Source: a virus
Length of the DNA: 43,455 nucleotides
IMG/VR virus record: IMGVR_UViG_3300032516_000058
Coordinates: 1 to 43,455 of that record
Reading direction: 5' to 3' (one strand)
Shown: positions 1-43,455 of the stretch, piece after piece
How positions within the stretch are numbered: the first letter of the stretch is position 1
How the letters are laid out: each line of letters begins with the position of its first letter
Program-made: the position numbers and the translations under genes
The notes under the pieces: model-generated
Seen by the model: only the letters and a program-made list of their open reading frames with translations
Told to the model about the DNA's origin: nothing
The model's database searches: none

Positions 1-1008
1 GCGGGGGGGGGCGGCGCGGGTGAGCGTCACCGGCTGGCGATCGCCCCCAGGCAGGCCCGCCTTGGCGGACCTGCCTTGCGGATCCGCCAAGGCGATGTCG
101 GCCTCCAGCCCGGCGAGGACGTCGGCCAGCGAGCCGAGCCGGTGGATCATGCCGCGTTTTAACGCCTCGGAGGCGATGAACATCTTGCCCTGGCCGAACC
201 GCTCGCGAACCGTCTCTTCGCTCACACGGAGGCTGGCGGCGAGCGACCGGACGAATTGGGCGTGGTAGGCGTCGACCTCCTCCTGGAGCACGGCCTGGCC
301 CTCGGCCGTCAGCGGCTCGTAGGAATTGCCGACGAACTTGTAGCGGCCTGCCTTGAGGATGGTCGTGGTGGTCCCGGCGAGCTTGTGGGCCCGGGAGAAT
401 TCCTGGTGGACCAGGACGGTGCCTATCGAGCCGACCCCGGAGTCCCAGCCGGCGACGATCTCGCCGGCCGCGGCCCCGATGTAGTAGGCGGCCGAGGCCA
501 TCGTGCCCATGACCACGGCAATCGTCGGCTTGGCGTCGCGGGCCTGGCGCAGGGCAATGGCCGCCTCCTCGAGGCCGACGGCCTGGCCGCCGGGGGAATC
601 GATCGGGAGGACGATCGCCTTGATCTCGGGGTCGGCCGTGGCCTCGCGGACATAGGACGCGAACCGGAGGGTCGACGTCCCCCCGGAGATCTGCATCATC
701 GCGTCCATGCGCGGGGCCAGGATCCCGTCGAGTGGAATCAAGGCGATCCCGCTCTCGGTGACCAGGTAGGGCCGCGGGGCCTTCCCGGTCGGGCCAGGCC
801 GCAATACCAAGGTCGCCGGCAGCCTGGCCAGCAACCGCTCGCGGTAGCCGATCCGCTGGCGGATCTCGTCGCGGGTGTACCGCTCCCCGGCCGCGCGGTG
901 GTTCAGCAGCTCCAGCATCGCCTCCATCGGCCCCGGCAGGATCGACCAGGGGGCATCGCAGAACGCGCGCAGGACGCTGCGGAGCTGGTGTTTTCCGGGA
1001 TTTTTCAT
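1..1008 (-). CDS. Prohead protease (S49, lambda C-like), N-terminal part of a protease-major capsid fusion
   Basis: This is the N-terminal part of a protein that continues at 43455-41684 after circularisation, giving one frame of about 878 codons. It starts at the ATG at 1008. The S49 features are clear. DSPGG (137-141) is the substrate-loop motif. Ser172 in GTMASAAYY is the likely nucleophile. GVGSIGT follows (191-197). Lys224 in LKAGRYKFVGN is the likely general base. Lambda gpC has the same Ser-Lys layout and matures the prohead during assembly. The gene follows the portal and a 198-residue protein, as expected in a lambda-type head cluster. The protease portion ends near residue 305 and runs into a Pro/Thr-rich linker. 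Bases 1-17 are unreliable, so the final codons here should be read from the right end. Protease-capsid fusions are known in phages. Cleavage between the two parts is inferred. Confidence 0.9.
   Translation of the reverse strand, partial: MKNPGKHQLRSVLRAFCDAPWSILPGPMEAMLELLNHRAAGERYTRDEIRQRIGYRERLLARLPATLVLRPGPTGKAPRPYLVTESGIALIPLDGILAPRMDAMMQISGGTSTLRFASYVREATADPEIKAIVLPIDSPGGQAVGLEEAAIALRQARDAKPTIAVVMGTMASAAYYIGAAAGEIVAGWDSGVGSIGTVLVHQEFSRAHKLAGTTTTILKAGRYKFVGNSYEPLTAEGQAVLQEEVDAYHAQFVRSLAASLRVSEETVRERFGQGKMFIASEALKRGMIHRLGSLADVLAGLEADIALADPQGRSAKAGLPGGDRQPVTLTRAAPPR
18..143. repeat. Terminal overlap, left copy (identical to 43330-43455)
   Basis: These 126 bases are identical to the last 126 bases of the window. 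Bases 1-17, which are almost all G and C, do not match the equivalent stretch 43313-43329. They look like poor-quality contig-end sequence over a G-rich tract. The minus-strand reading frame coming down from 1008 continues in phase into the frame at 43402 when the two copies are superimposed (offset 43312). That supports true circularity rather than a chance repeat. Confidence 0.93.
61..90. repeat. Inverted repeat inside the protease-capsid gene
   Basis: The arms CTTGGCGGA and TCCGCCAAG are perfect 9-base complements separated by 12 bases. They lie within the coding sequence near the end of the protease domain. The same BamHI-centred palindrome style (GGCGGATCCGCC) recurs at 7757-7772 as a perfect 16-base palindrome inside another gene, which suggests a shared small repeat element. 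Confidence 0.6.
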
Positions 1009-1025
1009 GGCATCCACTCGCGGGT

Positions 1026-1622
1026 CTAGTCGCTGTCCAACAGGGTTCCGATCAGGGGGACGACCGCGTTGACGGCGTCGCCGTTGGACCAGAGGATTTT
1101 GGCCACGATCTGGCCGGCGAAGGGGTTGGTCCCCCGGCCGAGCACGAAGCTGTAGCCCTCGCCGGCCGGGACCTCGACCTGGAAGACGCTGGCGGACGCC
1201 CCGGTCTGGAAATCGAGGTGGACCCGCCGCTTCGAGCCGACGGCCAGCATGACGACGACGTCGCCGTTGAAGTAGAAATCCCGGGGGACCTGCTTCACCA
1301 GCGTCACCGCCGTTGCCTGGGCGGGGAGGACGTCCCCAGCCCCGAGGTCGACGGTGACGAGGTTGCCGCTAACCGTGGCGGTCATGCCGTAGCGCTTGCC
1401 ACCCTGCCAGAAGACGCTGACCTTGTCCGAGGTAATGATGCCGTGGCCCGTGCCGAGCGTGACGACGCCGGTGTCATTGTCGGTCCGGGTCGTGAGGCTC
1501 CCCGCCTTAGCCTCGGTCAGGGTCGGGTCGTCCGACTGTTGGCTCCCGGAGGTCCGCACGATCTCCGATTCGACCGAGACCCCGCCGACGGTGACGTTCT
1601 CTTTGAGGGTCGCTTGGCTCAT
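1026..1622 (-). CDS. Head-module structural protein of unknown role, 198 aa
   Basis: I do not recognise the family. The protein is beta-rich, has no signal peptide or membrane segment, and contains many Val, Gly and Thr residues. It carries a DFYFNGDVVVML stretch (about 115-126) and ends in VPLIGTLLDSD. The ATG at 1622 overlaps the stop of the upstream methyltransferase by one base (TGATG), and a GTG lies one codon further upstream. It sits between portal/methyltransferase and the prohead protease-capsid gene, where lambda-type phages keep head genes. A decoration or head-fibre role is possible but is only a positional guess. Confidence 0.7.
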   Translation of the reverse strand: MSQATLKENVTVGGVSVESEIVRTSGSQQSDDPTLTEAKAGSLTTRTDNDTGVVTLGTGHGIITSDKVSVFWQGGKRYGMTATVSGNLVTVDLGAGDVLPAQATAVTLVKQVPRDFYFNGDVVVMLAVGSKRRVHLDFQTGASASVFQVEVPAGEGYSFVLGRGTNPFAGQIVAKILWSNGDAVNAVVPLIGTLLDSD

Positions 1623-2455
1623 CACTCACTCCCGTTGTTTGGATTCCTTACCGCGGCCTCGATCCGCTCGACGGCCATCCGGCAGTATTTCCGCTCCCGC
1701 TCGATCCCGATCCCTCGCCGCCCGGACTGCTTGCATGCCACCAGGGTCGTCCCCGAGCCGAGAAACGGGTCGAAAACGAGATGCCTCGGATCGGAATAGC
1801 TCTCGACGAGCCACTCGACCAACCCCAGCGGTTTCGCCGTCGAATGATGCTTTTTCCGCGGGAAATGGCTAGGTGGGGCGAAAGTCAACAAGCTGGTAGG
1901 GGATCGCTTGTCGCGGTATATGGACCGAATGTGGTGACAGCGTTGTGAACCGTAGATTTCAGTTTGGTCGGCGATCTTCCGGATGATTCTTCCTACGTGG
2001 CTGTTGAAAACCTCGCGCGGCAGGTCGGTTCGGTTGTACCGGCTTCCAGGTTTTCCAAACACGAGAACCAACTCATGGGCCCGCAACGGCATGCGGTTGA
2101 CGTTAAGGAACCCCGAGGCTCTACTCTTGGCGAGCACCAAGTCATAGCGAAACGCCTGGCGGTTCGCGGCGATCCAATCAGTCGCAACCGGTTGCTGGCT
2201 GAACAGCAGATAGACCGTGTGGGCGCATGCGGCCGTTCTGAGTAACTGCCAGAGGGCTTCGGGTGGGATTGCCTTGTCCCAGGGAGCGTTGGTAAGCCCA
2301 TAGCAAGGATCCGTCAGCACCAGATCGACGCTCCCGGCGTCCAGCAACGGCACGATCTTCCGGGAGTCCCCGCAGTAGATCGTCTGCCCGCCGCCGCGGT
2401 AGTACGGCTTGGGCAGCTTTCCGGTCCGGCGTCTTTTCGTGGCAGCAGCAATCAT
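1622..2455 (-). CDS. Beta-class DNA methyltransferase (N6-adenine or N4-cytosine)
   Basis: The protein would transfer a methyl group from S-adenosylmethionine to an exocyclic amino group in DNA. Motif IV (TDPCYG, near residues 50-55) comes first. The SAM-binding motif I (FDPFLGSGTT, about residue 230 onward) is near the C terminus, which is the beta-class order. The catalytic motif is DPCY, not the usual DPPY. I chose the ATG at 2455; an in-frame GTG lies two codons upstream. The gene is inserted in the head cluster between portal and protease. Its GC content is visibly lower than that of its neighbours across about 1860-2240, which fits a recently acquired cargo gene. No restriction endonuclease gene lies next to it, so self-protection of phage DNA is the likely role. 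Confidence 0.88.
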   Translation of the reverse strand: MIAAATKRRRTGKLPKPYYRGGGQTIYCGDSRKIVPLLDAGSVDLVLTDPCYGLTNAPWDKAIPPEALWQLLRTAACAHTVYLLFSQQPVATDWIAANRQAFRYDLVLAKSRASGFLNVNRMPLRAHELVLVFGKPGSRYNRTDLPREVFNSHVGRIIRKIADQTEIYGSQRCHHIRSIYRDKRSPTSLLTFAPPSHFPRKKHHSTAKPLGLVEWLVESYSDPRHLVFDPFLGSGTTLVACKQSGRRGIGIERERKYCRMAVERIEAAVRNPNNGSE

Positions 2456-2462
2456 CAGCACT

Positions 2463-2500
2463 TCACCTTGTCACCCCGTCACCTTGGCACCCCGTCACCG
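2463..2500 (-). repeat. GTGACGGGGTGAC-type repeat at a gene boundary
   Basis: On the minus strand this tract alternates GTGACGGGGTG with CCAAGGTGAC-like units. It encodes the last codons and the stop of the portal gene (GVPR, stop TGA) and leads into the start of the methyltransferase, giving it an AAGGTGA purine stretch. Related tracts occur at 8732-8769, 11056-11080 and 23868-23889. Confidence 0.8.
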
Positions 2501-4089
2501 TTTGCCCCCGCCCCCTGCGGATTGTCCTCATAGTCCGGGTCCGGCATGGGCTGCGCCGCCTGGGTCTGGGCCCGCCCGCTGCCGACCAGCTCGCCACCAG
2601 GCAAACCCGACAAGAACTTCCGCTCGCGGGCGACCTGGCGGAGCTGGCGGCGCCAGTTCAGCCGCCGGCGGCCGTAAATCTCGCGGTAGCTGGTGGTCCC
2701 ATTGGCGAGGTTGGTCTCGTCGGCCGACGATTCTTTCTGGCGGTCGAGCTGCTCCATGCTCGGCGGGAGGATGGCAATCCGCAGCCACCGCCGGGGGTTG
2801 CGGGCGAACTCCGCCGGCGGGCAGGTTTTGAATCGCCCGTAGGCCGCCATCTGCGCGGTCCAGAGTCGCCGTTGCTGATAGATCACGGTGCGGCCCAGGA
2901 GGGCCTGGTAGGGCTCCATGGTCATGGCGTCCGCCAGGCTCGCCGCCCTGGCGGCAACGTAGGTCGTGCGTCGGAAATCGTGGGCCAGCAGGTGGGGCGA
3001 GATACCCGCGCCCATCGACAGGAGCCCGACGATCATCTGAAGGAACGGCTCGGCCGCCTGGTTGGGGTGCGGGGAGCGGAGAAATTCCAGCGAATCCTCC
3101 CTGCCGAGGCTGGTCACGGTCGCCCCGCGGCTAAGGCGGATCCGGGTCGAGGTGTCCTCGCCCGAGATGGCCGCCCCGTCCGAGCCGTCGCCGCGGACGC
3201 CCAGGCCGCGGGCCGGGTTCGCGGACTTGTGTACGGCCGTCAGGACGGCGCCGAGGATCGCCGAGCTCAGCTCGCTGCCCACGTAGGTGTCGAGGTCTCT
3301 GGCGGGCTGCAAGAGCGCGGCGTAGAGCGAGGTCCCGTGGGTGGCCGAGGGCCTGGTCGGGAGCATGACGTGCATGATCCGCTCGGCCGGGACCCGCCGG
3401 CTGTCGTATCCGCCCAGGGTGTGCGGGTCGCCGGGGTGGGCGTCGAAGAGGTAGTAGGCCAGCGGGGCCCGCTGGGCGTCGATCTCGATCCCCTGGATGA
3501 TCTCGTTCAGGCCCGGCGAGGCGGGGCGGTCGATCGAGCGGTCGAGCTGCTCGCCCTCGAGGACCTGGTACGAGAGCGGGACTTGCCGGCCGCGATCGCC
3601 GCGGGCGGTCCGAAGAAAAAAAGCGTCGCCGGTCTCCAGGGCGTCCCCCCACGCCTGGCGCATCATGTCCGGCCAGGGGAGCCGCCGTTGGCAGTCGGCC
3701 TCTTCGATCTCCCAGCCTTCGTGGGCGTCGTCCGATTCGTCGTTGAAGTCGTCGTCGCTCTCGCCGTCCTCGTCCAGCACGTCGGCCTGGGAGACGATCC
3801 CCGTGCGGAGGACGCCGTCGACCATGGCACGGCGGATGGCGATCAGGGCCGGGTCGTTTCGGCCGCGATCGCGGGCCCGGCGGTGGAGCAGGTCCCAGGC
3901 TATGCCCACCGCGTCGTCGCCGGAATAGTCCAGGGGGAGCCAGTCGGAGTTGAGCTTATTGACCTCGCCGCCCGTGTAGGGGCCCACCGCGGCAACCCTG
4001 CCTGGGGCACCAGGCGTCGACGCGGAGAGCGTGTCGAGCCATGCGAGAGTGGCGAGCTGGCGGCCGGCGGTGGAGAATTTTCCGTGCAT
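2479..4089 (-). CDS. Portal protein, lambda gpB family
   Basis: At 536 residues this matches the lambda-type portal family (Pfam Phage_portal_2). The portal dodecamer forms the vertex through which DNA is pumped and to which the tail is joined. Recognisable blocks include RRLPWPDMMRQAWGDALETG (about 134-153), an AERIMHVMLPTRPSATHGTS region, and a helical LYAALLQPARDLDTYVGSEL stretch. A charged insert rich in Asp and Glu lies near residues 105-130. The gene starts two bases after the gpW-like gene ends, so the two are translationally linked. The C terminus is polar and ends inside an intergenic-type repeat. Order TerL, gpW, portal, protease, capsid matches lambda. Confidence 0.93.
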   Translation of the reverse strand: MHGKFSTAGRQLATLAWLDTLSASTPGAPGRVAAVGPYTGGEVNKLNSDWLPLDYSGDDAVGIAWDLLHRRARDRGRNDPALIAIRRAMVDGVLRTGIVSQADVLDEDGESDDDFNDESDDAHEGWEIEEADCQRRLPWPDMMRQAWGDALETGDAFFLRTARGDRGRQVPLSYQVLEGEQLDRSIDRPASPGLNEIIQGIEIDAQRAPLAYYLFDAHPGDPHTLGGYDSRRVPAERIMHVMLPTRPSATHGTSLYAALLQPARDLDTYVGSELSSAILGAVLTAVHKSANPARGLGVRGDGSDGAAISGEDTSTRIRLSRGATVTSLGREDSLEFLRSPHPNQAAEPFLQMIVGLLSMGAGISPHLLAHDFRRTTYVAARAASLADAMTMEPYQALLGRTVIYQQRRLWTAQMAAYGRFKTCPPAEFARNPRRWLRIAILPPSMEQLDRQKESSADETNLANGTTSYREIYGRRRLNWRRQLRQVARERKFLSGLPGGELVGSGRAQTQAAQPMPDPDYEDNPQGAGANGDGVPR

Positions 4090-4091
4090 GC

Positions 4092-4307
4092 TCAGCGGGG
4101 TGGCTCGTGGAACTGGACTTCCGTAACCAGGCCGCCCTGCTCACTCGCGAGTTGGGAGGCGAGCTTGCCCCGCGCCACGATCATCCGGACCAGGTCATGG
4201 GCCTTCCAACGCTCGCCGAGGACCTCGTACTCCGCCGTCGGGTTGGCGGCGATCGCGAGGATCGCGGCGTCGACGGCGTCGAGCAGTTGCTGGGTGGTAA
4301 CGGCCAT
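4092..4307 (-). CDS. gpW-like head-tail joining protein, 71 aa
   Basis: This small protein lies exactly where lambda encodes gpW, between the large terminase and the portal. It has a similar size and plan: an N-terminal helix (TTQQLLDAVDAAILAIA), a short turn containing YEVLGERWKAHDL, and a second helix. In lambda, gpW seals the portal and prepares it for tail attachment. GAGGTG lies a few bases upstream of the ATG at 4307 as a ribosome-binding site. Sequence similarity to gpW is faint. The call rests on size, layout and position. Confidence 0.75.
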   Translation of the reverse strand: MAVTTQQLLDAVDAAILAIAANPTAEYEVLGERWKAHDLVRMIVARGKLASQLASEQGGLVTEVQFHEPPR

Positions 4308-4330
4308 TGGGGCACCTCAGCGGGGGCTTC

Positions 4331-4615
4331 TCAGCGGGGCATCGGGACGTCGATCTCGACCCGCCGGGCGTGCTGCATCCCGACCAGGGGGAGATTGATC
4401 GAGAACGGACAGCCTGCCTCTGGGCAGTGGTAGCGGCGGAGCACGGAGCGGACCGGGCTCTCCCGCACCGTGTGGGCCCCCGGATGGTACGGACACAGCG
4501 GCGCGTCGCTGGCGGGCAGGGCGGATGCTCCTGCGGCGGCCGGCGCCGCCTCGGGGATGTATGGGCGGATCGGCGGATCGACTACGGCGACTGCGGCGTC
4601 TCGCTTGCTGGGCAT
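4331..4615 (-). CDS. Small putative zinc-binding protein, 94 aa
   Basis: I do not recognise the family. CPYHPG (residues 41-46) and YHCPEAGCPF (62-71) give a C-x2-H plus C-x4-C set that could bind zinc. GAGGAG lies seven bases before the ATG at 4615. The gene follows terminase and precedes gpW, a slot that often holds small accessory genes in lambda-like phages. The role is unknown. It could help packaging or could be cargo. Confidence 0.65.
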   Translation of the reverse strand: MPSKRDAAVAVVDPPIRPYIPEAAPAAAGASALPASDAPLCPYHPGAHTVRESPVRSVLRRYHCPEAGCPFSINLPLVGMQHARRVEIDVPMPR

Positions 4616-4657
4616 GATCGGGCTCCTCGGCGGATATTTCTGCGGAAATGCCGCCCC

Positions 4658-6652
4658 CTAGCGGGCGGCCAGGTACTCGCGGGGCGGCTCCTCGCGGGGC
4701 GGTTTCGATGGCGCCGCCTGCGCGGCGGGTTGCGCCCACGGCCATTGGGCGGCGTCCCAAACCAGGCCGGTCACCATGTCGGCCAGGGCCATGGAGTAAA
4801 CACAGCAATCCCAATAGTGGTTGGGCTTGTCGTGGCTCGGGAGCTCCCAGACGTGGCGGCCCTTCTTGACCACCCGGGTCTCCGCGGTGATCTGGCGGAG
4901 ATACTCTTCGCCATCCGGCTGGTGGAGGATGTCGCACGGAAGCCACCATGCCCCGGGCAGTCTCCGATCGGCGAACCAGCGATCGGCGATCTCCGTCTTG
5001 TAAGCCTGCGTGTCGAGCCCCCAGGCGATCAGGCTCCCCGCAAACCCCTTCCCCGTCGTCGGGTCGATCTCGACGGGCGTCGGCCGCCAGAGTGCCCCGG
5101 GCACGAGCCTCGGGTTGCCGAAGACGGCCATCACCCGCTCGCCGGGGTGGGCCCGGACAAAGGCGTCGACGTCCGCGGGCCGGCCGCCGCGGTCGAGCCC
5201 GATCCTGGCCGCGGCCAGGGCGGAGAACCCGCTGGGATTCTGGCCGTCGACCGGCCAGCGGTAGCGGACCACGCGCGCGTCGAATTGGCGCAGGTCGCTC
5301 GCCAGGTCGACGTTCGGATGGTCGGACACGCCGCTGGGGGTTTCGAGGCGGGGGACGAAGCCCCAGTCAACAAGCCAGGAGGTCTTCTGGTCCCCCCATG
5401 CCCGCACGAGCCACCAGATGCCCCTGGCCTGCATGTCGCCGGCGGCCGTCAGGAAGTACGCCCCGCGCGGGACCACGCCGCGGGGATAGCCGCCAGCCAG
5501 GCGGCGTCCGAGGTCTTTCCACCGCGGGACGAGGCCCCTGGGCTCGTGGGGCAACGCGAGCCAGTCGTTGAAGATCGACTGCATGCCCGACGTGGTGTTG
5601 CGGAGCAAGAGGTACGCCTCGGCCGCGTCGCCGAAGCTGACGGTCGGGGTATAGAGCCGGTTGAGCTGGTAGCCGCGGCGGCGGCCGGCCACCAGCGGGG
5701 TCCCGGTCAGGGAGCCATCGGCGGCCACGCCGCACCCCTCCGGCGCCCACCGGCCCGCGCGGACCACCTGGTTCTTTTCGATCGACTCGATCCGGCAGTC
5801 GCCGACCTCGCAGAGGTAGTAGGCGGCGAGCCGGGCCTGCTCCGGGGTCCTCCAGCGGCCGTCGCCATCCTGGAGCCCGCCGAGGCCGCCCCGGCCCGCA
5901 TTGGGCCCGCTCTTGTGGACGAAGAGCCGCAGCTGCTGGTAGGCGCCGCAGTGCGGGCAGGGGACCCGCCACGTCCGCCGATCGGAATCTTTGTAGAGCG
6001 GCCAGATCCACTGGGAGGCTTCCCTGGGGGACCCCTCATAGACGATACACCATTGGTAGAGCGCCGCCGTCCTCTGCTTGGCCAGCTCGAGCGACTCCTG
6101 CCAGCGGTCGACCTCGCTGCAAAGAACAAGCTTGCACGCACGCCCCGACAGACGCTGGCTCGACCCGGACCACGCAAGATAACACAGGCAGTGGTCGAGG
6201 TCGATGAATCGATCATTGCGGACCCGCTTGGGCGGAACCGCCGCCCGCAACGCCGGGGAGGCTTCGCACAGGCCGTAGATTTTGTCCCGCTCCTCCCGGC
6301 AATAGACCTGGTCCGGGCCGGCGAACATCATCGGCGCCGCCGCGATCGCCCCCTGGCTCGCGACCATCGCGTGCAGGAGCGTGGTCTTGCCCGCCTGGGG
6401 CGCGATGCAGAGGACCAGCTCGCGGACCGCCGGGTCGTCGATCGCGTCCAAGGGCTCGCGGAAATAGGGCCGCTCGGTCAGGTCGAACCGGCCGGGGCGC
6501 GCCGACGTCTTCTCGGGCAGGCGGAGATTCTGCTCGCACCATTCGGAGCGCGCGACCCGTGGGGGTGGGGTCCACGCGGCGACTCCGGCTTCCACCAGGC
6601 GGGAAAACGGGTCCGCAATCACGAGCGCGGCCATCAGCAGGATCCACTTCAC
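4658..6652 (-). CDS. terL: Terminase large subunit, lambda gpA family
   Basis: At 664 residues this is the packaging motor and DNA-cutting subunit. The Walker A-like APQAGKTT is at about 84-91, and the Walker B-like LVLCSEVD is at about 175-182. A zinc knuckle PCPHCG (231-236) is typical of the gpA family. A C-terminal nuclease region ends with NHYWDCCVYSMALADM. The gene starts with GTG at 6652, two codons after the small terminase stop, so the pair is one translational unit. gpA-type terminases usually cut at specific cos sites. This agrees with a genome of defined unit length but does not prove cos packaging here. The C-terminal tail is rich in Pro and Ala. Confidence 0.95.
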   Translation of the reverse strand: MKWILLMAALVIADPFSRLVEAGVAAWTPPPRVARSEWCEQNLRLPEKTSARPGRFDLTERPYFREPLDAIDDPAVRELVLCIAPQAGKTTLLHAMVASQGAIAAAPMMFAGPDQVYCREERDKIYGLCEASPALRAAVPPKRVRNDRFIDLDHCLCYLAWSGSSQRLSGRACKLVLCSEVDRWQESLELAKQRTAALYQWCIVYEGSPREASQWIWPLYKDSDRRTWRVPCPHCGAYQQLRLFVHKSGPNAGRGGLGGLQDGDGRWRTPEQARLAAYYLCEVGDCRIESIEKNQVVRAGRWAPEGCGVAADGSLTGTPLVAGRRRGYQLNRLYTPTVSFGDAAEAYLLLRNTTSGMQSIFNDWLALPHEPRGLVPRWKDLGRRLAGGYPRGVVPRGAYFLTAAGDMQARGIWWLVRAWGDQKTSWLVDWGFVPRLETPSGVSDHPNVDLASDLRQFDARVVRYRWPVDGQNPSGFSALAAARIGLDRGGRPADVDAFVRAHPGERVMAVFGNPRLVPGALWRPTPVEIDPTTGKGFAGSLIAWGLDTQAYKTEIADRWFADRRLPGAWWLPCDILHQPDGEEYLRQITAETRVVKKGRHVWELPSHDKPNHYWDCCVYSMALADMVTGLVWDAAQWPWAQPAAQAAPSKPPREEPPREYLAAR

Positions 6653-6655
6653 GGG

Positions 6656-7168
6656 TCAGTCCTCAATTGCCTCGGCGTGCGCGAAGTTGTCAGTCCCGAG
6701 TAGATCGGCCAAGGCCGAGCATGCGGCGTCGACCCGGGCCTGGACCGCCTGGCGGAGGTTGGCGAGCTGGTCCTGAGGGAGGGACTGACCAAACACGCCG
6801 ACGATCTCCTCCGGGAGCTGTCCGAGGTGCACCCTTGCCTCGCCGATATGGCGGCGAAACAGCCGGCCCACCGCGTCGACCGGGACCAGCTCCCCGAGCG
6901 CCGTTGCCAGTTTCAATTCCTTAAGCCGCGCGTCCGCCTCGTTCAGTCGATCGCGCGGCTTGCTCTGCCCTTGTCGGCCGCCCCCCTGGGCCGCGCGCCA
7001 GGCGGCGATCTCGGCCAGGTCGAAACGCCCGGGGTCGCCCGGCATGCCGCTTGCGCGCCAATTGCCCACCGTGCGGACGGCGACGCCGAAGTGGCTTGCC
7101 ACGTCGGCGATGCGAATTCCCGCGGCTTTCGCGGCCGATTTCGTCCCGGTCTTTCGGCTCTTCGCCAT
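6656..7168 (-). CDS. terS: Terminase small subunit, Nu1-like
   Basis: The 170-residue protein has a winged-helix or HTH unit at about 18-40 (IRIADVASHFGVAVRTVGNW) followed by a long helical region that likely forms the oligomer and binds the large subunit. In lambda, Nu1 recognises cosB and recruits gpA to DNA. The position directly before TerL, with a three-base gap, confirms the role. The Lys-rich N terminus may add non-specific DNA contacts. The packaging site should lie nearby, often in or just upstream of this gene, but I cannot point to it with confidence. Confidence 0.9.
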   Translation of the reverse strand: MAKSRKTGTKSAAKAAGIRIADVASHFGVAVRTVGNWRASGMPGDPGRFDLAEIAAWRAAQGGGRQGQSKPRDRLNEADARLKELKLATALGELVPVDAVGRLFRRHIGEARVHLGQLPEEIVGVFGQSLPQDQLANLRQAVQARVDAACSALADLLGTDNFAHAEAIED

Positions 7169-7274
7169 AACGGGCCACGCCTGGAGGTATCACCCCACCC
7201 ATAGGTATGATGATGATGCAACGCTAAAACAGATGTCGCGCGAAAAAAAGACGAAGTCACAAGGGCCCCGTGCC

Positions 7275-7658
7275 CTACGCCCCCCCCGGGGTAGGACCCA
7301 TTCGCGTGGGGGGGGTGGCCGTCCCACAGGGCCTTCCCTGGCACTTGACGCACCGGGCCGCGGCGGGCAACTCGGCGAGGCGATCGGGATTGATCGCCTT
7401 GCCGCAGTCGACGCACAGCCCATACGTCCCCGCCTCCAGCCGCTCCAGGGCTTCCTCGACCTCTGCGATGCTGTCCGATGCGCGCTCGATACCCTGGACC
7501 AGCTCCGCCCCGTCCTCTGTGTCGCGGGCGGCGTCGCCCAGATCACCAGCGCCCCGATGCACCCCCAACCCTGCGACGAGCCCCGCCTCTCGCGATCGCA
7601 ACGTGCGGAGCATGCCGTCCAGAACCTTCTTGATTTTCGCTAGCCGCTTCCTGGTCAT
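7275..7658 (-). CDS. DksA/TraR-family RNA polymerase-binding zinc-finger protein
   Basis: With the start at 7658 the protein has 127 residues. The zinc finger is canonical: Cys82, Cys85, Cys103 and Cys106 in CVDCGK...RCVKCQ. The coiled-coil tip carries DLGDAA (39-44), a D-x2-D-A pattern like that used by DksA to act inside the polymerase secondary channel. It could redirect host transcription late in infection. I preferred the ATG at 7658 to the one at 7688 because the latter overlaps the upstream gene by 22 bases. It is the first gene upstream of the terminase genes, with a 106-base gap. The C-terminal tail is Pro- and Gly-rich. Confidence 0.88.
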   Translation of the reverse strand: MTRKRLAKIKKVLDGMLRTLRSREAGLVAGLGVHRGAGDLGDAARDTEDGAELVQGIERASDSIAEVEEALERLEAGTYGLCVDCGKAINPDRLAELPAAARCVKCQGRPCGTATPPTRMGPTPGGA

Positions 7659-7666
7659 GGCCTCAC

Positions 7667-7957
7667 TCACAACTTGGTGCAGGCCCATGCCGCGACGGCT
7701 CCGAGGAGCGCGGCAACCAAAGTCGCGATAGCGTTGGCGCCCAGACGCAGAGCGGACAGGCGGATCCGCCTGCCCTCCTCGACCTTTGCGACTCTGTCGT
7801 GCAGGCCGTCGATCGCAACGTCATGCGCCGTTTGCCGTTCCCGGAACGGCGCGAGCGACCCCTTGATCCCGGCGACGTCGAGTCTGACCTGGTCCACCTT
7901 GCCGTGGAGCAATTCCAGGTTCTCGCAGATCGCGCGCAGACTGTATTCATTGCCCAT
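7667..7957 (-). CDS. Small membrane protein, XhlA/holin-like, 96 aa
   Basis: An N-terminal amphipathic or coiled-coil region (about residues 5-65) is followed by one hydrophobic helix at about 74-93 (IATLVAALLGAVAAWAC). This is the plan of XhlA-type holin partners, but I see no decisive motif. GAGAGG lies six bases before the ATG at 7957. It lies in a block of small membrane proteins together with a wall-hydrolase candidate, which favours a lysis role. Inside the gene, 7757-7772 is a perfect 16-base palindrome centred on GGATCC. Confidence 0.7.
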   Translation of the reverse strand: MGNEYSLRAICENLELLHGKVDQVRLDVAGIKGSLAPFRERQTAHDVAIDGLHDRVAKVEEGRRIRLSALRLGANAIATLVAALLGAVAAWACTKL

Positions 7958-7977
7958 CGGAACCTCTCAGTCTGGGC

Positions 7978-8418
7978 TCACGCGGGCTTCGGTCCGGCCG
8001 CGGCAGCGACGCCGGGGGCGGTCGCCGCAGCCAGCTCGGCCTGCAACCATGCCCGCCATCCCGTCCCTTTGGCGTTTTGCAGCGCGGTGATCACCAGCTC
8101 GTGCCGCGTCGGGTCCCGCAACAACTCAGGGATTCCCGTCTTCGCGAATTCAGAAAACAGGGCGACACGCCCCTCTCCCGTCGACAGGTGATCCAGCAAG
8201 TCGCGAGCCTTGACGTAGCAGCCACTGAGGTCGCCGGCGCCCCACGCCAACGCGACCCCCTCTGCATGTTTCGCCCCGATCTTCCCCAGGAAGATCGACA
8301 GCTTGATCGCGATATAGCGCCACTTCTCGAATCTGTTGTGCACCGAGAGGAGCAACTGAATTCCCACGAATCCAGCCAGCGCGCACGCAACGTAGAACCA
8401 CAGGGAGGTCGCGATCAT
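7978..8418 (-). CDS. Membrane-anchored protein of unknown function, 146 aa
   Basis: A single N-terminal hydrophobic segment (about residues 4-25, SLWFYVACALAGFVGIQLLL) precedes a soluble alpha-helical part and an Ala/Pro-rich tail. With only one membrane segment it could be a pinholin-type or signal-anchor protein, or an accessory to the adjacent protease. The start at 8418 is one base after the protease stop, so it is likely translated together with that gene. I do not recognise the family. Confidence 0.65.
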   Translation of the reverse strand: MIATSLWFYVACALAGFVGIQLLLSVHNRFEKWRYIAIKLSIFLGKIGAKHAEGVALAWGAGDLSGCYVKARDLLDHLSTGEGRVALFSEFAKTGIPELLRDPTRHELVITALQNAKGTGWRAWLQAELAAATAPGVAAAAGPKPA

Positions 8419-8419
8419 G

Positions 8420-9595
8420 TCAAGAGCTCCATCCAGTGTGTTGACGGGTCCGGAAGAACACGAAAGCGCCGACGATCGCGCCCCAGGCGAGAAACAGACC
8501 GACGCCGATCAGTTTCGGCAGCCAGTCCGGGGCTTCCGGCTCCGGCTCTTTCGGTGCGATCGCCGGCGGCCGCGGCGTCTCGACCTGGACGGCGACCGGC
8601 GGCGCCGCAGTCGGCGGGGCGGTGGGCGGCAGGGTCGTCACCGGCGCGGGCTTGCGTTTCATCCTGCGCAGCAACTCCAGGCAGGACGGATCGGCGCTCC
8701 CCGCGGGGGAGCATTGTCCGCCCGGCGGAGTTGACGGGGTGACCAGGTGACGGGGTGACGGGGTGACGATAGGCGATCGCTCAGGCGGACGCGGCGGCGG
8801 ATACAGAGACGTCAGCGGCCAGTGGATCAGTCCGATCTGGGTCCCGACCACCTCCGCGCGATCCGTACCCCATAGCACGCCTGCGACCTTGCCCCGGCGA
8901 AAGATCGGCCCGCCTGAGTCGCCGCTACGGGCCTGGCCGGACAACACCAACCAGTTGCCCTCGGTTTGCCCATTCGCCGCAGAGTACCGCAGGAATCGGC
9001 CGCGATTGATCGCCAGCCGGCCGTCACCTCCGAGCCCGCAGCTCACCAGCGGCTCGCCGTCGGGGAGCCGCTTGTCTCCGTCGTCCAGGTCGACGGCGCA
9101 AGGCAGCGTCCCGGCCTCATTTTCCAGTTCTCCGAAGCCGTAGTCCCACGTCGCGTCGCCTCGGGCGCGGACCAGTCGGGCCGACGCCCCACCCGCAAAG
9201 CGGACGACGCGGTCCGTGGTGCCTTGGATCACGTGGTAGGCGGTCAACACCAGCCGGCGGCCGTTCCAATTGACGAGCACGCCAGAGCCGACCGAGCTGA
9301 CGCCGCGCCCTTCGCTTCCCGTCACCCGGCAGACTGCCGCGAACCAAGGCTCTCCCGGCTGCGGGTCGGACGAGGGCCGGTTGGCATACGGGCGCCCCTC
9401 CGGATCGAGCGCCGGCGGTAACGGGGCCTGCCTGGAAAAGCTCCCCGGCAACGACGGCGATAGGATCGACGGTCGGCTCGCCCAGGGCGCCGGGCACGAG
9501 CCCCCCTGGCATCCCTGCGCATGGAGCGGAGCGGGCTGTAGGGCGATCAGCACGAGCACGGCGGCCACAAGGCCGAACTGGCGGAGGGAGAGCAT
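8420..9595 (-). CDS. Exported, membrane-anchored trypsin-like serine protease
   Basis: With the ATG at 9595 the protein has 391 residues. A signal peptide covers about 1-26 (hydrophobic VAAVLVLIALQ, cleavage near LHA). The catalytic triad of the chymotrypsin fold is visible: His121 in TAYHV, Asp151 in TWDYGF, and Ser227 in SGDSGGP. A Pro-rich linker follows (about 265-358) and then a C-terminal membrane helix (about 362-381) with a basic tail. The mature enzyme should therefore sit outside the cytoplasmic membrane, anchored at its C terminus. GGAG lies seven bases upstream of the chosen start. The ORF extends 38 codons further upstream but has no signal peptide there. Part of the linker (VTPSPRHLVTPS) is encoded by a GTGACGGGGTGAC-type repeat. 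It is flanked by small membrane proteins and a hydrolase, so a lysis or envelope role is inferred. Confidence 0.88.
   Translation of the reverse strand: MLSLRQFGLVAAVLVLIALQPAPLHAQGCQGGSCPAPWASRPSILSPSLPGSFSRQAPLPPALDPEGRPYANRPSSDPQPGEPWFAAVCRVTGSEGRGVSSVGSGVLVNWNGRRLVLTAYHVIQGTTDRVVRFAGGASARLVRARGDATWDYGFGELENEAGTLPCAVDLDDGDKRLPDGEPLVSCGLGGDGRLAINRGRFLRYSAANGQTEGNWLVLSGQARSGDSGGPIFRRGKVAGVLWGTDRAEVVGTQIGLIHWPLTSLYPPPRPPERSPIVTPSPRHLVTPSTPPGGQCSPAGSADPSCLELLRRMKRKPAPVTTLPPTAPPTAAPPVAVQVETPRPPAIAPKEPEPEAPDWLPKLIGVGLFLAWGAIVGAFVFFRTRQHTGWSS
8732..8769 (-). repeat. GTGACGGGGTGAC-type repeat inside the protease gene
   Basis: Four near-copies of GGGGTGAC are visible on the plus strand. The tract codes in frame for the linker between the protease domain and the C-terminal membrane helix, so the element has become coding sequence. 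Confidence 0.8.
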
Positions 9596-9624
9596 AGCAA
9601 GGCTCCAGGAGATCGGGAAGGGGC

Positions 9625-9870
9625 TTACTTCAGGGCAGCGACGATTGCGACGAAAGCCACCAGGCCAAGCAGCACGCTGAGGACTATCATCTGCTTCTGC
9701 AACGTGCACACCCTGTCCGAAACGTCAAGGAGACGTAGCCGGCGAACCCGGCGCAACATCCGTGTCTGGTCGTTGCGGACCATCTGGATTTTCGGCGGCG
9801 TCGGCTTGGTCGGCGGCGGGATCACCCGCGGGGCATCGGGGACAACGGACGTGCGTCGCGACGTCGTCAT
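9625..9870 (-). CDS. Small single-span membrane protein, 81 aa
   Basis: The N terminus is Pro- and basic-rich, with RMLRRVRRLRLLD near the middle. One hydrophobic helix closes the protein (about 60-79, MIVLSVLLGLVAFVAIVAAL). This gives a cytoplasmic, positively charged N terminus with a C-terminal anchor, a plan seen in small holins and holin-associated proteins. It lies between the NlpC/P60-like gene and the exported protease. The family is not recognised. A holin role is inferred from topology and context. Confidence 0.65.
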   Translation of the reverse strand: MTTSRRTSVVPDAPRVIPPPTKPTPPKIQMVRNDQTRMLRRVRRLRLLDVSDRVCTLQKQMIVLSVLLGLVAFVAIVAALK

Positions 9871-9882
9871 GACGGCTCCTCA

Positions 9883-10494
9883 CTACGGGACCAGGTGTGC
9901 CTGGTACCTGAAAAAATGGCTCCTCGCGAGGTCGCCGGGCTCGGTGTCGGCGTCCGCCAGCTCCAGAACCGGATCGACGCCGCCGAAGTGGATCGCCTCG
10001 GCGACGGCCGTCGAGCACACCGGCCGGCCCCGGCGCGGGCTTTCGTCGTCAAGATCGGGCTGGGCAAAAAGCCGAACAAAGGCCAAATGGAAGCGGGCCA
10101 TCCGGCCGATCGCCCGCCAACCATAGCGACCCGGGAGGAGTCGCCGCATACATCGGACCGCGCGTTTGCGGCAGAATTCCCGGTCTTCGGTCCAGCGGGA
10201 TTGCGGATTCGTCGCGTACCATGCGAGTCGTCCCGGATAGCTGGGGACCTCTTCCGCCAAGGGCGTGGCCCTGCCGCCCTCCTCGAGCATGCCGAGCAAT
10301 TCCCAGTCGCCGTCCGATCGGTCGCCTTGCCGCGCCAGCATGTCGACGTGGCAGTACCTGGTTCTCCCCGAGGCGCGAATCAAGCGCGAAAACAACCGGC
10401 CGGGAACGTCCCACCAGGCCGTCGTCGGCTCCCAGAGCACGATGTCCGCGGGCTTCATCTGCGCAAGGGCGTCGGCGAGCGTCAGGATCCGCAT
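9883..10494 (-). CDS. Permuted NlpC/P60-like (YiiX-type) cysteine hydrolase
   Basis: The 203-residue protein shows the permuted papain-like plan: PADIVLWEP near the N terminus, then a His49 block (YCHVDM), and a Cys160 block (PVCSTAVAEAIHFGG) near the C terminus. His before Cys is the order of the YiiX/LRAT-type permuted branch. Such enzymes hydrolyse amide or ester bonds, including cell-wall peptides in some members. No signal peptide is present, as in many phage endolysins that rely on a holin. It lies beside several small membrane proteins, so it is the best endolysin candidate in the genome. It overlaps the upstream gene by 13 bases. AAAGGGTGAGG precedes the ATG. Confidence 0.7.
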   Translation of the reverse strand: MRILTLADALAQMKPADIVLWEPTTAWWDVPGRLFSRLIRASGRTRYCHVDMLARQGDRSDGDWELLGMLEEGGRATPLAEEVPSYPGRLAWYATNPQSRWTEDREFCRKRAVRCMRRLLPGRYGWRAIGRMARFHLAFVRLFAQPDLDDESPRRGRPVCSTAVAEAIHFGGVDPVLELADADTEPGDLARSHFFRYQAHLVP

Positions 10495-10835
10495 GCCTCA
10501 CCCTTTGCCATCTTCCGCCGGTGAATCGCTCTGTAGGCTTCGCGCTCGCCGTTGACGAGGTTGAGGCTGAGATCGCCATCCTCGGGTTTGTCGCTCCGGA
10601 GGATGGGCCTTTTCGCCAGCCTCTGTTTCAGCCGGCACAGCCGGCATTCACCGTCGACCATGGCGCCGCACGATGGGCAGCGGCTGAGCCTCTCCCTGGG
10701 GTGCAGGTTGGCGGCCATCGCTCGAACGGTGGACCTCCCTACCCCGACCACCAACGCGATTTTTCGCTGGGAGACTTTTCTGGTTTCGAGCAGTTTCCGG
10801 ATGGCGGCGACCCTGCCGGGATCAAGAAGGTTCAT
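10482..10835 (-). CDS. HTH plus zinc-ribbon putative DNA-binding protein
   Basis: From the ATG at 10835 (117 residues) the N-terminal half is a resolvase-type helix-turn-helix: LDPGRVAAIRKLLETRKVSQ, then KIALVVGVGRSTVRAMA. CPSCG and CRLC (about residues 53-65) follow and could form a zinc ribbon. This looks like a small transcription regulator sitting ahead of the lysis and late genes, so a late-gene switch is possible. An upstream ATG at 10943 would add 36 residues that do not resemble a domain. The 3' end overlaps the next gene. Confidence 0.75.
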   Translation of the reverse strand: MNLLDPGRVAAIRKLLETRKVSQRKIALVVGVGRSTVRAMAANLHPRERLSRCPSCGAMVDGECRLCRLKQRLAKRPILRSDKPEDGDLSLNLVNGEREAYRAIHRRKMAKGEACGS

Positions 10836-11156
10836 ACCAGCCCTGCGTGTGAACTGGCCCACCCCCGAACGCCCGCACTCTAACCTAGATTCCGCGGTCA
10901 AAACAAGCCAGCGGGGGGAATCCCGCGCCCTAAGAGCATTCATGGGCGGAAGATAAGGCCGGCCGCGGCGCCGGGCAATTTGGGGGCGGGCACCCGACGC
11001 CGGGCCGGCCTCGTACTACTCTAGCTGATTCCAGGTATATGCGGAAGGGGGGATTGGGTGAGGGGGTGACGGGGTGACAAGGCGCTGGCAACGACCGCTG
11101 GTCATGCGCGGCCCGGGCGCACCAGGCAGCCCCGCCGCGGGCGCCCGGGCCACTGG
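10836..11156. other. 321-base gap with no convincing gene
   Basis: I see no well-supported gene here. The stretch holds a repeat tract at 11056-11080 and, around 11030-11045, an AT-richer CATATACC on the minus strand that could be a weak -10 element. No matching -35 box is clear. It separates the early or middle genes from the regulator and lysis block, so a middle or late promoter would be expected here. Confidence 0.5.
11056..11080 (+). repeat. GTGACGGGGTGAC-type repeat
   Basis: GGGTGAGGGGGTGACGGGGT and following bases match the tracts at 2463, 8732 and 23868. This copy is intergenic. Confidence 0.8.
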
Positions 11157-11402
11157 TCACGGCGCGAAGCCCTCGCCGACCCGGCCGCGGAACTCGTCCC
11201 AGGTCATGGACGGCAACCCACGCTGGCACCGCGGGCAACGGAGGATCGCCTGGCCGCTCTGTATCCCACCGATCGTCTCCATCGCCCGGTACTCGGCGTA
11301 CCGCACGCCGTCGTGCGGAACGGGCACCGCGAGGATCCGGGCGCCGCAGCCGGCGCAGCAGAATTCCGTGCGGCGTGGGCGTTCATGCGGGACGAGGGCC
11401 AT
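11157..11402 (-). CDS. Zinc-ribbon protein, 81 aa
   Basis: Two Cys pairs (CAGC at about 16-19 and CPRC at about 56-59) frame a beta-rich middle, giving a plain zinc ribbon. It belongs to a set of at least five small Cys-pair proteins in this genome. I see no strong ribosome-binding site at the ATG at 11402. A repeat tract with GGAGGATGAAG lies 70 bases upstream. The role is unknown; binding of nucleic acid or polymerase is possible. Confidence 0.7.
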   Translation of the reverse strand: MALVPHERPRRTEFCCAGCGARILAVPVPHDGVRYAEYRAMETIGGIQSGQAILRCPRCQRGLPSMTWDEFRGRVGEGFAP

Positions 11403-11472
11403 GGCTGGAGTTTACCAGGCGGCCGGCGGGGAAAACGGGCCAGGGGGCGGGGAAACGGTCTTTCGTCTTCAT

Positions 11473-11502
11473 CCTCCGCGTTCTCCGTGCCTCCGTGGTG
11501 AA
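11473..11502 (-). repeat. CACCACGGAGGCACGGAG repeat (copy 1)
   Basis: On the minus strand this reads TTCACCACGGAGGCACGGAG followed by AACGCGGAGG. It sits downstream of the 116-aa gene and upstream of the 81-aa zinc-ribbon gene. It shares nearly every base with the copy at 11879-11908. Confidence 0.9.
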
Positions 11503-11521
11503 TCCCCGTTTCCGGCTTGCC

Positions 11522-11872
11522 CTAATACCAACCATGCGCGAACGGCACGTCGTCTTCGGTGGAGCCTTGCTGCCCGACCAATTGGATGTAGGTGCAGGCA
11601 TAGAGTCGCGCCCTCACGACGTGGTGCGCGATTCGACGGAGCGTGCTGGCGGACGGCCAGACCACCAGTCTCTCCAGGGCGCGCCGCGCCTTCCTCTCCT
11701 GGTGCTCCTGGGCTTGCAGGCACAAGGCGATCGTGAGGTTCTGATAGCGATGCCAGAGGATCCGGCCAGCGGCAGACGGCACCTCGACCCAAGCGGGCAC
11801 GCGATCGGGCCAGCCCATCCGGGCCTGCTCGGCGACGATTGCCAGCTCGATGTCACGACTGAATTGCGGCAT
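11522..11872 (-). CDS. Unknown protein, 116 aa
   Basis: The protein is helical and mildly basic, with Trp and Arg scattered throughout and no membrane segment. The start is well set: an ATG at 11872 preceded by GCGGAGGGAAAGC, where the GGAGG comes from the 3' end of the repeat copy at 11879-11908. It lies between a zinc-ribbon gene and an adenine methyltransferase gene. I do not recognise the family and cannot assign a role. Confidence 0.7.
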   Translation of the reverse strand: MPQFSRDIELAIVAEQARMGWPDRVPAWVEVPSAAGRILWHRYQNLTIALCLQAQEHQERKARRALERLVVWPSASTLRRIAHHVVRARLYACTYIQLVGQQGSTEDDVPFAHGWY

Positions 11873-11878
11873 GCTTTC

Positions 11879-11908
11879 CCTCCGCGTTCTCCGTGCCTCC
11901 GTGGTGAA
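11879..11908 (-). repeat. CACCACGGAGGCACGGAG repeat (copy 2), supplies a ribosome-binding site
   Basis: The minus-strand copy ends in AACGCGGAGG and is followed after about six bases by the ATG at 11872. The GGAGG of the repeat is therefore at Shine-Dalgarno distance. Confidence 0.9.
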
Positions 11909-11914
11909 TCCCCG

Positions 11915-12721
11915 CTACCCGCCTCGAGCCGCGGTGGATCCACCAGGTAGGACCGCCGCGGTGGGCCCGCCTGGGGTCGACCGAGATCGGCGGCTGCCGC
12001 CCTTGGCGGTCCCGCCGCGATCGCCGGCGGCCGCGGCGGACTTGCCGTTGGTGGCCACCAACGCGGCGAGGACCGCCGCCCGCTTGATCGGGTCCAGGGC
12101 CTCGAACCGCCGCGTCCAACGCTGGACGAGGCGGTGGAAGTCGAGTCGCCCGCGCCAGTCGCGGCCAATCCACCGGTCATCGTGGAGCTCGATCGGCGCG
12201 GGATAGTTCATCCACAGGACCTCCACGGCGGGGCCGCCGCGGGTCTGCACGCCGTAGGTCTCCCTGCGCCACCCCTTGAGCATGCGGTCGTAGAGCGCCG
12301 ACTGGTAACCGGAGATCATGATCCAATGCTCCTGCAACCGCAGCAGGGTCAGCAGTAGTTGCTCGTGGTCCCTCGGCGTCATGTCGTGCTGGTAGTAACG
12401 CCGGTTGGGGTCTCGCCGCGTGGCTCGCAGATAGGGCGGATCGCAGTAGATGAAGACCGGCCCCCCGAACTGGCAAAGATCGCCCCGCAAAAACCTGATT
12501 CCATCCGCAGCGTGAAAAACCGTGTTCGGCGGCGCCTGCGGCCGCACCAGGTCGATTGACCGCTGGTCGAGGTCCACCGCGAAACTCTTCAGCGCCGGCC
12601 GTTTGTGCCGCAATATGGCACCGGAGCCCAGGAACGGCTCGATGTAGACGTCGTGCGGCGGGATCTGGTTGACGATCCGCCGCCAGGTGCCGCCCGAGTT
12701 TTTCCCGCCCGGGTAACGCAT
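11915..12721 (-). CDS. D12-class (Dam-like) N6-adenine DNA methyltransferase
   Basis: The enzyme would methylate adenine in a short DNA target using S-adenosylmethionine. MRYPGGK opens the protein as in Dam. The SAM-binding motif is YIEPFLGSG (26-34), and the catalytic DPPY lies at 94-97 (IYCDPPYL). These define the alpha/D12 class. At 268 residues the length is normal, but the last 60 residues are low-complexity, rich in Gly, Arg and Ala, and probably not part of the fold. The ATG at 12721 is preceded by a repeat copy with GCGGAGGAGG. It adjoins the ParB-like gene, whose end overlaps the repeat. Without a partner nuclease nearby, a protective or regulatory role is likely. Confidence 0.92.
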   Translation of the reverse strand: MRYPGGKNSGGTWRRIVNQIPPHDVYIEPFLGSGAILRHKRPALKSFAVDLDQRSIDLVRPQAPPNTVFHAADGIRFLRGDLCQFGGPVFIYCDPPYLRATRRDPNRRYYQHDMTPRDHEQLLLTLLRLQEHWIMISGYQSALYDRMLKGWRRETYGVQTRGGPAVEVLWMNYPAPIELHDDRWIGRDWRGRLDFHRLVQRWTRRFEALDPIKRAAVLAALVATNGKSAAAAGDRGGTAKGGSRRSRSTPGGPTAAVLPGGSTAARGG

Positions 12722-12724
12722 GGT

Positions 12725-14920
12725 TCAGCCTCCTCCGCGTTCTCCGTGCCTCTGTGGTGAGTCCTGGTTTCCGCCCTTCCTTCGCCGGCCGGGCCCGCGG
12801 CCGCCGGGTCTCAGCTCGGCCGGCATCGGCAGGCCGCGCTCGCGTTCCCGCCCGCGCTTGTCCATTCGGACCAAATCCGCCGGGCGGAGCGCCAGGAGCG
12901 CCTCGACGATATCGGTCTTCGTCCATGTGTTCATGTCGCCCCGCCGGCCTCCGTGTTGCTCGGGCCGACTAGCGGCGAAGACCTTCCCCCAACCAAGCAC
13001 CCCCTCGATCATCCCGACTAGTTGCTCCTTGCTGTGCAGCTCCCAGTAGCGGCGCGTCAGCGGCCCGCAGTGGGCCTTGTGCCAAGCCTCTTCCACGTCG
13101 ATCCCCAGGCGGACCGCAAACGCGTTCAGGTCCTCGGCCGGGACGTGGGGGACCGGCTGGCCGGGGTGGCCGGCCTCTTGCTCCCGATCCTTCGCCCAGA
13201 ACATTGCCGCCAACCACACGGCGACGTGGGCCGCGCAGTCGGGGAGCTCACTGAACATGCAGATCGCGGCGGCCGCCGCGTCGTCCTGGAGCATCCGGTT
13301 GCCGGTCTCCCCGGGGATCACGGCCCGGAGCTCCTCGCCGCGGCGGGCGATCTCCCGCTCCTTGCCCGAGGTCCAGGGTGGAAGCGGCCGGCGGCTCGCG
13401 GCGAAGTAAAGCGCGAGCCCGAGGACCATCCCCACGTCGACGTCCCGGCCGTCGCGGAGCCGCTCGGAGAGCAGCCATCGCAGCCAATCCGCCCGGACGG
13501 CTTCCAGCCGCTTCTCGTACTTCTCGGCCGCCTCCGTGGCCCGCGCCTCCGCCTGGCGCCTGGTGAGCTTTTCCGGCTTGTGATCGGCGGCCCGGGCCTT
13601 CGCCTTCCCGGCCTTCGCCGCAGCCGTCTTCCGCCACTCCACCAAAAACGCCCCCTGCCAACTCTTCCAAAGATCGACATGGACCGCCCGCTCCTCCTTG
13701 GCGGCCCCTTTGAGCCCGGTGTGCCGGGGGACCTCGATGATCCCGAGCCGCTCCCGTTGCTCCGGCGTGGGCGTGAAGATCGGGATCTGCTGGACGGCGG
13801 CCGAGTCCCAATCCGTGCCGTCGAGGGGCCGGGTGTTCGTCCGAACCTCCGCGGCCACATCGTGCATGAATTCGTCGTATGACCCGAATTCGATCTTGTC
13901 GCTCCGGCGGGTCCGTTGCTTCAGGAACCGCTCGGCGATCGCCGCCAGCAACTCCGGATGCTCGGCGTAGGGCAGGACCGCCCGGGCGTGGCCGGCCGGC
14001 AGCATTTCCGCGGAAATCCATCCGTGCCAGGGCTCCGCCGGGAGCCGCAGCAGGCCGACCGCGTTCGAGACGCTGGCCTGGCCGGCCCACCCGAGGCGTT
14101 TGGCCAGGTCCTCCTGGGTTATCCCCGCGGCCAGCAGCGACTGGAACCAGAGGGCCCGCTCGATCGGATTGAAGCTCGCCCGCTCTTCGTTGTCCGCGCC
14201 GACCTCCCAGCGGGCCTCGTCGTCGGTCAGCTCGACCACCTCCGCCCGGAGGGTTTCGAGCCCGACCAGCCGGGCCGCGCGGACCCGCCGCTCGCCGGCG
14301 ATCAGCTCGTAGACGAACCCAACTGCCGGCTTTGGTGCGTCGACCGTGCGGACCCGGATCGGGACGAGCTGCCGCGCGCGGAGTGATTCGCCGAGGGCCC
14401 GCAGCTGCTCCTCGGGAAACTCGTGCCTGGTCTGGTAGGGACTGGCGACCACCGCGGCCAATGGCACCAGACGCGATTCCGGGATGGCCGGCAAGACGCC
14501 GCCATCGAGCAATGAAGTATCCGACCGGCCGTTCCCGGTGGTGTGTCGGACCGGCGCCGGCTCGGGTTCCTCGCCTTCGTCCGCCGGCAAGGGGTTCTCT
14601 GCCTGAAAGCCCTTGCGCTCGGCGTACGCGTCGAGATCCTCTTCGGCGGTCTCGAATGTCGGCGACGGGGTGAATCGCTTCAGGACTTGCCGCCGTCCCA
14701 TCTCGTCCTCGGAGACCACACCCCAGCCGTCTCCCACCTCGGCGACGAAAATCCGGCGTCCGCCAAGCCCCCGGAAGACCTGCGGTATGATCTTCATGGG
14801 ATGGTCTGCGAAGCCCCGAAGTGCCCCCTTGGGAGGCTCGGGCAGTGGTCTCGGCGTAGCCAGGTTTAGGTCATGCCGTGCCCGTCGGACCGCTCGTCTC
14901 TTCGCGTTCATAGTAGTCAT
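12725..14920 (-). CDS. ParB/Spo0J-like protein, large (731 aa)
   Basis: A ParB N-terminal domain spans about 148-235, with the CTP-binding-type GERR motif in ELIAGERRVRAARLVG (205-220). An HTH follows (about 266-291, ITQEDLAKRLGWAGQASVSN). The remainder, about 430 residues, is helical and rich in Arg and Ala. ParB proteins bind centromere-like sites; phage ParB-like proteins can also act as nucleases or regulators. No ParA gene is present, so plasmid-style partition is doubtful. The start at 14920 has GCGGAGGAAAAGC in front, provided by a repeat copy. The final residues (DSPQRHGERGGG) are encoded by another copy, showing that the gene ends inside a repeat. It sits between two methyltransferase genes. 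Confidence 0.88.
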   Translation of the reverse strand: MTTMNAKRRAVRRARHDLNLATPRPLPEPPKGALRGFADHPMKIIPQVFRGLGGRRIFVAEVGDGWGVVSEDEMGRRQVLKRFTPSPTFETAEEDLDAYAERKGFQAENPLPADEGEEPEPAPVRHTTGNGRSDTSLLDGGVLPAIPESRLVPLAAVVASPYQTRHEFPEEQLRALGESLRARQLVPIRVRTVDAPKPAVGFVYELIAGERRVRAARLVGLETLRAEVVELTDDEARWEVGADNEERASFNPIERALWFQSLLAAGITQEDLAKRLGWAGQASVSNAVGLLRLPAEPWHGWISAEMLPAGHARAVLPYAEHPELLAAIAERFLKQRTRRSDKIEFGSYDEFMHDVAAEVRTNTRPLDGTDWDSAAVQQIPIFTPTPEQRERLGIIEVPRHTGLKGAAKEERAVHVDLWKSWQGAFLVEWRKTAAAKAGKAKARAADHKPEKLTRRQAEARATEAAEKYEKRLEAVRADWLRWLLSERLRDGRDVDVGMVLGLALYFAASRRPLPPWTSGKEREIARRGEELRAVIPGETGNRMLQDDAAAAAICMFSELPDCAAHVAVWLAAMFWAKDREQEAGHPGQPVPHVPAEDLNAFAVRLGIDVEEAWHKAHCGPLTRRYWELHSKEQLVGMIEGVLGWGKVFAASRPEQHGGRRGDMNTWTKTDIVEALLALRPADLVRMDKRGRERERGLPMPAELRPGGRGPGRRRKGGNQDSPQRHGERGGG
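12732..12760 (-). repeat. CACCACGGAGGCACGGAG repeat (copy 3)
   Basis: This copy encodes the last residues of the ParB-like protein and also supplies GCGGAGG just upstream of the D12 methyltransferase ATG at 12721. Confidence 0.9.
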
Positions 14921-14926
14921 GCTTTT

Positions 14927-14956
14927 CCTCCGCGTTCTCCGTGGCTCCGTGGTGAA
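14927..14956 (-). repeat. CACCACGGAGGCACGGAG repeat (copy 4)
   Basis: The element lies in the 40 bases between the C5-methyltransferase stop (14961) and the ParB-like ATG (14920). It ends in AACGCGGAGG, six bases before the start codon. Confidence 0.9.
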
Positions 14957-14960
14957 TCCC

Positions 14961-15758
14961 CTACCCCTGTTCGAGCAACTCGCGAATCGCCGTGAACAGC
15001 GCCCGCCCCATGGCCATCGGCACGGCGTTGCCCACGGCCTGGCACTTGGCCTCGATCGTCATGCCCGGCAGATCGAAGCCCGCGGGCAGACCCTGCTTCC
15101 GGCACAGCTCCGCAAACATCTCCTTACTTCTCAGGGTTAAACCCAGGCGGGACGTCCCTCTCCGCAGTCCGCCGCCTTTACGCCGCCGATCGCGGCCATT
15201 GCCGATCGTACTCTTGCTGGCGCCGCCGATCGCCGCGTATTCCCAGAGGCTGTTCTCGATGGCGACGCGGGGCAACACCAGGTGCGTCGCACGGCAGCGC
15301 CTCATCCTGGGCCCGTCGCCGCAGATGCAATTCGCCCCCCCGCGCCATCCGAAGGTCAGCCTCCGGAGGCGATTCTGGCTCTCTCCCAGCCAGCGGTTAT
15401 TGAACAACTGCGGATGGACCCCGTAGTCACGGGGCCGTGGAATCGGCGCTCCCCGGACGTTCTCCATGAGAAACCACAACGGCTGGGCCTCCCGCACCAC
15501 CCGCACATACGCGGGGATCAGGTTCCCAAATTTCGGCTTGTGTCCGTTGTGTTTGATGAGGCCCTTCAGCGAGCAAAAGGGCTGGCACGGCGGGCCGCCG
15601 AACACCCCGCCGAACACTCCGGCCGGCGGATGGAAGTTACGGATGTCGCCGCCCCAGAGGACGTCCGGTCCGCGGACAACGCAGAACCGCAACTCCTCAG
15701 CGGCGACGCCGAACAGATCGATCCCCGGAAACACGGACAGGAGCAGGTTAGGGTTCAT
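14961..15758 (-). CDS. C5-cytosine DNA methyltransferase (Dcm family)
   Basis: The enzyme would make 5-methylcytosine. Motif IV GGPPCQPF contains the catalytic Cys58. ENVRGAP (99-105) is motif VI. QNRLRRLTFGW (128-138) is motif VIII, and QAVGNAVP (near 240) is motif X. At 265 residues it is shorter than typical family members (300-400), with the loss in the target-recognition region (about 140-225), which is basic and has a CICGDGPRMRRC cluster. It overlaps the upstream winged-helix gene by 11 bases. It is followed by the ParB-like gene and the D12 methyltransferase, forming a DNA-modification block. I see no cognate endonuclease. Confidence 0.92.
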   Translation of the reverse strand: MNPNLLLSVFPGIDLFGVAAEELRFCVVRGPDVLWGGDIRNFHPPAGVFGGVFGGPPCQPFCSLKGLIKHNGHKPKFGNLIPAYVRVVREAQPLWFLMENVRGAPIPRPRDYGVHPQLFNNRWLGESQNRLRRLTFGWRGGANCICGDGPRMRRCRATHLVLPRVAIENSLWEYAAIGGASKSTIGNGRDRRRKGGGLRRGTSRLGLTLRSKEMFAELCRKQGLPAGFDLPGMTIEAKCQAVGNAVPMAMGRALFTAIRELLEQG

Positions 15759-16032
15759 GTTTCACCAGCCACCATTTCCAGGCGTGCCCGCCCTTCGCCG
15801 TCCGCTCGCGGCGCAGCGAGTGGTGGATCAGGCCCATTTGCGCCAACCGCCGCAACGCCCGGCGCACCGATGCTATAGACATTCCGGCCAGGTCCGCGTG
15901 TCCCAAGACCCACGCCAATTCCCCCGCGGTTTTCGGCTCGTACATCCTTAGCGCCTTCCACGCCCACCTCGGCCCACGATGGTCGGCGATCTCGTCCGGC
16001 ACGCAGATCGGCTGTGCCATCCGCCAACCCAT
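15748..16032 (-). CDS. Winged-helix DNA-binding protein, 94 aa
   Basis: The central part (about 32-80, AGELAWVLGHADLAGMSIAS, VRRALRRLAQMGLIHHS) is a winged helix with a recognition helix and a basic wing (LRRERTAKGGHAWKWWLV). It could repress the methyltransferase block. The ATG at 16032 has CAGGGG upstream. A second ATG five codons on, at 16020, could also be used. Its 3' end overlaps the C5-methyltransferase start, so translation is likely coupled. Confidence 0.75.
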   Translation of the reverse strand: MGWRMAQPICVPDEIADHRGPRWAWKALRMYEPKTAGELAWVLGHADLAGMSIASVRRALRRLAQMGLIHHSLRRERTAKGGHAWKWWLVKHEP

Positions 16033-16061
16033 GACCCCTGCGCCCTCCCGTCCGCTGTGGT

Positions 16062-16226
16062 TCAGTCAGACGCCACCTCAGCCGGCAAACCATCCTCTTC
16101 GTCCAGATCGACCACCTCGGTTTGCCTGAACATCGGCGTGCGCCCATCACTCACCTTGTAGGGCTCGGCGATCGGCTCGCCGTCGACGGCCTCCGCTGGC
16201 AACAGCATCGCCGAACATTGTCCCAT
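16062..16226 (-). CDS. Small acidic protein, 54 aa
   Basis: The start is set by a repeat copy ending in GCGGAGGAAAACC directly before the ATG at 16226. The sequence (MGQCSAMLLPAE...) ends in an acidic stretch, EVVDLDEEDGLPAEVASD. There is no recognisable domain. Small acidic phage proteins often bind and block host DNA-binding enzymes, but that is only a thought here. It falls between the radical SAM gene and the winged-helix gene. Confidence 0.6.
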   Translation of the reverse strand: MGQCSAMLLPAEAVDGEPIAEPYKVSDGRTPMFRQTEVVDLDEEDGLPAEVASD

Positions 16227-16232
16227 GGTTTT

Positions 16233-16261
16233 CCTCCGCGCTCTTCGCGTCCTCTGTGGTT
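16233..16261 (-). repeat. CACCACGGAGGCACGGAG repeat (copy 5, divergent)
   Basis: On the minus strand it reads AACCACAGAGGACGCGAAGA then GCGCGGAGG. It is a hybrid of the CGGAG and CGAAGAGCGCGAAG forms and lies five bases before the ATG at 16226. Confidence 0.85.
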
Positions 16262-16264
16262 GGT

Positions 16265-17056
16265 TCATTCGCACCGTGGATAAGCCGGCAAGCCGAGGAC
16301 CGTCCGAAACGAATTCTTCCAGCGGACCTTCGGGTTGCCGCCCACCAGCTCGTAAAGCCTCCGCACCGCCGCCGGCGTCTGCCCCGCCTCGATCCGGGCG
16401 ATCTCCGCCGGGTCCGTCCCGGGCACAACCCGCCGGGCGATCTGGTTCATGCCGCCGACCCAGATCGTGCGGGTCACGTAACGGTCCAGGGCCTTGAGAA
16501 GCCACGGAAAGTCGTAGGTGTCCAGGCACGGCTCGGCGGAGACGCTCGTCTCGAAACCGGCATCGTAGGCCATGCGCAGGGACGCAATGCGGGCCGAGGC
16601 GCTCGGCGCGCCCGGCTCCCAGTAATTCAGCACATTACATCGCAAGGCCCCGATCGTGAATCGGAACTCGATCAGCTCCCGCACGTCACGGAACCTCTCG
16701 ATGATCGCGCCAACGCACGATGGGGTGGGCTTGCTGACGACGAGGACCCGGTTGCCGGCCTCCAGCAAGTGATCGAGGACGTCAAGGCAGGGCTGCAAGA
16801 ACTGCGGCGTGATGTCGTGTGTGGTGGGGAACATCACGGTCCCTGAATACTTCGGGAACCTTCGCCGGACCTGCGCCTCGTTCACTTCGAGGTAGGTTGT
16901 GCCCCACTGCTCGGGCGATTTGATCCGCCGGAATCGCAGGGCCTCGGCCCGGGCGTAGCAGTAGCGGCAGCGGTGCTCGCACCCGCGCACGCAGTTGACG
17001 GACTGGTCGCTCCACTCCAGCGTGCCGCCGCGGGGCTTGGCTGGGCATTTTGTCAT
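16265..17056 (-). CDS. Radical SAM protein, spore-photoproduct-lyase/phage Gp37-like
   Basis: The [4Fe-4S]-binding motif is C-x3-C-x2-C at Cys26, Cys30 and Cys33 (CEHRCRYCYAR), the radical SAM signature. The order GTLEWSDQSVNCVRGCEHRC resembles the start of phage Gp37/Gp68-type radical SAM proteins. The middle (TVMFPTTHDITPQFLQPCLD, then RVLVVSKP and FRFTIGA) resembles the SplB-like barrel. The substrate is unknown. DNA-base repair or base modification fits the neighbouring methyltransferases. GGAGGTGA precedes the ATG. The first four bases overlap the end of the 281-aa gene upstream, so the two are likely co-translated. Confidence 0.85.
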   Translation of the reverse strand: MTKCPAKPRGGTLEWSDQSVNCVRGCEHRCRYCYARAEALRFRRIKSPEQWGTTYLEVNEAQVRRRFPKYSGTVMFPTTHDITPQFLQPCLDVLDHLLEAGNRVLVVSKPTPSCVGAIIERFRDVRELIEFRFTIGALRCNVLNYWEPGAPSASARIASLRMAYDAGFETSVSAEPCLDTYDFPWLLKALDRYVTRTIWVGGMNQIARRVVPGTDPAEIARIEAGQTPAAVRRLYELVGGNPKVRWKNSFRTVLGLPAYPRCE

Positions 17057-17898
17057 CGCGTCACCTCCGCGTCGGGATCAGACTCTCCGTGTTTCCAGCC
17101 CGATGTCTTCCACCTCCGGAGTGCGGCCAGGCGTTCCGCGGTCAATACGATCCGCGGCGAGAAGACCCTGCCAGGCTCCCGCGTCGCAAGCAGGGCCCGC
17201 ACGAACTCTCCGTTCCTGCCATTGCACTCGTCCGAAAAGAGCGCGTCGACGGCGGCGCTGAGAGAGTCGTAATCCCGATTTTCGCGGTCGCGAAATTCCG
17301 GGAAATCCCGCTCTTCAAAGAGCGACCTCACAAACGCCGGGATCCGTTGTCCGAAGCGATAGAGGGACTCGCCCAGCTCCTGGCGAATGGAGACGCGCCA
17401 TGAGCTGGAGTGCGAGTAGCCGTAAAGAATCTCAAACGTCCAACGGCGATCCGTATCAAACCGGATCACCGATCGTTGCCCGAAGACCGCCTCGGGGTGC
17501 GAGGCATTGGGCCCGGGTTTCTTCAACCGGCGCTCGCGGACCCCGTGGAAGGCGGGTACGACGCGGGGCCACCCAGGCAGGCGGATCGGCTTGGCCAGGT
17601 CGGCCCATCTCTTGATCCCGCACGCCGCCAAGAACCGGCCGCTGCGCCACCGGCTGCCGACGCAGGCGAAGATCCGCACGAGGGCCTTTTTTAGTTGCCC
17701 CGGCGTGCTGAAGCCCTGGAGATCGTGGAACCCCGTGCCCGATGTATCGTCGTTGACGCACTCCAGATCGTAGGGGAACAATTGGATTGCGCGGCGGGCG
17801 ACGTGTTCCCACAACGGGAGATAGCACACCGGTTGCCGGGCGTCGTAGGGACCGTCGAGGCTCTCGGCCACGATGTAGGAAGGTATGTAGGTAATCAT
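17053..17898 (-). CDS. Unknown 281-aa protein coupled to the radical SAM gene
   Basis: I do not recognise the family. The protein is rich in Arg and aromatic residues, with a YGYSHSSSWRVSIRQELGES block in the middle and a basic C terminus. It has no membrane segment or signal peptide. GAGGTGAGTC precedes the ATG at 17898. It starts three bases after the winged-helix gene and overlaps the radical SAM start by four bases, so the pair is tightly linked. It might be the substrate-binding or specificity partner of the radical SAM enzyme. That is inference from linkage. Confidence 0.7.
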   Translation of the reverse strand: MITYIPSYIVAESLDGPYDARQPVCYLPLWEHVARRAIQLFPYDLECVNDDTSGTGFHDLQGFSTPGQLKKALVRIFACVGSRWRSGRFLAACGIKRWADLAKPIRLPGWPRVVPAFHGVRERRLKKPGPNASHPEAVFGQRSVIRFDTDRRWTFEILYGYSHSSSWRVSIRQELGESLYRFGQRIPAFVRSLFEERDFPEFRDRENRDYDSLSAAVDALFSDECNGRNGEFVRALLATREPGRVFSPRIVLTAERLAALRRWKTSGWKHGESDPDAEVTR

Positions 17899-17901
17899 GA
17901 C

Positions 17902-19002
17902 TCACCTCGGTTTCGGTGGTTGTGGGTCCGCGGCAGATGCCGGCAGACCGACCATTTCGCGCGCCCTTGCTCGGGCTTCGTCAATCGGCATTCCCTTATT
18001 CCGGTACATCTCGACGACGAGCTTCAGTTGGTCGTCCCACTCGGCGTCAGATCGACGTGCCAGGGGCCGATCATCGGTCGGCGGGACTGGCGGCGCCGCG
18101 GGATCGGCTGGCGCCGGCTGACGGGAGCTGGGGATGGCCAGGGGCTTGACGAACTCGGCGGGGACGAAGCTCCCGACGATCCACGGGCGCTGCTTTTGGA
18201 GGCAGCCCTGGAGATAGGCGAAGGGATTGAGCATGCGCTTAATCCCCGAGCGAGGCTTGAGCTCGGCGGTGTCCAGGACGTGCTCGACCCATGGGCGGTG
18301 TTCCGCGGAGTTGAGTAGAACTGCGAGCCAGTACAGCGTCCGCAGGTCGGGCTGGCAGTCGATGGTTTTGCGGCCCGCGGGCCAGAGCCGGCGGCACAAC
18401 CCGTCGATCGTGAGTCTCAGATCCCCCCCTTTCGGCTCTATCGTCGACGACGATAGATCGTAAGAATCGTCGAAAGCGCGCGTGCGCGCGTGCGCGCGTG
18501 GGGTTTCCCAGCCGGGCTCCCAAGGAGGGGCTGCCGATTCGCTCGGACGTTTGATGGACCTTTGCGCGCTCAAACGTCCGTCTGATGGACCTTTGCGCGC
18601 CCAAACGTCCAAGCGAACCGGGGCCGGATCCTCGGCCTCCAGACCCGGCAACTGCAACTGGGGGCTGAGCTGGACCAGGCGACTGTTGAAGATTTCATCG
18701 GGGCTGTAGACGAACAGACTGACTGTGCCGCGGCGGCGGTCGCGCTCCGCCAACTCGATCCACTGGCGCTCGGCGAGCGTGGCGAGCCATTTCCAGGCCG
18801 CGCGGCCCGAGCAACCGAAGAACGCGCCGAGCATGAACGCCGTCGTCGTGATCGTCTTCGGCCGAAACCCGGCCGCACGGTAGAGGAACGCGTAGGCCCA
18901 CTTCGCGGCAGGGCCGATCGAGGCGTCGCTCAGCAACGGCTGAAGGTGGGCCAGGAGGTCTCGAGGCTCGCTTTCATGCTGCGGCTTTGTGGATCCCTGC
19001 AT
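17902..19002 (-). CDS. Putative replication initiator, winged-helix protein (lambda O-like position)
   Basis: The N-terminal part (about 25-105) looks like a winged helix: IGPAAKWAYAFLYRAAG, then TTTAFMLGAFFGCSGRAAWK and WLATLAERQWIELAER. The middle is low-complexity and is encoded by the direct-repeat cluster at 18438-18610. The C-terminal half has a helical region (RTLYWLAVLLNSAEHRPWVE) and ends in a Pro-rich segment with a helix (DDQLKLVVEMYRNKGM). In lambda, the O initiator carries the origin iterons inside its own gene; this gene shows the same arrangement. No primase, helicase or polymerase gene is visible in the window, so host machinery would be recruited. The family assignment is not certain. 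Confidence 0.6.
   Translation of the reverse strand: MQGSTKPQHESEPRDLLAHLQPLLSDASIGPAAKWAYAFLYRAAGFRPKTITTTAFMLGAFFGCSGRAAWKWLATLAERQWIELAERDRRRGTVSLFVYSPDEIFNSRLVQLSPQLQLPGLEAEDPAPVRLDVWARKGPSDGRLSAQRSIKRPSESAAPPWEPGWETPRAHARTRAFDDSYDLSSSTIEPKGGDLRLTIDGLCRRLWPAGRKTIDCQPDLRTLYWLAVLLNSAEHRPWVEHVLDTAELKPRSGIKRMLNPFAYLQGCLQKQRPWIVGSFVPAEFVKPLAIPSSRQPAPADPAAPPVPPTDDRPLARRSDAEWDDQLKLVVEMYRNKGMPIDEARARAREMVGLPASAADPQPPKPR
18438..18610. other. Candidate replication origin: palindrome, alternating GC tract and iterons
   Basis: Three unusual elements lie within 175 bases. At 18438-18456 there is an inverted repeat (CTATCGTC, three-base loop, GACGATAG). At 18476-18500 there are three tandem copies of GCGCGCGT, an alternating purine-pyrimidine tract able to form Z-DNA. 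At 18552-18579 and 18583-18610 there is a 28-base direct repeat with one mismatch, beginning TGATGGACC and ending CAAACGTCC. The first copy is also flanked by GGACGTTTG (18545-18553), which pairs with CAAACGTCC (18571-18579). The cluster is inside the putative initiator gene. Confidence 0.5.
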
Positions 19003-19035
19003 GCCGTCACTTCCGTGCTTAGCGTGCGTAGCGTG

Positions 19036-19449
19036 CTAGTGTTTCTCAAGCTCCGCCGCCGCGTCGATCTTCCGAAAATCCTTGGCGAGGAAGGTCTCGG
19101 CCCGCGTGACCATGCCAACGAGCCGGGGTCCGGCGATCGGGTTGTCGCGGGACAGGTCGACCACGGCCACGGTCATGCCGGCCAGAAACCTGAGTGGTCT
19201 CAGCCGGAGGTACGCCACGGTGATCTGGCCATCGTGCGGGTAAAGCCGCACGACTACGCCTGCGACCGGCAATCGGCAACCCGGCGACCCGCGGTGCCCG
19301 ACGACGGTGTCCCCCGCCGCCGCGGCCTGACCGTCCGCGTAACGGCACCCGGCCGGCGACGGCGGGTCCGCCGCGGGGGCCTGCTGGTACTCCAAGAACC
19401 AGGCCCAGCGCCTCTTCCACCAGCCGATAGGGTCAAGCCACTTGGGCAT
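19036..19449 (-). CDS. Unknown protein, 137 aa
   Basis: No family is recognised. The N terminus is rich in Trp (WLDPIGWWKRRWAWF). The middle is beta-rich (GVVVRLYPHDGQITVAYLRL), and the C terminus is a charged helix. A soluble small-barrel fold is possible. AGAGGGA lies nine bases before the ATG at 19449. The 5' end overlaps the 3' end of the upstream gene by 17 bases. Confidence 0.6.
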   Translation of the reverse strand: MPKWLDPIGWWKRRWAWFLEYQQAPAADPPSPAGCRYADGQAAAAGDTVVGHRGSPGCRLPVAGVVVRLYPHDGQITVAYLRLRPLRFLAGMTVAVVDLSRDNPIAGPRLVGMVTRAETFLAKDFRKIDAAAELEKH

Positions 19450-19897
19450 GGTCTTCCCTCTTGCTGGAAGTGGTAACGTTCGGCCGCTCGTGCGGGCCCA
19501 ACTCCGCCGGATCGCTGTCGGAGAACAACTCGATGCCGTTCTGATAGCGATTGGCCAGCATGTTGATTTTCGCCGGGGTCCCCGGCCCGCCCGCCGCCGG
19601 CACCCCCGCGGCTCGCGGCTCCGGCGTGTCGTGGTCGCCCAGGTACAGTGCGCGGAGCTCGATGTCGGAGAGGAAAGCGAACCCGTCGATTGGTCCCTTG
19701 GCGAGCTCGTGCTTGATCACGTTCCCCCAGGAGATCCGCCCGCGACTGTCGAACCGGGCGAGGCTCGTCTTCGTCCGCCGACCCGCCGCGATCGCGGCCC
19801 GGCGGAATCGCCGCCAGACGCCGGTCGCGACCTCGTTCCACCATGCCTCCGGCATGCCCATACGCAACGGTTTCCCGACTCTCGTCGCCGTCACCAC
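19433..19897 (-). CDS. Unknown protein, about 154 aa, GTG start
   Basis: I chose the GTG at 19897 because GGAGGTGC lies directly upstream. Neighbouring GTG codons at 19900 and 19894 are also possible. The open frame continues upstream to 20092, but the added part is Arg/Gly-rich and lacks domain character. The body includes PEAWWNEVATGVWRRFRRA and DGFAFLSDIELRALYLGDHD, which looks like a folded soluble protein. Function is unknown. It lies in the block of early genes between the putative initiator and the integrase. Confidence 0.55.
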   Translation of the reverse strand: MVTATRVGKPLRMGMPEAWWNEVATGVWRRFRRAAIAAGRRTKTSLARFDSRGRISWGNVIKHELAKGPIDGFAFLSDIELRALYLGDHDTPEPRAAGVPAAGGPGTPAKINMLANRYQNGIELFSDSDPAELGPHERPNVTTSSKREDHAQVA

Positions 19898-20088
19898 CAC
19901 GCACCTCCATTTTTTCGCAACAAACAGGCCGGCGGGCCTCGGCGGACGATACGCGAATCTCCCTCCGCGCTCGGTCGCCGGGGCCGTCCACGGGCCCGGA
20001 AATCGCGATCCGTCGCGCCGCCGGGGCCCGCCGACCCCACCGCGTGCCCCGCGTCCAGCGAGGCACACTCTCACACCATCGCCCCCAA

Positions 20089-20304
20089 TCACCCCAGTTC
20101 CCTGTGCATTCTCCTAACGAGCGCGTCCAGCTCCGCCAGGTCTGTGAAGATGAGGTTCGCCCTCTCCCGATCCGCGGGGCCTCTCCCTCTGCCCTCCGCC
20201 TTGCGGTAGGCGGCCAACATCGCGTCGCGGAGCCGCTCGATCCATTTCACCGCGTTCCTCAAGACGTCGTCGCGGACTGGCTTAGCCGTCTCTGTTGCGG
20301 ACAT
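20089..20304 (-). CDS. Small helical protein, 71 aa
   Basis: GAGGAGG six bases before the ATG at 20304 fixes the start; two upstream ATGs are less well placed. The sequence is almost wholly helical (VLRNAVKWIERLRDAMLAAY, LIFTDLAELDALVRRMHREL), which suggests a small dimer. It overlaps the end of the upstream gene by 23 bases. It may be a regulator or inhibitor, but nothing specific can be said. Confidence 0.6.
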   Translation of the reverse strand: MSATETAKPVRDDVLRNAVKWIERLRDAMLAAYRKAEGRGRGPADRERANLIFTDLAELDALVRRMHRELG

Positions 20305-20668
20305 TCGCATCCTCCTCGCAGGCATGCATCGCCTGGCGGAGCAGGCGTTTCAGGTACTCGCGCCGATACACCAGGCGATCGCCGCGCCGCCGTCTCCGCT
20401 TGGCCTCGATCTCGCCGCCGACCAGGGCGTATTCGGGGCCGCGGGGCCCAATGCGCACTCGCCGAAATGCAAGGTAGCGGACGAGCGGCTCGCCATAAGT
20501 ATCCGTGCGCTCCTCCACGCAATAGTCGCCCTCGACCGTCCGGCGCCGGCGGACCTTTGCCGTGTCGACATTCCCCTCGGTCCATCGCTTCTCCCAGACC
20601 AGGACGACGACAGGATCGCCCTGTCGGACCGCCCTAATTGGTCGCTTCGATTTGATTGCGGTGGTCAA
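20282..20668 (-). CDS. Unknown protein, 128 aa
   Basis: The start is a TTG at 20668 with AGGGAG upstream. The N-terminal half is beta-rich (GDPVVVLVWEKRW), and the second half is strongly basic (KRRRRRGDRLVYRREYLKRL), which would suit nucleic-acid binding. It is not assigned to any family. It overlaps the next gene, so translation is probably coupled. Confidence 0.6.
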   Translation of the reverse strand: MTTAIKSKRPIRAVRQGDPVVVLVWEKRWTEGNVDTAKVRRRRTVEGDYCVEERTDTYGEPLVRYLAFRRVRIGPRGPEYALVGGEIEAKRRRRRGDRLVYRREYLKRLLRQAMHACEEDANVRNRDG

Positions 20669-20719
20669 CGGGCGCTCCCTAACTTTTTGGACCTACCGGC
20701 CTCTCTCAGGTTTGCTTGC

Positions 20720-21202
20720 TCAAAACGCCGGCGGCGGGCTGGCCAGGCCCGTCCCGCCGGGTACGGTTTCCGCACGTGAAGGAACGATCATGTTCTGACT
20801 TTTTTGGCCAGCAGTCTCCTGTCCTGGGGGAAGTGACTCCAGTCCGCGAGAAATACCACTGACGCAGTGCGCGGGGTCGACGTTCAGGCACATGACCCAG
20901 CGGTATCCCGCGACGCACGGTAGACCGCTCAGGATCCCAAGCACTAACCAACGCTTGCCGCCCCGGTCGACCTCCTCGATGGCGACGAGCGTCGCCCCCA
21001 ATCGCCGGCTGCCAATCGGCCCCGGCTGCAAGACGACCATCTTGCCGATTTCCGCCGGCGCGCCGTCGGCCAGGCGAACCAGATCGGCAACGACAGCGAC
21101 GGCGCCGGCGGCCTCCGCGTGGGGAGTCGCCTCGCGTCGCCGACGCGTCAATCCGAGCTTACGTTTCACCGCGGCGAGAAACACCAACCAGTCGATCGCC
21201 AT
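20720..21202 (-). CDS. Unknown protein, 160 aa
   Basis: The first 20 residues are partly hydrophobic with a basic end (MAIDWLVFLAAVKRKLGLTR) but do not form a clear signal peptide. The middle has beta-strand-like runs (KMVVLQP, ATLVAIEEV, RWLVLGIL). The tail is polar. GGAG is nine bases before the ATG at 21202. The gene follows the 69-aa gene at 21206 by three bases. No family is recognised. Confidence 0.6.
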   Translation of the reverse strand: MAIDWLVFLAAVKRKLGLTRRRREATPHAEAAGAVAVVADLVRLADGAPAEIGKMVVLQPGPIGSRRLGATLVAIEEVDRGGKRWLVLGILSGLPCVAGYRWVMCLNVDPAHCVSGISRGLESLPPGQETAGQKSQNMIVPSRAETVPGGTGLASPPPAF

Positions 21203-21205
21203 CGT

Positions 21206-21415
21206 TCAGGGCTCCGGAAAAAGAGAGGGCTCACCACGGAGGCACGGAGGCACGGAGAACAGCATGCGACGCACTGGCGTCTTGTGGCAAAACACCGAGC
21301 CTTTGTTTTTTCCACAATGTTCTGCGCTCACACGTATCCAGAGGCCACGGAATTGCTCGTACTCATCACCGTCCTGAAGCTCGTCACGTTGGGTCAAACG
21401 CTTGTACTTCGGCAT
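21206..21415 (-). CDS. Small protein of 69 aa ending in a repeat
   Basis: GGGAG is eight bases before the ATG at 21415. The N-terminal 45 residues (MPKYKRLTQRDELQDGDEYE...) look real: acidic and Tyr-rich. Similar openings occur in small phage proteins of unknown role. The last part (MLFSVPPCLRGEPSLF) is the reverse reading of a CACCACGGAGGCACGGAG repeat, which suggests an element replaced or extended the original 3' end. Confidence 0.6.
   Translation of the reverse strand: MPKYKRLTQRDELQDGDEYEQFRGLWIRVSAEHCGKNKGSVFCHKTPVRRMLFSVPPCLRGEPSLFPEP
21231..21260 (+). repeat. CACCACGGAGGCACGGAG repeat (copy 6), inverted within a gene
   Basis: The plus-oriented tract has CGGAGGCACGGAGGCACGGAG, an extra internal unit. 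It lies in the 3' part of the minus-strand gene 21206-21415. Confidence 0.85.
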
Positions 21416-21560
21416 CGTTAGAACTCCCAAAAAACCCTGGCACGCGGCCGGCGGCGGGGCAAGTAACCGCCGGACCGCGCCCAGGGCAACGTGGGGCCTC
21501 GAACGGCCCGTGTGTACCGATCGCAAGAAAACCCGGCGGCCCGGCTCCGTCCGTTCATAC

Positions 21561-22736
21561 TCAGCCTTCAGTCTCCATCTGGAAAAGCCTCCGTTGGCGC
21601 CGGTCGGCGGCCGTCCGGCCAAGCCGGCTGCGGCGGGGCTGCTGCATTTGCTCCATCGTCGCGGCCACGATCGTCTTCGAGACGTAGTGGTCGCGGGTCA
21701 TCGCGATCGCGGCGTGCCCGAGTTGTTTCTGCGCGACGTCCATCCGGACCTCCGCTGTCTGGTCCGCACAGCTCTTGCGCAGGGCATGGAACCCCCGCCG
21801 ACGCTGCGCCGGGATCCCCGCCCTGGCCAGCAATTTCGCGCGTACGGTGTGGAGGTGGCGAATGCAGTGCGGCCAGGGGAACACCGCGGCCCGCTCCGTG
21901 CGGATAGCCTCCATCGCCTGCTCCGCCGCGTGGTTCACATAGAACCGCTCGGGCTGGTCGCCCTTGTTGACGCACGCCGGGATCTCCACCCAGAGGCGAC
22001 CGCCCTCGTCGCGGCGGTGCCAGGCGTACTTCACGGCGAGGGCCGCGCCGATCCGCAGACCGGTGTTGTAGACGTAGACGATCAGGGCTTCCCACCAGAG
22101 TGGAGGCGGGACGCCGGGAATCACCGGGACGGTGGCCGACCGGCAAGCCTCGATCCATGCGCTCATCTCCGCCAGCTCGAAATAGTCATCAGGCGCCTTG
22201 TGCCGGGCCCGCGGCAATTTGACGCGGGGCGGGAGCCGGTGGTCCCCGACGATCACTTGGCCGCCGATCCGCCGCCGGCAACGGCCGAAAAGCCCGTGGA
22301 TCGTGGCCGAGTCCTCGCACCGCATGCGCGGGCCGGCCAAGCGGAAGAGGTGGCGTAGGTTGCGACCGTGCGCCCGCAACGTGTTCGGCGAGACGGTCGG
22401 GGCGCCGTGGTGCCCCGGCCGGGCGCGAAGGTAGGCCCAGAACTGGGGGACGTCGCGGGCCTCGCGGATCCGGCAAAGCGGCGGGCCGCCCGTGCTCGCG
22501 TCCCAGAACCTCAGGGTCGATTCATACCCGCGGAGCGTGGCCGGCTTCGCGTCGACGCCGATCCGCTCGGGCCAGGCGAAGAGCCGGAAGAACTCGGTCA
22601 GCGTCAGCCGGGGCGTCAGCCGCAGCGGCGTGGCCGGCGGGGACGTGCTTGGCGCGTCGGGGTCGGGCCGGAAGACGCGGACGGTCGGCAGGGCGGGTGT
22701 GGAACGGGTGCGGGTCTTTCGTTGGGGCTGTGCCAT
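21561..22736 (-). CDS. int: Tyrosine recombinase integrase
   Basis: From the ATG at 22736 the protein has 391 residues. The catalytic set of the tyrosine recombinase family is visible: Arg228 in YNTGLRIGAAL, a Lys near 258 (NKGD), His317-x-x-Arg320 in GFHALRK, His341 in QLGHA, and Tyr351 in TRDHYVS. An N-terminal core-binding (SAM-like) domain spans about 45-170. The enzyme inserts the phage into the host chromosome at attB. GAGGAG lies 11 bases upstream of the start. The open frame extends 52 codons further upstream, but that part lacks domain character. Paired repeats (22893-22985) and a tRNA fragment (23632-23673) upstream suggest attP is next to the gene. Confidence 0.94.
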   Translation of the reverse strand: MAQPQRKTRTRSTPALPTVRVFRPDPDAPSTSPPATPLRLTPRLTLTEFFRLFAWPERIGVDAKPATLRGYESTLRFWDASTGGPPLCRIREARDVPQFWAYLRARPGHHGAPTVSPNTLRAHGRNLRHLFRLAGPRMRCEDSATIHGLFGRCRRRIGGQVIVGDHRLPPRVKLPRARHKAPDDYFELAEMSAWIEACRSATVPVIPGVPPPLWWEALIVYVYNTGLRIGAALAVKYAWHRRDEGGRLWVEIPACVNKGDQPERFYVNHAAEQAMEAIRTERAAVFPWPHCIRHLHTVRAKLLARAGIPAQRRRGFHALRKSCADQTAEVRMDVAQKQLGHAAIAMTRDHYVSKTIVAATMEQMQQPRRSRLGRTAADRRQRRLFQMETEG

Positions 22737-23410
22737 TGGTGTGCTACTCCTCGGGGTGCTCGTGTTCGGCCAACCGGCCGCGCATGCCCGAGTCTTCCTG
22801 GCCTCAAACCGCGCTCGTCCGTGCGCGGGCGCGCACGGTGGGCGCAGGGAGTCGACCTCTACGCCCACCGCACGCTGCGCGCCGGAGACCAAACTAGGGT
22901 TGCGGCCTCACCGCCAAAAGCTGGTAAAGACGGCCGCAACTGACACACGTGGGGCGAGTCAGATCGCACTCGGCCGCACCCTAGTCTTGGGCCCGTTAGG
23001 GTCTTTACTGAGTCAGGTGTGGGGCGAGGCAGGTCATGAGACGCCAGCTTTTTGCCTGGGGCCCGCTGGGGCCCGATCAAACGTAAGCGGCGGCGAGTTT
23101 GGCAGAGCCGGAGGCACAAATCAACCGGGGACGCCATTTTGTGGGTGTTGGCCGAGAGACCTACTACCTGTAGTACCTACCACCCGGAAGAGCTTGTGGG
23201 AAACCATAATGGCCAGGAACGGCATGCACGTTCCCCAAGAAAGGTAGGCTTTCCTGGGGGCGGCTCGCCCGCGGTTCGGCGGGTCCGGTTGCTTACGTTC
23301 GACCAGTGCTGGCATGCAGCCTCTGAGAGAACACCGGACCCGCCGAATCGGGGGCAAAGCCAGGCCATCTGCCAAGGTGACAGATGCTATCGGCTCCCCC
23401 GTTGGCGTTA
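22737..23410. other. Integration region without a convincing gene; paired repeats and hairpins
   Basis: This 674-base stretch has no gene I can support; the longer open frames are Arg/Pro-rich. It contains the inverted pair ACTAGGGTTGCGGCC (22893-22907) and GGCCGCACCCTAGT (22972-22985). GTGGGGCGAG followed by TCAG or GCAG occurs twice, near 22950 and 23021. There is a hairpin at 23233-23259 (CCCCAAGAAAG, loop GTAGG, CTTTCCTGGGG). A larger inverted repeat lies at 23275-23289/23333-23347. Such repeats are expected for integrase arm sites, an excisionase site and a promoter. Confidence 0.5.
23275..23347. repeat. Perfect 15-base inverted repeat with a 43-base loop
   Basis: TTCGGCGGGTCCGGT at 23275-23289 and ACCGGACCCGCCGAA at 23333-23347 are exact reverse complements. 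The loop carries GCATGC. The structure could be a binding site for a dimeric regulator or the boundary of a small insertion. Confidence 0.7.
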
Positions 23411-23605
23411 TTATCCCCCCAAAGCTACCTCCTGCGGTCGCCGATCCGGTGACCTTACGGCACCAGTGCCTTGTTCAGTGGATTCCGGGGAAAGGACCTC
23501 TACCCGCCATCTCCCAGTTATGGTCTTGGCGTGGCGCTCCCGTTCGTTGACGGGAGGGTTTCGGGGAGGGCGGACAGCCAATCCAGTCATCGGCTCATCT
23601 CCCAT
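23411..23605 (-). CDS. Small basic protein, 64 aa, possible excisionase or regulator
   Basis: AAAGGAG lies seven bases before the ATG at 23605, one of the best ribosome-binding sites in the region. The protein (MGDEPMTGLAVRPPR...) is basic with no clear domain. Its place between the tRNA fragment and integrase is typical of excisionase or a small regulator. That is positional only. Confidence 0.5.
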   Translation of the reverse strand: MGDEPMTGLAVRPPRNPPVNERERHAKTITGRWRVEVLSPESTEQGTGAVRSPDRRPQEVALGG

Positions 23606-23631
23606 AATCCACTCCTTTGCGTGCGCCGAAG

Positions 23632-23673
23632 TACACCCCACTGGGCTCGAACCAGTAACCTTCGGTTCCGTAG
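23632..23673 (-). other. tRNA 3' end (probable attP core)
   Basis: On the minus strand this reads like the end of a tRNA gene. An anticodon-loop-like CTACGGA (ACG, Arg, if genuine) is followed by ACCGA and AGGTT. A perfect T arm comes next (ACTGG, loop TTCGAGC, CCAGT), and then acceptor GGGGTGT with discriminator A. The upstream bases do not provide a matching 5' acceptor (ACACCCC) or D arm, so this is not a complete tRNA gene. Phages that integrate into tRNA genes carry just such a 3' fragment to rebuild the gene, so this is the best core site for recombination. Confidence 0.6.
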
Positions 23674-23951
23674 CCAGATGGCATCGAGCCCCCAGATGGA
23701 GTTGTTATGCCCGAAATGGAGCTCCGGCAACCCTCCGTTCCCGCCGCGAAGCGGCCCTCCAGCTTCACGCGGCTTGCGTTGCGAGGGCCTGATAGATGGG
23801 GCCTTGGGCGTTGCAAGCGATCCTGGGCGACGTGGGGCGGTCGGGGCGAATTCTGCCAACCCCGGCTGTCACCCCGTCACCCCGTCACTTCCGCCGCCCC
23901 CCCCCCTCAGAGGTATTTTGCCGGAAAATCGGCCGGCAGCGAGTCTGGCAC
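23674..23951. other. Gap between tRNA fragment and promoter
   Basis: I see no supported gene here. The stretch contains CCATCTGG twice next to the tRNA fragment and a GTGACGGGGTGAC-type tract at 23868-23889. It lies between the two divergent transcription units. Confidence 0.5.
23868..23889 (-). repeat. GTGACGGGGTGAC-type repeat
   Basis: CTGTCACCCCGTCACCCCGT and the following bases are the complement of the tracts at 8732 and 11056. This one is intergenic, between the tRNA fragment and the HTH gene promoter. Confidence 0.8.
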
Positions 23952-23984
23952 TTGACTCGTTGCCGCAAAGTGATAGACTATACA
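23952..23984 (+). promoter_or_regulatory. Sigma70-like promoter of the plus-strand operon
   Basis: TTGACT (23952-23957) is a good -35. With a 16-base spacer, TAGACT (23974-23979) is a fair -10, and TATACA follows at once. The stretch GATAGACTATACATATATG is an AT island in GC-rich DNA. It lies 40 bases upstream of the HTH gene and has no competitor on the plus strand. Confidence 0.7.
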
Positions 23985-24022
23985 TATATGAGGGGCCGAC
24001 AAGGAGGATCGGAGGATCGACG

Positions 24023-24232
24023 ATGGCGCGAGCGAGAAAACAGCAGACGGTGAGCGAGCGGATCCGGGCGGCCCGGGTCCAGGCCGGCCTGACCCAGGAG
24101 GGGCTGGCCCGGGCCGCGGACCTGACCGTCGCCGCGGTCTCGCGGATCGAATGCGGCGCGGGCACGAGGGTATCGACATTGGAGCGGCTGGCCGCGGCAC
24201 TCGGCGTGCCGGCGGCCGAACTGCTCGGATGA
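24023..24232 (+). CDS. XRE-family HTH regulator (Cro/CI-like), 69 aa
   Basis: The whole protein is one lambda-repressor-type HTH domain: RIRAARVQAGLTQEGLARAA, then LTVAAVSRIECG with TLERLAAALGV. GGAGG lies seven bases before the ATG at 24023. It heads the only plus-strand operon and faces the long minus-strand unit. This is the layout of an immunity region. There is no C-terminal oligomerisation or peptidase domain as in CI, so a Cro-like repressor or host-type regulator is possible. It probably controls its own promoter. Confidence 0.9.
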   Translation: MARARKQQTVSERIRAARVQAGLTQEGLARAADLTVAAVSRIECGAGTRVSTLERLAAALGVPAAELLG

Positions 24233-24261
24233 GGGGGCATGGCCACCGGGGAGAGTTGGTA

Positions 24262-24597
24262 ATGACGATTTTCGAGGAAACGGGCGTGACCGAGGCGTTT
24301 GATTGGCTCAATCCTCTCGACTCCCGCACAGAGGCAGGCGCCTGTCGACTGTGCGGCCAGCCATCGATTACGCGCCGCCACAACTGCGACGACCTGCGCC
24401 GCCTGGCCGCGCCGATCCGTGCGGCCAAAATTGCCGCGCAGGCGGCATGCGAACACGCGAACACGTATTGGGGGAAAACATACGATGACCACGAGGCCGA
24501 TCGTTACGTCGGGGGCCTGAACGAGACTCTGGTCTGCCGTGACTGCGGCGCGAATCTCAGGACCACCGCTCGCGAGGTCATGGCGGGTGATGAATGA
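24262..24597 (+). CDS. Putative zinc-binding protein, 111 aa
   Basis: Two Cys pairs are separated by a long helix: CRLCGQPSITRRHNC near residue 29, and CRDCG (about 94-98). With His residues nearby they could hold two zinc ions. The middle contains AAPIRAAKIAAQAACEHANT. GGAGAG precedes the ATG at 24262. The gene follows the HTH gene by 29 bases in the same operon. Role unknown; regulation or modification of nucleic acid is possible. Confidence 0.7.
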   Translation: MTIFEETGVTEAFDWLNPLDSRTEAGACRLCGQPSITRRHNCDDLRRLAAPIRAAKIAAQAACEHANTYWGKTYDDHEADRYVGGLNETLVCRDCGANLRTTAREVMAGDE

Positions 24598-24963
24598 TGA
24601 ACGCTCCCCCGATTCTTCTGGCTCGCGATTGGACCGGTGCGGACCTCACCCCCTAACCCAACCCGGGCGCCCGCGGCGGGTCTGCCTGTTGCGCCCGGGC
24701 CGCCGTCGACCAGCGGTGGGCCCGCCGGGCCTCGAGGCGGGGCCAAACCGCGATCCCCCCGCGGTGACCCCGCCGCGGCGGTCCTGCCTGGAGGAGCAGC
24801 TTGGCGTATCCCGAAATCCAGGGAGGCGGCGGCTTGTATCCCCGCGATCGGTGGGATACGCTGTATGACAGCGGCCGCACTCGGCAGGGCTGCCGAGGTC
24901 GCCGGCGAGTCCAATCGCGGAAGGCATTCACCACAGAGGCACGGAGAACACGGAGGACTGGAC
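24598..24963 (+). other. Gap with a possible 19-codon ORF and GC-rich DNA
   Basis: An ATG at 24598, abutting the preceding stop, opens a 19-codon frame (MNAPPILLARDWTGADLTP) that may be a leader or nothing. The rest is GC-rich with several GGGCCCGCC-like palindromic pieces. A TTG at 24801 with GGAGGAGCAGC in front opens a frame that runs through the repeat at 24927-24956. I could not support it as a gene. Confidence 0.4.
24927..24956 (+). repeat. CACCACGGAGGCACGGAG repeat (copy 7), plus orientation
   Basis: TTCACCACAGAGGCACGGAG then AACACGGAGG lies eight bases before the ATG at 24964. Its orientation follows the plus-strand operon, so the repeat again points towards the downstream start codon. 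Confidence 0.9.
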
Positions 24964-25156
24964 ATGGCGGTGCTCGTACAGCGGTGCATCCGGCTGAGAC
25001 CGGACCAGGTCGAGACGATCAAGGGGATGGTCAATCCGAAAGACGGCAGACTGTTCGGGCGTGCTGCGGTCCGCCCTTGACCGCGGCCTCAGGGCGATGG
25101 TGGCCGAGCAGGCGGCGGGCAAGAAGGGCCCGGCCCGCAAGGCGCGGAGGGCGTGA
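24964..25156 (+). pseudogene. Ribbon-helix-helix-like gene with a +1 frameshift
   Basis: From the ATG at 24964, frame one encodes MAVLVQRCIRLRPDQVETIK, then GMVNPKDGRL, and stops at 25078-25080. One base on, in the +1 frame, TCG GGC GTG continues as SGVLRSALDRGLRAMVAEQA to a TGA at 25154-25156. Joined at DGRL-SGVL, the two give a good ribbon-helix-helix pattern. A one-base insertion, a sequencing error or programmed +1 frameshifting would all explain it. The join lies at about 25049-25054 (CTGTTCGGG). If intact, it would be a small regulator of the plus operon or an antitoxin-like protein. No toxin is seen. Confidence 0.6.
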
Positions 25157-25188
25157 CATGCCAAGGGGAGGTGAAGAGGAATCGGCCA

Positions 25189-25497
25189 ATGAAGGGTAGC
25201 CAGCGGCGGTTCTTTGTGGGTGGACCGATCAACGGCAGCCTCGATTGGGGTGAGATTCACCCCACCATTACGTTTCTGGATCGGCGCTTGGTCCACCATG
25301 ACTATCGCCAAAGCGGAGTCATCGGCAGCGAGCTGGCGATCTTCATCTTCATCTTCACCCATCCCAGCATGGATGGCCTGACCTCGGCCGAACGGGATGA
25401 AAAGATCGAACAGGCCTGGAATGCGGCGCCGCCCTACGGGGCCAAATTCCCAGGGGCCGGCCCTGATTCCTCCGTGTTCGCCGTGCCTCCGTGGTGA
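25189..25497 (+). CDS. Unknown protein, about 102 aa, ending in a repeat
   Basis: The ATG at 25189 has AGAGG nine bases upstream; an alternative GTG start lies at 25153. The body (FVGGPINGSLDWGEIHPTIT, ELAIFIFIFTHPSMDGLT) looks folded and is not low complexity. The last residues (SSVFAVPPW, stop) are the reverse reading of a repeat, so the 3' end is defined by that insertion. No family is recognised. It is the last gene of the plus operon and ends 13 bases before the minus-strand gene at 25510. Confidence 0.6.
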   Translation: MKGSQRRFFVGGPINGSLDWGEIHPTITFLDRRLVHHDYRQSGVIGSELAIFIFIFTHPSMDGLTSAERDEKIEQAWNAAPPYGAKFPGAGPDSSVFAVPPW

Positions 25498-25498
25498 A
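25469..25498 (-). repeat. CACCACGGAGGCACGGAG repeat (copy 8) at convergent gene ends
   Basis: Oriented to the minus strand, this copy lies where the plus operon and the long minus unit converge. It provides the stop codon (TGG TGA) of the plus-strand gene. Confidence 0.9.
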
Positions 25499-25509
25499 CT
25501 TCCCGCCGG

Positions 25510-25803
25510 CTACTCCGGCCACCACTCGCAGGCTCGCTCCTCAGCCGCCAGGGCCGCGGCCAGGAGGGCCCTGGCCCGACAAGGGGTTGCCGCCATCCGG
25601 ACCCGCATCGGCAGGCAGTAGGGCGCGAGCGGGTCCTGAGACGAGCACTCCCGGGCCAGGCACACCGCCAGCCGTGCGGCCCGGCGGACGATCACCGCCG
25701 GATCGGGCGGGACGGGGCAGTTGCGGTGGACGAACTTGTCGTGCTCCCACCCGCAACGCGAGCACTTCAAGCGGCCGTCGGCGGGTTGGAGGTCGCAGTC
25801 CAT
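25510..25803 (-). CDS. Cys-rich small protein, 97 aa, end of the tail operon
   Basis: The start at 25803 overlaps the upstream stop by one base (TGATG). CSRCGWEHDKFVHRNC gives a Cys/His cluster able to bind zinc, and a Cys-x4-Cys follows in LARECSSQDPLAPYC. The C terminus is helical. It closes the long structural unit on the minus strand. A role in the tail tip is possible, but it may be cargo. No family is recognised. Confidence 0.65.
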   Translation of the reverse strand: MDCDLQPADGRLKCSRCGWEHDKFVHRNCPVPPDPAVIVRRAARLAVCLARECSSQDPLAPYCLPMRVRMAATPCRARALLAAALAAEERACEWWPE

Positions 25804-26261
25804 CAGAGGGCCGTGACGGTGCATGTTGGCGTGCCATTGCACGATCCCTGGAAGCCTGCATAAGTGGGTACGTCTAAGCTGCTCCATTCCGAACAGACTG
25901 GTTTGGTGGTTCCATAGTATTTCTTCCATGAACACCGTATTCTCATCATCTGCGGGTCCAGCAGGTCAATGCTCAAAAAATACTGGGGTACCGAGTATTG
26001 TATCCTTACACGTACCCAACCAACGTCGCAAATTGGCGGGTCAATCTGATACCACCATTGGCACATATTTTCCGGCGGTGGAGCGGGATATTTCCAGAGA
26101 ATGTAACTGGCGAGCAAGGAAGCACAGTTACCGCAACCGGCCTCAGCAAGTGTCCCCCCGATTACAATGAGGAGTTCTGTTGGAGTATTTCCATCGCACA
26201 TATAACAACCCTCCTCGCAGCACTGCGCCCCTCCGTCCATCCGAAAGTACCCGGCGGTCAT
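25803..26261 (-). CDS. Cys-rich tail-module protein, 152 aa, low GC
   Basis: The protein has many Cys residues (QCCEEGCYMCDG, AGCGNC, ...GSCNGTPTC) and aromatic residues, without a membrane segment. The Cys pairs suggest disulphide or metal stabilisation of a surface-exposed protein. It lies after the tail genes, where receptor-binding or tip accessories are found. The DNA is visibly poorer in GC than the adjacent genes (about 25.8-26.2 kb), with many AT-ending codons. That suggests a recent exchange of this gene, as expected for a host-contact protein. Gene function is inference. Confidence 0.65.
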   Translation of the reverse strand: MTAGYFRMDGGAQCCEEGCYMCDGNTPTELLIVIGGTLAEAGCGNCASLLASYILWKYPAPPPENMCQWWYQIDPPICDVGWVRVRIQYSVPQYFLSIDLLDPQMMRIRCSWKKYYGTTKPVCSEWSSLDVPTYAGFQGSCNGTPTCTVTAL

Positions 26262-26264
26262 GGC

Positions 26265-26924
26265 TCAGCACTCCGCGGCGCCGGGGACTTCGAGCCGCCG
26301 GGCCGCCGAGGTCCAGCGGCCGTTGACTTTTTTGCCGCTCGGAATCGTGGTGGCCAGGACGTGCGGGGCGTAGACTGTCCCGTTCAGGGTCGAGTCCGCG
26401 TAGGCCGAGCCGGTCCAGTAGTACACGTCTACCGCGGCGGAGCTGCCGGCGGCCAGCGCCGCGGTCAGCTTCAGGGCGTAGGTCCACTCGTCCAGGTCCA
26501 TGACCGCCCAGACCAGGCCGGTGGCCGTGTCGCCCGCGGCCAGGCACTTGAACCCGGGGAATCCTTTCCGCAGCGTGAACTGACCCGGGACTGGGCCCCA
26601 GGTGTGGCCCGCGGCCGGGGTGCCGTCCGTCGCGTAGTAGGCGACTTGCACGGGCCGGGCCGAGGGCCGAAAGCAAAGGCCCGGGTCGCCGCTTGCGACT
26701 TCCGCCCCGGCGTTCAGCCAGATCGGCTGCTGGCCGAAAGAGGCGACCGCCCGGCCGGCCAGGACGATCGGGGTCTCGTCAGACTCCTCGGCGCCGGCGT
26801 CGACCAGGATTCCCCCGACCGGGACTGTAGCGTTGGGAATGAAGGGCGTCAGCTCCTCGGGAAGCGCGGCCTGGGCCAGGCGGACCGGCCTGGTGGAGCC
26901 GAAGTCGGTGTCGGGGTCAAACAT
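26265..26924 (-). CDS. Tail-module structural protein, 219 aa
   Basis: The protein is beta-rich and acidic, with repeated short strands (AVDVYYWTGSAYADSTLNGT, VLATTIPSGKKVNGRWTSAA) and no membrane helix. It starts with MFDPDTDFGSTRPVRL. It is one of the distal tail genes that follow the large tip protein. A fibre or tip-associated role is inferred from position. I do not recognise a family. Confidence 0.65.
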   Translation of the reverse strand: MFDPDTDFGSTRPVRLAQAALPEELTPFIPNATVPVGGILVDAGAEESDETPIVLAGRAVASFGQQPIWLNAGAEVASGDPGLCFRPSARPVQVAYYATDGTPAAGHTWGPVPGQFTLRKGFPGFKCLAAGDTATGLVWAVMDLDEWTYALKLTAALAAGSSAAVDVYYWTGSAYADSTLNGTVYAPHVLATTIPSGKKVNGRWTSAARRLEVPGAAEC

Positions 26925-26930
26925 GACGAC

Positions 26931-26954
26931 TTACCACAGAGGACGCCGAGGAGG
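26931..26954 (+). repeat. CACCACGGAGGCACGGAG repeat (copy 10, partial)
   Basis: TTACCACAGAGGACGCCGAG plus GAGG reads on the plus strand and forms the 3' end of the zinc-finger mini-gene. Confidence 0.8.
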
Positions 26955-27128
26955 GGGAGGGGGAGGTGGGGTCGGTTTCAGCTCGCGAACCAGGCCGGGA
27001 TCGGGATACCCCGGCGGCATCGCGATGCCGCTCCCGCCGCATGCCCTGCATCGGATTCCCGGAAGAAAGAACGCCGCTGGGTCGGGGACGGCGCCTCGAC
27101 CCCGGCAGACCTCACAGAAATTGAACAT
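26931..27128 (-). CDS. DnaJ-type zinc-finger mini-protein, 65 aa
   Basis: CEVCRGRG and CRACGGSG repeat the C-x2-C-x-G-x-G motif of the DnaJ central zinc finger, here as a stand-alone mini-protein. The rest is Pro-rich. The 3' end (RRPLW, stop TAA) is the reverse reading of a repeat copy at 26931-26954. The 5' side (27131-27157) is another copy in sense orientation, so the gene is bounded on both sides by repeats. It might assist folding of tail proteins. Confidence 0.7.
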   Translation of the reverse strand: MFNFCEVCRGRGAVPDPAAFFLPGIRCRACGGSGIAMPPGYPDPGLVRELKPTPPPPPPPRRPLW

Positions 27129-27130
27129 GA

Positions 27131-27157
27131 CTCGGTGTTCTCCGTGCCTCCGTGGTT
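27131..27157 (-). repeat. CACCACGGAGGCACGGAG repeat (copy 9)
   Basis: ACAACCACGGAGGCACGGAG then AACACCGAG lies just before the ATG at 27128 on the minus strand. Confidence 0.85.
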
Positions 27158-27158
27158 G

Positions 27159-29237
27159 TCAATGGCTCGCAAAACCGGTGCGGATCGTGGTTCGCGGGGG
27201 CTTTCCCGCCGACCAGTTGACCGAGGTGATCGGGGCCCCGACCCATTGGCCGTAGCCGGTCTGGGCGGCGACGGTCGAGAGGATCTGCCCGACCAGGCCG
27301 CCCCACGGCCAGAGCCCGTAGGCGACCAGCTCGGCGCGGACCCGGCTCTGGAAGTACCGGGCCACGGCGCCGGCCATCACCGAGGCCAGGCGGTCGGAAT
27401 CGTTGCGAAGGATCCGCGGCTGCGGGCCCGAGGTCTTCATCTTTCCGGCGGCGTCCACCCCGACCATCGTGTACGGCGCGAGATACCAGCACTCCGCCTC
27501 GGGGACCTCGATCTCGTGCACGCCGTCGGACGGTTTGGCGTCGGGCCGGGAGATCTCCAGGTAGATGCGCTGGTCGGTGTGGAAGGCGATCGTCGCGGCC
27601 AGGTAATCGTAATCCCATTTCGGCTGGACCAGGGTCGGGCGCAGGAGCCACCACTCGTCGGGCGGCCAGTGGCCGGCGGCCAGGAGGTGGTTCGGGCTGG
27701 CGTTCAACAAAATGCCCCAATCGTGCTGGGCGACCGAGACGTGCATCCCGCCCGATGCGGCCTGGGTCCCGCCGCCGCCGGCAGCTTGGCCGGCGGGCGA
27801 GGCCGCCTCCGCGGGCGTGAACTTGAAAAAGAACGGGCCCTCCAGCCCGGGCGGCCACGGCTTGCCCAGCCAGACCATCGGCCGCCGGAAGCCGGCCTCG
27901 ATCGCGGCGGGGTTCTCGTCGGTCGGCGGGTCGGTCGAGTAGTCGAGCCCTTCGACCAACGGCAGCCAGGTCAGCGTGGTGCGGACCGCGTTCTGGTGCG
28001 CGGCGGGCGAGCCCGGCTGGAATGCGCCGGCGCCGTCGAAGAGCGGGGCGACGTCGGCGTGGTCCCAGCCGGCGGGGGCGCCGTAGGATTGGAAAACGGT
28101 CTGAAACCGCTCTTGCCGCCGGGCCTCGTCGTTTTTGGCCGCCGTGCCGCCTGCCCCCAACGGGTCGAGGTAATCGGCCATCAGCCCGCCGACCTCGAGG
28201 TCCCACTTGGGCACGAGCGTCCCCGGGTGCGCGACGTGGCCCTCCAGGCCCGCGCCGTAGAGCGAGCAGCAGACGACGATCCGGCCGCCGATCACCCGGA
28301 GCGTTCCGTAGCCGTGGTCGATGGTCTCCGTGACCCGGACGTCCTGCCACAGCCGGGTATTCTCCTCGACCTCGATGGAGTTCGGGTTGGGTGGCAGATT
28401 GACGCCGCCCCACGAAAACGCCTCGCCGCACAGGGCATAGACCGACACCTCGAAGCCGTCGTCAGTCGGGACGACCTGCCAATCGATCCCGGCGGCGGGC
28501 GGGATCATCCCGCAGAGCATGGCGTAGACGGATTGCCCGGCCTCGACCCGGTAGGCGCGATCGCCCTGCCTGGCCTGGCGGGTCGAGTCGGTCAGGTCGC
28601 GCAGCAACTCGGCCTGGCCGCCGAGCGTCCAACGGGGCCCGCCGGACCCGCTCTCGTCGCAGTAGCGGGCCAGGAGGTACTCGACAAAATCATAATTAGT
28701 CCAGAGGTCCTCGCCACCGAAGAGGAAGGACGCGCCGGACCGCGTGGCACTGCGGTTGCCCAGCAGCAGGTGGTGTCGGGCCCGGGAGTTCACGTCCGGA
28801 GACCAGCCCATCTGGATGACCTCACCGCCGGCGAGCCAATACGAGCCGCTCGCCCGAATCTTGTGCAGGATCTGGACGGCGCCATACGCCTGCCACTGCT
28901 GCGCCTGGCGGATGCGGGCCCGGCCGGAGATCCGGCCCATCCAGACCGGCGTCATGCCCTCGGGCCCGACGATGCTCAGCCGGACCCACCAATTCGCGCC
29001 GCCGGCCAGCGGCGTCTTGGCGGTGATCGCCTGCTCCCAGGGCAGCTTCACCGAGCCAAGCCGCCGGGTCAGGGTACACTCGCTCAGGCCATGGGCGGCG
29101 GTGGCCACGCCAAACGCGCCCACCTCCAGCTCCGGGGCGAGCTGCCAGGCGTCCGACCAGTTCTGGCGGACCTCGGCCACCACGGCCCGGGCGATCAAAG
29201 GAAACTCGGCGATCCCGCCCACGAGCGTGGCACCCAT
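27159..29237 (-). CDS. Large distal tail/tail-tip protein, 692 aa
   Basis: This is the largest gene downstream of the tape measure, where lambda-type phages keep tail-tip and baseplate hub proteins. The protein is beta-rich, with many Trp and Gly residues (WWVRLSIVGPEGMTPVWMGR, VYALCGEAFSWGGVNLPPNP) and a Gly-rich hinge near residue 510. It starts directly at the stop of the previous gene (TGA ATG). I cannot assign it to a known hub or fibre family. A hub or receptor-contact role is inferred from size and position. Confidence 0.75.
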   Translation of the reverse strand: MGATLVGGIAEFPLIARAVVAEVRQNWSDAWQLAPELEVGAFGVATAAHGLSECTLTRRLGSVKLPWEQAITAKTPLAGGANWWVRLSIVGPEGMTPVWMGRISGRARIRQAQQWQAYGAVQILHKIRASGSYWLAGGEVIQMGWSPDVNSRARHHLLLGNRSATRSGASFLFGGEDLWTNYDFVEYLLARYCDESGSGGPRWTLGGQAELLRDLTDSTRQARQGDRAYRVEAGQSVYAMLCGMIPPAAGIDWQVVPTDDGFEVSVYALCGEAFSWGGVNLPPNPNSIEVEENTRLWQDVRVTETIDHGYGTLRVIGGRIVVCCSLYGAGLEGHVAHPGTLVPKWDLEVGGLMADYLDPLGAGGTAAKNDEARRQERFQTVFQSYGAPAGWDHADVAPLFDGAGAFQPGSPAAHQNAVRTTLTWLPLVEGLDYSTDPPTDENPAAIEAGFRRPMVWLGKPWPPGLEGPFFFKFTPAEAASPAGQAAGGGGTQAASGGMHVSVAQHDWGILLNASPNHLLAAGHWPPDEWWLLRPTLVQPKWDYDYLAATIAFHTDQRIYLEISRPDAKPSDGVHEIEVPEAECWYLAPYTMVGVDAAGKMKTSGPQPRILRNDSDRLASVMAGAVARYFQSRVRAELVAYGLWPWGGLVGQILSTVAAQTGYGQWVGAPITSVNWSAGKPPRTTIRTGFASH

Positions 29238-30047
29238 TCAGCCATCCTCCGGGAGCGGCCCGGGCCAGGCCACGGCCGAGGTCGGGGCGGTGGGCCCCTG
29301 GGCGTCGGCGGTGAGCGTCAGGACGGTGGACCCCTCGGAATACACCCAGGCCGGCGTCTCGTCGCTGCCGTCATTACGCCGCGTCTGGAGCCGGACAGAG
29401 ACCGTGGTCCCATGGGCCTGGGCGGGCAGGAGCAGGTCCAGCCATACCAGGCCGATCGCGGCCATGGCCTGGGTGAGGTCGGGGTCGCCGGCCGGCGGGG
29501 TCGAGGCGTCGGTCGTGTAGGCGATCGCCCATTGGTGGGGAGAGAGGATCGCCGGCTGGAAGAGGTGGCCCAAGACGCGGACCGCCCCGCCGGCCGCGGC
29601 GGCGAGCTCCCAGGCGGTCGGGCCGGCCGGCGGCGCGAGCTGCAGCTCCCCGCCGGCGATGTCCAGCCGCCTGTAGGTCTCACCCTCGGGGCCCAGGGGC
29701 AGGAAGCCGGAGTCCAGGACGCCGTCGAAGTAGCTGGCCGAGACGTACCAGGTCCCATCGGCAAACGTGTCGGCTGGCGTGGCGGGGAGCGTCGGCGCCG
29801 TGGCAAACGGCACGTCGGTCTCGGCCGGCGGGGCGGTGCTCGAGCGGAAGAGCCGGTACTCGGCGGCGTTGAAGACGCGGTACAACCCGCGGGCGTCGAA
29901 GTAGTAGGTCCGGCCGTGCGCGGCCGGGCCCGAGGAAAAGCCGCTCCGCGGGCCGGGGTCGGACTCGCCGGCCCCCGAGGACCTCACCAGGTCCAGGCGG
30001 GGGACGGCCGAGTCATCGAGGGTAGGCGAGAGGATCCAGGACATCAT
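29238..30047 (-). CDS. Distal tail protein, 269 aa
   Basis: A soluble, beta-rich protein with Pro/Ala linkers. It has RTYYFDARGLYRVFNAAEYR near residue 46 and a C-terminal STVLTLTADAQGPTAPTSAV. GGAGAA precedes the start (ATG at 30047, with another ATG next to it). It lies in the run of tail genes between the tape measure and the large tip protein. No family is recognised, so this is a minor tail protein by position. Confidence 0.7.
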   Translation of the reverse strand: MMSWILSPTLDDSAVPRLDLVRSSGAGESDPGPRSGFSSGPAAHGRTYYFDARGLYRVFNAAEYRLFRSSTAPPAETDVPFATAPTLPATPADTFADGTWYVSASYFDGVLDSGFLPLGPEGETYRRLDIAGGELQLAPPAGPTAWELAAAAGGAVRVLGHLFQPAILSPHQWAIAYTTDASTPPAGDPDLTQAMAAIGLVWLDLLLPAQAHGTTVSVRLQTRRNDGSDETPAWVYSEGSTVLTLTADAQGPTAPTSAVAWPGPLPEDG

Positions 30048-30066
30048 TTCTCCGGAAATACCCGGC

Positions 30067-30549
30067 TCAATACTCGTCCCACTCCGCGGCGACCTCGAGG
30101 TTGGTCGCCGTGGCGGCGCCCGGGGCGGCCAGGAGACACAGCGTCTGGGTCGGGCCCCAGCGGGGCGCGTCGTCCGGACCCCACTCCAGGCAGATCGTGC
30201 CGCGGGCGTTTAACGACCCACCGCCCAGGGTCTGGGTCTCCAAAGTCGTCGGCTGCACGCTGTAATTCTTGCCGATCGCGGCGACGTTCGAGCCGATCTG
30301 GGCGGGGTCGGCCTTGCCGATCGTGTTCACGTTGACGCTCGTCGACGTGCCGTCCGCGGCGTTGTTCGTCCGCTGCAACAGGAGCGAGACCTGGACGTCC
30401 TGGGGGACCCCGCCGCCGCCGCCGATCACCAGCTTGCGGAGTCGGGCCCGGTGGCCGGCAGTCGCGCCGAGCTTCAGGCCCAAAAGCGTGATGAAGGCGT
30501 TGGCGGTGGCGCCGGTAGCCAGCCCGCCGATTTTGAGTTCGTAGCGCAT
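30067..30549 (-). CDS. Minor tail protein, 160 aa
   Basis: The protein begins MRYELKIGGLATGATANAFI and is composed of short beta strands with Thr, Asn and Gly-rich turns (LVIGGGGGVPQDVQVSLLLQ). It ends in VAAEWDEY. GAGGT precedes the ATG. It may be a small tip or fibre-associated protein. Family not recognised. Confidence 0.7.
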   Translation of the reverse strand: MRYELKIGGLATGATANAFITLLGLKLGATAGHRARLRKLVIGGGGGVPQDVQVSLLLQRTNNAADGTSTSVNVNTIGKADPAQIGSNVAAIGKNYSVQPTTLETQTLGGGSLNARGTICLEWGPDDAPRWGPTQTLCLLAAPGAATATNLEVAAEWDEY

Positions 30550-30558
30550 GATAGGACC

Positions 30559-31239
30559 TCAAAAACCTTGGAACGAAAACTGCAGGTGGTGAAGGACGTC
30601 GGGGTCGGACTCGGCCGCGGCCAGGATCGTGCGGCGGAGGTGGAGCGCCACCTGGCCGCCCGGGCCGAGGTCCCCAAGGTCCAGGGCCGCGGCCTCGTCG
30701 GTCGGCGCCGACCAGTCGCTGCCGTTGGGGCTCACCTCCAGGCCGGTCACCAGGGCGTCCAGCCAGACGCGGACCCGGTGGAGCCACCCCGACCCGCGGT
30801 TGGTCACGGCGACCTGCCAGGTGGTGACGTCGCCGGCGGCCGCCTCGGCGGCGGTCACATCGTCGCCGGCGATCGCGTTGGAGTAGACGTCGCTCAGGTA
30901 GACGGCCGTCGAGCTTCCTGCGACCAGGCGGTCGGCATACACGCGGACGCGGAGCCAACGCTCTGGTCGCCAGTCTCCCGCGTCGTCCGGACCGGCCTCA
31001 AGGAGCCAGTCTCCGTCTCCGTCGCGGCACTGCAAGCTGGCCCCACGATCGGTGTTCGGCGCTTCCCACGTCAGCCCAAGGGAAGAGTCGCACCGCAGAT
31101 AGCCCACGCCCGGCCCATTGCATCCCGCCGCGGCGAGGATCACCACGCCGGGGATCGTCTCGATGGCAAGGAGGGACTGGACCTCGATCGACGCCGAGAG
31201 GATTCCCAGGGCATCAGCACGCTCGCCTGGCTTGGACAT
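30559..31239 (-). CDS. Minor tail protein, 226 aa
   Basis: The ATG at 31239 overlaps the upstream stop by one base (TAATG). The protein starts MSKPGERADALGILSASIEV and is beta-rich, with AVTNRGSGWLHRVRVWLDAL in the second half; that block resembles an Ig-like or CBM-like sandwich. This suits a surface-exposed tail protein. Function is inferred from position. Confidence 0.7.
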   Translation of the reverse strand: MSKPGERADALGILSASIEVQSLLAIETIPGVVILAAAGCNGPGVGYLRCDSSLGLTWEAPNTDRGASLQCRDGDGDWLLEAGPDDAGDWRPERWLRVRVYADRLVAGSSTAVYLSDVYSNAIAGDDVTAAEAAAGDVTTWQVAVTNRGSGWLHRVRVWLDALVTGLEVSPNGSDWSAPTDEAAALDLGDLGPGGQVALHLRRTILAAAESDPDVLHHLQFSFQGF

Positions 31240-31799
31240 TAGGGTTGCTCCGCAAAAGTGACCTTGGTGGTTTCCGGATCGAACGTCACCGTGAAGTCGG
31301 GGGCGTCGGGCGTCCGGACGATCTTCTCCGGCCCGATCGTTACCGGCGTCCCCTCGTTCCCGGCGGCGTCCAACGGGACGACCCTGAAAGTAGACTCGGT
31401 CAGGTCCACCAGGCGACCGGTCAGCACCGCGTAGCTCCAACGGAGCGGGTCATGGGGCACCACGGCGATCGTGGTCCAGGGCCCGGCCCCCTCCTGCTGG
31501 TCCACGCGGTAACTGACGACCGTCGCGTCGACCGAGGCCGTCCAGAAGACCGTCCGGCGGGCCGGCCAGCCGGCCTGGCCCTCGGTCAACGGGTCGAAAT
31601 CCGGGTCTTGGGTGTCGACGACCTCGACGCGGCCCTGGTCGCCCTCGCGTAGAAAAAACGAGTGGGACGGGGAGGCGGAGTGGCCCAGGTACACGCCGTC
31701 GAAGTACCAGTAGTAGCTTACCTCGCCCACCAGGTCGCTGGTGACGGTGACCATGGTCGCCTGGCCGGCGCGGGTCTGCTGATAGGCGGTGATCGTCAT
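31239..31799 (-). CDS. Minor tail protein with fibronectin-like plan, 186 aa
   Basis: The sequence MTITAYQQTRAGQATMVTVT and later VDATVVSYRVDQQEGAGPWT followed by TESTFRVVPLDAAGN looks like two beta-sandwich (fibronectin III-like) domains. Such domains are common on siphophage tails. The ATG at 31799 overlaps the upstream stop (ATGA). Role in host contact is inferred. Confidence 0.7.
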   Translation of the reverse strand: MTITAYQQTRAGQATMVTVTSDLVGEVSYYWYFDGVYLGHSASPSHSFFLREGDQGRVEVVDTQDPDFDPLTEGQAGWPARRTVFWTASVDATVVSYRVDQQEGAGPWTTIAVVPHDPLRWSYAVLTGRLVDLTESTFRVVPLDAAGNEGTPVTIGPEKIVRTPDAPDFTVTFDPETTKVTFAEQP

Positions 31800-32152
31800 G
31801 GCAGGACAACCCCCTTGAGGTCGATCTCGCCCCGGCAGCCGCCGGCGTGCGTCGCGGGCGTCTTGGCGACGTTGCCGACGTCGGTCAAGAGGCAGGCGAG
31901 GTGGGTGACGCCCCAGTCGTCGACGATCGTGACCGACGAGCCTTGGAGCGCGGCCAGGGCCGCCGCCCAGGCGTCGACCAGGATCGGCGAGCTGTAAAAG
32001 ATCGCCTTCAGCGCGAACGCCGAATCCCCGAGTCCCTCCCACTGGACCCCGTAGCCGGCCACGCCGGGGATCTCCCAGATCGAGACGCGGATCTTGGTCC
32101 GGCCCGGGTTGCCGCGGAGGATGCTACAGGTTACGCCGCCGATCGAGGACAT
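31796..32152 (-). CDS. Tail protein downstream of the tape measure, 118 aa
   Basis: The protein (MSSIGGVTCSILRGNPGRTK, IRVSIWEIPGVAGYGVQWEG) is beta-rich and lies in the lambda M/L-type slot, just after the tape measure. It ends with GCRGEIDLKGVVLP. It may cap or connect the tail tube end. Sequence family not recognised. A G-rich tandem repeat lies between it and the tape measure. Confidence 0.7.
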   Translation of the reverse strand: MSSIGGVTCSILRGNPGRTKIRVSIWEIPGVAGYGVQWEGLGDSAFALKAIFYSSPILVDAWAAALAALQGSSVTIVDDWGVTHLACLLTDVGNVAKTPATHAGGCRGEIDLKGVVLP

Positions 32153-32159
32153 GCTGGCA

Positions 32160-32205
32160 GGGATTGGGGATTAGGGATTAGGGATTAGGGGTCAGGGGTC
32201 AGGGA
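32160..32205 (+). repeat. Tandem GGGATTA repeat with G-quadruplex potential
   Basis: GGGGATTA/GGGATTA units follow each other, then GGGGTCA twice, giving at least six G-tracts of three or four with short loops on the plus strand. This is the template strand for the minus-strand genes around it. It fills the gap between the tape measure stop (32213) and the next gene (32152). Confidence 0.85.
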
Positions 32206-32212
32206 TCCCCGG

Positions 32213-34219
32213 TTATTTGTCCTGGGTAGGGGAGCCGAGCGTAGGCTGGCCTTTCACGGCGTCGACGTGGGCTTGGGCCGCCTCCTTCATCGCCGTGGCG
32301 GCCTCCTTCAACTCGCCTGAGGCTTCGCGCATCTGGACCTCGATCGCGTTGATGGTCGTAGGGGTCAGGTACTGTTTCCAGTTAGCGTCTGAAGCAATAA
32401 GCGGGGTTCCCTCGCCCATCACGGCCCGCACCATCCCCTCAGCCCCGCCGGATCCCCACCTGCGCCGGAATCGAAATGCCGCGTTCGTTACCGAGCGCTC
32501 GATTTCCCCGGCGCCGGCCTTTTTTAGGCCAGTGTCGATGTTCGCGAGGACCGTGTCAGAATGCTTCATCCACTGGCCTTCCACCATCCCGGCCACTTCC
32601 GCCTCGCCCTCGGCTATCGCTGCGGCCTGCTCGGCTTGGGCCCGGGGGATGTTCTTGTCGAGGCCCATCCTTATGTCGGCTTCCCTGCGTTTGCCGGCGA
32701 GGACTGCCGCCGCGTGGGTCTGCCTGTACTTGGCAATGTTTTTCGGATCACCAAGAGCCGACAGGCCGGAGAGGGCCTCCTGCCTTCCGAGGAACTTCTG
32801 TTTGGTGGCCATGTCCATATCGGACGTCACCCGGAGCATCTCGGCCAGCATCCCGGCGGCGTCTTTGCCCTTGAGGTCCAAGGTGGGCGTCTTCGGCTTG
32901 GGCGGCTTGGTCACCCGCTCGTACCACTCCTCGGTCTGCTGGGTCGCACGCTGGAAGGTATCGTCGTCGATCATCCGCTTGCTTTGGAGCCGGCCCAGTT
33001 CGGCCAGCGTCCGGTCGCGCCGCTCGGCTGGGGTGAGGGTCTGCTCGCGCACCTTCTCCGCGACCTCGCGGAGGTGTTCCTCTTCCGTCTGACGGCGGCC
33101 GACGCTCTTCGCGGCCGCGCCGGAAAACATCTTGCTCATGTCGATGGGATGCCCCCTGGCGAGTTCTTCTCTCTTGGCCGTTTCCTCGTGCGCCTCCTGC
33201 ATGTCCTCAATGGCCTCTTCAGCGGTGAGCGGCCCGGCGCCGCTCCGCCGGACCATCGCGCGATAGACGGCTTGCAGGCGGGTGGTCCCCAGCGACTCTG
33301 ACCCGGTGGCCTTGGCGAGGATGGCGGCTTGGGAAAGCATCTCGGTGGGACTGATCCCGAGCAATTTGGCCTGGCCCGCCGCGCCCGCACTCTCCTCCAG
33401 CAGCTTCTGCACCAGGCCAGGCGCGCTCCCGGCAGCGCCGAAGGCTTGGGACACCACGTTTTCGAGATTACCGGCTCCATCAAAGGAGGTCTGGACGGCC
33501 GTGGCAGCGCGGACCATTGCCCTGGTGTCGGCGACCGTCCTGGTGGATCTGAGCCGGCTGATGAAGTCGATGGACTCCATTTGCTCGTTGCTCTTGGCGA
33601 TTTGAAGGACCTCCGCGGCCTCGGTCATACTCTTGGCGCCGCCCTTCGCGCGGATTTCCTTGGTCTTGCTCTCCAGGAACTCGATCGAATACGGGCCTTC
33701 GCCGGGCAGGTCGGCGATCTGTTTGAGGGTCCCCATCGCATCCGCGGACTCAACCTGTTTTTGAGCCAAGGATTTGTGCTTCTCCTCGATCTCGCTGAAC
33801 AACCGACTTGCCAGGCCAAGGGCCGAGCCCAAGGTGAGCACTCCCCCGATCATTCCCTTGAGCTCGCCGCCGATCTTCGCAAAGCCCCCCTGGCCGGCGT
33901 TGCCGGCGGCGACCATCGCGTCGTGCGACTGCTTGACCGCCCGGGCGTAGATGTCCTGGTCGAGCTTGCCCTTTTCGACCAGCCGGTTCAGCTCGCCGAG
34001 CTTGGTCATGTGCCGCTCCATCGGCGTGCGGGTCTCGTCCCAGACCCGCTTGGCGGCCTTCTCCAGGTCGGCCTCGGCCCTGGCCGACTTGCGGCTCGCC
34101 AGCTCCACCCCCGACAAGCCACGCTCCATCTGGAGGAACTTCTCGTTCGACTTGTCGATCGCCTGCCAGAGGGCAAGCTGCTGGGTCGTCATGTGGATGG
34201 TGACGTTGGCGTCGGGCAT
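32213..34219 (-). CDS. Tail tape measure protein, 668 aa
   Basis: This long, strongly helical protein (MPDANVTIHMTTQQLALWQA, then coiled-coil stretches about 20-135) has a hydrophobic Gly-rich segment near 110-140 (GGELKGMIGGVLTLGSALG). Further helical regions alternate with Gly/Ala and Lys/Glu-rich runs. In siphophages this protein sets tail length and helps form the DNA channel. At 668 residues the predicted tail would be about 100 nm by the usual 1.5 Angstrom-per-residue rule. It is the longest helical gene in the tail module and has the expected position before the tip genes. Confidence 0.9.
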   Translation of the reverse strand: MPDANVTIHMTTQQLALWQAIDKSNEKFLQMERGLSGVELASRKSARAEADLEKAAKRVWDETRTPMERHMTKLGELNRLVEKGKLDQDIYARAVKQSHDAMVAAGNAGQGGFAKIGGELKGMIGGVLTLGSALGLASRLFSEIEEKHKSLAQKQVESADAMGTLKQIADLPGEGPYSIEFLESKTKEIRAKGGAKSMTEAAEVLQIAKSNEQMESIDFISRLRSTRTVADTRAMVRAATAVQTSFDGAGNLENVVSQAFGAAGSAPGLVQKLLEESAGAAGQAKLLGISPTEMLSQAAILAKATGSESLGTTRLQAVYRAMVRRSGAGPLTAEEAIEDMQEAHEETAKREELARGHPIDMSKMFSGAAAKSVGRRQTEEEHLREVAEKVREQTLTPAERRDRTLAELGRLQSKRMIDDDTFQRATQQTEEWYERVTKPPKPKTPTLDLKGKDAAGMLAEMLRVTSDMDMATKQKFLGRQEALSGLSALGDPKNIAKYRQTHAAAVLAGKRREADIRMGLDKNIPRAQAEQAAAIAEGEAEVAGMVEGQWMKHSDTVLANIDTGLKKAGAGEIERSVTNAAFRFRRRWGSGGAEGMVRAVMGEGTPLIASDANWKQYLTPTTINAIEVQMREASGELKEAATAMKEAAQAHVDAVKGQPTLGSPTQDK

Positions 34220-34243
34220 CGCTCAGCTCTTCGTCAGGTGGCC

Positions 34244-34322
34244 ACCACGAAGAACAGGAAGAGAACGAAGAGAAAGGACGGAGCACTATTCCTCTTCATG
34301 TTCTTCGCGCTCTTCGTGGTTT
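34244..34322. repeat. Inverted pair of CACGAAGAGCGCGAAGAA repeats
   Basis: A plus-strand copy (CCACCACGAAGAACAGGAAG..., 34244-34277) faces a minus-strand copy (AACCACGAAGAGCGCGAAGA then ACATGAAG, 34286-34322). Their facing orientation would allow a stem-loop in transcripts upstream of the tape measure. Confidence 0.75.
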
Positions 34323-34334
34323 GCGTTCCGCGTT

Positions 34335-34360
34335 CCGCTTTCCGCTCTCAGCTTTCCGCT
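34335..34360 (-). repeat. AGCGGAAAGCTGAAAGC-type repeat
   Basis: AGCGGAAAGCTGAGAGCGGA and the next bases match the tract at 40475-40500. It overlaps the very end of the 71-aa gene at 34359. Confidence 0.75.
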
Positions 34361-34574
34361 ACGGCCTGGTGGCGACCCCGGCGGCGTAGGCGGCCTCCAG
34401 CCGGGCCCCCGCCGCAAACGCCGCGGCGCGCAGGACGTGGTCGGGGCGCGGGGCCCCGTTGAGACACGCCACGATCGCCGCCCGCGGTCGGCGCCGATCG
34501 CGGCGGGGGTAGAATGCGCGGGTCGCCTCCCGCGCCCGGGCAGAGCCGAGTGAAAAATAGTTGAGCTGCCCCAC
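34359..34574 (-). CDS. Small basic protein upstream of the tape measure, 71 aa
   Basis: The GTG at 34574 overlaps the upstream stop by one base (TAGTG), a clear coupling. The protein is basic and Ala-rich (SARAREATRAFYPRRDRRRP, AAAFAAGARLEAAYAAGVAT). A small protein directly before the tape measure is often a tail chaperone. This one is short and has no visible frameshift site, so it could be an additional chaperone or an unrelated gene. Confidence 0.6.
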   Translation of the reverse strand: MGQLNYFSLGSARAREATRAFYPRRDRRRPRAAIVACLNGAPRPDHVLRAAAFAAGARLEAAYAAGVATRP

Positions 34575-35032
34575 TAGCCGATCTCCCGAAACGTCATCCG
34601 CACGACGCCGTTGAAGCTCGTCGGCGCGCTGAGGAGGCGCAGGCCGATCGTGCCCCCGCCGGGAACGATCACTCGCTCCTCGGGGAGCGGGTCGAGAAAC
34701 CACCCTGACAAGCTGCTAAACCCCTCGCGGCCGATTTCGGAGTTGGCCGCGTAGGTCGGCTCGCCGCCCGTCACGTCCGCTTTGACGGTCGAGGCCGCCG
34801 CTTGGTCGCCCGCCTCGTGTGCGGCGGGCGTCACTGCCGTGGCGGCGGGCGTGCCCAGGGCCTGGACCCGCTGGAGGCAGCACACCAACTGCTGGTTGAC
34901 CGGGTTGGACTCATTGGTCAGCGCCGCGGAGAGGATCTCGACCACTTGGTTGGCGGCCGCGGTGAGGTAGATCACGGTCTTGGCCGCGGCCAGGGCGCTG
35001 ATCCGGTAACTTGCGGTGTAGACGCCTCGCAT
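34574..35032 (-). CDS. Tail-module structural protein, 152 aa
   Basis: MRGVYTASYRISALAAAKTV opens the protein. It has a central block with Cys-Cys (LVCCLQRVQALGT) and a C-terminal block GWFLDPLPEERVIVPGGGTI, both folded-looking. AGGAGG is eight bases before the ATG, the strongest ribosome-binding site of the module. Such layouts are common for minor virion proteins. Family not recognised. Confidence 0.65.
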   Translation of the reverse strand: MRGVYTASYRISALAAAKTVIYLTAAANQVVEILSAALTNESNPVNQQLVCCLQRVQALGTPAATAVTPAAHEAGDQAAASTVKADVTGGEPTYAANSEIGREGFSSLSGWFLDPLPEERVIVPGGGTIGLRLLSAPTSFNGVVRMTFREIG

Positions 35033-35044
35033 TACGATTTCCTC

Positions 35045-36862
35045 CTAAAGCACTTTGCGTCGCCGGGATACAATCACTGCGCCCGCGTACACGTCGAAGT
35101 TCCAGTACATGGTTCCCGAGCCGTTGCGCCCGCCCACCCGCAGCCGGAGCTGCCGGTCGTAGGCCGGGACAAGGCTCAGCGTGAGCGTCTGCCAGGCGGT
35201 GTCGTCGGCCATGGTCGCCGTGACGAGGGCCTCCTGGGCATCGCCCCAGGGCTTGTTCGGGTTGATCAGCCTGGCGTAGGGCGTGGCGGTCATGCCGTTT
35301 TGCTGCTTGCGGACGTAGACCCGCACGGTCAGGGGCAGGTTGGCCTCACCCCAGACGGGCACCTCGACGAAGTCGTCGTAGCCGGCCGCCTCGAAGGTGT
35401 GTTTGTGGACGTAGCTGAGCGGGACGGGCGGAGTGCCATGGGTGCCCAAGACCCAGTCCTCGCTCGCCCCATAGCCGCCGCAGTTCCACCACTTCATCCG
35501 GCCAAGCTGCGGATCGCCCGACGCATCGGCCACGTCGTAGAGAACGACCAAGGCGGTTGGATAGGGGCTGGTCTTCAGGTACTCGCTGACCTGCACGGTC
35601 GATCGCAGGCCCGCGCCATACCCTTCCCAGTATCCGTTTAAGAGGGCCAGGTCGGAGGTGGAGTTGGCGTTGGCGCCGCTGCCGCCGAGGACCGCCCCCT
35701 GCTTGATCGTCCCCGTCCCGTAGATGATCCCCCAGGTGCAGCCCGTGATGCTGCCGACGACGTCGCACGCCCCACAATTGTCAACCCCCTTGGCGCATCC
35801 AATCACCTGGCCGCCGAGGGACGCTCCAGTGATGTTCTGCAAGCCGGCCGTGCAGCCGGCGACGGTTCCGCTTAAGGAGCCTCCCAGCAACCCCGTGGCG
35901 CCGGTCGTGCTGCCGGCAATGAGCCCGCTGACGGTGAACCCCGTGCTGCTGGCGTAGCCGGAGGAGATTCCAGTGCCGTTGCCGACGACACAGCCGGAGA
36001 CGACGCAGCCTTCGCGGCCGCTGATGCCCCCGGAGAACCCGTTGATGACGCCGCCCAGCGTGTCGCCGTAACTGTAGATGATGCTGAAGCCCTGCTGGGT
36101 GCCCGTCTGGCGCAGGGTGCAGTTGAAGACGCAACTGCCGACGGCTCCGCTCGACGGCCCGGTCACCACGCTCTGCGAGCCCTCTGCGGTGATCTCGATG
36201 TTGCGGGTCACGCGCACGAGAAAGGCCCCGGCGACGTTGGTGGAATCGAGGGCATCGCTCACCGTGATCGTCGTGGCGGCGATCCCGCCCGCGGCGATCG
36301 TGGTCCGCTGGTAATCCACGCCCTTGTTGACGTTGCACAGGGCCACGACCTCCCCGGCGGCCCAAATATCGCCGGTCACGTCGGTATCGACGGAGAGGAC
36401 CGTCTGGCCCGCCGCCTTGTCCGCGGTGAGCTTGACCCACTTGTAGGTCGGCTGGGCGCAGAAGAGCTGGACGTCGAGGTAGGTCCGGTCGATCTGGGCC
36501 CCGCCGCTGGTGGTCCCGAGGAGCTTGATCGTGAGCTTCGCCCCGTTCGAGAGCGGCGTCCCGGCCGATCCGGCATAGAGCTGGCCCTTGACCGCGGCAT
36601 TGGTGCCCTGGATCTTGGTGCCGGTCTTGATCGGCAGGACGTAGGTCCCGTTGGCGGTGGCGCACTGGAGCTTGCCGGGAGTCACGGCGGCGGACGTGAT
36701 GGTCAACCCAGCCACGCCCGTGGTCCAGGCGGACAAGTCGACGTCGAAGGTCAGCGTATGTCCGGCGGCGACGACCACGGCGTCGCCGTCGGCCGGGAGC
36801 GAGCCGCCCCAGGTGGCGGTGTCCGACCAGTTGCCCGATTGTGCGGTCGTCTTGGTTGCCAC
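35045..36862 (-). CDS. Beta-helical fibre/tailspike-like protein with N-terminal G8-like domain, 605 aa
   Basis: The N terminus (SGNWSDTATWGGSLPADGDA, VVVAAGHTLTFDVD) follows the G8-domain pattern, in which a W-x5-TW-G start is followed by a DGD turn. Residues about 230-390 form a right-handed beta-helix made of short, Gly/Ser/Cys-rich turns (GCVVSGCVVGNGTGIS, then GTVAGCTAGLQNI). The C-terminal 170 residues look like a jelly roll (RVYVRKQQNGMTATPYARLI). Such proteins bind or degrade surface polysaccharide. It is unusual to find it between the candidate tail chaperone and the tape measure. GTG start with GGAGGG upstream. Confidence 0.8.
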   Translation of the reverse strand: MATKTTAQSGNWSDTATWGGSLPADGDAVVVAAGHTLTFDVDLSAWTTGVAGLTITSAAVTPGKLQCATANGTYVLPIKTGTKIQGTNAAVKGQLYAGSAGTPLSNGAKLTIKLLGTTSGGAQIDRTYLDVQLFCAQPTYKWVKLTADKAAGQTVLSVDTDVTGDIWAAGEVVALCNVNKGVDYQRTTIAAGGIAATTITVSDALDSTNVAGAFLVRVTRNIEITAEGSQSVVTGPSSGAVGSCVFNCTLRQTGTQQGFSIIYSYGDTLGGVINGFSGGISGREGCVVSGCVVGNGTGISSGYASSTGFTVSGLIAGSTTGATGLLGGSLSGTVAGCTAGLQNITGASLGGQVIGCAKGVDNCGACDVVGSITGCTWGIIYGTGTIKQGAVLGGSGANANSTSDLALLNGYWEGYGAGLRSTVQVSEYLKTSPYPTALVVLYDVADASGDPQLGRMKWWNCGGYGASEDWVLGTHGTPPVPLSYVHKHTFEAAGYDDFVEVPVWGEANLPLTVRVYVRKQQNGMTATPYARLINPNKPWGDAQEALVTATMADDTAWQTLTLSLVPAYDRQLRLRVGGRNGSGTMYWNFDVYAGAVIVSRRRKVL

Positions 36863-36863
36863 G

Positions 36864-37055
36864 TCAGGGTCCCTCCGGCGGCGTGAAAGGCGGCTCGCTC
36901 ACCGCGGCCATCAGGGCGGCTTCGACCTGGTCGGCCGCAGCCTGGACGTCGGCCGGCTCTTCGGCGAAATGGAAGACCCGCACCGAGCCGTCCGCCAGCC
37001 GGCAGCGAACGTCGAAGCCGTCGCAGACGCAGGACTGATCGAGAATTGCCGCCAT
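36864..37055 (-). CDS. Small protein, 63 aa
   Basis: MAAILDQSCVCDGFDVRCRL followed by ADGSVRVFHFAEEPADVQAA, a small beta-alpha protein with three Cys residues. It starts three bases after the end of the previous gene and ends one base before the GTG of the beta-helical protein, so it is part of the same unit. Function unknown. Confidence 0.65.
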   Translation of the reverse strand: MAAILDQSCVCDGFDVRCRLADGSVRVFHFAEEPADVQAAADQVEAALMAAVSEPPFTPPEGP

Positions 37056-37058
37056 GGC

Positions 37059-37469
37059 TCAACTCCCCCCCACCGGCAGTGAGTAGATTTCCAGCGTCTC
37101 GACCTCCAGCGGGTTTAGGGCGATCGTCTCACCGCCCACGTCGGTGAGGACGACCTCGACGCGGTAGGTCCGGTCGCCGGCGGGGAAATTGATCCCCGGG
37201 ATCTTCCAGACGAAGTTGGGGTTGGATGCGTAGGGCCAGCGGGGGTCGCTCACCGCCGGGTTGGGAATCACCGCCGACTGGACGAGGGTGCCCGAGCTGG
37301 TGGGGACCGAGGGGGTGTCGCCGTCGAGGTCGTACACGTTGTAGACGATCGACGCCACCGCCGCCGGCACGACCGGGACGCCGAGGTTGTCAAAGACCTC
37401 GGCCAGGAGGACGACCGCACTGGCCTCCCAGGTCACGATCTTCGTCGGCTTCGGTCGAGCTTGCGTCAT
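37059..37469 (-). CDS. Minor structural protein, 136 aa
   Basis: A beta-sandwich-like protein (TWEASAVVLLAEVFDNLGVP, VVYNVYDLDGDTP-like pattern, TYRVEVVLTDVGGETIALNP). The ATG at 37469 lies one base after the stop of the -1 frame at 37471, so the reading passes directly from the frameshifted frame to this gene. It is a tail component by position. Confidence 0.7.
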   Translation of the reverse strand: MTQARPKPTKIVTWEASAVVLLAEVFDNLGVPVVPAAVASIVYNVYDLDGDTPSVPTSSGTLVQSAVIPNPAVSDPRWPYASNPNFVWKIPGINFPAGDRTYRVEVVLTDVGGETIALNPLEVETLEIYSLPVGGS

Positions 37470-37470
37470 G

Positions 37471-37640
37471 TCAGCGCCGGATCAGGTAGTTGGTCGTGTA
37501 AACCGCCAGGGGCGGCGGGTCGCCGAGACCCACCGCCAGGGCCCACATGTCGGTCAGGGTGGGTCGGTAGCCGGGGTCGAGTCCCCGGGCCCATCTCCGG
37601 TATTCGAGCCATCGGACTCCCCGGCGGCCTGTTTTTTTTT
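37471..37640 (-). CDS. -1 frame extension of the tail chaperone (fusion product)
   Basis: After the A9 run the -1 frame stays open for 53 codons: TGRRGVRWLEYRRWARGLDP then GYRPTLTDMWALAVGLGDPP and PLAVYTTNYLIRR, stop at 37473-37471. The sequence has real protein character (aromatic, folded-looking, no low complexity). The frame ends one base before the next gene's start. A -1 slip would give about 293 residues in place of the zero-frame 265. Lambda G/GT and many siphophage tail chaperones are made this way. Confidence 0.7.
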
Positions 37641-38351
37641 GCGGAACCATGCCAGCCGCGTGGGCACGTCGCAGAGCGCGTCCAGGATCTCGCTGGCCAA
37701 TTCGGTCGAAAGCAGGCCCAAGAGGTCGATCTCCGCGGACCCAACCAAGTAATTGACCGCCAACATCCTGATCGCGCTCTCGACCACATCGTTAAACTTG
37801 AAGGTTGCGACGTCCTCGTCGTCCTTCTTCCCGGCATTGCGGGCGGCTTCGATACTGCTGTTCTCCCACCGCTGGGCGAGGTCCCAGATTGCCTGGTAAC
37901 GGGGCACGATCGCGGTGGACTGCCAGGTCCCGTCCTGGGCGCGGGCCAGTCGCCGGGGCAGGTTGTGGGCCCATCGCAGCTCCCCGTCTTCCTCCTGGTA
38001 TTGGCGGGCGATGGGCACGAGCCACTGCTGGCCGTCCAGGAGCTCGAGCCAGTGGCCGGTGATCGGCTTCTGGCGGAGCAGGTCGGCGGGCCCGGGCAAC
38101 GGGCCGTCGGTGTGGACGCCGACCCAAAGCTCTCGCGTCGGGTCCTTGATCCATCGCTGGCGGGTGGGGAAGTAGCCGACCTCAGGCACCCGCTGGCCGT
38201 CGCCGAGCAGCACTCCCCCATGGCCGTTCGGCCCGTTGCCCGTGATCTGCCGGCAGACCGGCTTGGACTCGAAGGCATGGCCGACCCCGGCGGCGATCAG
38301 ATCGGCCGGCGGGCCCAAAAGGTTCGGTATGTAGTACAAGAAACCTGGCAT
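37554..38351 (-). CDS. Candidate tail assembly chaperone (zero-frame product), 265 aa
   Basis: The ATG at 38351 has GGAGGGACC just before it; another ATG lies five codons upstream. The N-terminal 180 residues are mixed alpha/beta (MPGFLYYIPNLLGPPADLIA). The C terminal part (FNDVVESAIRMLAVNYLVGS, EILDALCDVPTRLAWFRKKK) is helical like tail chaperones. Lys238-240 are encoded by nine consecutive A bases, where a -1 slip would create a second product. After the slip point, the zero frame continues into a Gly/Ser/Asp-rich tail. It lies just downstream of the candidate tail tube gene, as expected. Homology to known chaperones is not proven. Confidence 0.7.
   Translation of the reverse strand: MPGFLYYIPNLLGPPADLIAAGVGHAFESKPVCRQITGNGPNGHGGVLLGDGQRVPEVGYFPTRQRWIKDPTRELWVGVHTDGPLPGPADLLRQKPITGHWLELLDGQQWLVPIARQYQEEDGELRWAHNLPRRLARAQDGTWQSTAIVPRYQAIWDLAQRWENSSIEAARNAGKKDDEDVATFKFNDVVESAIRMLAVNYLVGSAEIDLLGLLSTELASEILDALCDVPTRLAWFRKKKQAAGESDGSNTGDGPGDSTPATDPP
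37632..37638 (-). promoter_or_regulatory. Putative -1 ribosomal frameshift site (A AAA AAA)
   Basis: The frame is CGC AAA AAA AAA CAG at 37643-37629. The heptamer A AAA AAA has the X XXY YYZ form in the zero frame. The -1 frame then reads ACA GGC CGC. An A9 tract is outstanding in this GC-rich DNA. A downstream stem or an upstream Shine-Dalgarno-like sequence would help; AGGCCGCCGG after the site may pair. Confidence 0.65.
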
Positions 38352-38378
38352 GGTCCCTCCTAACAAGTCCCGTTGCTT

Positions 38379-38407
38379 CCTCCGTGCTCTCCGTGCCTCC
38401 GTGGTGA
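38379..38407 (-). repeat. CACCACGGAGGCACGGAG repeat (copy 11)
   Basis: TCACCACGGAGGCACGGAGA then GCACGGAGG lies 28 bases before the ATG at 38351 on the minus strand, in the gap after the tail tube gene. Confidence 0.9.
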
Positions 38408-38420
38408 CTTTTCCCCGGTC

Positions 38421-39347
38421 TTACGTGGGTAGGGCGGTCCCCACGGTGATCGCCAGCGGGGCGTTGGTCCCGTCATAGTCCAGGGGCAGCGAGAGCGTGG
38501 TCTGGGAGCCGTCCGAGCCCTGGCCCTCGAACGGGGTCTCGATCGTGGCCAGGCCGCTGGCCGCGAGCTTGATGTGTTGGGCGGTGGCCGGGGCGACGAA
38601 AGTCGCCCCCTTGGCCCGCTTGCGGAGATAGATCGCCGTGTTCGCGTGCGTGGCGACGAGCCCGGTCATCGGGACGGCGGCGGCCTTGAGCCATTCCACG
38701 TCGATCCCGGTCAGCCGGATCGTGGTCAGAACGTGGCGGATCGACGTGAACGTGTCCCAGATGTCCGAGTCGGCCGACTCGGCGACCACGTCGATCCCGA
38801 AGTCGATCGAGAGGTTGTGGACGCCGGTGAAGGTCACGCCGCCGATCTGGACCGGGCCGAGGGTGAACCGCTCGGCGTCGGCGATCCCGGAGGGCAAGGC
38901 CACGGAGTCGGTGATCACCATCGGCTCGTTGGTGCCGTCGTGGACGATCACCGCGTCGTAGCTCAGGAGCGCATCGCCGCGGTGGTCGATGGTGAGGTTC
39001 TTCGGGGCGAGGATCCCGCGGGTGAACCCGTACTTGCGGTGGTTGCTCCCCGCAGTACGCGAGGAGCCGTCGGCGTGCTTCTGGGCGTAGAGGGCCAACC
39101 CGCCGACCATCTCGGCGATGCTCGCCCCGACCGTCCCGCACGCCGTCAGCGCCGTGGCGACGCACTTGGTCGAGAACCCGGGGGCGATCTTCTGGGCGTA
39201 CAGGGACTGCCAGCGGGCGTAGATCTCGCCCGAGGTCGCCTCGCGGCGGACCTCGCTCCCCAGGGCGATCGACTGGCGGGTGATCCCGCCCAACAACGTC
39301 GCCCCCAGGTTGACCGCGTAGAGGTTGTGTTTTCTGGTGACACCCAT
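38421..39347 (-). CDS. Major tail (tube) protein candidate, 308 aa
   Basis: MGVTRKHNLYAVNLGATLLG opens the protein. It is beta-rich with a central HNLSIDFGIDVVAESADSDI and a C-terminal block (QTTLSLPLDYDGTNAPLAIT). It lies between the neck genes and the tail chaperone, where siphophages keep the tube subunit. GGAG lies eight bases before the ATG, supplied by a repeat copy at 39356-39383. The family call is by position and fold character, not by clear homology. Confidence 0.72.
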   Translation of the reverse strand: MGVTRKHNLYAVNLGATLLGGITRQSIALGSEVRREATSGEIYARWQSLYAQKIAPGFSTKCVATALTACGTVGASIAEMVGGLALYAQKHADGSSRTAGSNHRKYGFTRGILAPKNLTIDHRGDALLSYDAVIVHDGTNEPMVITDSVALPSGIADAERFTLGPVQIGGVTFTGVHNLSIDFGIDVVAESADSDIWDTFTSIRHVLTTIRLTGIDVEWLKAAAVPMTGLVATHANTAIYLRKRAKGATFVAPATAQHIKLAASGLATIETPFEGQGSDGSQTTLSLPLDYDGTNAPLAITVGTALPT

Positions 39348-39355
39348 TTTCTTTT

Positions 39356-39383
39356 CTCCGTGGTCCCTGTGGCTCCGTGGCGG
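39356..39383 (-). repeat. CACCACGGAGGCACGGAG repeat (copy 12, divergent)
   Basis: CCGCCACGGAGCCACAGGGA then CCACGGAG precedes AAAAGAAA and the ATG at 39347. Its GGAG again sits at ribosome-binding-site distance. Confidence 0.85.
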
Positions 39384-39396
39384 TTTCCCGGGCTTC

Positions 39397-39912
39397 TTAG
39401 GCGGCGATCACCGTGGTTTCCTGGGCGGTGAGCGCGGCGAGGTTCCGTTGGATCGAATCGCGGTGGACGACGCCGATGACTTGGGCCTCGGCGCCGCTGA
39501 CCGTGCACATTTCCTCGGCCATGTGGACGGCGGAGTCCGGGTTCTGCATCGCCAGGGCCGGGGTGTGCAACACGATCCGCACGCCGTTGCTGGTGGCCCG
39601 GATGTCCTGCTGCCGGCTCCGCCGCTCGGACTCGCCGCTCCATACCATAGCCTTGGTGTGGTGCATCTTTCGCAGCTTCTGGCCGGTGTAACTTTTCCAG
39701 AAGCCCTTATCGGACGTGGACATCCCCTCGCCCTTGCGTGCCGTGTAGCCGTATTCCCTCGCGCCCGCTTGGGTGAAGTGCTTGGGCACGTTGTAGCGAA
39801 GATGGTGGTAGCCGATCGTCGCGTTGGCGGCGAGGATGATCCGGCGGAGCTCCCGCTTCATGATCTTGGGCGTGGCCCCGCTCTCGGTGATCGTGATCTT
39901 GATCGGTCCCAT
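39397..39912 (-). CDS. Neck/tail-completion protein candidate, 171 aa
   Basis: MGPIKITITESGATPKIMKR is followed by a helical stretch (ELRRIILAANATIGYHHLRY) and GYTARKGEGMSTSDKGFWKS, a pattern seen in minor tail/tail-completion proteins of the lambda Z or HK97 gp10 type. It overlaps the upstream gene by one base (TGATG). It lies between the neck genes and the tail tube gene. Assigned by position. Confidence 0.65.
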   Translation of the reverse strand: MGPIKITITESGATPKIMKRELRRIILAANATIGYHHLRYNVPKHFTQAGAREYGYTARKGEGMSTSDKGFWKSYTGQKLRKMHHTKAMVWSGESERRSRQQDIRATSNGVRIVLHTPALAMQNPDSAVHMAEEMCTVSGAEAQVIGVVHRDSIQRNLAALTAQETTVIAA

Positions 39913-40457
39913 CAGCCGAGCCCTCCCCAGGTGATCTCGATGTCCACGCCGTGCTCGACGCCCTGGGCGGAGTCGTTGTCCGGATGGTGCCTGCCGGGGC
40001 CTTCGAGGATCTGCATGGCCGTGATGGCAAGGTACTCTTCGCCGCTTTCGCTGTTGCCGGACAGATCGAAGAGGTCATCCATCACGGCGTCGACCGCATC
40101 GTCCCACTCTTTGTCGGCCTCGTCGTCGGTCAGGCCCTCGGGGACCCCCCGGGCCAGCCGGAGCGTTAGCTTGCCGAAGGCACGCCACTGCGTGCTGCTG
40201 CCCACCCCATCGGCGAGCCGGGTCTGCGAGTTGCCATCCGTGTAGCCGTGGAAGACGAGCGCGTAGGGGCGCAGGGCCTCCAGCTCCGCCACGGTGTAGG
40301 CGTCGCCGGCGGGCTTGGGCAGGTTTCGCAGGTGGATCCGGGCCTTCGCGGCGGTCGAGCTCTGGACCCCGAGCACGGCCCGGCAGGCCGGCGAGTCGGC
40401 CAGCGACGCGCGGAGCTGCTCCTTGACCAGGCTCAGGACCCCCGACTCGAAGCGCAT
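39912..40457 (-). CDS. Tail terminator/neck protein candidate, 181 aa
   Basis: MRFESGVLSLVKEQLRASLA is an N-terminal helix. Beta strands (YALVFHGYTDGNSQTRLADG, FGKLTLRLARGVPEGLTDDE) and a helical part (DKEWDDAVDAVMDDLFDLSG) follow. This size and order resemble lambda gpU-type tail terminators. AAAGGAA precedes the ATG at 40457, immediately after an AGCGGAAAGCTGAAAGC-type repeat. Assignment by position and plan only. Confidence 0.65.
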   Translation of the reverse strand: MRFESGVLSLVKEQLRASLADSPACRAVLGVQSSTAAKARIHLRNLPKPAGDAYTVAELEALRPYALVFHGYTDGNSQTRLADGVGSSTQWRAFGKLTLRLARGVPEGLTDDEADKEWDDAVDAVMDDLFDLSGNSESGEEYLAITAMQILEGPGRHHPDNDSAQGVEHGVDIEITWGGLG

Positions 40458-40474
40458 GGCGTTCCTTTCCCGTC

Positions 40475-40500
40475 CCGCTTTCAGCTTTCAGCTTTCCGCT
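40475..40500 (-). repeat. AGCGGAAAGCTGAAAGC-type repeat
   Basis: AGCGGAAAGCTGAAAGCTGA followed by AAGCGG lies in the gap between two neck genes and shares its core with the tract at 34335-34360. Confidence 0.8.
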
Positions 40501-40865
40501 CAGCGTCCGCCGATCGGCGGGCGGCCGGCCCCGGAGAGTCCCTTGCGGACCAACCGGAGCACGGCCGCCTGCTGGTTTTCCCTCTCGATCGCCTCGACGT
40601 CGTAGTCCACGCCGCCGAGCGACATCTTCGCCCGGATCGAGGGGGCAGCCACGCCGCCAACCGCGCATTCGGGGTCTTTGGACAATAGGACCGACCGCAC
40701 CCGGCGCTGGACGATCCGGCCGTCGATCCACTGCTCGTCGGTCTTCTCCTCCCCGGCGCCGACCTTGAGCGTTACCGCCACGCCACCCTCGGCGGTGTAG
40801 GTGGCGTCGACGTTACAAAACACGCTCGGTAGGTGACTCGCGAACAACGCGCCGGGGCCGGTCAT
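40500..40865 (-). CDS. Head-tail connector candidate, 121 aa
   Basis: The protein (MTGPGALFASHLPSVFCNVD, ATYTAEGGVAVTLKVGAGEE) is beta-rich with a long charged stretch and an IERENQQAAVLRLVRK helix near the C terminus. GAGG lies upstream of the ATG. It lies between the head genes and the tail terminator, where siphophages keep head-completion and stopper proteins. No family is recognised. Confidence 0.65.
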   Translation of the reverse strand: MTGPGALFASHLPSVFCNVDATYTAEGGVAVTLKVGAGEEKTDEQWIDGRIVQRRVRSVLLSKDPECAVGGVAAPSIRAKMSLGGVDYDVEAIERENQQAAVLRLVRKGLSGAGRPPIGGR

Positions 40866-40878
40866 CGCCGCCTCGCAC

Positions 40879-41589
40879 TCAATAGGGTTGCCGGTGGGTG
40901 ATCCGGATCCGTGCGACCGAGAAGGTCGGGACCGTGGTCCCCACCGTCTTCGCGATCTGGACGAAGGGTTGCAAGCCGAGGGCCGTGTTCGACAGGTCGA
41001 ACAGCGTGTTCGCGCAGACCCGCCGCAGGCTGCCCTGGGGATCGCTCATGAGGAACTGGACGTTGGCCTTGCCGCCCTTGGTGACGCCCGGGGGCGAGAC
41101 GGACTGGATCCCGCTGCCGAAGTCCAAGGTAAACTTCTTGACCGCGGCCACCAGGGTCTGGCCGGTGTCCTTGTCGTCGACGTCATTCACGGAGTCGTCG
41201 GACTCGCAGTAGACCTGGTTGGAGCCGATCAGCCGGAAGCTGGCGTGGTTCGCCAACGAGTCGATGGTGTCGTTCCGCGCGGAGCACATACCGAAGGCCA
41301 GGGAATCGGCCGCGGTGTAGGCGGCGGATGCCTTGAGCCAGAACTCGACCAGGAGCAGGTAATCGATCAGGTACGCGAGCTGGTCGCCGTGGTAGAGGCA
41401 CACGTTCTGCACCTCGGAGGTGGCCTCCAACGAGCCGACCATGAACCCGGCGGTCCCGACGAGGGTCGGGGCCCCGGCGGCGGAGGTGTCCGCCTTGCGC
41501 CAGACCCCGGAGTCGGGGGAGGCGGTGAGCGGCGGGGTCAAGTTCGAGGGAAAAACAAAGTCGTCGACGCGGGTTTCGGAGATAGACAA
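40879..41589 (-). CDS. Head-module structural protein, about 236 aa
   Basis: I place the start at the TTG at 41589 with GAGGA nearby; an in-frame ATG lies at 41634, but the added residues are Pro-rich and carry no domain. The protein (SISETRVDDFVFPSNLTPPL, YHGDQLAYLIDYLLLVEFWL, ending VARIRITHRQPY) mixes beta strands and helices and carries several Cys residues. It directly follows the capsid gene, as do head-completion and decoration proteins in other phages. Unknown family. Confidence 0.65.
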   Translation of the reverse strand: MSISETRVDDFVFPSNLTPPLTASPDSGVWRKADTSAAGAPTLVGTAGFMVGSLEATSEVQNVCLYHGDQLAYLIDYLLLVEFWLKASAAYTAADSLAFGMCSARNDTIDSLANHASFRLIGSNQVYCESDDSVNDVDDKDTGQTLVAAVKKFTLDFGSGIQSVSPPGVTKGGKANVQFLMSDPQGSLRRVCANTLFDLSNTALGLQPFVQIAKTVGTTVPTFSVARIRITHRQPY

Positions 41590-41683
41590 GGGACGGTCCT
41601 CGCTTTTCGGGTGGGTTGGCGGCCCGCGCGGCAACGGGCCGCGCGGGCCGGGTTCTTAGCCTCTTCGGGATCGGGGCGTCGGC

Positions 41684-43455
41684 CTACGCGCCCACGTCGC
41701 GGGTCGCCCCGCGGGGATTCCTGGCCGCGGCCGCAAAGCGGCCCTCGACCTGGAAGACCAGGCACTGGTTCTTCGGGTTGAGGTAGCGGGTGATCCGCAT
41801 CCGCTCGTAGCCGACCATGTGGGCGTAAACGAACGCCCTCGAGAAGGCCGGGTCCTCGAACGTGTACCAGATCACGGCGCTCGCGGCGGTCAGATTTTTT
41901 TCCTTGGCGTACCCGACCTCGCCACGGTACATCTCCCCGGTCGCCGTGGTGACCGGCAACACGGCAACCAAGGGCTTCAAGAGCCGTTTGGTGCCTGCCC
42001 AGAGGGCCGGCGGGACCAGGATCCGATTGAGGTCGTAGTTGGCCGAGCCCTCGCCGCCAACGCCCGTCATGGCCCCGTAGAGGGCCTCGTGCTTGTCGAG
42101 CTCGGCGTCGCTGGGGGCCGCGCCGGAGGAGGACACGACGTTGGCATGCTCGCTCCCGAAGAACGAATAGGTGTCGAGCATCGTGGGGTTGCCGATCAGC
42201 ACGTTGGTGCAGCAGCGGTTGACCGACGCCTCGTGCGCCCTCTGCTGATCGCGGAGTTGCTCGGTGAAACCGCTCAGATCGTCGTTCTGCAACATGACGG
42301 GAGTCAGCAGACACTCGTCACCGTATTTTCCGGCCTGGATCCAGGCCGCGGTCTCGGCGCCCTTGACCTCCTTGAAATCGTCCCCGTCCGGGACCTCGGG
42401 CAGCTCGGAGTAGCCGCCGACCTCGATGATCGTGACCGGGCGGAAGTCCCGGAGCGCCTGCATGGGCGCGCACCAGAATTTGTAGGAGTACGGCCGCAGC
42501 GGCGCCCCGGCGTCGAGGATCCGGTTGGCCAGGTTCGACAACAGGTAGGGGAACGAGCCGGCGCCCGTGGCCGGCGTATCGGCGGAGGCCCGGATCAGGA
42601 CGGGGTTGAGCCCGCCGGCGACCAGGGCCTCCCTGATCGTATCCTCGGGCGTGCCGAGGGCGCGGCCCCCGGCCGTGCGGATGCACTCTTCCGCGATGAA
42701 CGCGAGCGGCTTGTATTTCAGCTCCGAGGTGCCCGGCGGGGCCTGGCCCTCGATCCTGACGCCGACCCGGGCGCAGAGGGCGTATTCGGCCGCGACCGCG
42801 AACTTATCGATCGAGGCCCCGCCGGCGACCGGCCGGATCGTCGGGTTCGCGTCGACCTGTTGGGCGGTCGCGTCGCGGAGGAAGCGTTCGACCTGGGTGC
42901 CGTTGGCGATCGCGGCGTCGATCTCTTCCTGGGTGACGCCGGTCTGCATCAGGACCGCGCCGCGGGCCCGGATCTCGGCGACCCGTTCCCGCTCGGCCTT
43001 GACGGCCGCGGCCGCGAAGGCCCGATCGGCGGCCGTCGGCCCGGGCTCGTAGTTGCCCGGCTCCTCCACCCTCGTTTTCTTCGGCGGAGGGGTTTCCACG
43101 CTCTGCGACTGGCTCGCGAGCGCGGCGACGACGGCGGCGGGTCCACCAGAGACCTTTTTCCCGCAGTCGGCGAGGAGATTGGAAAGGGCCTTGGCCGCGG
43201 TCGGTTCATCCGCTTCCGCGGTGATGAGGCCCAGGGTGATGAGGGTTGCGCGTACGGTTGGATCCACGGGGTGGGTCTCCTGTGCTGGGAAAGTTGGTTC
43301 ACTTGGGGTGAGGGTGGGGGTGGGGGTGAGGGTGAGCGTCACCGGCTGGCGATCGCCCCCAGGCAGGCCCGCCTTGGCGGACCTGCCTTGCGGATCCGCC
43401 AAGGCGATGTCGGCCTCCAGCCCGGCGAGGACGTCGGCCAGCGAGCCGAGCCGGT
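41684..43455 (-). CDS. Major capsid protein, C-terminal part of the protease-capsid fusion
   Basis: This frame joins in phase with the protease frame at 1008. TTG at 43402 is Leu307 of the fused protein and not a start. The first part is a Pro/Thr-rich linker (fused about 325-345, encoded by a G-rich tract). Next comes a helical, scaffold-like region (about 429-486) and then the capsid domain (about 488-878). Capsid blocks include YSYKFWCAPMQALRDFRPVT, GGYSELPEVPDGDDFKEVKG and LNRILVPPALWAGTKRLLKP. Together they suggest an HK97-type fold of the kind paired with head-maturation proteases. The protease would cut the scaffold and linker after prohead assembly. Lambda encodes these as separate genes (C/Nu3, E), so the fusion is a notable variant. 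Confidence 0.88.
   Translation of the reverse strand, partial: RLGSLADVLAGLEADIALADPQGRSAKAGLPGGDRQPVTLTLTPTPTLTPSEPTFPAQETHPVDPTVRATLITLGLITAEADEPTAAKALSNLLADCGKKVSGGPAAVVAALASQSQSVETPPPKKTRVEEPGNYEPGPTAADRAFAAAAVKAERERVAEIRARGAVLMQTGVTQEEIDAAIANGTQVERFLRDATAQQVDANPTIRPVAGGASIDKFAVAAEYALCARVGVRIEGQAPPGTSELKYKPLAFIAEECIRTAGGRALGTPEDTIREALVAGGLNPVLIRASADTPATGAGSFPYLLSNLANRILDAGAPLRPYSYKFWCAPMQALRDFRPVTIIEVGGYSELPEVPDGDDFKEVKGAETAAWIQAGKYGDECLLTPVMLQNDDLSGFTEQLRDQQRAHEASVNRCCTNVLIGNPTMLDTYSFFGSEHANVVSSSGAAPSDAELDKHEALYGAMTGVGGEGSANYDLNRILVPPALWAGTKRLLKPLVAVLPVTTATGEMYRGEVGYAKEKNLTAASAVIWYTFEDPAFSRAFVYAHMVGYERMRITRYLNPKNQCLVFQVEGRFAAAARNPRGATRDVGA
43304..43332 (+). repeat. G-rich tract coding the protease-capsid linker
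   Basis: On the plus strand GGGGTGAGGGTGGGGGTGGG and so on gives five or more G-tracts, with strong G-quadruplex potential. Its complement codes for LTLTPTPTLTPS. The contig opens and closes at this place, so it likely caused the assembly break and the poor first 17 bases. Confidence 0.8.
43330..43455. repeat. Terminal overlap, right copy (identical to 18-143)
   Basis: This is the second copy of the 126-base overlap. It belongs to the same gene as 18-143, so one copy should be removed when the molecule is circularised. Confidence 0.93.

Follow-up and report, generated by a model that had tools for sequence, protein, structure and literature searches.

The lysis cassette of tailed phages comprises a holin, an endolysin and a spanin, the spanin being either an outer-membrane lipoprotein with an inner-membrane partner or a single periplasm-spanning protein. 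Gene transfer agents are inherited vertically at a conserved locus, carry the complete genes for a tailed particle and package and transfer host DNA. The planctomycete envelope has long been regarded as protein-based. The mycobacteriophage enzyme LysB is described as acting on a third envelope layer (PMC8309991), and published accounts attribute an outer membrane as well as peptidoglycan to planctomycetes (PMC5394234) and report the release of a phage without lysis by a cultured planctomycete (PMC10945688). We found no answer in the literature searched as to how phages exit planctomycetes; the cassette described here offers a testable molecular one.

The window, i.e. the whole 43,455-nt stretch of viral DNA analysed (IMG/VR record IMGVR_UViG_3300032516_000058), carries this cassette on its minus strand (10494–7275) in the order C92 hydrolase, TM1, protease, TM2, TM3 and DksA-like protein, followed by the terminase genes:

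10482–10835, minus strand: regulator-like protein with HTH and zinc ribbon (weak HTH_3 and zinc-ribbon matches below cut-off; start set by comparison)
9883–10494, minus strand: putative C92 (YaeF/YiiX-like, permuted NlpC/P60) hydrolase, 203 aa (alignment A12 and profile against the PDB)
9625–9870, minus strand: TM1, 81 aa (hydropathy: one C-terminal membrane span, basic N-terminus)
8420–9595, minus strand: putative exported trypsin-fold serine protease, 391 aa (Trypsin_2, AlphaFold2 model, Foldseek, triad columns)
7978–8418, minus strand: TM2, 146 aa (N-terminal membrane span)
7667–7957, minus strand: TM3, 96 aa (membrane span at the C-terminus; weakly resembles a 'hemolysin' family of phages)
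7275–7688, minus strand: DksA/TraR-type zinc-finger protein (PF01258, E value 1.9e-10; phrog_54, E value 4.6e-7)
6656–7168, minus strand: terminase small subunit, TerS (phrog_57, E value 3.6e-21)
4658–6652, minus strand: terminase large subunit, TerL, GpA type (PF05876, E value 7.2e-39; PF20454, E value 1.6e-38)
21561–22892, minus strand: tyrosine-type integrase (PF00589, E value 2.6e-7)

All parts of the block named in an earlier note (a hydrolase, three small one-span membrane proteins and a protease, beside the terminase genes) were found on the minus strand, and this clustering of a hydrolase and small membrane proteins by the packaging genes is the arrangement that characterizes the lysis cassettes of tailed phages. 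As with LysB, an extra enzyme would be fitted to a host-specific layer; unlike in those systems, that enzyme is a putative exported protease, and an endolysin and a spanin were not recognized. Scanning 36 distinct window proteins against PHROGs and/or Pfam revealed no recognizable peptidoglycan endolysin or other lysin; as most tail-region proteins returned no family match and some window ORFs lay outside the scan, an unrecognized endolysin could exist. With regard to spanin features, the protease has a C-terminal span and a linker, a lipobox was not clear by eye and the PHROGs matches included no spanin-named family. The presence of a tyrosine-type integrase suggests that the phage is probably temperate. 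Homologues of the regulator-like gene lie upstream of the C92 gene in L232, L233, L267, L279, L283, L289 and L291, and the DksA/TraR-type protein is probably a regulator rather than a lysis protein. The gene for the latter (7275–7688) was absent from the earlier description of the block.

The window protease returned a Trypsin_2 match above the cut-off (59.7 bits against 27.6, E value 6.9e-16) and displays an ordered His-Asp-Ser triad, identifying it as a predicted Peptidase S1/trypsin-like protein. The residues previously numbered His121, Asp151 and Ser227 were correctly placed, as their columns are invariant in 36/36 proteases of alignment A13, from which L270 and L271 were excluded; adding L270, which was inspected separately and lacks the His and Ser, 36 of the 37 proteases checked have the complete triad. 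The AlphaFold2 model was confident at residues ~80–270 and contained helices at 4–19 and 359–387, and the predicted architecture consists of a signal peptide, a Cys/Gly-rich N-terminus, the protease domain (~80–270), a Pro-rich linker and the C-terminal helix (359–387). Foldseek searches of the PDB retrieved RsgI9 S1C, DegP, DegS/HtrA-type and other trypsin folds (15–21 % identity among the matches listed, RsgI9 S1C and DegP being the best). The protease thus resembles HtrA/DegP/DegS and RsgI9 S1C in its trypsin fold, signal peptide and predicted envelope location, and differs from them in its C-terminal anchor, phage late-gene neighbourhood, low identity and lack of a PDZ domain (no PDZ family in Pfam at E≤1; the model ends in a low-confidence linker and one helix). 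Membership of the HtrA/DegP family was rejected since the PDZ domain expected after the protease domain is missing. The suggestion of a surface protease was not supported, as the signal peptide and C-terminal helix predict a periplasmic domain that is probably anchored in the inner membrane. Many members of the protease family have only a weak hydrophobic segment at the C-terminus, and L278 has none, and the protease start codon was left unplaced by our script in two loci (L232 and L273).

In the putative hydrolase, Asp17, His49, Tyr124 and Cys160 are invariant across 42/42 aligned C92 members (alignment A12). The permuted order, His then Cys, is shared with the C92 enzymes E. coli YiiX, B. 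cereus 3kw0 and the T6SS effector Tox-Act1, and a profile built from the 42 relatives matched 3kw0 (E value 3.2e-10) and YiiX (2if6, E value 2.6e-7) in the PDB; these two features place the protein in the C92 (YaeF/YiiX) family, a refinement of the permuted NlpC/P60-like hydrolase proposed earlier. Unlike known C92 enzymes, it is phage-encoded and has an exported protease as partner or fusion. PF05708 was matched by 9/42 members at E≤1 (best 3.7e-6); the window protein alone returned no Pfam match, displayed no hydrophobic N-terminus and yielded an AlphaFold2 model too poor to use (pLDDT 39). Lipid-type substrates are described for this enzyme group (PMC3142127, PMC12994826), and by analogy the window enzyme is more likely to be lipid-directed than peptidoglycan-directed, rendering doubtful the earlier notion of a peptidoglycan hydrolase acting alongside a protease.

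Among the small membrane proteins, TM1 is kept in L002 (72 % identity), returned no informative family match in Pfam or PHROGs and may be called holin-like by size alone. TM2 has tentative homologues in the cassettes of L298, L300, L304 and L268 (18–30 % identity, alignment A11), and TM3 matched phrog_937 (hemolysin, E value 0.0022) and phrog_5225 (E value 0.00044). In the nearest relative, conservation is far lower for TM2 and for TM3 (32 % identity each).

A search of 397 genomes from one planctomycete class returned 29 C92 matches at E≤1e-50, leaving 28 assessable matches (27 genomes) once G079, at a contig end, was dropped. A member of the protease family lies 3′ of the C92 gene on the same strand in 28/28, its domain beginning ≤1.4 kb from the C92 ORF start in every case, and 21/28 also have a small one-span ORF located 3′ of C92; the comparison of synteny that the earlier note had called for therefore revealed conservation. 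Two of the 28 (L221 and L232) contributed to building the profiles, and the background of the protease profile was two further matches in 533 kb. TerL was present in the fetched stretch at 24/28 loci. In L232 a single ORF of 644 aa encodes both proteins and contains an internal membrane span; from the point where its C92 part ends up to this span there is no ATG, GTG or TTG. In L270 and L271 the pair is positioned after TerL and portal, not before, and in L269 the trypsin is ~18 kb away from the C92 gene. Divergence of C92 and of protease is weakly correlated (rho 0.25; 46/1000 permutations as high).

Ten weaker C92 matches included three with a trypsin-family neighbour (L299, L300 and L303) and one with a C39-like neighbour (L298); no protease neighbour was recognized in the other six (L301, L302, L304–L307), of which L305 and L306 resemble genes of the host and L302 was not read further. 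The control phylum, that of a Kiritimatiellota genome, yielded 23 C92-like matches in 17/337 genomes (best E value 1.7e-18), with the protease family present in 0/8 loci fetched. Likewise, it was found in 0/7 planctomycete prophage loci that possess a GpA-type TerL without C92 (L222, L224–L229). Scans of viral contigs with the protease, TerL or a two-row C92 alignment returned a single contig, neither the protease nor C92 was matched by tblastn in 50,697 phage records at E≤1, and a TerL scan of genome contigs found no relative. A deeper TerL scan returned at least 80 contigs; when 80 were compared by tblastn with the window protease and C92, none matched either at 1e-3. Absence of the protease from close relatives had been named as evidence against the cassette; the sole close relative carries it. 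The recurrence of the gene order in many genomes, together with the divergence of the protease from its nearest relative (dN 0.27, dS 0.66), indicates that this order exceeds chance, and many phages of planctomycetes, as well as elements derived from prophages, have kept the predicted C92–protease pairing.

The slot is not restricted to trypsin-like proteins. An exported protein, tentatively C39-like, occupies it in L268 and L298, and a subtilisin does so in L346 and L350 (PF00082, E values 4.1e-61 and 3.6e-63), so that the protease as a recurring element is borne out both by the pairing and by these replacements. No signal peptide was evident by eye in the two subtilisins, suggesting that protease export is not universal. 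The L265 protease carries a fused thioredoxin (PF00085, E value 1.8e-18), and in L300 a thioredoxin is adjacent to the cassette protease (E value 1.5e-6); a match in L266 was below the cut-off.

The same upstream host gene lies beside the cassette in 15/28 loci, and in ten genomes read further the cassette heads a cluster of phage-head genes. The genes identified in this element encode portal, TerL, TerS, decoration and capsid proteins. In the ten-genome cluster, searched without dedicated integrase or tail profiles, neither a tail gene nor an integrase gene was recognized, and a scan confined to the clustered ORFs recognized no tail tube or tape measure.

The supposition of a planctomycete host was supported, as the three best terminase relatives from one planctomycete class share 38–43 % identity with the window protein, versus ≤31 % among the matches listed in the phage and IMG/VR searches, the sole close relative aside. 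The protein-rich envelope assumed for such a host is published for Planctomyces maris, where the protein is described as Pro/Cys-rich and disulfide-stabilized (PMC3035269). The window encodes a predicted C92 hydrolase and exported protease, both with intact catalytic residues, together with one-span proteins next to the terminase genes, and we consider it reasonably likely that a temperate planctomycete phage uses this cassette to open the host envelope, for lysis or particle release. Weighing against this reading are the L270 protease that lacks His and Ser, the displaced positions in L269–L271, the weak correlation of C92 and protease divergence, the subtilisins with no evident signal peptide, the weak or missing C-terminal segments, the 7/28 loci where a small one-span ORF was not found, the published phage release without lysis, and the published peptidoglycan and outer membrane, for which no clear enzyme was seen here. 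The one-span proteins would act as holins or holin partners, and the C92 enzyme may attack membrane lipids or lipoproteins, peptidoglycan being a less likely target. The protease, anchored in the inner membrane through its C-terminal helix and carried on a stalk that is proline-rich or a coiled coil, would cut the envelope protein layer, whose disulfides might first be opened by an exported thioredoxin in some relatives. Of the envelope-opening proposal in its original form, the planctomycete link, the synteny and the recurring protease are supported; the surface location is not, and the peptidoglycan-hydrolase partner is doubtful.

Other readings carry less weight. An exported, tethered protease in an integrase-bearing phage could instead serve lysogenic conversion or superinfection exclusion, trimming envelope proteins of the lysogen such as phage receptors, and its greater divergence from L002 relative to TerL (64 % versus 91 % identity) is what an arms race predicts. 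However, the gene adjoins and is co-directional with the terminase genes and accompanies C92 and small membrane proteins, and the cassette has been retained alongside head and packaging genes in elements without a recognized integrase or tail, which disfavours this function and leaves it unlikely. Envelope signalling by an HtrA/RsgI-like stress protease that senses or triggers a host response would agree with RsgI9 S1C and DegP being the top Foldseek matches; set against the missing PDZ match, the low identity of those fold matches, and a recurrent C92 pairing and subtilisin replacement unlike a dedicated signalling protease, it appears highly improbable.

Proteases are common among phage head genes, and the window protease might accordingly mature a protein that is exported or belongs to the virion. 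An internal virion protease would not, however, be expected to have a signal peptide and an anchor, unrelated protease classes occupy the slot and a separate S49-like ORF was noted by eye on the capsid side, making such a role more improbable still. Least probable of all, in our judgement, is an anti-phage defence unit carried by the prophage: PADLOC returned partial trypsin-domain matches to PDC-M35A (window, E value 4.1e-6), LmuA (L265, 7.2e-11) and RT-Protease_XI (L232, 5.6e-10), but the best of these are confined to the shared protease domain, C92 and the three small membrane proteins had no PADLOC match, and the position beside the packaging genes recurs.

Envelope opening may form part of a broader, more tentative picture of proteolytic lysis by planctomycete phages, which we regard as possible. 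A tethered protease and a lipid-directed C92 enzyme, with or without thioredoxin, would dismantle a disulfide-linked envelope; the slot would be kept as its protease class changes (trypsin, C39-like or subtilisin); and the module, together with head and packaging genes, may have been domesticated by hosts as a particle-forming element without a tail, passed on vertically at a single chromosomal locus. The conserved cassette provides a metagenome marker for planctomycete phages as well as candidate enzymes with which planctomycete envelopes might be opened, and the fixed-locus head element, which carries the same cassette, could represent a new type of domesticated phage particle. Like gene transfer agents, this element is phage-derived and conserved, with host flank genes common across species; unlike them, it has no recognized tail genes. 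Its protein c20 returned weak tail-family matches (E values 0.0021 and 0.028). Distances of the element genes follow those of host gene c11 for 4/4 and of host gene c8 for 2/4.

On the minus strand of the window, the genes run in the order HTH/zinc protein, C92 hydrolase, TM1, protease, TM2, TM3, DksA-like protein, TerS, TerL, two small ORFs and portal (TM1–TM3, small one-span proteins; TerS and TerL, small and large terminase subunits), which bears out the lysis-block genes described in the earlier note and adds the DksA-like protein. The window is a single virus record of 43,455 bases whose ends overlap imperfectly (140 bases, 97 %; 4–143 versus 43316–43455), with an S49-like ORF (recognized by eye) running off its start and the capsid gene at the opposite end; the genome is therefore probably circular and near complete. 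The following integrase is present:

21561–22892, integrase

The 43-kb window also encodes DNA methyltransferases from three distinct classes (N6/N4, D12 and C5; 1622–2461, 11915–12721 and 14961–15758), a Radical-SAM/DUF5131-like protein (16265–17056; both Pfam matches below cut-off, phrog_13321 7.2e-13) and, in the tail region, a protein with a G8 domain (35045–36862; PF10162 1.3e-5).

The window protease matched Trypsin_2 (E 6.9e-16), and its predicted structure was confident over residues ~80–270, with N-terminal (4–19) and C-terminal (359–387) helices and a low-confidence linker. Foldseek matches listed for the model comprised RsgI9 S1C, DegP/DegQ/DegS/HtrA and other trypsin-fold proteases; the family search returned no PDZ family. 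Hydropathy and the structure model predict a signal peptide and a membrane anchor, and by this topology the catalytic domain would lie outside the inner membrane. The neighbouring protein had been called a permuted NlpC/P60-like hydrolase, and this assignment held: the window C92 protein alone returned no Pfam match, and a profile of 42 relatives matched permuted NlpC/P60 structures (3kw0, 3.2e-10; YiiX 2if6, 2.6e-7). PF05708 was matched by 9/42 members at E≤1, and Asp17, His49, Tyr124 and Cys160 are invariant in the alignment. Two papers assign lipids or lipid-linked amides to permuted members as their targets and report Tox-Act1 as a phospholipase, and a peptide substrate is argued against for YiiX (PMC3142127, PMC12994826), which makes 'peptidoglycan hydrolase' a doubtful default for this protein.

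The gene set was compared across relatives, as the earlier note had proposed. IMG/VR held one close relative with the whole block (L002, IMGVR_UViG_3300031834_001941), at 91 % identity to the window for TerL, 78 % for C92 and 64 % for the protease, each with dN < dS, and at just 32 % for TM2 and TM3. A search of 50,697 phage records gave no protease or C92 match at E≤1. In the class to which an Isosphaeraceae genome belongs (397 genomes), the top three TerL relatives were 38–43 % identical, and in L221, one of the three, C92, protease, TerS and TerL follow the order of the window. In that locus, a DNA/RNA non-specific endonuclease with an N-terminal membrane span lies between the protease and terminase genes (10648–11514, minus strand; PF01223 1.4e-40).

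A C92 profile (A6) matched 34/397 genomes and eight viral contigs, L002 among the latter. The genomes gave 39 matches, 29 at E≤1e-50; one of these was cut by a contig end and dropped, leaving 28 loci in 27 genomes. In all 28, a protease of the family lies 3′ of C92 on the same strand, its domain starting ≤1.4 kb from the C92 ORF start, and 26 of these loci had made no contribution to the profiles (L221 and L232 had). As background, the protease profile matched only twice more in 533 kb from ten of these genomes. In L232, a single 644-residue ORF encodes both C92 and protease; it has an internal membrane span, and no usual start codon occurs between the C92 part and this span. A hydrophobic N-terminal stretch precedes the protease domain in 28/28 loci and a C-terminal one (mean hydropathy ≥1.2, though often weak) follows it in 27/28; 21/28 loci have a small one-span ORF 3′ of C92. 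TerL lies downstream within the fetched sequence in 24 loci, and of the remaining four all but L296 run to a contig edge. Divergence of C92 and protease is weakly correlated (rho 0.25; 46/1000 permutations as high), suggesting possible exchange of the protease between cassettes.

The protease slot itself varies, and it keeps a protease despite change of family. Trypsin_2 was matched in seven of the eight viral records, adjoining C92 in six and ~18 kb off in L269. The eighth, L268, has in its place a protein whose N-terminus is of membrane type and whose Cys-His-Asp pattern we take to resemble that of C39 peptidases; a counterpart (38 % identical) also adjoins C92 in genome locus L298. These proteins had no Pfam peptidase match, and their match to the putative C39-like peptidase 3erv in the PDB was not significant (E 0.88), so the C39-like identity is tentative. 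Two genomes without a C92 match (L346 and L350) have the same head genes after host gene c8, with a subtilisin, plus further small proteins, in the slot that C92 and the trypsin-like protease fill in other loci:

L346 12108–13133, minus strand, subtilisin (PF00082)
L350 10539–11582, minus strand, subtilisin (PF00082)

The subtilisins (4.1e-61 and 3.6e-63) are 60 % identical to each other, and no signal peptide was seen in them by eye. The L346 flank also has c11, c13, c14 and c15, and that of L350 just c8. Each subtilisin is adjoined by a conserved protein of 455/458 aa with a CxxCH-type motif. Elsewhere, L265 has a fusion of thioredoxin and protease (1.8e-18), in L300 thioredoxin adjoins the protease (1.5e-6), and in L266 the thioredoxin match falls below cut-off. 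The protease homologue adjoining C92 in L270 (6507–7451, plus strand) has lost the catalytic His and Ser and is a probable pseudo-enzyme.

The cassette has one and the same host gene, c8 (by eye of the endonuclease/exonuclease/phosphatase type), on its upstream side in 15/28 loci (L274–L277, L280, L281, L283, L285, L286, L288, L290, where it is inverted, and L292–L295); host gene c11 is also present in 13 loci, and TerL lies within the stretch read in 14 of the 15. The stretch between −6 and ~+46 kb was read in ten genomes, eight with c8. The cassette heads a 14–15-kb phage-head gene cluster in these genomes, all of which share C92/protease, ABC-GNAT, TerL, portal, c4 and capsid. PHROGs confirmed portal, decoration, capsid, TerS (one genome) and TerL (another); c10, c12 and c25 had no match, and c20 had a best match of unknown function with weak structural and tail matches. 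By eye and among ten proteins scanned, no integrase, tail tube or tape-measure gene was recognized in the element; a few phage-like unclustered ORFs follow c10 in one genome (G055). In genome G387 (L273 with L325), the element is partly inverted, with capsid, decoration and c4 upstream on the other strand and c8 downstream.

Pairwise identities of four element genes track those of c11 (rho 0.44–0.61; 0–1/1000 permutations as high). Against c8, tracking was clear only for protease (0.48; 1/1000) and C92 (0.30; 9/1000), not for ParB (81/1000) or ABC (197/1000). Host gene c8 occurs in 139/397 genomes, and eight c8 loci from genomes without a C92 match comprised two with head genes and a subtilisin, one with host flank to the contig edge and five with c8 alone. 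Together these data point to, but fall short of proving, long-standing inheritance that was mostly vertical and accompanied by loss or exchange. The element is a candidate domesticated or GTA-like particle.

On sequence grounds, we favour a role for the cassette in breaching the envelope to let particles out; the published protein-rich, disulfide-stabilised envelope of Planctomyces maris (PMC3035269) is in keeping with it. Its site by the packaging genes, the constant pairing, the fusion, the intact active sites, the exchange of protease class and its persistence alongside head genes in elements with no recognized integrase or tail together favour this role, and the pairing result carries its odds. 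Gene content, conservation and active sites are direct observations. Against an envelope-opening role, later work describes planctomycete peptidoglycan and outer membrane (PMC5394234), and no clear enzyme for either was seen among the 36 window proteins scanned; one planctomycete phage is also reported to leave without lysis (PMC10945688). For the envelope-opening role, we infer export, tethering, timing, substrate and lysis alike. Among the matches listed from open-licence papers, no title or abstract start referred to such a cassette or element; one paper notes that Zavarzinella formosa has an intact prophage (PMC7947584).

Follow-up and report, generated by a model that had tools for sequence, protein, structure and literature searches.

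Organization of the phage genome and its dispersed element

The DNA analyzed here (the window) comprises 43,455 bases of an IMG/VR virus record, and its two ends carry a near-identical repeat of 140 nt. Its genes, nearly all of which lie on the minus strand, include those for a GpA-type terminase, a portal, a head-protease capsid protein and an integrase, and the window is best read as the 43-kb genome of a temperate siphophage. Comparison of the phage terminase with 294 Planctomycetota genomes gave only ~30% identity and pinpointed no host, and a search of viral contigs with the capsid gene returned no relative. Searches with the terminase and ParB yielded one sister contig only, IMGVR_UViG_3300031834_001941 (loci L037, L100 and L101), which is ~80% identical at the DNA level and 90% identical in the terminase and portal protein.

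As collected in Table 1, a short repeat recurs at gene borders across much of the window. An 18-mer from it gave 10 matches at ≤3 mismatches, compared with 0.12 expected from shuffles, and the full 30-nt unit, TCACCACGGAGGCACGGAGAACRCGGAGGA, often with GGGGAT directly before it, is recognizable at ~13 places when variants and relics of TCACCACGGAGGCACGGAGAACRCGGAGGA are counted, confirming that the repeat reported in a preliminary description of this DNA is real. By its sequence, the unit (hereafter the arm) is non-palindromic and consists of three direct iterated words that are purine-rich, the word in the window element being CACGGAG. One copy, at 12731 to 12760, overlaps a coding region, and the ParB reading frame crosses it in its final 12 codons. 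The window also contains units in which an ORF is enclosed by an arm and an inverted arm; the ORFs of these units match no known family. Inverted copies had been described as forming gene ends, and for two of them the assignment stands, as the TGA at 25497 and the TAA at 26931 lie inside inverted arms. The third, at 21206, is not convincing: the nearby plus-strand copy at 21230 occupies a gap of 358 nt without closing any gene that is well supported.

Table 1. Elements and associated genes in the window
Feature	Positions	Strand	Remarks
Element	11472..11501	-	Single arm behind g16, with no long gene next to follow in window
g16	11522..11872	-	116 aa, no family match; 87% identity to sister-phage copy; element on both sides
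Element	11878..11907	-	GGAGG is sole Shine-Dalgarno (SD) candidate for g16 (start 11872); kept in sister phage
g17	11915..12721	-	D12-class adenine DNA methyltransferase
g18	12725..14920	-	ParB-like (731 aa), element on both sides; in another element-bounded slot in sister phage
Element	12731..12760	-	ParB/g17 border; GGAGG precedes g17 (start 12721); missing before g17 in sister phage
Element	14926..14955	-	Carries SD of ParB (start 14920)
Degenerate element ACCACAGCGGACGGGAGGGCGCAGG	16037..16061	-	Before g20; sister-phage counterpart follows ParB
g21	16062..16226	-	Predicted 54-aa ORF; occupies sister's ParB slot; not found in sister phage
Variant element AACCACAGAGGACGCGAAGAGCGCGGAGGA	16232..16261	-	Gives SD of g21; same copy precedes ParB in sister phage
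Partial copy	21230..21260	+	Inverted relative to neighboring genes; in 358-nt gap
Element	24928..24957	+	Left arm of convergent pair; ATG 24964 opens 38-codon ORF
Element	25468..25497	-	Right arm of pair with 24928; TGA stop for predicted plus-strand ORF 25189-25497
Degenerate inverted arm TTACCACAGAGGACGCCGAGGAGG	26931..26954	+	TAA stop for 65-aa ORF
Element	27129..27158	-	Directly before ATG 27128 (65-aa ORF, 27128-26931); end CACCGAGTC without GGAGG
Convergent hairpin-type pair, sister word family	34242..34321		Arms 34290-34321 (-), AACCACGAAGAGCGCGAAGAACATGAAGAGGA, and 34242-34273 (+)
Element	38378..38407	-	26 nt upstream of g48 (start 38351); g48 has own AGGAGG
Degenerate element	39354..39383	-	GGAGAA before g49 (start 39347)

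The element as a probable ribosome-binding site in the phage

The preliminary description held that most copies place a Shine-Dalgarno sequence just before a start codon. This is the case for five genes: the element ends 5–9 nt before the starts at 11872, 12721, 14920, 16226 and 39347, and in the gaps preceding g16, g17, ParB, g21 and g49, respectively, the GGAGG of the element (GGAGAA for g49) is the sole SD candidate. The ParB start at 14920 is backed by the sister phage. The other proposed starts are less secure, because the ATG at 24964 opens only a 38-codon ORF, that at 27128 opens a 65-codon ORF behind an element end (CACCGAGTC) without GGAGG and that at 38351 has the element 26 nt upstream and belongs to a gene with its own AGGAGG. 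The copies at 11472, 24928, 25468, 38378 and 21230 lie outside a ribosome-binding-site (RBS) position, and about half of the window copies do not adjoin start codons.

With random placement in non-coding DNA as the null, finding 5 of 11 copies whose end is no more than 12 nt from a start has a P value of 2e-4, which is low because the element sits in gaps of 38–49 nt. Conditioning on gap and strand gave an expectation of 5.2, compared with 5 observed; spacing alone therefore proves no selection, and we dropped exact start spacing as evidence for it. Orientation is the better argument for an RBS role. Each of the eight copies located between co-directional genes is in the sense orientation, the sole orientation giving an SD (8/8, two-sided P = 0.008). 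The preliminary description was drawn up without knowledge that the DNA is a phage genome with nearly all genes on the minus strand, a layout that inflates apparent agreement in orientation. The 16S rRNA of one Pirellulales genome with the repeat ends in GGATCACCTCCTTT / CCTCCTTT; pairing of the end GGATCACCTCCTTT with GGAGG is therefore possible, and, judging from these sequences, ribosomes would probably use the arm in translation.

The repeat in bacterial genomes and viral contigs

A 28-mer of the repeat was found in 53 stretches from Planctomycetota, Acidobacteriota, Chloroflexota, Bacteroidota, Proteobacteria and other groups, with up to 470 copies per genome and equal numbers on both strands of cellular DNA. 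In three bacterial genomes, for which genes were called with a simple caller of our own, 190 of the 194 copies lay outside called genes and 162 of the 194 had a convergent partner within 400 nt. A co-directional start was faced by 73 copies in these genomes, none of them closer than 108 nt, and these distances rule out a general RBS role in bacteria. Counts of orientation and start distance in the three genomes (convergent pairs, no strand bias, no start within 108 nt) thus run against the proposal that the repeat is an RBS cassette as far as cells are concerned, and the proposal stands within the phage family, where the element is the sole SD candidate at five genes and copies between co-directional genes are always in sense. 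The term describes the phage-side use of the repeat and not its nature.

The 5′ end of cellular copies tends to follow a stop codon, with pairs lying 2–13 nt after the stop in one genome and typically 29–48 nt in another. Cellular pairs are predicted to be able to fold into long hairpins, and the fillers between paired arms are variable and often palindromic. Viral contigs contained mostly the same convergent pairs, with a start within 20 nt for 9 of 122 copies. Among known phages, repeat matches did not go beyond chance, and among known plasmids, weak matches were present in four records. A search of the open-access literature for the word strings of the repeat returned no related paper, an absence that carries little weight.

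Association of the arms with GxxExxY genes

A few wider cellular pairs enclose ORFs, one of which encodes a GxxExxY protein (Pfam PDDEXK_3, TIGR04256; PD-(D/E)XK). GxxExxY genes were present in 12 of 12 element-bearing genomes tested and, in a phylum-wide sample of 98 genomes, in 12 of the 15 with the element compared with 29 of the 83 without it (P = 0.0016). Where a genome had a single copy, this copy lay within 40 nt of a GxxExxY gene in three of five cases (G078, G083 and G059; ~1e-4 expected for each). Matching inverted arms were found at 41 of 59 sampled GxxExxY genes, a set drawn partly from genomes picked for the repeat, compared with 7 of 206 controls, one of the 7 being itself a GxxExxY gene (P = 1e-26). 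The arm words at these genes include CACGGAG, CGCAAAG, CGCGGAT and CACAGATT, among others, and the three-word plan is common to all. In genome G079, the CACAGATT word flanks the GxxExxY gene and elsewhere forms gene-less pairs.

The distance from arm to start in GxxExxY units varies widely (≤20 nt in 21 of 39), and the arm is therefore not a dedicated RBS in these units. The idea that the element arrives with a gene is supported, unexpectedly, by the inverted pairs that flank GxxExxY genes in cells, even with this variation in distance. Neither the window nor the sister contig contains a GxxExxY gene, the window pairs enclosing other ORFs or none, and no four-helix-bundle gene was found in the window; its copies have only the arm sequence in common with the GxxExxY inverted-arm unit. 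Sequence searches found no relative of GxxExxY in the PDB, and the open-access literature holds passing mentions of it only. The GxxExxY protein may move the arms, and the units may be mobile.

Gene-content differences at element borders in a sister phage

The order of genes and elements (e and e′) in the window is g22-(e)-g21-(e′)-g20-g19-(e)-ParB-(e)-g17-(e)-g16-(e)-g15 and that in the sister phage is g22-(e)-ParB-(e′)-g20-g19-g17-(e)-g16-(e)-ORF95-(inverted e)-g15. At the g22 border, the sequence shared by both phages extends through one and the same element copy to its end and then gives way to different genes, g21 being present in the window and absent from the sister. Homology of ParB begins at its ATG, the flank upstream to the arm end belonging to the neighboring gene, and 3′ of ParB it extends to the element. 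ORF95 (95 aa) starts at the sister's counterpart of the element at 11472 and is closed by an inverted arm; ORF95 and this right arm are present in L100 and absent from the window at the same locus.

Consistent with the earlier claim that the element marks gene borders, genes have thus been gained, lost or moved between the two phages with the breakpoint at the element. Across the 19 junctions of the shared region, gene content changed at 5 of 6 element junctions compared with 0 of 13 others (P = 0.0005, a value that rests on three events in one 15-kb metagenome contig, the two junction changes per event not being independent). The genes g9, g10 and g12 were confirmed to occupy the same place in both phages. 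The element is missing from the g50/g49 junction of more distant relatives, which have there either a native TAAGGAG-type SD within a short gap or the iterated word AAGCTGAAAGC. Recombination presumably took place within the arms. Short shared sequences also lie at the gene borders where modules of lambdoid phages have been exchanged; unlike these module boundaries, the element repeats at many borders of one genome and carries an SD.

Probable origin and use of the arms

We favor the reading, at a probability of roughly 0.6, that the element belongs to a family of small-gene cassettes as their inverted-repeat arm and that single arms became RBS-bearing gene borders in the phage. The arm family would comprise inverted-repeat units with three iterated words that are rich in purines (CACGGAG in the window). 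Two arms that converge would pair up in cells as an intergenic, hairpin-like unit; some of these units enclose a GxxExxY (PD-(D/E)XK) gene and most enclose no gene. The phage lineage would have acquired arms, with a host genome as the probable source, and retained most of them as single copies where gaps between co-directional genes are narrow. There, an arm may be tolerated and useful in one orientation, the sense orientation only, because its 3′ end, GCGGAGGA, would serve as the SD of the next gene, and the 5′ end of an arm or an inverted copy could supply a stop codon. Repeated at many borders, arms would offer a short shared sequence for the exchange of whole genes in which the RBS is not lost.

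We consider it unlikely, if conceivable, that the copies are simply tolerated insertions, with arms landing anywhere, those in sense between genes surviving through a chance GGAGG and no role in gene exchange. Gap size does fully explain the spacing to starts, most cellular copies are unrelated to starts and some window copies lie in wide gaps with no gene start nearby, all of which such insertions would produce. What they leave unexplained is that gene content in the sister phage differs at the element junctions (5/6 vs. 0/13) and that ParB occupies a different element-bounded slot there.

Comparison with known repeat systems

The arrangement in the phage resembles the start-associated sequences (SAS/ESAS) described for mycobacteriophages of cluster K (PMC3203893) and Microbacterium phages of cluster EF (PMC7302621). 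SAS are likewise dispersed, asymmetric, conserved repeats with an SD core a few nucleotides before starts, mostly in one orientation, and stop codons of upstream genes can overlap them. SAS differ from the element in their length (13 bp compared with ~30 bp), in being essentially absent from host genomes, whereas the element is a common cellular repeat, and in that the passages on them report no gene movement. Inverted arms of the element also flank ORFs. Several SD-core copies near starts, as in SAS, are present in the window (five copies, 5–9 nt). SAS have virtually all copies by starts and are restricted to phages, whereas about half of the window copies lie elsewhere and the element abounds in Planctomycetota as well as in further phyla; we rejected membership in SAS on these defining features.

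It is improbable that the copies are phage-specific regulatory sites of the SAS kind, at which binding of the repeat by a protein or an RNA would govern a regulon at the level of translation or of transcription. About a dozen copies of an asymmetric, SD-containing sequence by starts, mainly in one orientation, would suit such sites, and the published SAS have the same layout. However, SAS are absent from the mycobacterial host, whereas the element is abundant in many phyla as inverted pairs, and the phage copies vary, with homologous junctions lacking the element or carrying another word repeat.

The TAACTGA repeats of Beggiatoaceae are also iterated short intergenic words, many of them immediately upstream of starts, and their patchy distribution across phyla suggests horizontal spread (PMC4679880). 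They differ from the element in being heptamer direct repeats without an SD core, cellular rather than phage-borne and proposed as regulator-binding sites (PMC4679880). REP/REPIN sequences and their RAYT (TnpA-REP) transposases (PMC2817692, PMC3116915, PMC8266576) share with the element the many short intergenic repeats, often in inverted pairs, and the relatedness of dispersed repeats to those on either side of a small DNA-processing gene of that genome. Numerous intergenic copies and frequent inverted pairs were indeed found here (≤470 per genome; 162/194 convergent). REPs, however, are palindromic and go with a Y1 HuH transposase, whereas the arm, with its three iterated words, is non-palindromic and encloses a PD-(D/E)XK gene, any transposition of which would be hypothetical. 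With a GxxExxY gene in place of a Y1 HuH cognate gene and a non-palindromic arm, membership in REP/RAYT was rejected on defining features.

That convergent or solo arms are transcription terminators or mRNA 3′-end stabilizers, near starts only incidentally, would fit the cellular pairs just after stop codons (2–13 nt; 29–48 nt) and their capacity for long hairpins and is nevertheless highly improbable, as solo phage arms cannot form a hairpin and are in sense in 8/8 cases, and a terminator inside phage operons would be harmful.

Implications

On the reading of the element as the arm of a small-gene cassette, we tentatively suggest, at less than even odds, that small genes flanked by inverted arms, namely those for GxxExxY nucleases and, where the words differ, for four-helix bundles, constitute a widespread, unrecognized class of mobile unit, that gene-less arms and hairpins make up a large share of the anonymous intergenic repeats of environmental bacteria and that phages took up arms as RBS-bearing sockets for gene exchange. 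If true, this would link unexplained repeats of many phyla, a small, conserved protein that resembles nucleases and has no known role, and single-gene swaps in phages that keep translation signals. It would also make for a concrete test of modular exchange, with breakpoints predicted in a 30-nt sequence that restores the SD each time, and it would serve as a warning that a repeat lying ahead of many starts in one setting may have no RBS role in another.

Inverted word repeats around other genes

Iterated words in inverted arrangement are also found around genes for four-helix-bundle proteins (TIGR02436) of Planctomycetota, where the word types are other than those of the element. Such inverted repeats flank 12 of 30 of these genes (loci L282-L311), compared with 7 of the 206 control genes of the GxxExxY comparison (P=5e-8). 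Within the window, further iterated-word repeats besides the element lie at gene borders, immediately upstream of starts. In the Telmatospirillum MAG array (locus L077), the spacer within each element pair is 36 nt, and the pair-to-pair distance is 44 nt. The arms of a long-range inverted repeat in the window are 13.5 kb apart, and the terminal direct repeat contains the palindrome GCCTTGGCGGACC...GGATCCGCCAAGGC.

Coordinates of the repeats
Feature	Location	Strand	Details
Iterated-word repeat	window 2456-2499	-	GGTGACGGGGTGACAAGGTGAA; just 5' of start
Iterated-word repeat	window 40458-40499	-	GCGGAAAGCTGAAAGCTGAAAGC; just 5' of start
Iterated-word repeat	window 34322-34358	-	CGGAAAGCTGAGAGCGG; just 5' of start
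Iterated-word repeat	window 32153-32212	-	CCCTGACCCCTAATCCC; just 5' of start
Inverted repeat, 56 nt	window 11094-11149, 24662-24717		89% complementary
Terminal direct repeat, 140 nt	window 4-143, 43316-43455		copies 97% identical, not exact
Tandem array of alternating element pairs	L077:3628-4677		Telmatospirillum MAG

At locus L144 (genome G009), the ORF between the two arms of a convergent element pair is 147 aa long and weakly resembles DUF4365 and Mrr-type restriction endonucleases, which suggests that GxxExxY is perhaps not the sole cargo.

Follow-up and report, generated by a model that had tools for sequence, protein, structure and literature searches.

The window analysed here is the whole of an IMG/VR virus record from an uncultivated virus, 43,455 bases in length with a GC content of 68%. 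On its minus strand lies a gene, G, encoding a candidate tail assembly chaperone, whose zero frame runs from the ATG at 38351 to the TGA at 37554-37556 (37554..38351, stop included) and gives a short product of 265 aa. G was defined by its open reading frame and by a profile with 77 distinct homologs, and AGGAGGGACC precedes its start codon. Inside G there is an A9 slippage tract at 37632..37640 (minus strand; the plus strand reads T9), which forms the codons AAA AAA AAA in the zero-frame context CGC AAA AAA AAA CAG and contains an in-frame A_AAA_AAA heptamer at 37638-37632. In the -1 frame, an open and conserved extension of 53 residues plus stop, called T (TGRRGVRWLEYRRWARGLDPGYRPTLTDMWALAVGLGDPPPLAVYTTNYLIRR), occupies 37471..37632 on the same strand. 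Its stop codon TGA is located at 37471-37473 and the next ORF starts at 37469, so that the gap is a single base. A long product, GT, is predicted from the sequence to join 240 residues of G, up to the third AAA codon, to the 53 residues of T, giving 293 aa (37471..38351, minus strand). The A9 tract, the zero-frame codons, the 53-residue extension and the one-base gap had all been listed in a preliminary description of this DNA, and each of them was confirmed in the sequence. By a codon reading, the low-complexity zero-frame tail of G is largely a shadow of the conserved -1 frame. The A9 tract is the sole run of eight or more A's or T's in the window; the pattern AAAAAAAA has two overlapping matches there compared with a mean of 0.10 in shuffled sequences, and only 4 of 100 shuffles reached 2. 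Such a tract is indeed unusual in a GC-rich genome, as had been suggested.

The genes on both sides of G are those of a tail module. Upstream, the ORF at 38421..39347 (minus strand) encodes a tail tube protein with a two-domain fold of the T5/P74-26 type. Its structural model, built from an alignment of 18 sequences with a pLDDT of 86.2, matches the tail tube proteins of P74-26 (8ed0_A; Z 17.3, rmsd 3.4 over 264) and T5 (9iny_A; Z 17.1, rmsd 3.2 over 268), which bears out the earlier claim that the gene lies downstream of a tail tube gene. On the other side, the ORF at 32213..34219 (minus strand, 668 aa) is taken as the tape measure protein because by blastp it is homologous to the large ORF after G/GT in relatives (best E values of 4e-23 to locus L002 and 4e-22 to L027). 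Between GT and the tape measure we count four ORFs taken as genes from the ORF list (34574..37469, minus strand: 37059-37469, 36864-37055, 35045-36862 and 34574-35032), one fewer than the five that had been reported. The tape measure ORF follows G/GT directly in L005, L006 and L007, and after one ORF in L003. Despite the four extra genes in the window, the lambda-like G/GT arrangement is well supported by the tail tube upstream (by fold) and the tape measure downstream (by homology). Among the genes in between, the 605 aa product of 35045-36862 has a match to the G8 domain (Pfam PF10162; score 25.5 bits, cut-off 22.9); in L003, L005, L006 and L007 the tape measure ORF is too near G/GT to leave space for such a gene.

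The rest of the record has PHROG matches for terminase (phrog_15), portal (phrog_21), a protease-capsid fusion (phrog_4523) and integrase (phrog_1), and from these the virus is a tailed and probably temperate phage. The head maturation protease and the major capsid protein are apparently fused in one ORF of 572 aa at 41684-43402 (phrog_4523, Pfam Phage_capsid_4). Three DNA methyltransferases (1622-2461, 11915-12721 and 14961-15758), a ParB-like protein (12725-14920) and the integrase (21561-22892) were also identified by PHROG match, and this gene content probably describes a temperate phage rich in methylation genes. An ORF of 199 aa at 1026-1625 has homologs which adjoin the tail tube gene, preceding it in L027 and following it in L002, and here it lies at the opposite end of the record. 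This position could reflect a circular or permuted record, or a mobile gene.

G belongs to a candidate chaperone family that the profile databases hardly recognise. When 25 members were scanned, G had no match in Pfam and one weak match in PHROGs, to a family without description; T of the window had no match in PHROGs. The AlphaFold2 model of G has a mean pLDDT of 92.3, with a beta N-terminal part (to residue 148) and a helical C-terminal part (150-246). The best match among viral folds is a protein named 'Tail assembly chaperone' (A0A6J5LCU1; probability 0.93, E 0.025, TM 0.24/0.40), which is a weak match, and against PDB the model had no match with E of 0.001 or lower, the Z score being at most 2.9 on a second look. 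The predicted structure is possibly a chaperone fold that has no solved relative.

A single-sequence search of viral and genome contigs with G of the window found no close relatives. The first six loci were therefore found via the tail tube protein, and the rest via alignments of both the tail tube and G. Since the peptide patterns of the scans that yielded loci lie outside the A run, the sample of loci is unbiased towards the run. The G profile retrieved 132 ORFs, five of which ran off the ends of their loci and were dropped (L098, L110, L113, L129 and L060). After merging duplicates, defined as ORFs with the last 240 nt of G identical, 77 distinct homologs from uncultivated phages were counted, with the window included. 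They are diverse, as 71 of the 77 rows are less than 50% identical to one another on the columns used for the tree. Two further loci, L017 and L020, had no G match at E 1e-5; they end 370 and 47 bases past the tail tube match, respectively. Other routes to relatives gave little. With the capsid protein, none were found in viral contigs and only distant ones in named phages; two scans of named genome contigs for prophages or hosts had no match; and in named phages there was no match for G of the window, L114, L048 or L012, nor for the tail tube of the window or of L012.

Across this family the -1 extension is almost invariably present. An in-frame slippery site leading into an open -1 extension exists in 76 of the 77 homologs. 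The extensions are 30-65 codons long, so all 76 reach 30 codons, compared with 46% for the +1 frame; 73 of them pass the stop codon of G, and the median over the 76 is 22 codons beyond that stop. To the eye, their common motif is RW..xRWxxGxxxxYxPTxADL, with variants. A T profile built from 24 extensions recovered the -1 frame in 50 of 53 held-out homologs at E of 0.01 or lower (the misses are L042, L106 and L119), while in the same homologs it matched two +1 frames (L042 and, marginally, L071) and no zero frame. Over the whole extension, pN is lower than pS in all five pairs examined, for example 0.03 against 0.22. The layout for a second product is seen as coding potential only, that is, an extension read in a different frame close to the 3' end of G and kept in 76 of the 77 homologs; judged by the profile recovery and the substitution ratios, the T frame is conserved and under selection. 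Together with the tail tube and tape measure flanks, these figures uphold the earlier reading of the locus as a candidate tail chaperone gene with a conserved -1 extension. The preliminary description had also pointed to conservation of the A run and of both frames in relatives as a check, and A9 or A10 is found in 71 of the 77 homologs, with the -1 frame open in 76.

Three explanations that dispense with a programmed switch can be weighed on the same comparative data. In the first, the tract is a sequencing error or the locus a pseudogene, such that A9 is false and G and T form one intact gene, or T is junk. Homopolymers are prone to errors, and the preliminary description had named re-sequencing to A8 or A10, or a -1 frame that is not conserved, as what would count against the programmed frameshift; neither is the case. 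Here, nine A's are present in 62 of the 77 homologs with a constant frame relation. Moreover, four virus groups were recovered twice as separate IMG/VR records (L003/L004, L010/L011, L027/L028 and L076/L077), and within each pair there is no difference over the final 240 nt of G, a stretch that contains the run, with A8 in L003/L004 and A9 in the other three. A sequencing error is unlikely for these two reasons, and with selection acting on T as well we give this explanation practically no weight. In the second, translation would initiate internally in the -1 frame and yield T by itself, not fused to G. In the window, the T frame does have an ATG shortly before the run (37650), but a T-frame ATG between -45 and +40 of the heptamer is present in only 15 of 76 homologs, and internal initiation would give no reason for the conservation of the slippery site; we find it highly improbable. 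In the third, phase variation, DNA polymerase would slip at A9 and produce a mixed phage population, with G and T fused in the DNA of some members. Long homopolymers are likely to be hypermutable, as a passage of PMC1088944 indicates. However, many fused or +1 records would then be expected, while the lengths are nearly fixed and T is at -1 in 76 of 77 homologs; phase variation is thus very unlikely too, and all three explanations were rejected. The one deviating homolog is L042, where an A10 run lies at 4689-4698 and the T profile places T in the +1 (or -2) frame with an E value of 1e-9; no other such case exists among the 77. Its heptamer is in frame, but the -1 frame closes after one codon. 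A misassembly, a shift in another direction or slippage by deletion may account for this.

The main question is then which molecule slips. We examined the length of the run and its position relative to the codons, as the two mechanisms under consideration constrain these differently. The run is A9 in 62 homologs, A10 in 9, A8 in 1 and A7 in 3, and it is lacking in 2. To contain an in-frame A_AAA_AAA, a run needs 9, 8 or 7 A's in codon phases 0, 1 and 2, respectively. A9 tracts are found in all three phases, with counts of 28, 20 and 14, and these do not differ significantly from the 23.2, 18.7 and 20.1 expected under a constraint on length alone (p 0.23). For phase 1, A8 already suffices for the heptamer, yet the next codon begins with A in 28 of 28 homologs (5.3 expected). 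In phase 0, in contrast to the 5.4 expected, the run is extended by a further A in 0 of 28. The phase 2 homologs comprise 14 with A9, one with A10, one with A8 and three with A7, plus two run-less G_GGA_AAN sites. The run is therefore longer than the heptamer needs in 28 of 28 cases in phase 1 and in most of phase 2. When we simulated the family with the heptamer as the only constraint, drawing the flanks from each gene's own composition and treating homologs as independent, 7.5 A9 sites of 75 were expected and at most 20 appeared in 20,000 runs, compared with the 62 seen. In the remainder of the 77 loci (635,408 bases) there is no run of nine or more A's or T's, and there are ten runs of eight. 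For the A9 sites, the conserved property as read from these homologs is the run length, with the codon phase free. A background rate for in-frame A_AAA_AA obtained by greedy ORF picking (14 in 69,809 codons) was set aside as some wrong frames had been picked.

A quick protein tree of G, made without the site, gives a similar view of length and phase. At least 25 phase changes are needed among the 62 A9 rows, compared with a mean of 28.0 (range 20-33) over 200 label shuffles, and 14 length changes are needed among all 77 homologs; 34 of the 74 inner branches are weak, so these counts are approximate.

These patterns bear directly on the strongest rival explanation, in which the ribosome undergoes ordinary programmed -1 frameshifting at A_AAA_AAA, as it does in lambda, and A9 is favoured for another translational reason. 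An in-frame heptamer of the form X_XXY_YYZ (A_AAA_AAA or G_GGA_AAN) exists in 77 of 77 homologs, and A_AAA_AAA is contained in every A9 run. In six homologs the run is shorter than nine or lacking, and all of them keep the heptamer in frame: L005, L050 and L075 with A7, L003 with A8, L024 with G_GGA_AAA and L118 with G_GGA_AAC. The A10 runs are also skewed towards phase 1, with 0, 8 and 1 seen in phases 0, 1 and 2 (8 of 9 in phase 1) compared with 2.7, 4.8 and 1.5 expected. In addition, frameshifting in certain tailed phages seems independent of any stimulator, according to passages of PMC5009743. Nevertheless, this explanation leaves three observations unaccounted for: the sufficient A8 is absent in phase 1 (0 of 28), A10 is absent in phase 0 (0 of 28), and A9 occurs in each phase about as often as composition predicts. 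If only an in-frame heptamer were constrained and stimulators were optional, which is our own yardstick for ribosomal slippage, the family as a whole would look different from what is seen, and it is the six homologs without a run of nine that fit. In two of these, at L024:6158 and L118:4214, a lambda-like ribosomal heptamer stands in place of the A run with the T motif unchanged, an apparent change of mechanism within the family.

Signals near the run were also searched. Shine-Dalgarno-like tetramers upstream of the site at first appeared enriched (27 of 77, while control positions gave 5 of 77), but this is explained by synonymous-codon resampling, in which 29 of 77 genes have one compared with 27.8 expected (p 0.42), that is, no excess beyond amino-acid composition. 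The ribosomal explanation thus has no upstream Shine-Dalgarno signal to draw on. Downstream of the run in the window, there is no hairpin beyond chance (z -0.14, dinucleotide shuffles). Across the family, the downstream stability is slightly above that of controls (mean z -0.44 against 0.06, mononucleotide shuffles), and this is a weak hint of a ribosomal stimulator. A scan for terminators and promoters found none at the run, and a terminator-like site elsewhere, at 38391-38404, is within chance. In total, ribosomal frameshifting as the general mechanism of the family seems to us a real possibility that falls well short of being probable.

The literature on slippage, cited here for the passages concerned, gives support to both sides. 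When nine A's in a row are conserved in length among homologs, they very likely reflect purposeful transcriptional slippage, according to Baranov et al. 2005 (PMC1088944). Eight A's are termed non-slippery in one passage of that paper, while in another they may suffice in D. radiodurans and Nostoc, the efficiency being highly organism-dependent; therefore a sharp threshold at nine A's is not universal. In passages of PMC5009743, nine A's or T's slip efficiently, the RNA:DNA hybrid is 9-10 bp, and transcriptional and ribosomal slippage may both happen at one site. Insertions of a single nucleotide predominate in homopolymers (part of PMC5574713), and one inserted A leads to exactly the -1 frame. 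Ribosome sliding in vitro is described in a section of PMC4363877 as robust at A11 and little at A9 or A10. On the ribosomal side, A_AA.A_AA.A is listed in the portion of PMC4066793 concerned as one of the motifs whose shifting in E. coli exceeds 0.10% with no stimulator present. The corresponding part of PMC3711429 reports frameshifting of 10% at A7, 40% at A9 and 63% at A11 in reporter cassettes, values that may include slippage by either the polymerase or the ribosome, and 6-7% in HK97-like tail chaperones. From these values, A7 can suffice and A9 may exceed what a tail chaperone needs. Tail chaperones are treated as ribosomal frameshifters in passages of PMC5009743 and of the PRFect paper (PMC10885494) and as likely users of recoding in a passage of PMC3711429, and ribosomal slippage is mentioned in part of PMC9965538. 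Tail chaperones made by slippage were found in none of the titles and abstract openings among the matches listed, in a search of the open-access literature.

RNA polymerase is favoured as the main agent because the A9 length is kept regardless of phase and because of the slippage literature (PMC1088944, PMC5009743, PMC5574713 and PMC4363877). We infer the chaperone function of G and the ratio of G to GT as well as this role of the polymerase, and the scheme that we propose is as follows. A plain reading of the gene would give G. RNA polymerase, whose RNA:DNA hybrid of 9-10 bp has about the length of the nine-A tract, would slip there and add one A to a fraction of the mRNAs; ordinary translation of the A10 mRNA would then give G-KKK-T, so that the minority product GT carries the T domain of the -1 frame. 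By analogy with lambda, G may coat the tape measure and T may recruit the tail tube. Selection would keep the run at nine, sometimes ten, A's, with enough slipping but not too frequent slipping. Ribosomal -1 slippage on A_AAA_AAA within the run may contribute, and the six homologs whose run falls short of nine or is lacking probably rely on ribosomal slippage alone. Peptides cannot discriminate between the mechanisms, as both would yield the same predicted GT of 293 residues. On balance, polymerase slippage at A9 is probably the main agent of the G/GT switch, with ribosomal frameshifting used instead in a few lineages. We also lean, with slightly less confidence, towards the broader statement that in a large group of uncultivated tailed phages the switch is made by the polymerase and not the ribosome, through a phase-blind A9 at which one A is added in a minority of mRNAs, and that a few lineages have swapped to a ribosomal heptamer. 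The preliminary description had called the site a programmed -1 frameshift on the lambda pattern. The G/GT layout and the conserved extension agree with it, and the ribosomal mechanism that it implied is doubtful since the length and not the phase is conserved.

If this is true, the tail-assembly ratio would be set at transcription and would depend on whichever polymerase transcribes the late genes. The same assembly ratio would also be reached through another step of gene expression, and a single family would have switched between the two, as is seen for dnaX in Thermus and E. coli. A simple sequence test could help to separate the mechanisms, namely whether the run length is conserved regardless of codon phase or only the heptamer is kept in frame. 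To our knowledge, tail chaperones are annotated on the assumption of ribosomal frameshifting. What seems to be new here is the length-conserved, phase-independent A9 in G/GT-like chaperone genes; the G/GT arrangement itself is already known.

Lambda G/GT is a well-known example of programmed ribosomal frameshifting. Its gene order is tail tube, G/GT and tape measure, and its own slippery heptamer is GGGAAAG. The locus in the window resembles lambda gpG/gpGT in this order and in having a short product with a predicted minority product extended in the -1 frame, and two homologs of its G (L024 and L118) have GGGAAAN heptamers of the lambda type. The differences are that most members have an A9 run as their site, placed in any of the codon phases, and that the mechanism is probably transcriptional. 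As a possible A9 control we considered Thermus phage P74-26, whose tail tube is similar, and set it aside: the gene that separates its tube and tape measure genes lacks any A run of six or more, and no overlapping extension is visible. When compared with dnaX of Thermus thermophilus, as described in passages of PMC5009743, PMC3711429 and PMC1088944, the locus shares an A9 tract and one gene with two products, and there too other members of the family reach the same result by ribosomal frameshifting. However, dnaX is a cellular gene in which about half of the product is full length, and its slippage product is the shorter one, while here it would be the longer one. A viral product made via one inserted A is known from potyvirus P3N-PIPO at GAAAAAA (a passage of PMC5009743), but that is an RNA virus with its own RNA polymerase and the run is shorter. 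The IS elements in PMC1088944 are similar as genes of mobile elements with A8-A10 runs, in which slippage was proposed to fuse ORFA and ORFB. They differ in that the product is a transposase and not a virion assembly chaperone, and the passages concerned cover 27 IS elements from five organisms with no analysis of codon phase.
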